From the NCBI RefSeq assembly GCF_017993425.1, contig NZ_JAGOMQ010000025.1, positions 27,070 through 65,946 on the forward strand: a stretch of DNA of 38,877 nt, given 5' to 3'. The translations under genes and the position numbers were made by a program. This document shows positions 1 to 38,877 of this stretch, piece by piece. How positions within the stretch are numbered: the first letter of the stretch is position 1; every line of letters begins with the position of its first letter. Source of the DNA: Amaricoccus sp. GTDB lineage: Bacteria > Pseudomonadota > Alphaproteobacteria > Rhodobacterales > Rhodobacteraceae. A model generated the notes under the pieces. It did not search any database, had not been told where the DNA came from, and saw nothing but the letters and a program-made list of their open reading frames with translations.

Positions 1-3000
1 GCCGTTGACCGTGTAGTCAAGGTCGCCGAAGTCGTAGGTATCGCCATAGACCTTGCTGTCGCTGCCGACGTCGACCGTCAGGGTCGCCGGGGTGACCGTG
101 AGCGTGCCGGGCACGAGCGTGGTGGCCCGGTAGACCTGCCCGAGCGGCGAGGTGATGTTCCCGGAGGCGAGGATGTCGTAGGCGCCGATGTCGCTGTTCT
201 CGTCGGCGGGGCTCGAGAGCGTGCCGGCGTAGTCGAGCGGGTCGTCGTCGCCGTCCGGGCCGAAGAGGAAGGTTCCCGGCCCCCCGATGGGATCGCCGAA
301 GGTGAAGGTCGGGTTCGCCAGCCCGTATTCCCGGGTGGCGTCGTCCGGGTCGACGCGCACCACCGGGTTTATCGTGTAGATCTCGGGGTAGAACCCGGCG
401 CTCGACGGCGCCCAGACGTTGTCGAAATCCCATCCCGCGGCGTCTGCCTGCGCGAAGAAGCCGGCGGTGTCCTGGAACTCGGCGGTGAGCAGGCCCGTGC
501 CGCCGTCGCTGAACCCGGTTCCGCTCGTGACGGTGTCCCAGAACGAGCCATCGACGGTCCCGCCGTCGTTCAGCCCGACCAGCCCGCCCGCCCCGTCGCC
601 GCCGTCGCTGACCGCGCCGATGGCGTAGGTGCGGTCGATGCTCCCCTGGTTCAGCCCGACGAGGCCGCCGACCGATCCGCCGACGGAGGCGACGTCGCCC
701 GTCGCGAAGGCGTCCTCGATCGAGCCGCTGGCCTGGCCGACGAGACCGCCGGCCGCGGCGTCGAAGTCGTCGCCCTGGACCAGCACGGCGCCGCTCGCGA
801 AGGCGCGCTCGATCGCGCTGTCGTCGGTGCCGCCGACGAGACCGCCGGCGGAGATGGAGACGGCCGGCCCGACTCCGTCCCCGTCGGCCGTCGCGGTGAC
901 CGCCCCGGTGGCGAAGGCGTCGGTAATGGCGTCGACATTGACGCCCGCGAGCCCGCCGACCGCCAGCACGGCTTCGGCGTCGCCCGTCTCGGCCATCGTG
1001 CCGGAGACGGGTCCGGTGGCGAAGGATGCGGTGATGGCGGCGGAGCTGCCGCCGACGAGGCCGCCGACCCAGACGCTGCCGCCGGCGTCGGAGCTTCCCG
1101 TGACATCGCCCGTCGCCGAGGAATCGTCGATCGTGCCGGCGGTCTCGCCGACGTCCAAGGTCTCGCCGACGAGGCCGCCCGCCATCAGCGTGCCGCCGCT
1201 GATCTCGCCGGTGACGCCGCCCGACGCCGTGGACCCGGAGATGGCGTCGATGCTCCGTCCGGCCAGTCCGCCGACGAGGACGAGGCCGCCTTCCGTGGAA
1301 CCGGCGGAGACCGTGCCGGAGGCGGCGGCGTCGGTGATCGTGCCCTGGTTGTCGCCGACCAGTCCGCCCGCGGTGGCGCTCCCTCCGGGAAACTCGGTGT
1401 CGACGCTCGCGGTGACCGAGGACGAGGAGGTGGAATCGAGGATCGAGCCGGCGCTCCGGCCCGCGAGGCCGCCCGCCGTGGCGCCGGCATAGTCGTAGCC
1501 GCTGCCGGTGGCGCTCACGGCGCCCGAGGCGGAGGATCCGGTGATCGCGCCTTGGCTGTCGCCGACGAGGCCGCCCGCAAAGGCATAGTAGCCGCTGGCC
1601 GTCGCCGCGCCGGTGGCGCTCGAATCGGCGATCGAGCCGGTGCTCCCGCCGACCAGCCCTCCCGCGTAGGCAAAATAGCCGCTGGCCGTCGCCGTGCCGG
1701 TGGCGCTCGAACCGGCGATCGAGCCGGTGCTCCCGCCGACGAGGCCGCCCGCAAAGGCGTTGTCCCCGGTTGCCGTCACCGCGCCTGAAGCACTCGAATC
1801 CGTGATGGAGTTGGAGCTGCTGCCCGCGAGGCCGCCGGCATAGAGCGAGACGCCGTAGCCCCCCGTCAGGCTGACCGGCCCGGAGGCCGACGAGCCGGCG
1901 ATCGATCCGCTGCTTTCGCCGACGAGGCCGCCCGCCGACGCCACCGTGACGCCGTCGCTGGAGCCCATGGCGCCCGTCACGGTCGCAGCCGAGGTGGAAT
2001 CGAGGATCGACCCGGCGCTGACCCCGGCCACCCCGCCGACGGCGGAGGCGTAGTAGGACGAGTAGTACGCGCCGTCGAGCGTGACGGCGCCCGCGATGGT
2101 CGACCCGCTCACGGTCGCGCCCGCGTCGATCCGCCCCGCGATCCCGCCCACCTCGTATCCGCCGGTGACGCTCACGTTGGTGAGCGTCAGGTCGGTGACC
2201 TGCGCGCCCGCGCCGAGCCGCGCGAAGAGGCCCACCTGATCCTCGGAATCGCGGGTGATCGTCAGCCCGTCGATCGTGGCGCCCGCGCCGTCGAAGTCGC
2301 CCGTGAAGGGCAGCGGAGCCGCGCTGAGACTGGGCCCCTGGATGGGCAAGAACCCCAGCGGGCCGTCTCCGAGATCGTTCCAGCCTGCGGTCCCCGAGGC
2401 GTCTATATTGTTGCTGAGCGCGAAGTTCTGGTTGACGAACCCACTGATGCCCTGGAGTCCGTAGACGTCGGCGACCAGATACGGCTGGTCGCCGCCATTT
2501 CCGCCGAGCACTCTCAGGAACGAGGCCACCAGCCCGTTCACAATGCGGAAGTCTCCGGCCTCGAAAGCTGGCAGCGAGGTCGTGTTCTGGGTCCAGGCGC
2601 CAGCCTGAAGCAGGAACAGGTCGACATCGACCGCCCCCTCCGCCGAGATCACGTTTCCCGCGCTCAGCGTCAGCGTCCCGCCCTCGATCGAACCCGCGGC
2701 GGTCGTGTTGATGTTGCCGTCGCCGCCGGCGATGATCGTCAGATCGTCCCCGGCGATGGGGGCCGCGATCTGAACGTCGCTCGCGGCCGCCAGCGTGAAT
2801 GTCCCGAGATCGGCGCCGACGCCGGAGATCGAAAGGCTGCCGCCCGAGTCGATCCGCCCGGTCGCGGCGGTGATCTGCCCGTTGAACGCGAGGTCGTCCG
2901 CCGCGGTCCAGGCGAGCTCGCCCGCGTTGATCGTCAGGCTCGTCGCCGTCACCGGCGCGCTGATTCCCATGCTCCCGACGGCGCTGAGGCCGGACGTCCC

Positions 3001-4740
3001 CAGCGCGACCCCCGCTCCGGCGATCGACATGTCGGCGCCGGCGCCGAACCCCCCGTCCTGCACCGTCAGCAGCGCCGCGATCGTCATGTCACCCACCGCG
3101 CTCCATCGCGCCTGGGCGAGCTCGATCACCGCCGAATCGGACGTCGCGATGTCGCCGCCGGCGCTCAGGTCGAGAACGCCCTGCGCGGCGGTGATGGAGC
3201 TGAGCAGCGAAATGTCGCCGTCGGCCTGCAGGGACAGGATGGTGGGCGTGGTCCACTCCAGCGGCGCGAGCACGTCGATGTCGCCTGCCTGCGTCCCTGC
3301 GTCATTCGCCGTCGTGACGGTGACGTTCGCCGTCGCGAGCAGCGTCTCCACCTGCGTCGCGTTGAGGTTCGAGTCGTTGACGTTCGGGGACCAGACCCCG
3401 CCCGCCTGATCCATGCCGACGGAGATCTCGTCCGAGATCGTGACGTTGAACGGATCGAGCAGCAGCGTCCCGAACGCCCCCCTCGCCGCGCTCAGGTCCG
3501 CCGTCCCCGTGAACGACAGGAGCCGCTTGCCAGAGACCTCGGCGAAGCCGCCGTCGCCGCCCTCGCGCCCGCCGCGGGCGGTGATGCGGCCGGCGAAGGC
3601 GGTGTGGACGTCGGACCACACCACCACGGCGCCGCCGTGGCCGGCGCGGGTGGCGTCGGCGGAGATCACCGTGGCGGCGTCCGCCGAGGTCAGCCGCGCG
3701 CGCGGCAGCGGGCCCTCGCCGCGCAACCCGCCGCCGATGTTGATCTGCCCCCCGCCCTCCGGCCCGGAGGCGTCGAGGCGGGCCCCGGCGAGGCGGATGC
3801 GGTCGCCCGTCGCCTCGATCGCGCCGCCCTTGCCGCGCCGCGCGCTCGCGTCGAGCCGGCCGGAGACCGCCACCTCGCCGCCGCCGCCGCTGATCACGAT
3901 CGCGCCGCCGCGCTTCGTCACGCTGCGCGCCTCGATCACGCCGGAGAGGTTGACCGCCTGCCGCGCCGCCTCGCGCGCCGCGGCGGCGCGGATCTCCACC
4001 CGCTCGCCGCGCAGCGCCCCGGAGCTGTCGATCAGCGCGCCCTCGCCGTCGCCCGAGGCCGGCAACGCCACCGCCAGCATCCCGTTCGGGAACTTCAGCG
4101 TCGCGCGCCGGCCGGAGCCGAGCCCGACCGTGCCGAGCTCGGCGCTGATCACGCCGGAATTCTCCACCTCGCCGCCGAGGAGCGCGGCGTAGCTCCGCGC
4201 CTCGACCACGCCGGCGTTGCGCACGGCGGCGAGCTCGCCGGCGGCGGCGAAGCGCCCCTTGCCCCGGGCGAAGTCGCGGTCGGAGATGTCGAGGGTCGAG
4301 CCGACGAAGGCGTTCGCCTTCACCTTGCCCGTCTGGGTGATCTCGATGCCGTTCGGGTTGACCAGATAGACCTTGCCGTTGGCGGTGAGCTGCCCGCGGA
4401 TGCTCGACTTCGTCTTGCCGGTGACGCGGTTGAGGATCGCCGACCGCCGCGACGGCTGGTCGATGTCCACCCGGTCGGCCCGTCCGATCGAGAAGCCCTG
4501 CCAGTTCACCACCGCCGATTTCGACTTCTGGCGGATCTGCATCCGCCCCGGTCCGGTCTTGGCGATCGACGCCTTGCCCTGCGCCACCCGCCCGCCGGAG
4601 GGCAGCGTCTCGGCCCGGCCGGGGCCGGCCAGCGCCATCGCGGCGCCGGCGAGGAGGCAGGCCCCCAGCCGCCAGGGGCGGATCTCAGAAGCGGAAGGCC
4701 GCCACGAGGGTGAAGCGGTTCTCGTCGGGTTCGTCGTCAT
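1..4740 (-). CDS. Filamentous-haemagglutinin-like TPS exoprotein (TpsA), 3' end outside window
   Basis: This is a large secreted adhesin-type protein, the cargo of the adjacent two-partner secretion transporter. At least 1,580 codons are open and the frame is still open at base 1, so the C-terminus is missing. The chosen start at 4740 gives a long basic n-region and a hydrophobic stretch (about residues 24-39) ending GRA|ET, a plausible signal peptide; an inner ATG at 4638 would lose most of it. The TPS domain (about 45-165) shows VVNWQGFSIG, ILNRVTG and VYLVNPNGI (124-132). A repetitive beta-helix follows, with the FHA-family stretch EVSGKRLLSFTG near residue 401 and GTLLLDPFNVTI. Residues about 857-1394 carry many GLUG repeats (AGGLVG..GSI.DS.ATG), closed by FWDTVTSG and GWDFDNVW. 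The visible end (from about 1457) has MBG/YDG-like repeats such as KVYGDTYDFGDLDYTVNG. Function as an adhesin is inferred from the family; the ligand is unknown. Confidence 0.93.
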   Translation of the reverse strand, partial: MTTNPTRTASPSWRPSASEIRPWRLGACLLAGAAMALAGPGRAETLPSGGRVAQGKASIAKTGPGRMQIRQKSKSAVVNWQGFSIGRADRVDIDQPSRRSAILNRVTGKTKSSIRGQLTANGKVYLVNPNGIEITQTGKVKANAFVGSTLDISDRDFARGKGRFAAAGELAAVRNAGVVEARSYAALLGGEVENSGVISAELGTVGLGSGRRATLKFPNGMLAVALPASGDGEGALIDSSGALRGERVEIRAAAAREAARQAVNLSGVIEARSVTKRGGAIVISGGGGEVAVSGRLDASARRGKGGAIEATGDRIRLAGARLDASGPEGGGQINIGGGLRGEGPLPRARLTSADAATVISADATRAGHGGAVVVWSDVHTAFAGRITARGGREGGDGGFAEVSGKRLLSFTGTADLSAARGAFGTLLLDPFNVTISDEISVGMDQAGGVWSPNVNDSNLNATQVETLLATANVTVTTANDAGTQAGDIDVLAPLEWTTPTILSLQADGDISLLSSITAAQGVLDLSAGGDIATSDSAVIELAQARWSAVGDMTIAALLTVQDGGFGAGADMSIAGAGVALGTSGLSAVGSMGISAPVTATSLTINAGELAWTAADDLAFNGQITAATGRIDSGGSLSISGVGADLGTFTLAAASDVQIAAPIAGDDLTIIAGGDGNINTTAAGSIEGGTLTLSAGNVISAEGAVDVDLFLLQAGAWTQNTTSLPAFEAGDFRIVNGLVASFLRVLGGNGGDQPYLVADVYGLQGISGFVNQNFALSNNIDASGTAGWNDLGDGPLGFLPIQGPSLSAAPLPFTGDFDGAGATIDGLTITRDSEDQVGLFARLGAGAQVTDLTLTNVSVTGGYEVGGIAGRIDAGATVSGSTIAGAVTLDGAYYSSYYASAVGGVAGVSAGSILDSTSAATVTGAMGSSDGVTVASAGGLVGESSGSIAGSSASGPVSLTGGYGVSLYAGGLAGSSSNSITDSSASGAVTATGDNAFAGGLVGGSTGSIAGSSATGTATASGYFAYAGGLVGGSTGSIADSSATGAATASGYYAFAGGLVGDSQGAITGSSASGAVSATGSGYDYAGATAGGLAGRSAGSILDSTSSSSVTASVDTEFPGGSATAGGLVGDNQGTITDAAASGTVSAGSTEGGLVLVGGLAGRSIDAISGSTASGGVTGEISGGTLMAGGLVGETLDVGETAGTIDDSSATGDVTGSSDAGGSVWVGGLVGGSSAAITASFATGPVSGTMAETGDAEAVLAVGGLAGVNVDAITDAFATGAVTATADGDGVGPAVSISAGGLVGGTDDSAIERAFASGAVLVQGDDFDAAAGGLVGQASGSIEDAFATGDVASVGGSVGGLVGLNQGSIDRTYAIGAVSDGGDGAGGLVGLNDGGTVDGSFWDTVTSGTGFSDGGTGLLTAEFQDTAGFFAQADAAGWDFDNVWAPSSAGFYPEIYTINPVVRVDPDDATREYGLANPTFTFGDPIGGPGTFLFGPDGDDDPLDYAGTLSSPADENSDIGAYDILASGNITSPLGQVYRATTLVPGTLTVTPATLTVDVGSDSKVYGDTYDFGDLDYTVNG
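1579..1752 (-). repeat. Two near-identical 87-bp tandem units in the exoprotein gene
   Basis: Bases 1752-1666 and 1665-1579 (read on the minus strand) encode two consecutive 29-residue GLUG units, each beginning AGGLVGGSTGSIA and ending TASGY(F/Y)A(Y/F). They differ at only a few bases, whereas other GLUG units in the gene are more diverged. This looks like a recent in-frame duplication, a typical source of length variation in such adhesins. Confidence 0.85.
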
Positions 4741-6427
4741 CGCGCAGGCCCCGTCCGAACTCTACGGTGATGGAGGCGTCCGAGAAGTCGGGGTCCCTGA
4801 CCGCGGTCAGGTCGAGCCCGATCCCGAACGAGGAGGCATGGGTCGAGCGCCGCTCCAGGGCGGTCGGCTCCTCGAGGTAGACGGCGCCCGTCGCCGCGAA
4901 GGCGTAGGGCGTCAGGATGAGCGGCATGCGCCACCCGTCGATCGCACGGGTCATGGTCAGGTCGGCGCGGGCGACGTAGCCCGCGTCGCCGCCGATCGTG
5001 CCGGCGTCGAAGGTCGAGAGCTCCTCGAACGAGGCGATGCCGATCTGCTCGCTCAGCGCCAGCGGCTCGCCGAACGAGGTCTGGCCCCGGGCGAGCAGCT
5101 TCAGCCCGAACGGCGCCGGCAGCGGATGGGTGTAGCCGACCGCGACCTCGAGCTTCTGGAAGCTCGCGTCGGCGCCCTCGCGCGACAGGGGCGGATCGTT
5201 CGGCCCGACGTCGTCCTGCGTGCGCGCGCCGAAGGCGTCGAGCCCGAAGGAGAGGATCGCCCGGCCGGAGAGCTCGGCCCCGGACTCACGCCGCCACGTC
5301 GCCTCGCCGGTCAGCCGCAGGATGCGCAGGTCGTCGGAGGAGAGCTCGGCATAGGGATCGCGCAGCCACTGGTCCTCCGACTGGGCGTCGAAGCTCAGCC
5401 GCGCGGTCACGGCGAGGGGCAGCGTCTCGATGACCGGATAGGCGACCCCGAGGGTCAGCCGCTCGAAGTCGCTCGCCGTCTCGGCCGAGCGGCGCGAGGC
5501 CTCGGGGTTGGTGCGGCTGTCGGTGTACTCGACGTTGACGGTCAGCCCGTTCGTGCCGATCGGCGCCACCACGCCGACCGCGAGGATGCGCTGGAGCGGA
5601 TCGCTGCCGAAGAAGCCGTCGTCGCCGAAGCCCGGGTAGCCGAAGGCGCGCAGGTAGAAGGTCTCGCCGTGGCCCAGCAGGCTGTTGGCGTCGAGCCCGA
5701 GGCCGAGCGTCCAGCGGCCGAGGTCGGAGGCCAGCGTGTTGTCGAGGCTGACGAATCCGGTCACCGGCCGGTAGCGCGCCTCGACGGTCAGCACGGTCCC
5801 GCCCGGCTGGTCGCCGGCCGAGAGCGTCGAGCGCAGCGCCACGCCGGGCGTGTCGCCGGCGATCAGCAGCTGGCGCTCGATCTCGGGCAGGCGCAGGCCG
5901 CGCTCGCCGACGAGCGGCGCGAGCACCGCCTCGGTGCGGCCGCGCACGGCGGCGGGCAGCTGGCCCGCGTCGATGCGCTCGATGAAGCCGTCGACGAGCA
6001 CGAGCCGCAGCCGCCCGCCGTCGCGCAGCTCCTGCGGCGGCAGGGTCACCCGGACGAGGACGAAGCCCGCGTCGGCATAGGCCGCCTCGAGCGCGCGCGC
6101 GGCGGCGAAGAGGTCGGAGACCGCGACCGGCCCGCCGACGAGACGCGCCTCGAGCGCCGCCTCCTCGGCGGCGAGCTCCGGCCGCCCGCCCTCGACGGTG
6201 ACGCCGGAAAGGGTGATGGAGAGCCTGTCCGAGCCCGGCGGGGCGTCGAGGCCGGGGGCGCCGGAGAACACCACCGCGCCGCCGATGCGTGGCAGCTCCG
6301 GGCGGAAGGTCGGGGGGGTGATCTGGCTCGCGGTCTGCGGCCGGACCGGCGAGCCGCTCGCCAGCGCCGCCGCGAGCGCGACGACAACCAGTCCCGCCCC
6401 TCGCATCATCGCGGATGTCTTCGCCAT
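4685..6427 (-). CDS. Two-partner secretion transporter (TpsB, FhaC/ShlB family)
   Basis: A 580-residue Omp85-superfamily outer-membrane protein that would move the downstream exoprotein across the outer membrane. It has a hydrophobic N-terminal segment (about residues 10-24), then a POTRA region with AGFVLVRVTLPPQ, DGGRLRLVLVDGFIERI and a second POTRA ending near GGTVLTVEARYRPVTG. A long beta-barrel region ends in an aromatic terminus (VAAFRF). The length fits FhaC/ShlB proteins (550-590). The classical loop-6 VRGY/F motif is not visible. At that place the protein reads FEELSTFDAGTIGGDAGY, which may mark a subgroup. The last 56 bases overlap the start of the exoprotein gene, so the two are almost certainly co-transcribed, transporter first. 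Family assignment is firm; the cargo is inferred from adjacency. Confidence 0.93.
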   Translation of the reverse strand: MAKTSAMMRGAGLVVVALAAALASGSPVRPQTASQITPPTFRPELPRIGGAVVFSGAPGLDAPPGSDRLSITLSGVTVEGGRPELAAEEAALEARLVGGPVAVSDLFAAARALEAAYADAGFVLVRVTLPPQELRDGGRLRLVLVDGFIERIDAGQLPAAVRGRTEAVLAPLVGERGLRLPEIERQLLIAGDTPGVALRSTLSAGDQPGGTVLTVEARYRPVTGFVSLDNTLASDLGRWTLGLGLDANSLLGHGETFYLRAFGYPGFGDDGFFGSDPLQRILAVGVVAPIGTNGLTVNVEYTDSRTNPEASRRSAETASDFERLTLGVAYPVIETLPLAVTARLSFDAQSEDQWLRDPYAELSSDDLRILRLTGEATWRRESGAELSGRAILSFGLDAFGARTQDDVGPNDPPLSREGADASFQKLEVAVGYTHPLPAPFGLKLLARGQTSFGEPLALSEQIGIASFEELSTFDAGTIGGDAGYVARADLTMTRAIDGWRMPLILTPYAFAATGAVYLEEPTALERRSTHASSFGIGLDLTAVRDPDFSDASITVEFGRGLRDDDEPDENRFTLVAAFRF

Positions 6428-6628
6428 CGGTGCAATCCCCGGTTGGGCCCGGCGGAGGACGACAAGAAAAAATTACACGCGCAGGGGCGCGGGACATATT
6501 GTTACCAATACGATAACACGCTCGCGCCGACCTCGCAACGCTCGCGGCGCCATGCGGACGTCGTCGCGAGGCGGGACGGCGCCCGCTGGTCGACCCTTGC
6601 CGCCTCCGTCGTGGAGCGTATCAGCTTA
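6428..6628 (-). promoter_or_regulatory. Upstream region of the tpsB-tpsA operon with AT-rich imperfect palindrome
   Basis: This is the likely promoter region of the operon. Bases 6498-6517 stand out as AT-rich in a GC-rich background. They include an imperfect palindrome (6501-6517) with outer arms GTTA and TAAC. It could be an operator or promoter core, but I cannot match it to a known regulator. A mobile element (copy A) begins right after this region at 6629, so it has displaced whatever lay further upstream. Confidence 0.35.
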
Positions 6629-6960
6629 CAGACTGCACGACAGTGGAGAGAAACCCCGGTCGGGAGAGTGCGGGACGGTGACGCCAGACGGATTTGACCC
6701 GTGGCAAATCCGTCCGCGATCGCCCCTCGGGGGGCGAGCGCGATTCCGCGCTCGCCGGGGCAATCACGGACGGATTGAGCGCAACGGGGAAATCTGGACC
6801 CCCTACGGCTTACGCGCCAACGCGCTCCAGCCGTCGGCGCGGCGAAAGCCTTGCTTTCGCTTGTCGCGCCGCAGTCTCGCGGGCAGAGCCCGCTTCGGTC
6901 GGGGGGAGCGACGCGGCCTCGGGCGGCGACCGGCTCCTGTCGTGTAGTGTGATCAGCTTA
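6620..6960. mobile_element. MITE-like element copy A with 9-bp target duplications
   Basis: The element spans 6629-6951 (323 bp). Its ends are CAGACTGCACGACAG on the left and the inverse of CACACTACACGACAG on the right, matching at 13 of 15 positions. It is flanked by the perfect 9-bp direct repeat ATCAGCTTA at 6620-6628 and 6952-6960, the signature of transposition. It is about 96% identical by eye to copy C and more diverged from copy B. It encodes no recognisable protein and contains several strong hairpins. It lies between hslO (stop at 7095) and the tps operon (start at 6427). In this copy the right end faces the TTCACGCGTGAA repeat, 54 bp away. Confidence 0.9.
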
Positions 6961-6983
6961 AGTTACAATATAACATATTGAAC

Positions 6984-7018
6984 GAAATCAATGCGTTGAA
7001 TAATTTTCACGCGTGAAC
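6984..7018 (-). repeat. Dispersed 35-bp repeat with TTCACGCGTGAA palindrome, copy 1
   Basis: Read on the minus strand, it begins GTTCACGCGTGAA and ends CATTGATTTC. The palindrome is at 7006-7017. It matches copies at 20139-20173 and 36358-36392 over the same length, with about five mismatches to the second. It lies 77 bp downstream of the hslO stop codon on the same strand and reads towards mobile element copy A, which ends 54 bp beyond the palindrome. Function is unknown. Confidence 0.8.
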
Positions 7019-7080
7019 ACCTGCCGGCCCTCGCGTCCCGAAGAGACCGCGGGGACCGGTCGACAGGGGTCGCCCGGCCC

Positions 7081-7104
7081 GATCAGGCCTCCGATCAGGC
7101 CTCC
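7081..7104. repeat. 12-bp tandem duplication at the hslO stop codon
   Basis: GATCAGGCCTCC occurs twice in a row. The inner copy contains the hslO stop codon and the outer copy lies in the 3' untranslated region, so a short duplication has copied the end of the gene without changing the protein. Confidence 0.8.
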
Positions 7105-8078
7105 GGGCGCAGGCCCAGCTCGGCGGGATCGAACTCGTAATGCGCGCCGCAGAACTGGCAGTCGGCGGTGACCCGGCCGTCCTCGGTGGTCATCGACGCG
7201 ATTTCCTCGGGCGAGTAGATCGACAGCGAGCGCACCACCTTCTCCGGGCCGCAGGTGCAGCCGAAGCGCACGGGCTGGGGGGTGTAGACGCGCGGGCCCT
7301 CCTCGTGGAACAGCCGCAGCAGCAGCTGGTCCGGGCCGACATGCGGGCCGATCAGCTCGGTCGCCTCGACGGTGGAGAGGAGCGTGACCGCGCGGTTCCA
7401 GTCGTCGGCGTCCTCGCCGTCGACGAGGTCGGCCGCGGTGGTCAGCCCGTCGGCGCCGGCCGGCAGGCTGTCGGGCCGCGGCGGGGCCTTCGGCATGTGC
7501 TGGAGCATCACGCCGCCCGAACGCCAGCGCGCCGGCCGGCCGGGGGAGCTCGCCTCGCCCATGGCGAGGGCGAAGCGGGTGGGGAGCTGCTCGGACTGGG
7601 CGAAGTAGGTCTCGGCGCATTCGGCGAGCGAGGCGCCGGCGACCGGGGTCATGCCCTGGTAGGGCGCGGCCCCCGGGCCCTGGTCGATCAGGATGGCGAA
7701 GACCCCGCCGTCGACGAGGTCGAAGGGCGCGCCCACATGGGCCGCCGCCGCCTCGGCGTCGAAGCCGGCATAGGCGCGCATCCGCGCCGGCTCGCCCTCG
7801 GCGGTCGGTCCGAAATAGTCGGTGGCGATCAGCCGCACCGGGCCGCGGCCGCGGATCTGCAGCGAGAGCCGCCAGCGGCGCTTGATGGTCTGGCCGATCA
7901 GCGCGGTCAGCAGCACCGCCTCGGCGATCAGCGCGGCGACCGGCGCGGGATAGGCGTGCTGGCCGAGGATCGTCTCGAGCACGGAATCGAGCCGCGCCAC
8001 GCGGCCGCGCACGTCGGCGCGGTCGAGCTGGAAGGGCAGGATCGTATCGTCCCAGGCGATCTGGCCGGCGAGGCTCAT
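7095..8078 (-). CDS. hslO: Hsp33 redox-regulated chaperonin
   Basis: A cytosolic holdase chaperone of 327 residues that is activated by oxidation and protects unfolding proteins during oxidative and heat stress. The C-terminal zinc switch is intact: C274-T-C276 and C307-Q-F-C310, the CxC...CxxC arrangement of the family. The N-terminal part has the family's hydrophobic AEAVLLTALIGQTIKRRWRLSLQ segment, followed by GPVRLIATDY. I start at 8078 (MSLAGQIAWDD), where family similarity begins; the frame stays open upstream to 8183 but only with low-complexity Arg/Pro sequence. It is divergent from the Nudix gene, with about 100 bp between the starts. The stop lies inside a 12-bp tandem duplication (7081-7104). 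Confidence 0.95.
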   Translation of the reverse strand: MSLAGQIAWDDTILPFQLDRADVRGRVARLDSVLETILGQHAYPAPVAALIAEAVLLTALIGQTIKRRWRLSLQIRGRGPVRLIATDYFGPTAEGEPARMRAYAGFDAEAAAAHVGAPFDLVDGGVFAILIDQGPGAAPYQGMTPVAGASLAECAETYFAQSEQLPTRFALAMGEASSPGRPARWRSGGVMLQHMPKAPPRPDSLPAGADGLTTAADLVDGEDADDWNRAVTLLSTVEATELIGPHVGPDQLLLRLFHEEGPRVYTPQPVRFGCTCGPEKVVRSLSIYSPEEIASMTTEDGRVTADCQFCGAHYEFDPAELGLRPEA

Positions 8079-8181
8079 CGGGCTGCTTTCGAGGTTGCTT
8101 GCGCGGGGGAGATAGGAAGCCGGCCGCCGCGATGCAACGCGACCCCTTCCGGGCCGGGGTCGCGGCGGCCTAGGATGGGCC

Positions 8182-8613
8182 ATGCGACGTTTCGGCGAGC
8201 CCGTCCGCCCCGGCCAGACCTATCGCCCGCGCCCCGGCGCCTACGCGGTGATCCGCGACGGCGACGACGTGCTGGTCACCGAGCAGTCCGCCCCCCAGCG
8301 CGAGGTGCAGCTCCCCGGCGGCGGCATCGACCCGGGCGAGGGCCCGGTGGCGGCGCTGCGGCGGGAATGCCTCGAGGAGACCGGCTGGGCGATCGCCGTG
8401 GTCCGCAGGCTCGGGGCCTACCAGCGCTTCGGCTACATGCCCGAGTACGACCTCTGGGCGCAGAAGATCTGCCACGTCTACCTGGCGCGGCCGGTGCTGC
8501 GCCGGGGGCCGCCGCGCGAGGCGGGGCACCGGGCGCTCTGGATGCCGATCCCCGTCGCCGCGGCGCTCGTGGCGAGCGACGGCGACCGCGCGTTTCTGGC
8601 GGCCTTGCGATGA
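8182..8613 (+). CDS. Nudix hydrolase
   Basis: A 143-residue pyrophosphohydrolase of the Nudix superfamily, probably cleaving a nucleoside-diphosphate-linked substrate that cannot be named from sequence. The Nudix box is complete at about residues 47-69: GGIDPGEGPVAALRRE, then CLEETGW, with the REx2EE metal-binding glutamates. The fold is short with no extra domain. The stop codon overlaps the ATG of the next gene (ATGA), so the pair is translationally coupled. The partner is a lipoprotein of unknown function, which gives no hint of the substrate. MutT-like or ADP-ribose-pyrophosphatase-like activities are both possible. Confidence 0.9.
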   Translation: MRRFGEPVRPGQTYRPRPGAYAVIRDGDDVLVTEQSAPQREVQLPGGGIDPGEGPVAALRRECLEETGWAIAVVRRLGAYQRFGYMPEYDLWAQKICHVYLARPVLRRGPPREAGHRALWMPIPVAAALVASDGDRAFLAALR

Positions 8614-9149
8614 AAGCCTTGACGCCGCTCGGGTTCCTCCTGGCGCTCGGCTCCTGCGCGACGCTGTCGGAGGAGGCCTGCCGCGGCGGCGACTGGCGCG
8701 GGGTCGGCTATCGCGACGGGGCGGCGGGGCGGGCGGAGGGGTTCCTGTCGAACCACGCCGAGGCCTGCGCGGAATACGGGATCGCCCCGGACGTCGCCGC
8801 CTGGCGGGCGGGGCGGGCGGAGGGGCTGCGGTCCTATTGCACGCCGGCGAACGCCTTCGAGGCCGGCCTGCGCGGCGGGCGGCTCAACCCGGTCTGCCCG
8901 CCGGCGGAGCGCTGGCGGCTGGCGGCGGCGGAGGAGCGGGGTCTGCGGATCCACGGCGTGGAGGTGCAGATCGACGGGCTGGAGCGCGAGAACCGCGAGG
9001 CGCGGGAGCGGATCGACAAGCTCCTCAAGGGCGAGGTCGGGCCGGAGGAGCGACGGCGGATCCGCCGGCTGGAACGGGGGATCGAGGACCGCGAGCAGGA
9101 GATCCGGAGGCTGGAGCGGGAGGCGCGCCACGCTTCGATCGGGTATTGA
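8610..9149 (+). CDS. DUF2799-family lipoprotein
   Basis: A 179-residue predicted lipoprotein. The N-terminus has a hydrophobic signal ending in a lipobox, LALGSC, with cysteine at about residue 16. The body has the DUF2799 pattern: DWRGVGYRDGAAGR, an H-x3-C segment (NHAEAC), then AGRAEGLRSYCTP and a closing cysteine (LNPVCP). The last 60-70 residues are rich in Arg and Glu and look like a coiled coil (from about ERGLRIHGVEVQIDGLE). Function is unknown. It overlaps the Nudix gene by four bases and is probably co-expressed with it. A short perfect hairpin (9178-9192) follows and may terminate the pair. Confidence 0.85.
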   Translation: MKALTPLGFLLALGSCATLSEEACRGGDWRGVGYRDGAAGRAEGFLSNHAEACAEYGIAPDVAAWRAGRAEGLRSYCTPANAFEAGLRGGRLNPVCPPAERWRLAAAEERGLRIHGVEVQIDGLERENREARERIDKLLKGEVGPEERRRIRRLERGIEDREQEIRRLEREARHASIGY

Positions 9150-9515
9150 GGCCGGCGGAGGCATCCCTCTGGAAGGCCTCGGAAAATCCGAGCTGGAAAC
9201 AGGTTGGAATCCGGCTCGCCATTTTCATGTAGGATTGACGCCCGGGCGGAACGACCCGCTCGGCCAGCCTGGGCGCGGCCGGTGGACGCGGCGCCGGATC
9301 GGGCGCTGTCTGACTGTCAGGCGGACCCGATGAGGCGGCGCAACCTCGCGGGGGACCCGGGGCACGCCGATGTCTTCGCGACGATGCTCCCCGGAACCCG
9401 GCCACCGCCACATCTGGCGCCTCACCCCAGCCGCTCCCTCCACATACGGTAGTTCCCGCTTGACTCGCCGCCCCCGCTCGCCAAGGATCCCCCCGGATCG
9501 CGAAAGGCCAGCCCC
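9150..9515. other. Gap between DUF2799 gene and smc
   Basis: Apart from the hairpin at 9178-9192 I see no gene or repeat here. The smc promoter must lie in it. A TTGACT near 9460 could be a -35 element, but no convincing -10 follows. Confidence 0.4.
9178..9192 (+). terminator. Short hairpin after the DUF2799 gene
   Basis: CTCGGA and TCCGAG form a perfect 6-bp stem around AAA, 29 bp after the stop codon. There is no T tract, so termination is a guess. Confidence 0.35.
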
Positions 9516-12500
9516 GTGCAGTTCACCCGCCTCCGCCTCTCCGGCTTCAAGAGCTTCGTCGACCCGACCGAGCTCGTCATCTCCGCCGGCCTCACCGGCG
9601 TCGTGGGTCCAAACGGCTGCGGCAAGTCGAACCTCCTCGAGGCCATCCGCTGGGCCATGGGCGAGAGCCGCCCCACCGCCATGCGCGGCGACGGCATGGA
9701 CGACGTGATCTTTGCCGGCTCCGCCTCGCGCCCCGCGCGCAGCCACGCCGAGGTCGGCCTCTTCATCGACAACCGCGACCGCCTCGCCCCCGCCGGCTTC
9801 AACGACGCCGACGCGCTGGAGATCACCCGCCGCATCCACCGCGACGCGGGCTCCGTCTACCGCGTCAACGGCCGCGAGGCCCGCGCCCGCGACGTCGCCA
9901 TGCTGTTCGCCGACGCCTCGACCGGCGCCCAGTCCCCCGCCCTCGTTCGCCAGGGCCAGATCTCCGAGCTGATCAACGCGCGCCCCAAGGCCCGCCGCCG
10001 CGTGCTGGAGGAGGCCGCCGGCATCGCCGGCCTGCACCAGCGCCGCCACGAGGCCGAGCTGAAGCTCCGCGCCGCGGAGGCGAACCTCGGCCGCGTCGGC
10101 GATGTCCTCGAAGCGCTGGAAGCCCAGATCGCCACCCTCGCCCGCCAGGCGAAGACCGCCGCCCGCTACCGCGAGATCGCCGAGGCGCTGCGCCGCGCCG
10201 AGGGGCTCGGCCTCTGGCGGCTCTGGCGCGACGCCGAGGACGAGCGCGCCACCGCGGCCTCGGCGCTCACCGCCGCCGTCCGCGCCGCCGCCGCCACGAC
10301 CGCCGCCGCTTCCGAGGCCACCCGCGCCCGCGCCGCCGCCGAAGAGGCCGTCCCCCCCGCCCGCGAGGAGGATGCCGTCGCCGCCGCTGTCCTCCAGCGC
10401 GCCACGATCGAGCGCGAGCGCCTCGACGCCGCCATGGCCGAGGCCGAGCGCCGCATCGCCGACCTCGCCGCCGCGCTGGCCCAGATTGAATCCGACCGGG
10501 AGCGCGAGGCCGCCCTCGACCGCGACGCCCTCGACATGGACGCCCGCCTCGCCGCCGAGCGCGCCGAGCTTGAGGCCGCCGGCGAAGGCCACGAAGCCGC
10601 CCTCGCCGCCGCCCTCGCCGAGGCCGAGCGCGCGACCGCCGCGCTGAAAATGGTCGAGGCCGCCTTCGACGCCGCCGCCGAATCCGCCGCCCGCCTCGCC
10701 GCCGAGCACCAGACCGCGACCGCCCGCCGCGCGGAGGCGCAGAAGCGCGAGGTCGAGGCCGCCCGCGCCCTCGCCTCCGCCGAGGCCGCGCTCGCCTCCG
10801 CCGAGACCGATCTCACCCGCAGCGCCGAGGCCCGCGCGGCCGCCGCCGCCGCCAACGAGGCTGCCGTCGCCCGCGCCGAGGCCGCCGAGACCGCCCTTGC
10901 CGGGGCCGAGGCCGCCGCCTTCGCCGCCCGCGCCACTGATGTCGCCGCCCAGTCCGCCCGCGCCGGCGCCGAGGGCGCGCTGAAGGCGCTCGCCGCCGAG
11001 ACCGCCGGGCTGGAGCGCGCCCTCGCCCGCCCCAAGGGCGCCGCCGCGCCCCTCCTTGACGCCCTCCGCGTCGATCCCGGCTACGAATCCGCCCTCGGCG
11101 CCGCGCTCGCCGACGACCTCGCCCAGCCGGCCATCGAGGCGCAGGCCGCCACCGGTTGGCTTGCCCTCGACCCGCTCGCCCAGCCGCCGCTGCCCGAGGG
11201 CGCCGAGCCCCTCGCCGCCCGCGTCGCCGCCCCGCCGGAGCTCGCCCGCCGCCTCGCCGCCATCGGCGTCGTCGCGCGCGCCGACGGCCCGCGCCTGCAA
11301 GCCGCGCTCGCCCCCGGCCAGCGCCTCGTCAGCCGCGAGGGCGACCTCTGGCGCTGGGACGGCCTGCGCCTCGCCGCCGGGGCCGCCTCGGGGGCGGCCG
11401 CCGAGCGCCTGCGCCAGCAGAACCGCCTCACCGACCTGCGCCGCCAGCTCGCCCAGGCGGAAACGGCCGCCGCGGTCGCCCGCGAAGCGCAGGCCGCCTC
11501 CGCCGCCGACCTCACCGGCGCCGTTGCCGCCGAGCAGGCCGCCCGCGCCGCCCGCCGCGCCGCCGAGACGGCGCTCGCCGACGCCACCCGCGCGCTCACA
11601 CGCGCGGAAGCCGCCGCCGAGCAGGCCCGCGGCCGCGCCGACGGCTTGCGCTCGGGGCGCCGCCGCCGCGCCGAGGAGGCCGGGACGGCGACCGCCGCCC
11701 GCGCCGCCGCCGACGAGGCCGCCTCCCGCCTCCCCGACCCGACCGAGGCTCGCGCCCGCGTCGACGCCGAGCGGCTCAAGGTCGAGGCCGCCCGCATCGC
11801 CATGATGACCCGCCGCGCCGCTGCCGAGGAGCTCGACCGCGCCGGCGCGACCCGGGCGAAGCGCCTCGACGCCATCGCCCGCGAGACCGAGAGCTGGCGC
11901 GCCCGCCGCGCCAACGCCGCCGACCGCCTCGCCACGCTCGACCGCCGCGCCGCCGACACCGCCGCCGCGCTCGCGGCCGCCCGCGACGAGCCGCCGGCGC
12001 TCGCCGCCCGCCGCGCCGGCCTCGCCGAGACGCTGGCCGACGCCGAGGCCCGCCGCCGCCGCGCCGCCGACACGCTCGCGCTGGCCGAAACCGCGCTCAA
12101 GGAGCGCGACGTGGCCTTGCGCGCCGCCGAGAAGGCCGCCGCCGAGGCCGGCGCCGCCCGCGCCCGCGCCGAGGCCGTCGCCGAGGCCGCCGAGACGCGC
12201 GCCGCCGCCGCCGTCGAGCGCGTCCGCTCCGAGGCCGAGACCGAGCCCGGCGACCTCCTCGCCCGCTTCGCCGCCGACCCCGACCGCGTGCCCCCGGCCG
12301 CCGACCTCGACGCCGAGGCCCAGCGCCTGCGCCGCGCCCGCGACGGCCTCGGCGCGGTGAACCTGCGCGCCGAGGAGGACGCCCGCGCCGTCCAGGCCGA
12401 GCACGACACGCTGACCGCCGAGCGCGCCGAGATCGAGGAGGCGATCCGCAAGCTCCGCCAGGGCATCTCCAGCCTGAACCGCGAGGGCCGCGGCCGCCTG

Positions 12501-12977
12501 CTCGCAGCCTTCGAGGAGGTCAACCGCAACTTCGCCGCGCTCTTCAAGCGGCTCTTCGGCGGCGGCGAGGCGACGCTGACGCTGGTCGAATCCGACGATC
12601 CCCTCGAGGCCGGGCTCGAGATCATGTGCCAGCCTCCGGGCAAGAAGCTCGCCACCCTCTCGCTCCTCTCCGGCGGCGAGCAGACCCTGACGGCGCTGTC
12701 GCTGATCTTCGCGGTGTTCCTCGCCAACCCCTCGCCGATCTGCGTCCTCGACGAGGTCGATGCGCCGCTCGACGACGCCAACGTCACCCGCTTCTGCGAC
12801 CTGATGGACGAGATGACCGGGCGCACCGCGACGCGCTTCCTCGTCATCACCCACCACGCGGTGACCATGTCGCGCATGGACCGCCTCTTCGGCGTGACCA
12901 TGGCCGAGCCCGGCGTCAGCCAGCTCGTCTCCGTCGATCTCGCCGGCGCCGAGCGCATGGGCGCGCTGGTCGCCTGA
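9516..12977 (+). CDS. smc: Chromosome segregation protein SMC
   Basis: A 1,153-residue SMC ATPase that forms the DNA-loop-extruding core of condensin with ScpA and ScpB. The N-terminal head has Walker A GPNGCGKS (31-38). Two very long Ala/Arg/Glu-rich coiled-coil arms flank a hinge at about residues 500-620 (YESALGAALADDL to GLRLAAGAA). The C-terminal head has the signature LSGGEQTLTALSLIFAVF (about 1050) and Walker B PICVLDEVDAP (about 1074-1084) with the catalytic glutamate. Length is typical. The start is GTG, placed directly before QFTRLRLSGFKSF, the conserved SMC N-terminus. The extreme codon bias (GCC, CGC, GAG) creates a long open frame on the other strand that is not a gene. It stands alone here, without scpAB. 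Confidence 0.97.
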   Translation: MQFTRLRLSGFKSFVDPTELVISAGLTGVVGPNGCGKSNLLEAIRWAMGESRPTAMRGDGMDDVIFAGSASRPARSHAEVGLFIDNRDRLAPAGFNDADALEITRRIHRDAGSVYRVNGREARARDVAMLFADASTGAQSPALVRQGQISELINARPKARRRVLEEAAGIAGLHQRRHEAELKLRAAEANLGRVGDVLEALEAQIATLARQAKTAARYREIAEALRRAEGLGLWRLWRDAEDERATAASALTAAVRAAAATTAAASEATRARAAAEEAVPPAREEDAVAAAVLQRATIERERLDAAMAEAERRIADLAAALAQIESDREREAALDRDALDMDARLAAERAELEAAGEGHEAALAAALAEAERATAALKMVEAAFDAAAESAARLAAEHQTATARRAEAQKREVEAARALASAEAALASAETDLTRSAEARAAAAAANEAAVARAEAAETALAGAEAAAFAARATDVAAQSARAGAEGALKALAAETAGLERALARPKGAAAPLLDALRVDPGYESALGAALADDLAQPAIEAQAATGWLALDPLAQPPLPEGAEPLAARVAAPPELARRLAAIGVVARADGPRLQAALAPGQRLVSREGDLWRWDGLRLAAGAASGAAAERLRQQNRLTDLRRQLAQAETAAAVAREAQAASAADLTGAVAAEQAARAARRAAETALADATRALTRAEAAAEQARGRADGLRSGRRRRAEEAGTATAARAAADEAASRLPDPTEARARVDAERLKVEAARIAMMTRRAAAEELDRAGATRAKRLDAIARETESWRARRANAADRLATLDRRAADTAAALAAARDEPPALAARRAGLAETLADAEARRRRAADTLALAETALKERDVALRAAEKAAAEAGAARARAEAVAEAAETRAAAAVERVRSEAETEPGDLLARFAADPDRVPPAADLDAEAQRLRRARDGLGAVNLRAEEDARAVQAEHDTLTAERAEIEEAIRKLRQGISSLNREGRGRLLAAFEEVNRNFAALFKRLFGGGEATLTLVESDDPLEAGLEIMCQPPGKKLATLSLLSGGEQTLTALSLIFAVFLANPSPICVLDEVDAPLDDANVTRFCDLMDEMTGRTATRFLVITHHAVTMSRMDRLFGVTMAEPGVSQLVSVDLAGAERMGALVA

Positions 12978-12987
12978 GGCAACGGCG

Positions 12988-13009
12988 GACCGGGCGGAGA
13001 CGCCCGGTC
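12988..13009 (+). terminator. Hairpin after smc
   Basis: GACCGGGCG and CGCCCGGTC form a perfect 9-bp stem with a GAGA loop, 10 bp after the smc stop codon. No T tract follows, as is common in GC-rich genomes. A transcription terminator for smc is likely. Confidence 0.6.
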
Positions 13010-13063
13010 AGCAGCCCGGCGGCCGCTTCGGGCGCTAACGACCTGTTAAAAAGTGGCAAGCCG

Positions 13064-13096
13064 CATTCCAGCCCGATTCCAGCCACATTCCAGCCC
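13064..13096. repeat. Three 11-bp tandem units between smc and xylA
   Basis: CATTCCAGCCC, GATTCCAGCCA and CATTCCAGCCC follow each other without a gap, and a further CATTCCAGC lies in the loop of the hairpin just downstream. This is a short minisatellite in the convergent intergenic gap. No function is evident. Confidence 0.75.
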
Positions 13097-13137
13097 GGTC
13101 TTTTCCGGCCATTCCAGCAGGATGGCCGGAAACCGGG
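13094..13137. terminator. Bidirectional hairpin between convergent smc and xylA
   Basis: TTTCCGGCCAT (13102-13112) pairs perfectly with ATGGCCGGAAA (13122-13132) around a 9-nt loop. With a small bulge the stem extends through CCCGGT and ACCGGG on the outside. It lies 10 bp after the xylA stop and between convergent genes, so it most likely terminates xylA and may also stop smc read-through. Confidence 0.65.
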
Positions 13138-13146
13138 ACGGGGGCG

Positions 13147-14448
13147 TCACACGAACCGGTTGACCCAGTTCTCCAGCATCTCCTGCCGCCCCGACCGCGG
13201 CTGCGGCTCCAGCCCTTCCCTGTCGACCCGGGCCGCGATCGTCTCCAGATCCGACCCCAGCATCGCCTGCGCCTCGGCGCTCTCCCAGCCGGCATACCGC
13301 TCCTTCAGCGCCTTCGCGAGCCCGCCGTCCTCGGTCATCGCCGCCGCGGCCAGCAGCGCCTTCGCGCAGATGTCGATGCCGCCGACATGCGCCGCGATCA
13401 AGTCCTGCGGATCGAGCGACTGCCGCCGGATCTTGGAATCGAAGTTGAACCCGCCCGTGGTGAGCCCGCCCGCCTTGAGGATGTAATAGATGGCGAGCGC
13501 CATCTCCGGCGCGTTATTGGGGAACTGGTCCGTATCCCATCCCGACTGATAATCGTTACGGTTCGCGTCCACCGACCCGAAGATCCCGAGCGCCGCCGCC
13601 GTGGCGATCTCGTGCTCGAACGAATGGCCCGCCAGCACCGCATGGCCGACCTCGATATTGACCTTCACCTCCTTCTCCAGCCCAAAGCGCTGGAGAAATC
13701 CGAACACCGTGGCGACGTCATAGTCGTACTGATGCTTCGTCGGCTCCTGCGGCTTCGGCTCGATAAGTATCGTGCCAGGAAACCCGATCTTGTGCTTGTA
13801 GTCGACCACCATCGACAGGAACCGCCCGGCATGGTCGAGCTCCTGCTTCATGTCGGTATTGAGCAGCGTCTCATACCCCTCGCGCCCACCCCAGAGCACA
13901 TAATTCGCCCCCCCGAGCCGGTGCGTCACATCCAGCGCATCCTTCACCTGCGCCGCCGCATAGGCAAAGACGTCCGGATCGGGATTGGTCGCCGCGCCAG
14001 ACATGAAGCGTCGGTTGGAGAACAGGTTGGCCGTGCCCCACAACAACCTTACGCCCGTCTCCTCCTGCTTCTTCGCGAAGATATCGGCGATCTCGCGCAC
14101 ATTCCGCGACGACTCCGCGAGGCTCCGGCCCTCCGGCGCCACGTCGCGATCGTGAAAGGTGTAGAACGGCGTCCCGAGGATCGAGAACATCTCGAAGGCG
14201 ACATCCGCCTTCAGCCGCGCCGCCTCCATCCCGCCGTCGAACCACGGCCGCTCGAACGTCTGCCCCCCGAACGGATCGCCCCCCGGCCACGCGAAGGAAT
14301 GCCAGTAAGCGACGGCGATCCTAAGCTGCTCCTCCATCGTCTTGCCGAGCACCACCCGCGCCGGCTCGTAATACCGGTAAGCAAGCGGGTCGTCGCTCTC
14401 CGGCCCCTCGAAGGGGACCTTGCCGATGCCGGCGAAGAAGTCGCTCAT
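13147..14448 (-). CDS. xylA: Xylose isomerase
   Basis: Converts D-xylose to D-xylulose, the first step of the isomerase pathway. The protein is 433 residues, the usual size of the long (class II) enzymes. The catalytic His-Asp pair lies in [13 protein letters not shown] (H99, D102). Metal-ligand segments are present: [18 protein letters not shown], the histidine-rich stretch [13 protein letters not shown], and [10 protein letters not shown] choose the start at 14448 ([15 protein letters not shown]), which has an AGG-type ribosome site just upstream and matches the family N-terminus; an in-frame ATG at 14478 would add ten residues. xylB lies on the same strand 472 bp upstream, but an opposite-strand gene sits between them, so they may not share one simple operon. 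No xylose transporter or XylR is visible here. Confidence 0.96.
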
Positions 14449-14558
14449 GTCCTGGCCTTTCGGTTGAGGCTTTACCAAGGCGGCCCGCGGCGCCTCCGCA
14501 AGGCCCAGTGTTCGTGGCTTGATCCCGCTCGGCGGCCGGATGACGCGCCCGCCGGCCT

Positions 14559-14924
14559 ATGCTACGCTGGGGAGCGGGAAGCATATCGGCAACGTTCAGG
14601 ATCGATACGTTGAAGTTCGTGCGCAAGCTCACCGACGCCGGTATGGACCACAACGCCGCCGAGGCGATCGCGGGCGGCTTCGCCGATCTGGACATTTCCG
14701 ACGTCGCGACCAAGGGCGACATTCTCGTGGTGCGGTCCGACCTGCTTGCGAGCAAGTCCGAGCTGCAGTTCGCCCTCGCGGACGCGCGGACCGAGTTGAG
14801 GTCCGAGGTCAGCGCCCTAAAGAGGGATCTCGCCGACCTCAAGGCGGAGATGTTCCGCTTCATGCTCGTGCAGGCGCTGGGGATCGTCGGGCTGACGGTG
14901 ACGCTCATCAAGGTCCTGCCCTAG
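14559..14924 (+). CDS. DUF1640/CCDC90-like coiled-coil membrane protein
   Basis: A 121-residue protein with the layout of bacterial DUF1640 (CCDC90-related) proteins. An N-terminal segment reads FRIDTLKFVRKLTDAGMDHNAAEAI, a heptad-rich coiled coil follows (about residues 60-98: SELQFALADARTELRSEV, then KRDLADLKAEM), and a single C-terminal membrane helix ends it (FMLVQALGIVGLTVTLIKVL). The role of such proteins in bacteria is not established. The ATG at 14559 is used because family members keep residues before DTLKF; a TTG at 14610 with AGGA upstream is a weaker alternative. It sits on the opposite strand between xylA and xylB. Its TAG stop and the xylB stop share the palindrome CTAG (14921-14924), so the two genes meet tail to tail with no gap. 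Confidence 0.75.
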   Translation: MLRWGAGSISATFRIDTLKFVRKLTDAGMDHNAAEAIAGGFADLDISDVATKGDILVVRSDLLASKSELQFALADARTELRSEVSALKRDLADLKAEMFRFMLVQALGIVGLTVTLIKVLP

Positions 14925-16372
14925 CCCGCCGCCCCCTTGAGCGCCGGGTAGAGCGCCCGGTGCCGGACCAGCGCCTCGCGATACGAGGCGGCCAGCCCCG
15001 GGTCCGGCTCGATCACCCGAAGCGTCTCTGGCGCTGCGCAGACCTCGCGCGGGTCCGCCCCCTCCGCCGCGCAGAGCGCCAGCCGGGCCGCGCCGAGAGC
15101 CGCGCCGATGTCGCTGTCCGCGGCCAGCCGCAGCGGCCGGTCGAGCGCCGAGGCGATGATCCGCAGCCACGCCTCCGAGCGCGACCCGCCGCCCACGGCC
15201 AGCGCGCTCTCGAAATCCGTCCCCCCCGCGGCCAGCGCCGCCTGGCAGTCGGCGAAGGCGAAGGCCACGCCCTCCATCACCGCCTGCGCCAGATCCGCCG
15301 CGCCATGCGCCTGCGCCAGCCCGACGAAGGCCCCCCGCGCCGCGGGATCGTTGTGCGGCGTCCGCTCGCCCGACAGATAGGGCAGGAACGCCACCGGCGA
15401 CGCCGCCGCCGGCGTTCCCACCGAGGCCGCCAGGTCGCGGGCGCTCTGGCCGGTGATCCGCGACAGCCATTCCAGGCTGTCCGCCGCCGACAGGATCACG
15501 CCCATCTGGTGCCACGTCTCCGGGATCGCGTGGCAGAACGCATGCACCGCGCCCGCGGTGTTCGGCGAGAACCTGGCGTTGGAGACGAAGAGCACCCCCG
15601 ACGTTCCGATCGACACGAAGGCCGAGCCCGGGGTCACCACCCCCACGCCGCAGGCCGCCGCCGCGTTGTCGCCCGCGCCCCCGGCGACCACGACCGGCCC
15701 CGTCACGCCCCAGCGCCGCGCCAGCTCCGGCAGGAGCTCGCCCGAGGGCGCCGAGCCCTCGACCAGCCGCGGCATCTGCCCGCGGTTGAGCCCGGTCGCC
15801 TCCAGCAGGTCGTCCGACCAGTCCCGCGCCGCCACGTCGAGCCACAGCGTCCCCGAGGCGTCCGACATGTCCGAGACGTGGTGCCCCGTCAGCCGGAACC
15901 GCACGTAGTCCTTCGGCAGCAGCACCGCCGAGACATGCTCGAAGACCTGCGGCTCGTGCCGCGCCACCCAGACGAGCTTCGGCGCCGTGAATCCCGCCAT
16001 CGCGATGTTGCCGGCCACCTCGCGCGAGCGCGGGAACGCCGCCTCGATCGCGGCGCATTCCGCCCCCGACCGTCCGTCGTTCCACAGGATCGCCGGCCGG
16101 AGCACCCGGTCGTCCGCGTCGAGCAGCACCGCGCCGTGCATCTGCCCGGAGAGCCCGATCCCGCGCAGGCCCGCGAGCCCGTGCTCCGCCGCCAGCCGGT
16201 CGACCGTGGCCTCGACCGCGCGCCACCAGGCCTCGGGGTCCTGCTCCGACCAGCCCGGCTGCGGCCGCGACACCTCGAGCGGCGCCGAGGCCTGGCCGAT
16301 CAGCCGCTGGCGCGCGTCGAACAGCGCCGACTTCACCGAGGACGTGCCGATGTCGATGCCGAGATAGCTCAT
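14921..16372 (-). CDS. xylB: Xylulokinase
   Basis: Phosphorylates D-xylulose to xylulose 5-phosphate, the second step of xylose use, feeding the pentose phosphate pathway. It has 483 residues and the FGGY-kinase layout: N-terminal phosphate loop YLGIDIGTSSVK, substrate segment GQMHGAVLLD (His79), ILWNDGRS, and the catalytic Asp235 in GGAGDNAAAACGVG. The C-terminal ATP region has LAVGGGSRSEAWLRIIAS. I start at 16372 (MSYLGIDIG); the frame is open further upstream but that part is Arg-rich and unlike the family. Its stop codon overlaps that of the convergent DUF1640 gene. With xylA it gives a complete route from xylose to the pentose phosphate pathway. Confidence 0.96.
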   Translation of the reverse strand: MSYLGIDIGTSSVKSALFDARQRLIGQASAPLEVSRPQPGWSEQDPEAWWRAVEATVDRLAAEHGLAGLRGIGLSGQMHGAVLLDADDRVLRPAILWNDGRSGAECAAIEAAFPRSREVAGNIAMAGFTAPKLVWVARHEPQVFEHVSAVLLPKDYVRFRLTGHHVSDMSDASGTLWLDVAARDWSDDLLEATGLNRGQMPRLVEGSAPSGELLPELARRWGVTGPVVVAGGAGDNAAAACGVGVVTPGSAFVSIGTSGVLFVSNARFSPNTAGAVHAFCHAIPETWHQMGVILSAADSLEWLSRITGQSARDLAASVGTPAAASPVAFLPYLSGERTPHNDPAARGAFVGLAQAHGAADLAQAVMEGVAFAFADCQAALAAGGTDFESALAVGGGSRSEAWLRIIASALDRPLRLAADSDIGAALGAARLALCAAEGADPREVCAAPETLRVIEPDPGLAASYREALVRHRALYPALKGAAG

Positions 16373-16567
16373 CGCCCGGCCCGCCCGCTCGGGGCGCGGC
16401 CTCCGTCCGTCGCTGTCATCCTGCGATCCTCCCGCGCATCGCCGCCGGCGCGGTCCCTTGTTGCCCGGAACCTGCCGCACACCATCCCCGCGCCGCCGCG
16501 CCTTGTCAATCGGCCGCCCGGCCGCCCTCCGCCCAAGACGCTGGTATCCTTGGCGAACCGCGCAGGC

Positions 16568-17542
16568 TCAGTCGATGAGCCCGCGCGCCCGATAGGCCGC
16601 CGCCGCGCCGGGATGGAGCGGAGCGACGAGGCCGCGGCGCGGCATCTCCACCGGGTCGAGCCCGGCCAGCGTCGGCTCGAAGCCGGCGAGCGCGGGCAGG
16701 TTGTCGAGGATCGCCCCGGTCACCGTCTCGACCTCGGCCTCCGGCACGTCGGCCCGCGTCAGCAGCGCCGCCCCGACGCCGAAGCTCGGCACGTCCGCGT
16801 CGACGCCGCGATAGAGCCCGCCCGGGATCGCCGTGGTGAAGAGCGCGGGATCCGCCGCCACCACGGCGTCGACCTCCGGCCCGGCGAGGGGGACCAGCGT
16901 CGCGCCGCAGCCGTCGACCGCCTCGCGGACGGCGAGCGCCGGGTGGCCGAGCGTCACGAAGAAGGCGTCGATCTGCCCCTGGCAGAGCGCGCTCACCGCC
17001 GCCGAGGTGGCGAGCGCCTGCGCCTCGAACGCGCCCTCGCGCCAGCCGAGGCGGGCGAGCAGCGCGTCGATCAGCGCCCGCTGGCCGCCGCCCTCCGGCC
17101 CCACGCTCACGCGCTTGCCGGCGAGGTCGGCGACGCCGGCGATCCCGGCGTCCGCCCGCGCCACCAGCGTCAGCGGCTCGGGGTAGAGCGCGGCGACGGC
17201 GCGCAGATCCGGGAACGCGCCCGTCTGCGCGAAGGGGCCCGTCCCGGGCAAGACGCCCGCCTCGGCGTCGGACTGGGCGATGGCGAGCTCGACCTCGCCG
17301 GCGCGCAGGGCCGCGAGGTTGGCGATCGAGCCCGCCGAGGGGACGGCCGAGCAGCGCAGGCCATGGTCGCGCCGGCCCTCGTTCACCACGCGGCAGAGGG
17401 CGACCCCCGCCGGGAAATAGGCCCCGGTCACGTCGCCGGTCGCCATGACCAGGACCAGCCCGTCGCCCTCCTCCGCCGCGCCGGCCGGAAGGCCGGCAAG
17501 AGAGAGCGCGAGGCCGAGAAGGGCGGTGCGGAGCAGGGTCAT
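16568..17542 (-). CDS. TAXI-family TRAP transporter solute-binding protein
   Basis: A 324-residue periplasmic binding protein of the TAXI type. The N-terminus has a signal peptide (LLRTALLGLALSLAGLPAGAA, cut after about residue 23). The mature start has the family pattern MATGDVTGAYFPAGVALCRVVNE, then GLRCSAVPSAGSIANLAALRAGEVELAIAQSD, and further on KRVSVGPEGGGQRALIDALL. TAXI proteins usually work with a fused DctQM membrane protein (substrates such as glutamate or other dicarboxylates), but none lies next to this gene, so the membrane partner must be elsewhere. The start at 17542 is chosen because the signal peptide begins there; upstream codons in frame are proline- and arginine-rich. It is an orphan on the same strand as xylB, 195 bp from its start, and any link to xylose is unproven. 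Confidence 0.9.
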   Translation of the reverse strand: MTLLRTALLGLALSLAGLPAGAAEEGDGLVLVMATGDVTGAYFPAGVALCRVVNEGRRDHGLRCSAVPSAGSIANLAALRAGEVELAIAQSDAEAGVLPGTGPFAQTGAFPDLRAVAALYPEPLTLVARADAGIAGVADLAGKRVSVGPEGGGQRALIDALLARLGWREGAFEAQALATSAAVSALCQGQIDAFFVTLGHPALAVREAVDGCGATLVPLAGPEVDAVVAADPALFTTAIPGGLYRGVDADVPSFGVGAALLTRADVPEAEVETVTGAILDNLPALAGFEPTLAGLDPVEMPRRGLVAPLHPGAAAAYRARGLID

Positions 17543-17788
17543 AGGGGCGGCCGTCCGGCGTTGGGGCGTCTCGTCCAAAGGGTAGCGCGGGGCCGGCCCT
17601 GCTTCCACCCCGCCGACCGACGGCGGGGCCCGATGTCGCCCGGTGCGACATAGGTCAAGCCATTGGAATGACTTGTGTGCTCAAGACATGCTGCAATCTC
17701 CCCAGCCGCGCGGGAGCGCCAGCGATCCGGAGGCCCCGGAGACAACAACGCCGGCGAGCCCCGAGGGCTGCCGGCGCGGCCGCGGCGC

Positions 17789-17806
17789 GGGGGCCTGAAG
17801 GCCCCC
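17789..17806 (-). terminator. Hairpin after bfr
   Basis: GGGGGCCT and AGGCCCCC form a stem with a very tight loop, 9 bp after the bfr stop codon when read on the minus strand. No T tract follows. It is a likely terminator of the bfd-bfr transcript. Confidence 0.55.
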
Positions 17807-17815
17807 CGGAAAGGC

Positions 17816-18301
17816 TCACTCGACCTCGTTCGTCGCCTCGGCGTTCAGCTGGTCCCAGTTCTGCTGGCCGATGCGATCCATCAGGTCGAGCTGGGTCTCG
17901 AGGAAGTCCACGTGGCCCTCCTCGTCGGTGAGCAGCTCCTCGAAGATGTTCTTCGAGACGTAGTCGCGCACCTTCTCGCAGTAGTCGCGTGCTTCCTTGT
18001 AGAGCGTGACGGCGTCGAGCTCCGCGGCGAGGTCGGCCTCGACGGTCTCGCGCGGCGTCTCGCCGATGCGCAGCGGGTCGAGGGTCTGGAGGTTGGGATG
18101 GCCCTCGAGGAAGATGATGCGCGCGATCAGCTTGTCGGCGTGGCCCATCTCCTCGATCGACTCGGCGCGGGACTTCTTGGCGAGCTTGCCGAGGCCCCAG
18201 TCCTCCTGCAGCCGGTAGTGCAGCCAGTACTGGCTGACCGCGGTCAGCTCGCTGCGCAGGCCCTTGTTGAGGTACTCGATGACCCCCTTGTCACCCTTCA
18301 T
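17816..18301 (-). CDS. bfr: Bacterioferritin
   Basis: A 161-residue haem-containing ferritin that oxidises Fe(II) and stores the mineral in a 24-subunit shell. Ferroxidase ligands are in place: Glu in [11 protein letters not shown], Glu and His in [11 protein letters not shown], Glu in [13 protein letters not shown], and Glu/His in [12 protein letters not shown]. The methionine of EEMGHAD is the axial haem ligand of the family. The start at 18301 has AAGGGG about 9 bp upstream. bfd, encoding the ferredoxin that reduces the stored iron, lies 117 bp upstream on the same strand. An Irr-type iron control box sits in that gap, so bfr may have its own iron-responsive promoter. Confidence 0.97.
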
Positions 18302-18379
18302 CGGTCGTCCCCTTCGATGCGGCCGCGGGGTGGATCGCCCGCGCACGGACAACCTACGGGAGCCCGGGGGGACCCGCAA

Positions 18380-18396
18380 TATGGAATCGTTCTAAA
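18380..18396 (-). promoter_or_regulatory. Putative Irr box (iron control element) upstream of bfr
   Basis: TATGGAATCGTTCTAAA reads on the minus strand as TTTAGAACGATTCCATA. This is an inverted repeat of two 7-bp arms around 3 bp and differs at two positions from the palindromic TTTAGAA-N3-TTCTAAA form of alphaproteobacterial iron control elements. It is 79 bp upstream of the bfr start and AT-rich in a GC-rich gap. Irr binding under low iron would repress iron storage, which fits the gene. Inferred from motif and context only. Confidence 0.6.
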
Positions 18397-18417
18397 ACGG
18401 CCCTGCCTGTCCTCGGC

Positions 18418-18669
18418 TCAGGCCTCCTCGACGCTGCGCATCCGCGCCGTCCCGCGCAGGTTTCGCAGCTCCACCGGCACGGCGAAGTTCTCGTCGGCGC
18501 GCATGTGCTCGATGAAGAGCCGGATGCAGCCGCCGCAATCGGCGGCCTTGCCGAGCGCGCGGTAGATCTTGCCGGGAGTGATCAGGGTGAAGGGATCCGA
18601 CGCCCGCATCCAGGCGATGGCCTGGCGGATGTCGCGGTCGGTGACGCCGGTGCAGGAGCAGACGATCAC
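18418..18669 (-). CDS. bfd: Bacterioferritin-associated ferredoxin
   Basis: An 83-residue [2Fe-2S] protein that docks on bacterioferritin and passes electrons to release stored iron. The cluster cysteines are C4-S-C6 and C45-G-G-C48, the Bfd pattern, with the insertion between the pairs a few residues longer than in the E. coli protein. The start is GTG at 18669, directly before IVCSCTGV. The C-terminus (after FIEHM) is extended by about 25 residues beyond the fold. It lies just upstream of bfr, and hemA ends 118 bp upstream, making an iron and haem group on one strand. Its leader contains a nested stem-loop (18732-18775). Confidence 0.94.
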   Translation of the reverse strand: MIVCSCTGVTDRDIRQAIAWMRASDPFTLITPGKIYRALGKAADCGGCIRLFIEHMRADENFAVPVELRNLRGTARMRSVEEA

Positions 18670-18731
18670 GGCCGGCGCCCGCCCGATCCGGGGGTCACGG
18701 CGATTCGGATGCGCTGCGTCACGGCGAATTC

Positions 18732-18775
18732 CCGACCGATTCAGTTGTCAGGGCAAACCTGACAGTTAAGGTCGG
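18732..18775 (-). promoter_or_regulatory. Nested stem-loop between hemA and bfd
   Basis: An inner perfect hairpin (TGTCAGG 18746-18752, CCTGACA 18758-18764, loop of 5) sits inside an outer pair CCGACC (18732-18737) and GGTCGG (18770-18775). The structure is 13 bp after the hemA stop and 63 bp before the bfd start. It could be a hemA terminator, although no T tract follows on the minus strand, or a regulator site or leader structure for bfd. A 10-bp direct repeat, GTCACGGCGA, occurs at 18694-18703 and 18718-18727 in the same gap. Confidence 0.45.
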
Positions 18776-18787
18776 AAAAATCAAGCC

Positions 18788-20002
18788 TCAGGCGACGGCC
18801 CGCGACAGCGCGCAGCGCGACCACAGGCTGCCGAGGGCGGCGACCAGCCGGTCGAGGTCGGCGTCGTCGTGGAGCGGCGAGGGGGTGAAGCGCAGCCGCT
18901 CCGAGCCCTTGGGCACGGTGGGGTAGTTGATCGGCTGCACGTAGATGCCGAACTCGTCGAGCAGGATGTCGGAGATCATCTTGCACTTGACCGGGTCCTT
19001 CACCATCACCGGCACGATATGGCTGGGGTTCCGCAGGTGCGGGATGCCGATCGCGTCGAGCCGCTCGCGCAGGCGGGCGACCTGGCGGCGCTGGCGCAGG
19101 CGCTCGACCTGGCTGGCCTTGAGGTGGCGCACCGAGGCGCGGGCGCCGGCGGCTACGGCGGGGGGGAGCGCGGTGGTGAAGATGAAGCCGCTCGAGAAGC
19201 TGCGCACGAAGTCGACGAGCGCGGCGGAGCCGGCGATGTAGCCGCCGACGACGCCGAAGGCCTTGCCGAGCGTGCCCTCGATCAGGTCGATGCGGTCCAT
19301 CAGCCCGCGCTCCTCGGCGACGCCGCCGCCGCGGGGACCGTAGAGGCCGACGCCGTGGACCTCGTCGAGATAGGTCATCGCGCCGTGGCGCTCCGCGACC
19401 TCGACGATCTCCTCGATGGGGGCGATGTCGCCGTCCATGGAGTAGACGCTCTCGAAGGCGACGATCTTCGGCCGGTCGGGGGCGATGGCCGCGAGCTGGC
19501 GGTCGAGGTCGGCGGGGTCGTTGTGCCGCCAGATCCGCCGCTCGGCGCGGGAATGGCGGATGCCCTCGATCATCGAGGCGTGGTTGAGCGCGTCCGACAG
19601 GATCACCGCGCCGGGCAGGCGGGCGCCGAGGGTGCCGAGGCTCGCCCAGTTCGAGACGTAGCCGGAGGTGAAGAGGAGCGCCGCCTCCTTGCCGTGCAGG
19701 TCGGCGAGCTCGGCCTCGAGCAGCACGTGGTCGTGGTTGGTGCCGGAGATGTTGCGGGTGCCGCCGGCGCCGGCGCCGCAGCGGTCGAGAGCCTCGTGCA
19801 TGGCCGCGAGCACGTCCGGGTGCTGGCCCATGCCGAGATAGTCGTTCGAGCACCAGACGGTGACCTCGCCCCGGCGATCCCCCGCATGGCGGACGGCGGC
19901 GGGGAAGGCCCCGGCGCGGCGCTCCAGCTCGGCGAAGACCCGGTAGTTGCCTTCGGCCTTCAGGGCGTCCAGCTGCTCGCGGAACAGCGCGTCGTAGCTC
20001 AT
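18788..20002 (-). CDS. hemA: 5-aminolevulinate synthase
   Basis: Condenses glycine with succinyl-CoA to 5-aminolevulinate, the committed step of haem (and, in phototrophs, bacteriochlorophyll) synthesis by the C4 pathway of alphaproteobacteria. It has 404 residues, the usual size. The PLP lysine is K247 in [14 protein letters not shown]. Other family segments are [26 protein letters not shown], the [12 protein letters not shown] cofactor aspartate, and [15 protein letters not shown]. Start and length match the family closely. A perfect FnrL-type box lies about 300 bp upstream and a copy of the dispersed TTCACGCGTGAA repeat lies between the two. bfd and bfr follow downstream on the same strand. 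Confidence 0.97.
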
Positions 20003-20138
20003 CGCTTGCGTCCTTCGTTCGCCGCGCAGCGCGGCAGCCGTGGGACGGCGCCGGAACGGGCGGGGGCCCGGCGCGTCTCCGGTTCGATCGGGCGCCGGGG
20101 CGCGAAAGTCAACCTTCCCGCCCGGCGAAGCAGCTTCT

Positions 20139-20173
20139 GTTCACGCGTGAAAATTCGGCAAGCCATTGATTTC
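20139..20173 (+). repeat. Dispersed 35-bp repeat with TTCACGCGTGAA palindrome, copy 2
   Basis: It begins GTTCACGCGTGAA (palindrome 20140-20151) and ends GCCATTGATTTC. It is very similar to copy 3 (36358-36392). Unlike the other copies, no mobile element lies 54-55 bp beyond it. The corresponding position would be about 20198-20206, at the edge of a GC-rich stretch. It lies 137 bp upstream of the hemA start and reads away from hemA. Confidence 0.8.
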
Positions 20174-20299
20174 CCGTGAGTCGACCACGACAAAAGTTGG
20201 AGCCCGGGCGCCGCCTCCGCGGGGGCGCGCCGGGTCGGGATCGCTCGAAGGGTCGGCTGGCGCATCCCCCCTGCTAGCCCGGCGGGGGTTACCGCGTCG

Positions 20300-20313
20300 T
20301 TGATGCGGATCAA
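20300..20313. promoter_or_regulatory. Perfect FnrL/FNR-type box upstream of hemA
   Basis: TTGATGCGGATCAA is an exact TTGAT-N4-ATCAA inverted repeat, the binding consensus of FNR and rhodobacterial FnrL. FnrL control of hemA under low oxygen is known in Rhodobacter. The centre is about 304 bp from the hemA start, so either the transcript has a long leader or the box serves an unseen RNA. Motif seen directly; regulation inferred. Confidence 0.65.
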
Positions 20314-20505
20314 CCTTGCCCCGGTGGCCGCGCGTCGGGCCGGCCGGCCAGGGCGAAGGACGCGGAGCGGTTGGGGGCGGAGAGGTGCAAGCTCGAAGTG
20401 AGTCGAACGGCGCCGCGAATGCGGCGCTATATTTGCGCGCACACAAAAATGATCGAGATGCCGCCCGTCCGCATCTGGCCCCTGCGAACGCTCCGACGCT
20501 CGGGG

Positions 20506-21681
20506 CTATTCCGCCGCGTGCAGCCCCTCCTCCGGGGCGTCGAGGAGCGGCGTGTCGAGCCCCTCGATCGCCGGCAGCGCCTTGCCCATGATGCCCTGCA
20601 GGTCGCCGTAGAGGCCGTAGGTGGCGTCGAGCACCCCCGAGATCTGCATCTCGCGGCGGGCCCACAGCTTCTGCATGGTCCGCTTCTCGCGGTCGAGATC
20701 GGCCGCCATGTCGGTGAACCGCTCGGCGATCGCCTCGACCCGGTGCCGGAAGCGCGGGCTCCGCAGGTAGTCGTAGACGAGCTCGGTCTTGGTGCCGAGC
20801 CCCTCCTGCTGCGCCCGCACCGCCGCGAGGTCGCGCAAGGCGCCGCGCAGCGCCGCCGCCAGCGGCAGGGCCAGCGCCGGCGGCGCGACCCAGATCCCGT
20901 CGACGAGCCCGAAGCCGTCGTGCCCCTTCGGCAGCGCCTCGGAGATCAGCACCGCGACCTCGGCCCCGAGCCCGCGCTGGTCGGCGCGGAGCTTGGCGAG
21001 CCAGCCGTCCTGCCAGACGCGGGCGCGCTTGGTCTCCCACAGGATGACGCCGGCGCGACCGCCGCCCGGCGCGGCGACGCGCTGGACCACGTCCGCCCCG
21101 GCGACGCCCTTGCCCACCGGCTCGATGGCGTCGGCCGGAAAGCGCCCGGCGAGCGCCGCCTCGAGGTCGAGCTCCAGCACCTCGCCCTGGAGCTGCTGGC
21201 TGCCCTGCTCGGCCCGCCGCTTCAGCTCGTCGATCGTGCGCTGCATCCCGGCGATCAGCTGCTCCTTCTCGGCGACCTTCAGCCGCATCGCCTCCTCGGC
21301 CTGCGCCCGCGCCGCGCCCTGCGCCGCGGCGAGGCCCTCGGTCACCCGCTTCTCGATCGTGAGGTCGAGCTCGCGCCGCGCCTCCTCGAGCGCGCGCCCG
21401 CGCCGCAGCGCCTCGGCCTGCGCCGCCTGCGCCTCTGCGAGCTTGCCCCGCATCGCCGCGACCTCCGCCGCCGCGCCGGCCGCCGCCTCGGCGGCGAGCC
21501 GCGTCCGTTCCGCCTCGACCCGCGCCGCGACCTCGCCGTCGAGCCCCGCCTGCGCCCGCGCCACCGCCGCCTCGCGCGAGGCGATCTCCTTGCGCTCGGC
21601 GGCGAGCAGCGGCGCGGCCAGCGACTGGGTTAGCGGGATGGCGGTCCCGCAGCAGGGGCAGGTCAGGATGGGTTCGGACAT
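20506..21681 (-). CDS. DUF2130 domain protein with N-terminal zinc-ribbon and coiled coil
   Basis: A 391-residue protein of the DUF2130 family. The first residues carry a CPCCG motif (ILTCPCCGTAIPL), perhaps half of a zinc ribbon. A long Ala/Glu/Arg coiled coil follows (about 30-180). The C-terminal half has the conserved DUF2130 segments: LELDLEAALAGRFP with DAIEPVGKGVAGADVVQ, GVILWETKRARVWQDGWLAKLRADQR (resembling a nuclease-fold E-x-K core), LISEALP, and DMAADLDREKRTMQKLWARRE. A link to DNA repair or nuclease function is suggested only by the restriction-nuclease-like WETK region. I start at 21681, where the family begins; the frame is open far upstream but antisense to the PucC gene. The next gene upstream is divergent. 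Confidence 0.88.
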   Translation of the reverse strand: MSEPILTCPCCGTAIPLTQSLAAPLLAAERKEIASREAAVARAQAGLDGEVAARVEAERTRLAAEAAAGAAAEVAAMRGKLAEAQAAQAEALRRGRALEEARRELDLTIEKRVTEGLAAAQGAARAQAEEAMRLKVAEKEQLIAGMQRTIDELKRRAEQGSQQLQGEVLELDLEAALAGRFPADAIEPVGKGVAGADVVQRVAAPGGGRAGVILWETKRARVWQDGWLAKLRADQRGLGAEVAVLISEALPKGHDGFGLVDGIWVAPPALALPLAAALRGALRDLAAVRAQQEGLGTKTELVYDYLRSPRFRHRVEAIAERFTDMAADLDREKRTMQKLWARREMQISGVLDATYGLYGDLQGIMGKALPAIEGLDTPLLDAPEEGLHAAE

Positions 21682-21837
21682 GGCGCGCCTCGGGCAAGCG
21701 GATCTGTCCCACCCATAGTGGCCGTTCTTTTTTCGTTCGACAAGGGCTTGCGCGAGGATGGGTAACCCGGCGCGCCGGGGCGCTTCCGCCGGCGGCGCGG
21801 CGCGTGGTAGAAGGGGTTCCCGACAGGAGAGGTCAGG

Positions 21838-23277
21838 ATGCCGGAGACAGGCCGGAACCCCGGCGCCGTCCCGCCGCTGGTCCGGTCGCGACCCGGTGGC
21901 GCGCTGGAGGGCGGCGCGGAGGAGGCGGCGATGCGCAGGCTCGGCTGGGGGCAGGTCTTCCGCCTCGGGCTCGTCCAGATGGCGATCGGGTCGATCGTGG
22001 TGCTGACGACCTCGACGCTCAACCGGGTGATGGTGGTCGAGCTGTCGCTGCCGGCCATGCTGCCGGGGGCGCTGGTCGGGCTCTACTACGTCCTGCAGCT
22101 GACCCGGCCGAACTGGGGCTTCCGCTCCGACGCGGGCGGAGCGCGGACGCCGTGGATCCTCGGCGGCGTCGTGCTGCTCGCGCTCGGCGCCATGACCGCG
22201 ACGCTGGCGGTGGCGCTGCTGCCGGCGCGGCCCGGGGCGGGGATCGCTCTGGCGGCGACGGGGTTCGTGGCGATCGGCTTCGGGGCCGGGGCGGCGAGCA
22301 CCTCGCTGCTCGCGCTCCTCGCCGTGGCGGTGGCCCCGGCGCGGCGGGCGGCGGCGGCGACGATCGTCTGGCTGATGATGATCCTCGGCACGGCCCTGAC
22401 CGCGACCGGCGTCGGCGCGACGCTCGACCCCTACTCGCCGCGGCGCCTCGTCGAGGTGGTGGCCGTCGTGCTGGTCGCCGCGGTGGCGGCGGCGACGGTC
22501 GCGCTGGCCGGGATCGAGCGCGGGCTGGGCGTCGGGGCGGCGGAGCGCGAGCGGACGCCGTTCCGGGTCGCGCTGGCGCAGGTCTGGGCCGAGCCGCGGG
22601 CGCGCGCCTTCACGCTGCTGATCGCGCTGTCGATGACCGCCTACTTCATGCAGGAGCTGATCCTCGAGCCCTTCGCCGGCCATGTCTTCGGCTTCACCCC
22701 GGGGCAGTCCACCGCGATGGCGGGGTTGCAGAACGGCGGGGTGTTCGTCGGGATGCTCGCGGTCGGCGCGGCGGTCAGCGGCTTCGGGATCGGCTCGCTG
22801 CGGGCGTGGACGGCGGCGGGGTGCCTCGGCTCGGCCGCGGCGCTGGCGGCGATCGCCGCGGCGGGGCTCGCCGGGCCGGGCGCGCCGCTCCGGGTCGCGG
22901 TCGCGGGGCTCGGGGTCGCCAACGGCGTCTTCGCGGTGGCGGCGGTCGGCGCGATGATGCAGCTCGCCGGCGAGGGGCGCGCCGGGCGCGAGGGGACGCG
23001 GATGGGCCTCTGGGGCGCGGCGCAGGCGCTGGCCGCCGGCTTCGGCGGCTTCGTCGGGGCGGCCGCCGCCGACGTGGCGCGGCGGCTGACGGGCTCGCCG
23101 GCGGAGGCCTATGGCGCCGTCTTCCTCGCCGAGGCGGCGCTCTTCGTGCTGGCGGCCGGGCTGGCGCTCCGGGTCATCGACGCGCGGCCCCGGCAAGATC
23201 GCTTGCGCGGGGCGGCGGCGATCGTGGAGGATGGCGGCGCCGGGCCGAGTCCGGCCCGCGGAGGAGAGAGCCCATGA
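21838..23277 (+). CDS. PucC/LhaA-family MFS carrier
   Basis: A 479-residue membrane protein of the PucC branch of the major facilitator family, which in phototrophs helps assemble light-harvesting complexes or deliver bacteriochlorophyll. About 12 hydrophobic segments are present. Family-like segments include GLVQMAIGSIVVLTTSTLNRVMVVE, YYVLQLTRPNWGFRSD, GGARTPWILGG, the loop AYFMQELILEPFAGHVFGF and TRMGLWGAAQALAAGFGGF. The ATG at 21838 has a strong AGGAG site about 9 bp upstream; a later in-frame ATG before RRLGWGQVFRLG is also possible. The stop overlaps the start of the cysteine-rich gene (ATGA). No photosynthesis gene is visible elsewhere in the window, so a phototrophic role is open; such homologues may also occur in non-phototrophs. 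Confidence 0.88.
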   Translation: MPETGRNPGAVPPLVRSRPGGALEGGAEEAAMRRLGWGQVFRLGLVQMAIGSIVVLTTSTLNRVMVVELSLPAMLPGALVGLYYVLQLTRPNWGFRSDAGGARTPWILGGVVLLALGAMTATLAVALLPARPGAGIALAATGFVAIGFGAGAASTSLLALLAVAVAPARRAAAATIVWLMMILGTALTATGVGATLDPYSPRRLVEVVAVVLVAAVAAATVALAGIERGLGVGAAERERTPFRVALAQVWAEPRARAFTLLIALSMTAYFMQELILEPFAGHVFGFTPGQSTAMAGLQNGGVFVGMLAVGAAVSGFGIGSLRAWTAAGCLGSAAALAAIAAAGLAGPGAPLRVAVAGLGVANGVFAVAAVGAMMQLAGEGRAGREGTRMGLWGAAQALAAGFGGFVGAAAADVARRLTGSPAEAYGAVFLAEAALFVLAAGLALRVIDARPRQDRLRGAAAIVEDGGAGPSPARGGESP

Positions 23278-23480
23278 CGCTGGAAGACGCGAGCCGGCCG
23301 GGAGACGCCGTCAAGGACGCAGGCTGCGGCTGCGGCTGCGCCTCAGAGCGCGCCGACGCGAAGGCGGATTGCCTCGACGCCTGCGAGAAGGCCTACAACG
23401 CCTGCCTGGCGAATGCCGGCAGCGACCTCGAGAAGGCCGCCTGCCACGCCAGCTACAACAAGTGCATCACCGACTGCTGA
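23274..23480 (+). CDS. Small cysteine-rich protein coupled to the PucC-like gene
   Basis: A 68-residue soluble protein that I do not recognise. It has nine cysteines. Three alternate with glycine near the N-terminus (GCGCGCAS). Six follow in spaced helix-like segments (DCLDACEKAYNAC, then AACHASYNKCITDC), in a pattern that suggests paired C-x3-C or C-x9-C spacing. Metal binding or disulphide-linked helices (a helical hairpin) are both possible. There is no signal peptide, so a cytosolic metal site is somewhat more likely. Its ATG overlaps the stop of the PucC-like gene and has GGAG upstream, so it is real and translationally coupled. The partner hints at a role with pigment or metal cofactors, but this is speculation. 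Confidence 0.75.
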   Translation: MTLEDASRPGDAVKDAGCGCGCASERADAKADCLDACEKAYNACLANAGSDLEKAACHASYNKCITDC

Positions 23481-23544
23481 GGCATTCCCCCGGCGGTGGC
23501 GGAGTGCGGCCCTCGTGGGGGCAAGCGGCGTGACATGGCGTGGT

Positions 23545-23580
23545 AACACGCGTGATATCCAAGTTAAAGTGCTGAAATCA
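23545..23580 (+). repeat. Degenerate copy 4 of the palindrome repeat
   Basis: AACACGCGTGAT (23545-23556) keeps the CACGCGTGA core of the TTCACGCGTGAA repeat, and the ATAT and CCAAG blocks follow with a 3-bp gap relative to copy 3. It lies 64 bp after the cysteine-rich gene on the same strand. Mobile element copy B starts 55 bp beyond the palindrome. As a repeat copy it is weak on its own; the matching distance to the element is the main support. Confidence 0.5.
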
Positions 23581-23596
23581 AATGATAATCCTGGCG

Positions 23597-23970
23597 GCGT
23601 CAACCTTCCGGCACACTGCACGACAGTGGAGAGGAAGCCCGGCCCGAGGCTGGCCGCGACGCCGACGCCAGACGGATTTGACCCGTGGCAAATCCGTCCG
23701 CGATCGCCCCTGCGGGGGGCGAGCGCGATTCCGCGCTCGCCGGGGCGATCACGGACGGATGGCGCGCTCCCGGAGAAATCGGCGCCCCTCACGGCTTCCG
23801 CGCCAACGCGCTCCAGCCGTCGGCGCGGCGAAAGCCGTGCTTTCGCCTGTCGCGCCGGGCCTCGCGGGCAAGCCCGCTTCGGTCGGTCGGTCGGTCGGCG
23901 CGCGCCCCGTGGATCCAGCAGAGCAGACAGGTGTCGTGCAGTGGGACCTTCCGGTCGCGAAGGTTGACGC
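23597..23970. terminator. Hairpin between convergent genes split by the copy B insertion
   Basis: GCGTCAACCTTC (23597-23608) and GAAGGTTGACGC (23959-23970) are perfect 12-bp inverse complements lying on either side of the mobile element. Removing the element and one target duplicate leaves a 12-bp stem with a 7-nt loop. It would sit between the convergent cysteine-rich gene and recQ, where a bidirectional terminator is expected. Confidence 0.7.
23603..23954. mobile_element. MITE-like element copy B with 9-bp target duplications
   Basis: The element spans 23612-23945 (334 bp). The left end is CACACTGCACGACAG and the inverse of the right end is CCCACTGCACGACAC (13 of 15 match). The perfect 9-bp direct repeat ACCTTCCGG flanks it at 23603-23611 and 23946-23954. 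The middle (GACGCCAGACGGATTTGACC through the hairpins) is nearly identical to copies A and C. The outer parts differ more, including a small GGTC/GGTCG repeat near 23880 and a different right arm, so this is an older or separate lineage. There is no protein-coding content that I can support. Confidence 0.9.
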
Positions 23971-24003
23971 TTCCCGACGCGGCGCAGGCGGCAGGGGCCG
24001 GCG

Positions 24004-26112
<2,109 letters not shown>

Positions 26113-26182
26113 GTCGCGGGGAGTCTAGGGCGCGGGGCCGGGAATGTCTCCGCCCCCGCGGCGGTCGGCTTAACGCGGCCGG

Positions 26183-26746
26183 TCATGCCAGGGACCGGAG
26201 CAGCGTCAGCGTGGCCGCGCCATAGCGGCGGGCGTCGAGCAGGGCGAAGCCCGCGGGCGGCGTGACCGCGCCGCCCTCCTCCCAGGCGACGAGCGCGCCC
26301 GGCGCGAGCCAGCCGCCGGCGCGGGCGGCGGCGAGGGCCTGCTCGCCGAGGCCGCGGCCATAGGGCGGGTCGAGGAAGACCAGGCCGAAGGGCGCGGCCT
26401 TGCGCGGGCCGAGGCGGGTCGCGTCGGCGGCGATCACCTCGGTCTCGGCCGCGGCCCTCAGCCGGGCGATGTTGGCGGCGAGGAGCGCCAGCGCCGGGCG
26501 GCCGGTCTCGACGAAGGCAGCGTGGACCGCCCCCCGCGACAGCGCCTCGAGCCCGAGCGCGCCGGTGCCGGCGAAGAGGTCGAGGACCCGCGCTCCCGTG
26601 ACCGGGTCGCCGTAAGGGCCGTGGGCGAGCAGGTTGAAGAGCGCCTCGCGCGCCCGGTCGGAGGTCGGGCGCAGCCGCGCGGCCGGGTCGCCGGCGCCGG
26701 GCTCGGCGAGCCTCGTGCCGCGGCGGGACCCGCCGACGATGCGCAT
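26183..26746 (-). CDS. rsmD: 16S rRNA (guanine(966)-N(2))-methyltransferase RsmD
   Basis: Methylates G966 of 16S rRNA in the 30S subunit. It has 187 residues with the RsmD layout: N-terminal MRIVGGSRRGTRL, RPTSDRAREALFNLL, the SAM-binding LDLFAGTGALGLEALSRGA, and the catalytic FLDPPYGRGL (DPPY motif). The ATG at 26746 overlaps the stop of the upstream flavoprotein gene by one base (TGATG), so the two are translationally coupled although they have no obvious common task. recQ follows 70 bp downstream on the same strand. Confidence 0.96.
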   Translation of the reverse strand: MRIVGGSRRGTRLAEPGAGDPAARLRPTSDRAREALFNLLAHGPYGDPVTGARVLDLFAGTGALGLEALSRGAVHAAFVETGRPALALLAANIARLRAAAETEVIAADATRLGPRKAAPFGLVFLDPPYGRGLGEQALAAARAGGWLAPGALVAWEEGGAVTPPAGFALLDARRYGAATLTLLRSLA

Positions 26747-27966
26747 CAGCCGAGCGCCTTGAGGTCGGCGGCCGGGTCGGCGAGCGCGTCCGGGTCGGGC
26801 GAGACGCCGGCCTCGATCCAGCGCTTGCCGGTCATGTAGGCGCGCGGGTCGTTCATCGCGTCGACGGCGAGCAGCCGCGGCCCGGCGTAGTACCAGACCG
26901 ACTCCGCCCCCGGCCGCGCCCCGGGCCGGACGATGGTGCGGTCCCAGCCGGCGTTCAGCCCGGCGATCTGCAGCTTTACGTCGTACTGGTCGGACCAGAA
27001 CCACGGCTTCGCCGCATAGGGGACGGGCTGGTCGAGCATGGCGCTCGCGACGGCCTCGGCCTGCTCGATGGCGTGGGGGACGCTCTCCAGCCGGATGCGG
27101 CGGCCCTCGTGCGGGAAGCTCGCGCAGTCGCCGGCGGCGAAGATCGCCGGGTCGGAGGTGCGGCCCTCGGCGTCGACGGCGACGCCGTTCTCGACGGCGA
27201 GGCCCGCCGCGGCCGCGAGCTCGACGTCCGGGGCGACGCCGATGCCGACGAGGACGAGATCCGCCGGGAGGATCTCGCCGCCGGCGAGCTCGACGCCGGT
27301 CGCCCGCCGCTCGCCGGTCACCCGGACGAGCGCCGCGTCCTCGCGGATCGCCACGCCGTGGCCGCGGTGGAGGGCGCGGAAGTAGTCGGCCGTGGCCGGC
27401 GCGGCGACGCGGGCGAGGATGCGGGGGGCGGCCTCGATCAGCGTCACGGAGAGGCCGGCGCCGACCAGCACGGCGGCGGCCTCGAGCCCGATATAGCCGC
27501 CGCCGACCACGACCGCGCGGGCGCCGGGGACAAGCCGCGTGGCGAGCAGGTCGGCGTCGGCGAGGCTGCGCATCGTCAGGACGCCGTCGAGATCGCCGCC
27601 GATCGCGGCAGGCAGGCGGCGGGGCGTCGAGCCGGTGGCGAGCGCCAGCCGGTCGTAGCCGAGGCGCGTCCCGTCGGCGAGCGCCACCTCGCGGGCGGCG
27701 CGGTCGATGGCGGTCGCGGCGACGCCGGTGACGAGCGCGATCCCCTCGGCCTCGTAGAAGCTCGGCGGGCGCAGGTGCAGGCGCTCGCGGGCCATCTCGC
27801 CCTTGAGGTAGGCCTTGGAGAGCGGCGGGCGCTGGTAGGGCGGCTCGGGCTCGGCGCCGACGAGGGTCAGCGGCCCGCGATGGCCGAGGGCGCGCAGGCG
27901 CGCGACCAGCGATGCGCCGGCCTGGCCTGCGCCGACCACGACGATGCGGGCGGTCTCGGCGTCCAT
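26746..27966 (-). CDS. FAD-dependent ferredoxin/rubredoxin-reductase-type oxidoreductase
   Basis: A 406-residue flavoprotein that would pass electrons from NAD(P)H to a [2Fe-2S] ferredoxin or rubredoxin. The FAD-binding motif is at the N-terminus (IVVVGAGQAGASLVARLR). Next come YQRPPLSKAYLKGE, typical of oxygenase-coupled reductases, the NAD(P)-binding motif AVVVGGGYIGLEAAAVL, the second FAD segment IFAAGDCASFPH, and a C-terminal reductase domain with PWFWSDQYDVKLQIAGL. No ferredoxin or P450 partner is adjacent. The only nearby ferredoxin is Bfd, about 8 kb away, and it normally uses another reductase type. The gene is translationally coupled to rsmD and divergent from the peroxiredoxin gene, with 80 bp between the starts. 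Confidence 0.92.
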   Translation of the reverse strand: MDAETARIVVVGAGQAGASLVARLRALGHRGPLTLVGAEPEPPYQRPPLSKAYLKGEMARERLHLRPPSFYEAEGIALVTGVAATAIDRAAREVALADGTRLGYDRLALATGSTPRRLPAAIGGDLDGVLTMRSLADADLLATRLVPGARAVVVGGGYIGLEAAAVLVGAGLSVTLIEAAPRILARVAAPATADYFRALHRGHGVAIREDAALVRVTGERRATGVELAGGEILPADLVLVGIGVAPDVELAAAAGLAVENGVAVDAEGRTSDPAIFAAGDCASFPHEGRRIRLESVPHAIEQAEAVASAMLDQPVPYAAKPWFWSDQYDVKLQIAGLNAGWDRTIVRPGARPGAESVWYYAGPRLLAVDAMNDPRAYMTGKRWIEAGVSPDPDALADPAADLKALG

Positions 27967-28046
27967 CGGGCTCCTCGTCTGGCCATGGGGCGACGCCCCG
28001 TCTATATGGGCCGGGGAACCCCCTGCAACCTCGAAAGGCCGCTGCC

Positions 28047-28535
28047 ATGACCCTTGCCGTCGGCGACAAGCTTCCCTCCGCGACCTTCGTCGAGATGGGG
28101 CCCGAGGGGCCGCGCGAGGTGGACGCCGCCTCCGTCTTCGCCGGCAGGCGCGTGGCGTTCTTCGGCCTGCCCGGGGCCTATACCGGCGTCTGCTCGACCC
28201 GCCACATCCCGAGCTTCATCCGCGTCGCGCCGGCCTTGCGGGAGAAGGGGATCGACGAGATCGTCTGCATCGCGGTCAACGATCCCTTCGTGCTCGGGGC
28301 CTGGGGCGAGGCGACCGGGGCGACCGAGGCGGGGATCCGGCTGCTCGGCGACGCCGGCTCGGATTTCGTCCGGGCGATCGGGCTCGAGTTCAGCAACCCG
28401 TCGCGCGGGTTCCACAATCGCTCGAAGCGCTATGCCGCCCTTGCCGAGGATGGCGTGGTGAAGGTGCTGAACGTCGAGGCCAACCCCGGCGCGTGCGAGC
28501 TGAGCGGCGGCGAGGCGCTGCTCGAGGCCATCTGA
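28047..28535 (+). CDS. Peroxiredoxin (Prx5 type)
   Basis: A 162-residue thiol peroxidase that reduces H2O2 and organic hydroperoxides. The peroxidatic cysteine is C49 in GLPGAYTGVCSTRHIPSF, the Prx5 signature. C74 (IVCIAVNDPFV) and C150 (NPGACELSGGE) are further cysteines; C150 is in the position of the resolving cysteine of some atypical two-cysteine members. There is no fused glutaredoxin domain. It is divergent from the ferredoxin-reductase-like gene, with 80 bp between the starts, so the two may share a control region. Confidence 0.94.
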   Translation: MTLAVGDKLPSATFVEMGPEGPREVDAASVFAGRRVAFFGLPGAYTGVCSTRHIPSFIRVAPALREKGIDEIVCIAVNDPFVLGAWGEATGATEAGIRLLGDAGSDFVRAIGLEFSNPSRGFHNRSKRYAALAEDGVVKVLNVEANPGACELSGGEALLEAI

Positions 28536-28817
28536 CCCCCGGCGGAAAGATGCCCCACAGCGGGACATGCGGCACCCCTTTGGTTTGACGGAGCAATCCG
28601 GAAGACCGGAAGCTATCCGCAGGCCGGAGCGGCGCCCGGTCGGCCGTCGCGGGACTGACCGACTCGCGTCGAGAAGCGGCGGCCGGCGGGGTCCGGGCGC
28701 GCGCGGGAGGCCGGACGGGAATGGCGCGCCCCATCCCCGACGGAAGCGACGGCGCGTCATGCAAGCCCCGTCCCGGCGCGTCCGCGCCGGGAGAGGGCGG
28801 GAGCCGCGAGCCGAGCC

Positions 28818-30026
28818 TTGGCCTTCCACGTCCGCCATCCCTTCCTGACCGAGGCCGACCGGCCCGACGCCTGGACCTTCTCCGGGCTGTTCCTGCTCGA
28901 GTCGATCGCGCGGGCCTCGCTCGTCACCGTGCTGCCGCTCACCGTCTATGCCGCCTTCCGCGACAAGCAGACGGTCAGCCTCGTCTATACCTGCGTCTCG
29001 CTGGCGGCGCTCGGGGTCAGCTTCGCCATCCCGACGCTCGTCCGCACCCTGTCGCGGCGCTGGACCTACACGCTCGGCGCCTGCCTGATCGGGCTCTGCG
29101 CCACGCTCGTGGGCTTCGGCGCCGGCTGGTCGCTGCCGCTGGCGCTCCTCGCGCGGACCTCGGGCGCGGCGATGCTCAACGTCACGCTCAGCCTCTACAT
29201 CCTCGACAACATCGCCCGGCAGGACCTCGTCCGCTCCGAGCCGCTGCGGCTCGGGGTCGCCACGCTGGCCTGGTCGGCCTGCCCCTTCGCCGGGGTCTGG
29301 CTGATGCAGCGCGCCGGCGTCGCCGCGCCGGCGCTCCTGAGCCTCGCCGCCGTGGCGACGCTGCTGGCCGCGTTCTGGACGCTGCGGCTGCGCGAGGGCG
29401 GCCCGATCCGCCCCGGCCCGTCGCGCATCCCGCCGCGGCCGCGCCACCCGATCGCCGCGGTGCGCCGCTTCGCCGCGCAGCCGCGGCTGCGCCTCGCCTG
29501 GACGATCGCCTTCGCCCGCTCGGCCTTCTGGGTGACCTTCTTCATCTACATCCCGATCCTGATGGTCGAGGGCGGCCTCGGGCCGACCGCCGGCGGCCTC
29601 GCCGTGGCCGCGGGCAACCTGATGCTGCTCAACAACCTCGTGCTGCGCCGCCTCGGCGGCCGGCTGTCGGTGCGGCGGGTGATCGGCGTGGCCTTCCTCG
29701 CCGCGGGGGCGCTCACCCTCGTCTCCGGTCTCGCCAGCCTCGCCTCGCCGGCGGCGGCGGGCGCGGCGATGGTGGCGGGGGCGTTCTTCGTCGCCATGCT
29801 CGACGGGCTCGGGCCGATCCCCTACCTGCGCGCCGTGCGCGCCCACGAGCGCGAGGCGATGACCACGGTCTACCGCACCTATCTCGACGCCTCCGAGCTG
29901 CTGCCGCCGCTCGCCTACTTCTTCCTGCTGCAGGTCGCGGGCTTCGCCGGCGCCTTCGCCGGCCTCGCCGTGCTGCTCGCCGCGGTCGGGATCCTGTCGC
30001 TCCGCCACCTGCCGCGGGGCCTGTGA
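28818..30026 (+). CDS. MFS transporter
   Basis: A 402-residue major-facilitator carrier with about 12 hydrophobic segments, for example SLVTVLPLTVYAAF, LGACLIGLCATLVGFGAGW, FWVTFFIYIPILMVEGG and PPLAYFFLLQVAGFAGAF. An arginine-rich cytoplasmic loop in the middle (PGPSRIPPRPRHP) is followed by the second half. The substrate cannot be told from sequence. The start is a TTG at 28818 with a weak upstream site. The MaoC-type gene follows after 65 bp on the same strand. The 282 bp before it show no clear gene. Confidence 0.8.
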   Translation: MAFHVRHPFLTEADRPDAWTFSGLFLLESIARASLVTVLPLTVYAAFRDKQTVSLVYTCVSLAALGVSFAIPTLVRTLSRRWTYTLGACLIGLCATLVGFGAGWSLPLALLARTSGAAMLNVTLSLYILDNIARQDLVRSEPLRLGVATLAWSACPFAGVWLMQRAGVAAPALLSLAAVATLLAAFWTLRLREGGPIRPGPSRIPPRPRHPIAAVRRFAAQPRLRLAWTIAFARSAFWVTFFIYIPILMVEGGLGPTAGGLAVAAGNLMLLNNLVLRRLGGRLSVRRVIGVAFLAAGALTLVSGLASLASPAAAGAAMVAGAFFVAMLDGLGPIPYLRAVRAHEREAMTTVYRTYLDASELLPPLAYFFLLQVAGFAGAFAGLAVLLAAVGILSLRHLPRGL

Positions 30027-30091
30027 GGCTCCCGATTGCCGGCGCCCGCCGGCTGCGCCAGAGTGCCGCCGGGCGACGCGGAGGAAGGGGC

Positions 30092-30553
30092 ATGACCGGA
30101 CGGCTGCATCTGGAGGACCTCCGCGAGGGCCAGCGCTTCGTCAGCGCTGCGCGGACGATCGACGCGGGGGAGATAAAGGCCTTCGCCCGCGACTTCGATC
30201 CGCAGCCGTTCCACCTCGACGAGGCGGCGGCCGCGGGCTCGTTCTTCGGCGGGCTGGCGGCGAGCGGCTGGCACACCGCGGCGCTGACCATGCGGCTCCT
30301 CGTCGACAGCCTGCCCTTCGCGGGCGGGATCATCGGCGCCGGCGGCGAGCTCTCGTGGCCGCGGCCGACGCGGCCCGGCGACACGCTCCACGTCGAGGCG
30401 GTGGTGGAGAAGGTCACCCCCTCCCGCTCCCGCCCGGACCGCGGCATGGTGGCGATGCGCATCGAGACGAGGAACCAGGACGGCGAGACCGCCCAGCTCT
30501 TCCGCGTCAACGTCATGGCCTTCCGCCGGCCGGCGACCGCTCCGTCTTCCTAG
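30092..30553 (+). CDS. MaoC-like hotdog hydratase
   Basis: A 153-residue single-hotdog protein of the MaoC/(R)-hydratase type, probably acting on an acyl-CoA double bond or a related thioester. It begins LHLEDLREGQRF and has the hydratase signature with the catalytic Asp and His: KAFARDFDPQPFHLDEAAA, then FFGGLAASGWHTAALTM. The WPRPTRPGDTLHVEAVV segment is typical of the family. GAGGAAGGGG just upstream of the ATG is a strong ribosome site. It follows the MFS gene closely and may share its transcript. The substrate is unknown. Confidence 0.9.
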   Translation: MTGRLHLEDLREGQRFVSAARTIDAGEIKAFARDFDPQPFHLDEAAAAGSFFGGLAASGWHTAALTMRLLVDSLPFAGGIIGAGGELSWPRPTRPGDTLHVEAVVEKVTPSRSRPDRGMVAMRIETRNQDGETAQLFRVNVMAFRRPATAPSS

Positions 30554-30682
30554 CCCCCGAACCTCCTGGCCCCGAACGCATCCGTTCATCGGTCCGCGGA
30601 AAGCTGTCGAAATTCCGCCGCCCGTTCACACATCGGCAATCTCCGGGCCGAATACCTGTCGAGCCGACGACGATGATGACCA

Positions 30683-31507
30683 ATGCGAGCGAACCAGACC
30701 CTTGCGCTCCTGATAGACGGCGACAACGTATCGTCGAAGGTCGTCTGCGGGTTGCTTGCCGAGGTCGCGACCTACGGCACGGCGAGCGTGAAGCGGATCT
30801 ACGGCGACTGGACCCAGCCGAACCTGAGCGGGTGGAAGGATTGCCTGCTCGAGCATTCGATCCAGCCGGTTCAGCAATTCGCCTACGTCACCGGCAAGAA
30901 CACGACCGATGGCGCGATGATCATCGACGCGATGGACCTGCTCCACACCGGTCGATTCTCCGGGTTCTGCATCGTCTCCAGCGACAGCGATTTCACCCGC
31001 CTCGCGGCCCGCGTCCGCGAGCAGGGCATAACGGTCTACGGCTTCGGCGAGCGCAAGACGCCTCGCTCCTTTGTCACGGCCTGTGACAGGTTCGTGTACT
31101 TCGACCTCCTGGCCGCGCCCAGGGTCGAACCCGGCGCCGAACGGGGCGAGGCGCGGGCTTCCGGCGTCACGGTGCTGCCGACGGCTCGCCTCGCGCCTGC
31201 GCCCGCGGCGGTTCCCCTCAAGGCTCCTCTCGACCGCAGGGCGATCGGCATCCTTGCTGAGGCGATCCGTGCGACGGCCGGGAACGACGGGCGGGCGAAT
31301 CTCTGTAGTGTCGGGGCACATCTGTCCAAGCAGGCTCCGGGCTTCGATGCCCGCAAATACGGATTTGCACGGCTCTCGGATTTGGTGAAGGCTTCGGGCA
31401 TCGTCGAGGTGGAGCTCGTCGGGCAGGGGCCGATTGTGGTTCGCCTCAAAGCCGATAGTCACAAGGCGGTTCCGACAAGCCTGCCGGCAGCGGCCGCCAA
31501 GCCCTGA
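30683..31507 (+). CDS. NYN-domain (PIN-like) protein with C-terminal LOTUS/OST-HTH domain
   Basis: A 274-residue LabA/DUF88-type protein. The N-terminal NYN domain (about 5-150), a PIN-like ribonuclease fold, keeps the acidic residues in LLIDGDNV, KNTTDGAMIIDAMDLLH and IVSSDSDFTRLAARVREQG. After a linker, the C-terminus (about 195-258) has an OST-HTH/LOTUS-like domain with CSVGAHLSKQAPGFDARKYG, then FARLSDLVKASGIVEVE, a fold associated with RNA binding. Together they suggest an RNA-processing or RNA-decay enzyme, but the target is unknown. Codon use is less GC-extreme than in neighbouring genes, so acquisition by transfer is possible. The start ATG has only a weak ribosome site. It stands alone between the MaoC and mutS genes. 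Confidence 0.88.
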   Translation: MRANQTLALLIDGDNVSSKVVCGLLAEVATYGTASVKRIYGDWTQPNLSGWKDCLLEHSIQPVQQFAYVTGKNTTDGAMIIDAMDLLHTGRFSGFCIVSSDSDFTRLAARVREQGITVYGFGERKTPRSFVTACDRFVYFDLLAAPRVEPGAERGEARASGVTVLPTARLAPAPAAVPLKAPLDRRAIGILAEAIRATAGNDGRANLCSVGAHLSKQAPGFDARKYGFARLSDLVKASGIVEVELVGQGPIVVRLKADSHKAVPTSLPAAAAKP

Positions 31508-31620
31508 GCCCGGCTTCGGGCCGCGAACGGCTCGCTCGGTCGTCTGCCCGAACCCCACCCCATTGGCGCGCCGGCCCGAGCCTGTATAACCGCCTCCGAC
31601 CGGAGCCGGACGGACGCGCC

Positions 31621-34278
31621 TTGAACGACACTCCCTCGCCGATGATGGCGCAATACCTCGGCATCAAGGCCGACCATGCCGACGCGCTGCTCTTCTACCG
31701 CATGGGCGACTTCTACGAGCTGTTCTTCGACGACGCCGTCGCCGCCTCCGCCGCGCTCGACATCGCGCTGACCAGGCGCGGGCTGCACCAGGGCGGGGAC
31801 ATCCCGATGTGCGGGGTGCCCGTCCACGCCGCCGACGGCTACCTGCTGACGCTGATCCGCAAGGGCTTCCGCGTCGCCGTCTGCGAGCAGATGGAGGACC
31901 CGGCCGAGGCGCGCAAACGCGGCGCGAAATCCGTCGTGCGCCGCGAGGTCGTCCGCGTCGTCACCCCCGGCACCCTGACCGAGGACAGCCTGCTCGAGCC
32001 CCGCCGCGCCAACTGGCTCGCCGCCTATGCCGAGCTGCGCGGCGAGGGCGCCTTCGCCTGGGCCGACGTCTCGACCGGCGAATTCGCCGTCGCCGCCTGC
32101 CCCCGCGCCCGCCTCGGCCCGATGCTCGCCCGCCTCGCCCCCCGCGAGGTCCTCGTGCCGGAGACGCTGGAACCCGAGCTGCGCGAACTCGTCGCCGAGG
32201 CCGGCGCCGTCGCCGCGCCCCTCGCCCGGTCGAGCTTCGACAGCGCGTCGGGCGCCGCCCGCACCGCCGCGCTCTTCGGCGTCGCCTCGCTCGACGCCTT
32301 CGCCGCCTTCGACCGCGCCGAGACCGCCGCCCTCGGCGCCCTAGTCGACTACCTCGAGCTGACCCAGAAGGGCCGCCTCCCCCTCCTGCGCCCGCCGGTC
32401 CGCGAGACGCCGGGGGGCACGATGGCGATCGACGCCGCCACCCGCCGCAACCTGGAGCTCGTCCGCGCCCTCGACGGCGGCCGTGAGGGCTCCCTCGTCG
32501 CCGCCATCGACCGCACGCTGACCGGCGCGGGCGGCCGCCTCATCGAAGCCCGCGTCTCCGCCCCCTCGACCGACGTCGCGCTCCTCTGCGCCCGCCAGGG
32601 CGCCGTCGCGCATCTCGTCGACGACCCCGACCGCCTGCGGAGCTTGCGCGAGGCGCTCCGCCGCGCGCCCGACCTCGAACGCGCCCTCGCCCGGCTCGCC
32701 CTCGACCGCGGCGGCCCGCGCGACCTCGCCGCGGTCCGCGACGCGCTCGCCGCCGCAGGCCGCCTGCGCGAAGCCCTCCTCGCCGACCCGCCCGCCACGC
32801 CGCCCGAAGCCCTGACCGCCGCCGCCGCCTCGCTCGTCGGACCGGCCGGCCTCGAAGCCCGCCTCGCCGCCGCCCTCGTCGACGAACCGCCGGCGCTCCT
32901 GCGCGACGGCGGCCTCGTCGCCCACGGCTACGACGCCGAGCTCGACGACACCCGGCGCCTGCGCGACCAGGGCCGCGGGGTCGTCGCCGAGCTGCAGGGC
33001 GAGTACGTGCGCGAGAGCGGCATCGCGGCGCTGAAGATCCGCCACAACAACGTGCTCGGCTACCACATCGAGACCCCGGCGACCCACGCCGAGAAGATGC
33101 TGTCGCCGCCGCTCTCGGCCCTCTTCGTCCATCGCCAGACCACGGCGAACGCGCTGCGCTTCACCACGCTGGCGCTGGCCGAGATCGAGAAGCGCATCCT
33201 CGGCGCCGCCGACGCCGCGCTCGCCATCGAGCGCCGGGTGTTCGGCGAGCTGCGGGCCGCGATCCTCACTGAAGCGGGGCGGCTCGGGGCGCTGGCGCGC
33301 GCGACGGCGGAGGTCGACGTCGCCTGCGGGCTCGCCGACCTCGCCCGCGCCGAGGCGTGGGTCGCGCCGGAGATCGTCCCCGGCCGCGCCTTCGAGGTCG
33401 CCGGCGGCCGGCACCCGGTGGTCGAGGCGGCGCTGCGGCGCTCGGGGGCGGCCTTCGTCGCCAACGACTGCGAGGCCGGGGCCGACGGGCCGGGCGCGCG
33501 GCCGCTCTGGCTGATCACCGGGCCGAACATGGCCGGCAAGTCGACCTTCCTGCGGCAGAACGCGCTGATCGCCATCCTCGCGCAGATCGGGGCCTTCGTG
33601 CCGGCCGCCTCGGCGCGGATCGGCGTCGTCGACCAGCTGTTCAGCCGGGTGGGCGCGGCGGACGACCTCGCGCGCGGGCGGTCGACCTTCATGGTCGAGA
33701 TGGTCGAGACCGCGGCGATCCTGAACCAGGCCGGGCCGGGGGCGCTCGTCATCCTCGACGAGATCGGCCGCGGCACGGCGACCTATGACGGGCTCTCGAT
33801 CGCCTGGGCGGTGCTCGAGCACCTGCACGACGTCAACCGCTGCCGGGCGCTCTTCGCCACCCATTACCACGAGCTGACCGCGCTCGCCGCGAAGCTGCCG
33901 GGGCTGCGCAACGCCACGGTGGCGGTGCGGGAGTGGAAGGGCGAGGTGGTGTTCCTGCACGAGGTGCGCGAGGGCGCGGCGGACCGCTCCTACGGCGTGC
34001 AGGTCGCCCGGCTCGCCGGCCTGCCGCCCGCGGTGCTCGACCGCGCCCGGACGATCCTCGGCATGCTGGAGAAGGGCGAGCGCGAGCCCTCGGCGCGCGC
34101 CCGCGCGCTGCTCGACGACCTGCCGCTCTTCAGCGCCGCCGCCGCGGCGCCGCCGCCCGCGGCCGCTCCGGCGCCCTCGGCCGTCGAGGACCGGCTGCGC
34201 GCCGTCCATCCCGACGAGCTGACGCCGCGCGAGGCGCTGGCGCTCCTCTACGAGCTGCGGGGGATGCTCGGGGGGTGA
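31621..34278 (+). CDS. mutS: DNA mismatch repair protein MutS
   Basis: The mismatch-sensing ATPase of methyl-independent or MutL-directed repair, 885 residues, close to the usual size. The mismatch-binding F-x-E motif is F31-Y-E33 in GDFYELFFDD. The core and lever domains follow, with the conserved HNNVLGYHIE stretch. Then come the ATPase Walker A GPNMAGKST (634-642), Walker B VILDEIGRGTATYDGLSIAWA (about 710) and ATHYHELTAL. The C-terminal part has a low-complexity Ala/Pro stretch (AAAAAPPPAAAPAPSA), then a short tail. The start is TTG at 31621; MMAQYLGIKADH, the conserved N-terminus, begins eight residues in. The lytic transglycosylase gene follows after 80 bp. Confidence 0.97.
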   Translation: MNDTPSPMMAQYLGIKADHADALLFYRMGDFYELFFDDAVAASAALDIALTRRGLHQGGDIPMCGVPVHAADGYLLTLIRKGFRVAVCEQMEDPAEARKRGAKSVVRREVVRVVTPGTLTEDSLLEPRRANWLAAYAELRGEGAFAWADVSTGEFAVAACPRARLGPMLARLAPREVLVPETLEPELRELVAEAGAVAAPLARSSFDSASGAARTAALFGVASLDAFAAFDRAETAALGALVDYLELTQKGRLPLLRPPVRETPGGTMAIDAATRRNLELVRALDGGREGSLVAAIDRTLTGAGGRLIEARVSAPSTDVALLCARQGAVAHLVDDPDRLRSLREALRRAPDLERALARLALDRGGPRDLAAVRDALAAAGRLREALLADPPATPPEALTAAAASLVGPAGLEARLAAALVDEPPALLRDGGLVAHGYDAELDDTRRLRDQGRGVVAELQGEYVRESGIAALKIRHNNVLGYHIETPATHAEKMLSPPLSALFVHRQTTANALRFTTLALAEIEKRILGAADAALAIERRVFGELRAAILTEAGRLGALARATAEVDVACGLADLARAEAWVAPEIVPGRAFEVAGGRHPVVEAALRRSGAAFVANDCEAGADGPGARPLWLITGPNMAGKSTFLRQNALIAILAQIGAFVPAASARIGVVDQLFSRVGAADDLARGRSTFMVEMVETAAILNQAGPGALVILDEIGRGTATYDGLSIAWAVLEHLHDVNRCRALFATHYHELTALAAKLPGLRNATVAVREWKGEVVFLHEVREGAADRSYGVQVARLAGLPPAVLDRARTILGMLEKGEREPSARARALLDDLPLFSAAAAAPPPAAAPAPSAVEDRLRAVHPDELTPREALALLYELRGMLGG

Positions 34279-34358
34279 CCGCGGCCGCATCGCCCGAGAC
34301 GACGGCGCGCGGCCCTGCTATAGTGCCGGCAAAACACGGTCCCGAACGAGGCACGGGC

Positions 34359-36332
34359 ATGCGCCGGATCAGGCTCGCGATCTTTCCGCTGTTGTGCGCC
34401 GCCGCGCTCGTCGCGCCGCCGGCGGGGCGCACCCAGACGGCGGACCAGGCCGAGGCCAACGCCCTCGCCGCGGCGCTGGCCGCCGCCGACGCCGCCGACT
34501 GGCCGGCCGCCGACGACCTCGCCGCCGGGCTAGACGACGCCGTCGCCGCCGACGTGGTGCTGTGGATCCGCCTGCGCGAGGGCGCGGGGACCTGGGACGA
34601 GCTGAGCGGCTTCCTCGCCCGCGAGCGCGGCTGGCCGGGCCTGTCGCCGATCCGCCGCCACGCCGAGCGGGCGATGCCCGCCAGCCTGACGGCCCCCGAG
34701 GTGATCGCCTTCTACGCCGGCGAGCCGCCGCTGACCGGCGCGGGCTCGCTGCGCTACGCCGCGGCGCTCGCCGCCTCGGGGCGCCAGCCGGAGGCCGACG
34801 CCGAGATCCTGCGGGTCTGGCGCGAGGTCCCGGTCGGCGCCGCCGACCAGGCCTCGCTCCTCGCCGCCCACGAGGCCCTCGTCGAGCCGCTGGTGGTCGA
34901 GCGCCTCGACATGCTGCTCTGGCGCGGCCTCGGCGCCGAGGCGGAGGCGCTGATCCCGCGCGCCCCGGAGGGCTGGCGGAAGCTCGCCAAGGCCCGCATC
35001 GCCGTCCGCCGCGACACGGACGGCCTCACCGCGGCGGTGAACGCCGTGCCCGCCTCGCTGAAGGACGACCCCGGCCTCGCCTACGAGCGCTACCTCTACC
35101 GGGTGACCCGCAACCGCGCCGACGAGGCGGAGGCGTTCCTGATCGCGCGCTCCACCTCGGCCGCGGCGCTCGGCCGTCCCGACATGTGGATGAAGGGCCG
35201 CGCCGACATGGCCCGCAAGGCGCTGCGCCGGGGCGACGTGGCGAGCGCCTATGCGCTGGCCGCGGCCAACTACGGGAACGCCGCCTCCGGCGCGGACTAC
35301 GCCGACGCGGAATGGGTGGCGGGGTTCATCGCGCTGACCCGGATGGACGACCCCGACGCAGCGGCCGCGCATTTCGTCCGTTTCCGCGAGGCGGTCGCCA
35401 CCCCGATCAGCCTCGGCCGCGCCGGCTACTGGCTCGGGCTCGCCGAGGCGGCGCGCGGCGACGACGCGGCGGCCATGGCGGCCTGGACCGAGGGCGGGCG
35501 CTACCAGACGAGCTTCTACGGCCAGCTCTCCGCCGAGCGGGCCGGCCTGTCGCCCGACCCGGCGCTTGCCGGCGACGCGGCGGCGCCGCGCTGGCGCGGG
35601 CGGCAGTTCGCGCTCGGCTCGGTGGTGCAGGCGGCGCAGCTCCTCGAGCTCGCCGGCGACGACGTGCGGGCGACGCTGTTCTTCCGGCAGGCGGGCGAGG
35701 GCCAGACGCCGCGGCTGCGCGCGGCGCTGGCGCAGATGGCCGCCGACCTCGGCCGGCCCCACCTCGCCGTGCGCATCGCCAAGGACGCGGCCGCCGACGG
35801 GGTGATCCTGCCGAGCCAGTACTACCCCCTCCACGCCATCGCCGCCGGATCCTGGCCGGTGCCGACGGAGCTCGCGCTGGCGATCGCCCGGCAGGAGAGC
35901 GAGTTCAATCCCGAGGCGGTCAGCGCCGCCGGCGCGCGCGGGCTGATGCAGCTGATGCCGGCGACCGCCGAGGAGGTCTCCGGCAAGCTCGGTGTGCCCT
36001 TCGAGCAGGCGCGGCTGACCGCTGACCCGCTCTACAACGCCACGCTCGGCACCGCCTATCTGGCGCGGATGCTGCGGGCCTATGACGGCTCCTACGTGCT
36101 GACCGCCGCCGCCTACAACGCCGGCCCGGGGCGGGTGCGCGAGTGGCTGGCGGCGAACGGCGACCCGCGCGATCCCGGGGTCGACGCGGTGGCCTGGATC
36201 GAGGCGATCCCGTTCGAGGAGACGCGGAACTATGTCATGCGGGTGATGGAGAGCCTGCACGTCTACCGCGCCCGCCTCGGCGGGCAGGTGGCGCCGATCC
36301 GCCTCGCCTCGGACATCCACGTCGCCGGGTAG
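34359..36332 (+). CDS. Soluble lytic murein transglycosylase (Slt70-like)
   Basis: A 657-residue periplasmic enzyme that cleaves peptidoglycan with formation of a 1,6-anhydro bond. It has a signal peptide (RRIRLAIFPLLCAAALVAPPAG), a long alpha-helical superhelix region (about 30-480), and a C-terminal lysozyme-like domain. The catalytic Glu513 lies in ARQESEFNPEAVSAAGARGL, then MQLMPATAEEV and YVLTAAAYNAGPGRV. Length matches Slt70-type proteins. The ATG at 34359 is preceded by GAGG; the frame is open upstream only because it overlaps mutS out of frame. Copy 3 of the dispersed palindrome repeat lies 26 bp after its stop. Confidence 0.94.
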   Translation: MRRIRLAIFPLLCAAALVAPPAGRTQTADQAEANALAAALAAADAADWPAADDLAAGLDDAVAADVVLWIRLREGAGTWDELSGFLARERGWPGLSPIRRHAERAMPASLTAPEVIAFYAGEPPLTGAGSLRYAAALAASGRQPEADAEILRVWREVPVGAADQASLLAAHEALVEPLVVERLDMLLWRGLGAEAEALIPRAPEGWRKLAKARIAVRRDTDGLTAAVNAVPASLKDDPGLAYERYLYRVTRNRADEAEAFLIARSTSAAALGRPDMWMKGRADMARKALRRGDVASAYALAAANYGNAASGADYADAEWVAGFIALTRMDDPDAAAAHFVRFREAVATPISLGRAGYWLGLAEAARGDDAAAMAAWTEGGRYQTSFYGQLSAERAGLSPDPALAGDAAAPRWRGRQFALGSVVQAAQLLELAGDDVRATLFFRQAGEGQTPRLRAALAQMAADLGRPHLAVRIAKDAAADGVILPSQYYPLHAIAAGSWPVPTELALAIARQESEFNPEAVSAAGARGLMQLMPATAEEVSGKLGVPFEQARLTADPLYNATLGTAYLARMLRAYDGSYVLTAAAYNAGPGRVREWLAANGDPRDPGVDAVAWIEAIPFEETRNYVMRVMESLHVYRARLGGQVAPIRLASDIHVAG

Positions 36333-36357
36333 GGGCTGTCGGGCGGAGTCGGGGCGT

Positions 36358-36392
36358 GTTCACGCGTGAATATTCGCCAAGCCATTGATTTC
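36358..36392 (+). repeat. Dispersed 35-bp repeat with TTCACGCGTGAA palindrome, copy 3
   Basis: It begins GTTCACGCGTGAA (palindrome 36359-36370) and ends GCCATTGATTTC, nearly identical to copy 2 (20139-20173). It lies 26 bp after the lytic transglycosylase stop codon on the same strand and reads towards mobile element copy C, which begins 55 bp beyond the palindrome. Confidence 0.8.
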
Positions 36393-36416
36393 GTGTAATC
36401 GTAAACGGGACCTTGC

Positions 36417-36753
36417 GCGTCGCGCCTGCACGACAGTGGAGAGAAACCCCGGTCGGGAGAGTGCGGGACGGTGACGCCAGACGGATTTGACCCGTGGCAA
36501 ATCCGTCCGCGATCGCCCCTCGGGGGGCGAGCGCGATTCCGCGCTCGCCGGGGCAATCACGGACGGATTGCGCGCGACGGAGAAATCTGGACCCCTGACG
36601 GCTTCCGCGCCACCGCGCTCCAGCCGTCGGCGCGGCGAAAGCTTTGCTTTCGCTTGTCGCGCCGCAGCCTCGCGGGCAGAGCCCGCTTCGGTCGGGGGGA
36701 GCGACGCGGGCTCGGGCGGCGACCGGCTCCTGTCGTGTAGTGTGGCGTCGCGC
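36417..36753. mobile_element. MITE-like element copy C with 9-bp target duplications
   Basis: The element spans 36426-36744 (319 bp) and is flanked by the perfect 9-bp repeat GCGTCGCGC at 36417-36425 and 36745-36753. The right end matches copy A exactly. The left end starts at CTGCACGACAG and lacks the outer CACA seen in copy B. Three internal hairpins are perfect. One has arms GACGGATTTG (36480-36489) and CAAATCCGTC (36498-36507). One has arms GGCGAGCGCG (36526-36535) and CGCGCTCGCC (36540-36549). One has arms GCGAAAGC (36635-36642) and GCTTTCGC (36646-36653). The copy is about 96% identical to copy A by eye. Confidence 0.9.
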
Positions 36754-36915
36754 GAGGCCGTCCGGACCGGTCTGTCCGGTTCGACGACATGGATCGCGGA
36801 ACCTGCCGGTCGCATGGGCGGCGCCGGACTCGCTTGATCTGTCCCGTTTTTGATCGCGGGGCCGGCCTGGCCGCCCGGGAGAGCCGGCGACGCCGGGCGG
36901 CCGCCGGACCCCGCC

Positions 36916-38262
36916 TCACGCCTCCGCCGCCGCCTCCAGCGCCGGGTAGCGGCGGGCGAGGGTGGCGGTGCGGGCGAGGTTCAGCACGGTGAGCGCCGCC
37001 CAGAGGCCGTGGTTGCCGAGGGTCGGGATCAGCACGGCGAGGGAGGCGGCGTAGATCGCCACCGAGACCAGCGCCGCGTCGCGCATGTCGCGGGTGCGGG
37101 TCGCGCCGATGAAGACGCCGTCGAACATCCACGCGGCGACGCCGACCAGCGGGCCGAGGACCAGCCAGGGCAGGTAGGCGCGCGCCTCGGCCCGCACCTC
37201 CGGCGCGGTGCTCATCAGGTCGATGACCGGCGGGCCGGCCAGCGCGATGGCGAGCGCGATCAGCACGGCGCCGGCGAAGGCCCATTCCGAGGCGAGGATG
37301 GCGCCGCGGCGCAGCTCGGCGCGGCGCCGGGCGCCCATGGCCTGCCCGACCAGCGACTCGGCGGCGAAGGCGAAGCCGTCGAGGGCGTAGGCGGTGACGG
37401 AGAGGAACTGGAGGAGGATCTGGTTCGCCGCCAGCGTGACGTCGCCGAGGCCGGCGCCGAGGAACAGGAAGGTGGTGAAGCTCGCCTGAAGGACCACCGA
37501 GCGGACGAGGATGTCGCCGTTGACCGCGGCCATGCGGGCGAGCCGGGCGCGGTCGAAGACCCGCGGCCAGTCGCGCCACTGCCGCCCGGCGAAGGCGGGG
37601 CGGCAGAGCCAGAGGCCGAGGGCGAGGCCGGACCACTCGGCGATCAGCGTCGCGGCCGCGACGCCGGGCACGCCCCAGTGCAGGTGGAGCACGAACCAGA
37701 CCGAGAGCACGACGTTGAGGCCGTTCTGCGCGAGCTGGAGCAGGAGCACGGCGCGGGTGCGCTCGAGCGCGATCAGCCAGCCGGTGACGGCGTAGAGCGC
37801 GATGGTGGCGGGGGCGCCCCAGATGCGGATGGCGAGATAGGCGCGGCCCAGCGCCTCGACCTCCGCCGAGGCGGGGGCGAGGCGGAAGGCGGCCCAGAAG
37901 ATCGCGCCCTGCCCGAGGATGAAGACGAGCCCGGCGGCGAAGGCGACGAGGAGGCCGCGCATCAGGAGCGCGCCGGTCTCGGCGACGTCGCCCGCGCCCT
38001 TGGCCTGCGCGACGAGGCCGGTGGTGCCCATGCGCAGGAAGCCGAACACCCAGTAGATCGTCGCGAGGATGATCGCGCCGATGCCGACGGCGCCGATCGG
38101 CGCCGCCTGGCCGAGCTGGCCGACGACGGCGGTGTCGACCGCGCCGAGGAGCGGGATGGTGGCGTTCGAGAGCACGATCGGCAGGGCGATCGCCAGCACC
38201 CGGCGGTGGGTTATCGGGACGGGGGTCGGCGGGGCCGTCGGGGCGGGCGCGGGCGTGGCCAT
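36916..38262 (-). CDS. MATE-family efflux transporter (DinF type)
   Basis: A 448-residue multidrug and toxin extrusion carrier with about 12 membrane helices. The first half starts VLAIALPIVLSNATIPLLGAVDTAVVGQLG, typical of DinF-like MATE proteins, with FGFLRMGTTGLVAQAKGAGD. The second half repeats the fold with ANQILLQFLSVTAYALDGFAFAAESLVGQAMGARR. The cytoplasmic N-terminus is short and proline-rich. I use the ATG at 38262; an upstream in-frame start at 38358 would overlap the thioesterase gene. It is the third gene of a tight minus-strand group behind two thioesterases, only 13 bp from the second. The substrate is unknown. Confidence 0.92.
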   Translation of the reverse strand: MATPAPAPTAPPTPVPITHRRVLAIALPIVLSNATIPLLGAVDTAVVGQLGQAAPIGAVGIGAIILATIYWVFGFLRMGTTGLVAQAKGAGDVAETGALLMRGLLVAFAAGLVFILGQGAIFWAAFRLAPASAEVEALGRAYLAIRIWGAPATIALYAVTGWLIALERTRAVLLLQLAQNGLNVVLSVWFVLHLHWGVPGVAAATLIAEWSGLALGLWLCRPAFAGRQWRDWPRVFDRARLARMAAVNGDILVRSVVLQASFTTFLFLGAGLGDVTLAANQILLQFLSVTAYALDGFAFAAESLVGQAMGARRRAELRRGAILASEWAFAGAVLIALAIALAGPPVIDLMSTAPEVRAEARAYLPWLVLGPLVGVAAWMFDGVFIGATRTRDMRDAALVSVAIYAASLAVLIPTLGNHGLWAALTVLNLARTATLARRYPALEAAAEA

Positions 38263-38275
38263 GGAGGGCGGCGGC

Positions 38276-38785
38276 TCACGCGCCGTTCGGGGCCATGAGG
38301 AAATGCCCGGTCGCCTGGGCGAAGAGGCGGCTGCGGTTGTCCTGCCAGGCCTCGACATGGACGGAGGCGTAGCGGCGGCCCATGCGGTTGACGCGGGCGC
38401 GGGCGTAGCCGTCGCGGGGCAGGCCGGAGCGCAGGTAGTCGACGGTGAAGTCGATGGTCTTCGGCAGCGGCGGGAACTCGCCGCGGTCGATCGCCTCGGC
38501 GTCCGCGCCGCCAGATTCCATGCGCTCCCAGACCTGCGCCCAGGCGAGCTCCATGATCGCGGCGATCTCGAGGAACGAGCCGATGGCGCCGCCGTGGAGC
38601 GCCGGCAGGATCGGGTTGCCGATCAGCTTCTCGTCGTAGGCGAGGCGCGAGGTCAACTCGTCGCCCTTGCGCTCGAAGGTGACGCCGAGGAAGCCGGCAT
38701 AGGGCACCGCCTCGACCATGCGGGCGAGGGCGGCGTCGCGGCGCTGCTTGACGACCTGGACCGGCTCGGGGGCGCGCGGGCTCAT
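38276..38785 (-). CDS. PaaI-like hotdog thioesterase
   Basis: A 169-residue single-hotdog acyl-CoA thioesterase. The core helix region has NPILPALHGGAIGSFLEIAAIMELAW (the HGG.. segment typical of PaaI-like enzymes), then KTIDFTVDYLRSGLPRDGYARARVNRMGRRYASVHVEAWQ. The family and fold are clear; the acyl substrate is not. The start overlaps the stop of another thioesterase-like gene (ATGA), and the MATE gene follows 13 bp later, so the three are probably one operon. Confidence 0.92.
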   Translation of the reverse strand: MSPRAPEPVQVVKQRRDAALARMVEAVPYAGFLGVTFERKGDELTSRLAYDEKLIGNPILPALHGGAIGSFLEIAAIMELAWAQVWERMESGGADAEAIDRGEFPPLPKTIDFTVDYLRSGLPRDGYARARVNRMGRRYASVHVEAWQDNRSRLFAQATGHFLMAPNGA

Positions 38786-38877
38786 GCGGCGGGTCGCTCC
38801 ACGGTGAAGGCGCCCGCCATGGCCGCGACCGCGTCCTCGGGCGAGCGGGTCCAGGCATGGGCGCGGACGAAGGCGAC
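38782..38877 (-). CDS. C-terminal end of a second hotdog thioesterase (cut by window edge)
   Basis: The last 31 codons of a gene running off the right edge: VAFVRAHAWTRSPEDAVAAM, then AGAFTVERPAA and a stop. The AHAWTRSPEDAVA.A.G.F pattern resembles the closing beta-strand of PaaI-like thioesterases. Its stop overlaps the start of the next gene by four bases. Only the tail is visible, so the family call is provisional. Confidence 0.65.
   Translation of the reverse strand, partial: VAFVRAHAWTRSPEDAVAAMAGAFTVERPAA

What the first reader, a model, noticed from the sequence alone, without database searches (positions are those of the whole stretch)
6629..36744. All three elements sit exactly 54-55 bp downstream of the same palindromic repeat
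The edge of the TTCACGCGTGAA palindrome is separated from the element by 54 bp (copy A, reading minus), 55 bp (copy B, degenerate palindrome AACACGCGTGAT) and 55 bp (copy C). The repeat always reads towards the element, but the element is in opposite orientation in A compared with B and C. Fixed distance with free orientation is what is expected if insertion is directed by a protein bound at the repeat, comparable in principle to Tn7-like or res-site-hunting transposons. I know of no MITE described with this behaviour.
Basis: partly seen in the sequence, partly recalled or inferred. Interest (0 to 1): 0.88.

Follow-up and report, generated by a model that had tools for sequence, protein, structure and literature searches.

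The report
Transposons landing beside IHF-site repeats
In this bacterium a family of tiny transposons lands again and again the same 50-odd bases away from a repeated DNA signpost that looks like a docking site for the DNA-bending protein IHF, and full-size relatives of the transposon often keep a matching distance from such sites in other bacteria.

Summary
The 12-bp palindrome occurs 110 times in the genome (reversed control 0). Of 104 repeats examined, 54 have the element's terminal repeat 53-56 bp downstream; no upstream flank has its best match there. Of 79 element copies with both flanks readable, 52 have the repeat on exactly one flank and none on both. The 24 exact 9-bp target duplications beside repeats all differ, and either element end can face the repeat. 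These are independent, distance-directed insertions.

The palindrome is the variable head of a module whose constant arm matches the IHF consensus. A prediction from one relative's insertion site (head TCCCCATGGGGA) was confirmed: 39 copies in that genome. In other alphaproteobacteria, related IS4-family insertions keep an IHF-like site at the same distance (9 of 89 flanks) or mirrored about a point 35 bp from the element (18 of 89), against about 0.7 each in shuffles (maximum 4). Only 2 of those 27 have a palindrome at the head's place.

Best reading: IHF-bent DNA positions an IS4-family transpososome about three helical turns away; palindrome-IHF repeats (analogous to E. coli RIBs) are the hotspots. 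IHF binding is inferred. The palindrome's partner is unknown.

The parts
6629..6951 (+). Element copy A (323 bp MITE)
   Evidence: 97% identical to copy C over 300 nt; terminal repeats CAGACTGCACGACAG / CACACTACACGACAG
6620..6628 (.). 9-bp target duplication of A, left (ATCAGCTTA)
   Evidence: read; exact pair (L090)
6952..6960 (.). 9-bp target duplication of A, right
6985..7020 (-). Palindrome-IHF repeat A: palindrome 7006-7017, IHF-like site 6986-6998 (AATCAATGCGTTG on +, 9 of 9 informative bases of WATCAANNNNTTR)
20137..20172 (+). Palindrome-IHF repeat D (palindrome 20140-20151, IHF-like 20159-20171), no element beside it
   Evidence: scores 48.9 bits with model R1 (G000:C7:47207)
23545..23577 (+). 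Degenerate palindrome AACACGCGTGAT (23545-23556) with IHF-like site 23565-23577 (7 of 9), 47 bp before copy B
   Evidence: consensus match counted by eye
23603..23611 (.). 9-bp target duplication of B, left (ACCTTCCGG)
23612..23945 (+). Element copy B (334 bp, divergent)
   Evidence: 82-91% to A and C in conserved parts; terminal repeats read
23946..23954 (.). 9-bp target duplication of B, right
36356..36391 (+). Palindrome-IHF repeat C (palindrome 36359-36370, IHF-like 36378-36390)
36417..36425 (.). 9-bp target duplication of C, left (GCGTCGCGC)
   Evidence: by eye (the script, which allows shifts of up to 2 bp, scored this copy only 6.7)
36426..36744 (+). Element copy C (319 bp; left end shorter by about 4 bp)
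   Evidence: query
36745..36753 (.). 9-bp target duplication of C, right
   Evidence: by eye

Best explanation
The elements are MITEs of an IS4-family insertion sequence (ISLpn9-like clade, termini CACACTRCACGAC, 9-bp target duplications). The transpososome prefers target DNA lying about 30 bp (roughly three helical turns) from the centre of an IHF-bound bend. It works from either side of IHF and in either element orientation. In this genome most sites used are in about 120 dispersed intergenic repeats, each a palindrome head, an IHF site and a short third block, mostly just after gene ends. Landing beside them produces the 54-55 bp spacing. Shown: the fixed distance, independent insertion, free orientation, the IHF-consensus match, conservation of the distance in other species with other heads or none, and presence of both IHF subunit genes. 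Inferred: that IHF is bound at these sites during transposition, and that bending or contact by IHF sets the distance. Unknown: what binds the palindrome.
For: Peak at 53-56 bp in 54 of 104 repeats. 52 of 79 elements have the repeat on one flank, 0 on both. TSD at least 8 of 9 in 55 of 79 (shifts up to 2 bp allowed); 24 exact ones beside repeats all differ; proximal end 30 versus 25. In three of four head-to-tail pairs the copies are 8-9 bp apart with the duplication word between them, in one of the three in inverted form, as expected if one spot is hit twice. The constant arm YAAGYCATTGATT fits the IHF consensus YAANNNNTTGATW, with its N positions less conserved. Same-genus G007: different head, 39 copies, IHF-like arm at the same spacing in 38 of 39, two IS ends at gap 54. 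Of 30 own elements without the canonical repeat, 8 have an IHF-like site (matrix trained on G007 only) at the same offset with other or no heads. Named genomes: with the textbook consensus, 8 of 89 flanks at the pre-specified offset 47 against a mean of 0.34 per offset; within one base 9 of 89, mirrored 18 of 89, 500 mononucleotide shuffles about 0.7, maximum 4. 6 of 11 intact named insertions, shifted controls 3 of 97. Outside those flanks the mirrored offset is met at 7 of 9 or better by L107, L123 (Cereibacter), L344 and L021. IhfA and IhfB encoded.
Against: No binding or transposition data. The mirrored offset was found in the same 89 flanks that give its main count. 62 of those 89 flanks show no IHF-like site at either place (an insertion offers two flanks), nor do 5 of 11 intact insertions. 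In the 14 further IS ends, 7 have no word of 7 of 9 at either place (L105, L113, L120, one L123 end, L082, L083, L084). Three Roseomonas loci reach only 6 of 9, and 0 of 9 readable loci with CTCTGTACACGAC-type or similar ends reach 7 of 9. Own-genome repeats lack a clear A-tract. Exceptions exist in the own genome (L026, L041, L143). Repeats with a weaker arm are not clearly less used: by my count at most a trend.
Confidence: 0.78

Rival explanations
1. A protein bound to the palindrome recruits the transposase; IHF only helps by bending.
For: In this genome 110 exact palindromes exist, the head is almost invariant among repeats (partly because the search pattern asked for it), and 52 of 79 elements lie beside the full repeat. 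One J. seosinensis insertion also has a 20-bp palindrome head at the right place (L318).
Against: Heads differ between species and within this genome while the distance stays. Of 27 named flanks with the IHF-like site at the place, 2 have a 12-mer with at least 5 of 6 palindromic pairs at the head's place. In L107 the palindrome is at distance 0, the IHF-like site at 35.
Confidence: 0.12
2. The transposase itself reads the AT-rich motif directly; IHF is not involved.
For: Only the motif and its distance are seen; no binding data exist.
Against: The motif acts in both orientations as mirror images about one point (toward: bases 47-35, away: 35-23 from the end). This suits a pseudo-symmetric bend centre better than direct reading of an asymmetric word. 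The informative positions are those of IHF.
Confidence: 0.08
3. Repeat and element are one duplicated unit and were never separate.
For: Constant spacing.
Against: The 24 exact target duplications between repeat and element all differ, orientation is free, 44-47 of 104 repeats (by threshold) have no recognised end at the place, though some of these show decayed ends, and G007 has 39 repeats but only two with an element end.
Confidence: 0.02

Closest known systems
IS1 and its IHF-binding insertion hotspot in pBR322 (Gamas 1987, Prentki 1987)
   Same: Insertion hotspot that binds IHF.
   Different: One hotspot; no fixed distance or mirrored geometry over many sites is known to me. Seen only as reference titles and two citing passages in PMC11043490.
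RIB / BIME-1 elements of E. coli (Boccard and Prentki 1993)
   Same: Dispersed IHF-binding repeats at 3' ends of transcription units, associated with palindromes (passages and a reference title in PMC2817692).
   Different: BIME-1 has two inverted REPs around the IHF site. Here there is one palindrome of species-specific sequence, an IHF-like arm and a third block.
IS elements that insert into REPs (IS1397, IS621, ISRm22 of the IS4 family)
   Same: IS hotspots at extragenic palindromic repeats; ISRm22 copies all in REPs (nine in the text, 10 of 10 in the table; passages of PMC1525189).
   Different: They insert into the REP itself; here the duplication lies about 45-54 bp outside the palindrome, with unrelated target bases.
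Tn7, CRISPR-associated transposons, Tn5053-type res hunters
   Same: Fixed distance from a bound site (recalled).
   Different: Those make 5-bp duplications and encode dedicated target selectors (recalled). Here 9 bp, and the only transposition protein seen is an IS4-family DDE transposase.
CRISPR Cas1-Cas2 integration at an IHF-bent leader
   Same: IHF bend defines an integration point (recalled).
   Different: Different integrase and substrate.

Membership tests
IS4 family (for the autonomous partner) | Transposase matches the IS4 family model | tested here: met
   L120 protein (G007): NF033591 193 bits, cut-off 152; PF01609 51 bits, cut-off 23. The own-genome copy is known only as a 78-aa start at contig ends, without a Pfam hit, 64% identical to L120
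IS4 family (for the autonomous partner) | YREK motif Y(2)R(3)E(6)K | tested here: met
   Present by eye in L120 and L123 (alignment); definition from passages of PMC2266710
IS4 family (for the autonomous partner) | Target duplication of about 10 bp | tested here: met
   9 bp, exact in 36 of 79 MITE copies allowing a shift of up to 2 bp, and 9 of 9 in the 11 non-redundant named IS copies selected for at least 8 of 9
MITE | Short, terminal inverted repeats, target duplication, ends shared with an autonomous element | tested here: met
   Mostly about 310-350 bp between ends; termini shared with the IS ends
RIB / BIME-1 | IHF site | tested here: inconclusive
   Consensus match strong; binding not tested
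RIB / BIME-1 | Two inverted REPs flanking the IHF site | tested here: not met
   One palindrome per repeat
RIB / BIME-1 | Located at 3' ends of transcription units | tested here: met
   By my own codon-score gene finder 104 of 104 are intergenic; downstream of a co-oriented gene in 76, divergent in 3
CGTC-tagged REP | 8-9 bp stem, 4-5 nt loop, CCA-like tail | tested here: not met
   12-16 bp palindromes without such a tail in G000 and G007; definition from passages of PMC3733652
Tn7-like transposon | 5-bp target duplication (recalled) | tested here: not met
   9-bp duplications

The most novel reading that the evidence does not exclude
A clade of IS4-family elements uses the host bending protein IHF as its general target selector. 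It integrates at a fixed helical distance from the bend, on either side and in either orientation, and so reaches safe ground between gene ends. Its main hotspots are a fast-changing class of palindrome-IHF repeats whose heads are rewritten species by species, presumably following an unidentified, rapidly evolving binding protein.
Probability: 0.5. Interest if true: 0.85.

Novelty: new variant of a known kind. Interest (0 to 1): 0.74.

Why it matters
IS target choice is usually described as a weak sequence preference. Here a host architectural protein would set the integration point to within a base or two at dozens of sites, which makes IHF-guided targeting directly testable in a laboratory strain. 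The species-specific palindrome heads joined to a constant IHF arm are a second open problem: what binds them, and why do they change?

Tried and rejected
Target duplication of the repeat itself: none; largest z about 4 among thousands of offset pairs. So I found no sign that the repeat moves by a duplication-making transposase.

Repeat driver gene: flanking genes shared between own and G007 repeats were few (five pairs); the four pairs whose sequences I printed look like housekeeping genes by eye; no candidate binder found.

Known RNA: no Rfam match in the window at gathering score.

Named occurrence of the own-genome repeat: no exact match in genome contigs (records near the own genome may be left out there); 1 of 195 genomes, the own one, with the exact pattern.

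Extension to more distant IS4 relatives (ISAba1-like, CTCTGTACACGAC-type ends): no IHF-like word of 7 of 9 at the predicted places in 9 readable loci.

Insertions on the palindrome side of own repeats: terminal-repeat-like words 0-8 bp from the palindrome in five repeats had no duplication and look like chance.

Promoter reading of the arm (TTGATT-N18-TATAAC in AT-rich copies): seen by eye in some copies only; not pursued.

Literature: five head sequences as search terms gave one irrelevant paper. Searches on IS targeting with IHF, REP/IHF and MITE/IHF showed, among the listed titles and abstract beginnings (3 to 15 listed per search, of up to 178 papers), none on fixed-distance IHF-directed IS4 insertion; the library holds open-licence papers only.
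Full report
1. The observation. Each element is bounded by a 9-bp target duplication, different in each case. A fourth palindrome at 20140 has the same downstream arm but no element.

2. Whole genome. The palindrome occurs 110 times exactly, with 0 for the reversed control. The longer asymmetric repeat occurs 121 times with up to 3 mismatches, control 0. Fetched stretches contained 104 distinct repeats. In 54 of these the element's terminal repeat starts 53-56 bp downstream (56 at 51-56); upstream none lies at 44-60. Starting from the elements, 85 distinct copies were found in the fetched loci, 79 with both flanks readable. 52 have the repeat on exactly one flank and none on both. Over all 85 copies, 53 of the 55 repeat hits lie at 51-56 bp. 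Duplications match at 8 of 9 or better in 55 of 79, allowing a shift of up to 2 bp. The 24 exact ones beside repeats are all different, and either element end can be proximal (30 against 25). In three of four head-to-tail pairs the copies are 8-9 bp apart with the duplication word between them, in one case inverted, as expected if the same spot is hit a second time. Copies with a good duplication but no repeat exist (L021, L026, L041, L143).

3. The partner. The same termini occur on an IS whose copies lie at contig ends. Two of five such ends have the palindrome at the same distance (C8, C19). The other three (C22, C23, C101) show none on the readable side, the other side being unassembled. 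A complete same-genus relative, 64% identical over the readable start, is an IS4-family transposase.

4. What the repeat is. Conservation across 104 copies shows a 12-bp palindrome, then an arm whose fixed bases are YAA....TTGATT with the four middle bases more variable. This is the IHF consensus read on the other strand (recalled). The genome encodes both IHF subunits above the curated cut-offs. A same-genus IS insertion (L118, genome G007) had the same arm and gap but a different palindrome. I noted as a test that this other palindrome should be dispersed in G007. It occurs there 39 times, once in one of nine other same-genus genomes and never in the remaining eight. 38 of 39 carry the IHF-like arm at the same spacing, and two carry an IS end at gap 54. 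The copies read show other heads; those of G074, G050, G001 and G075 have the arm, whereas the single copies read from G073, G035, G047 and G052 show the palindrome with a weak or missing arm and may be something else. The own repeats are intergenic in 104 of 104 and avoid divergent gene pairs (3 of 104), by my own rough gene finder. G007 looks alike: 15 convergent, 11 and 6 co-directional, 4 divergent, 2 with one side unknown, 1 inside a gene. L190 is one G007 copy that lacks the arm at the standard spacing. These traits resemble E. coli RIBs.

5. Palindrome or IHF? Of 30 own elements lacking the canonical repeat, 8 have an IHF-like site at the standard offset with another palindrome or none. 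Related IS copies from named genomes (80 kept of 173; flanks taken from those with recognisable ends, many from one species, Jannaschia seosinensis) gave 91 distinct flanks, two of them N runs. A matrix trained only on G007 repeats scored at least 5 at offset 48 in 11 of 91; the next offset had 5. With the textbook consensus and 89 non-redundant flanks, the pre-specified offset 47 had 8 against a mean of 0.34 per offset. The opposite orientation peaked at 35, found in the same data: 18 of 89 at 34-36, with 9 of 89 for the first orientation at 46-48; 500 shuffles averaged under 0.7, maximum 4. Only 2 of these 27 flanks have a palindrome at the head's place. The two arrangements are mirror images about a point 35 bp from the element, about 30 bp from the centre of the target duplication. 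Of 11 non-redundant named insertions with intact duplications, 6 have such a site; shifted controls give 3 of 97.

6. Held-out checks of the mirrored offset. Met at 7 of 9 or better in L107 (7, same genus, palindrome touching the element), the second end of the Cereibacter IS L123 (8), L344 (9) and the own copy L021 (7). Not met in the other same-genus ends that lack the first arrangement too (L105, L113, L120) or in the own IS ends L082, L083 and L084. Three Roseomonas loci reach 6 of 9; L342 repeats the site of L271; nine more distant relatives have none.

7. Conclusion. Directed insertion at a fixed distance is shown by the pattern. The shared determinant across species is the IHF-like site; the palindrome is neither constant nor always present. 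That IHF itself guides the transpososome is inferred. The function and binder of the palindrome heads remain unknown.

Noticed in passing
L289 (Jannaschia seosinensis, NZ_CYPR01000122.1) and L318: In L289 an IS sits at CAATTACCCA, half of the 20-bp palindrome that in L318 heads an IHF-like arm 54 bp from another IS copy.
   Followed up: partly
L107 (G003:C53 contig end): An IS end abuts a palindrome CTATCACGCGTGTTAG; the IHF-like site is then at the mirrored distance of 35 bp.
   Followed up: yes
L350 and L351 (Roseomonas mucosa plasmids): Related IS copies lie at nearly the same spot of a shared sequence in opposite orientation, 35 bp from a weak (6 of 9) IHF-like word.
   Followed up: partly
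L027, L028, L030, L035 and window 23545: A second head type within the same genome: perfect or near-perfect (C)TA(A/T)CACGCGTG(T/A)TA(G) palindromes.
   Followed up: partly
L026 and L071; L049, L163 and L074: Other shared sequences follow the repeat at about 50 bp without the usual terminal repeat; possibly further element families.
   Followed up: no
G000 repeats, 35-36 bp after the palindrome: A third block: 19 matches to TGTGAAC (up to one mismatch) at +35/+36 among 104 repeats; in G007 the block reads AAAGTGTTAACG, in G074 TAGCGCTAAC.
   Followed up: partly
G000:C17:131275 and 131747: Two repeats of opposite strand lie about 450 bp apart and face each other.
   Followed up: no
window 500-2050 (minus) and 10240-12440 (plus): Low-complexity coding repeats: units of about 81-111 bp in a long minus-strand frame and alanine-rich repeats in a 1153-aa plus-strand frame.
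   Followed up: no
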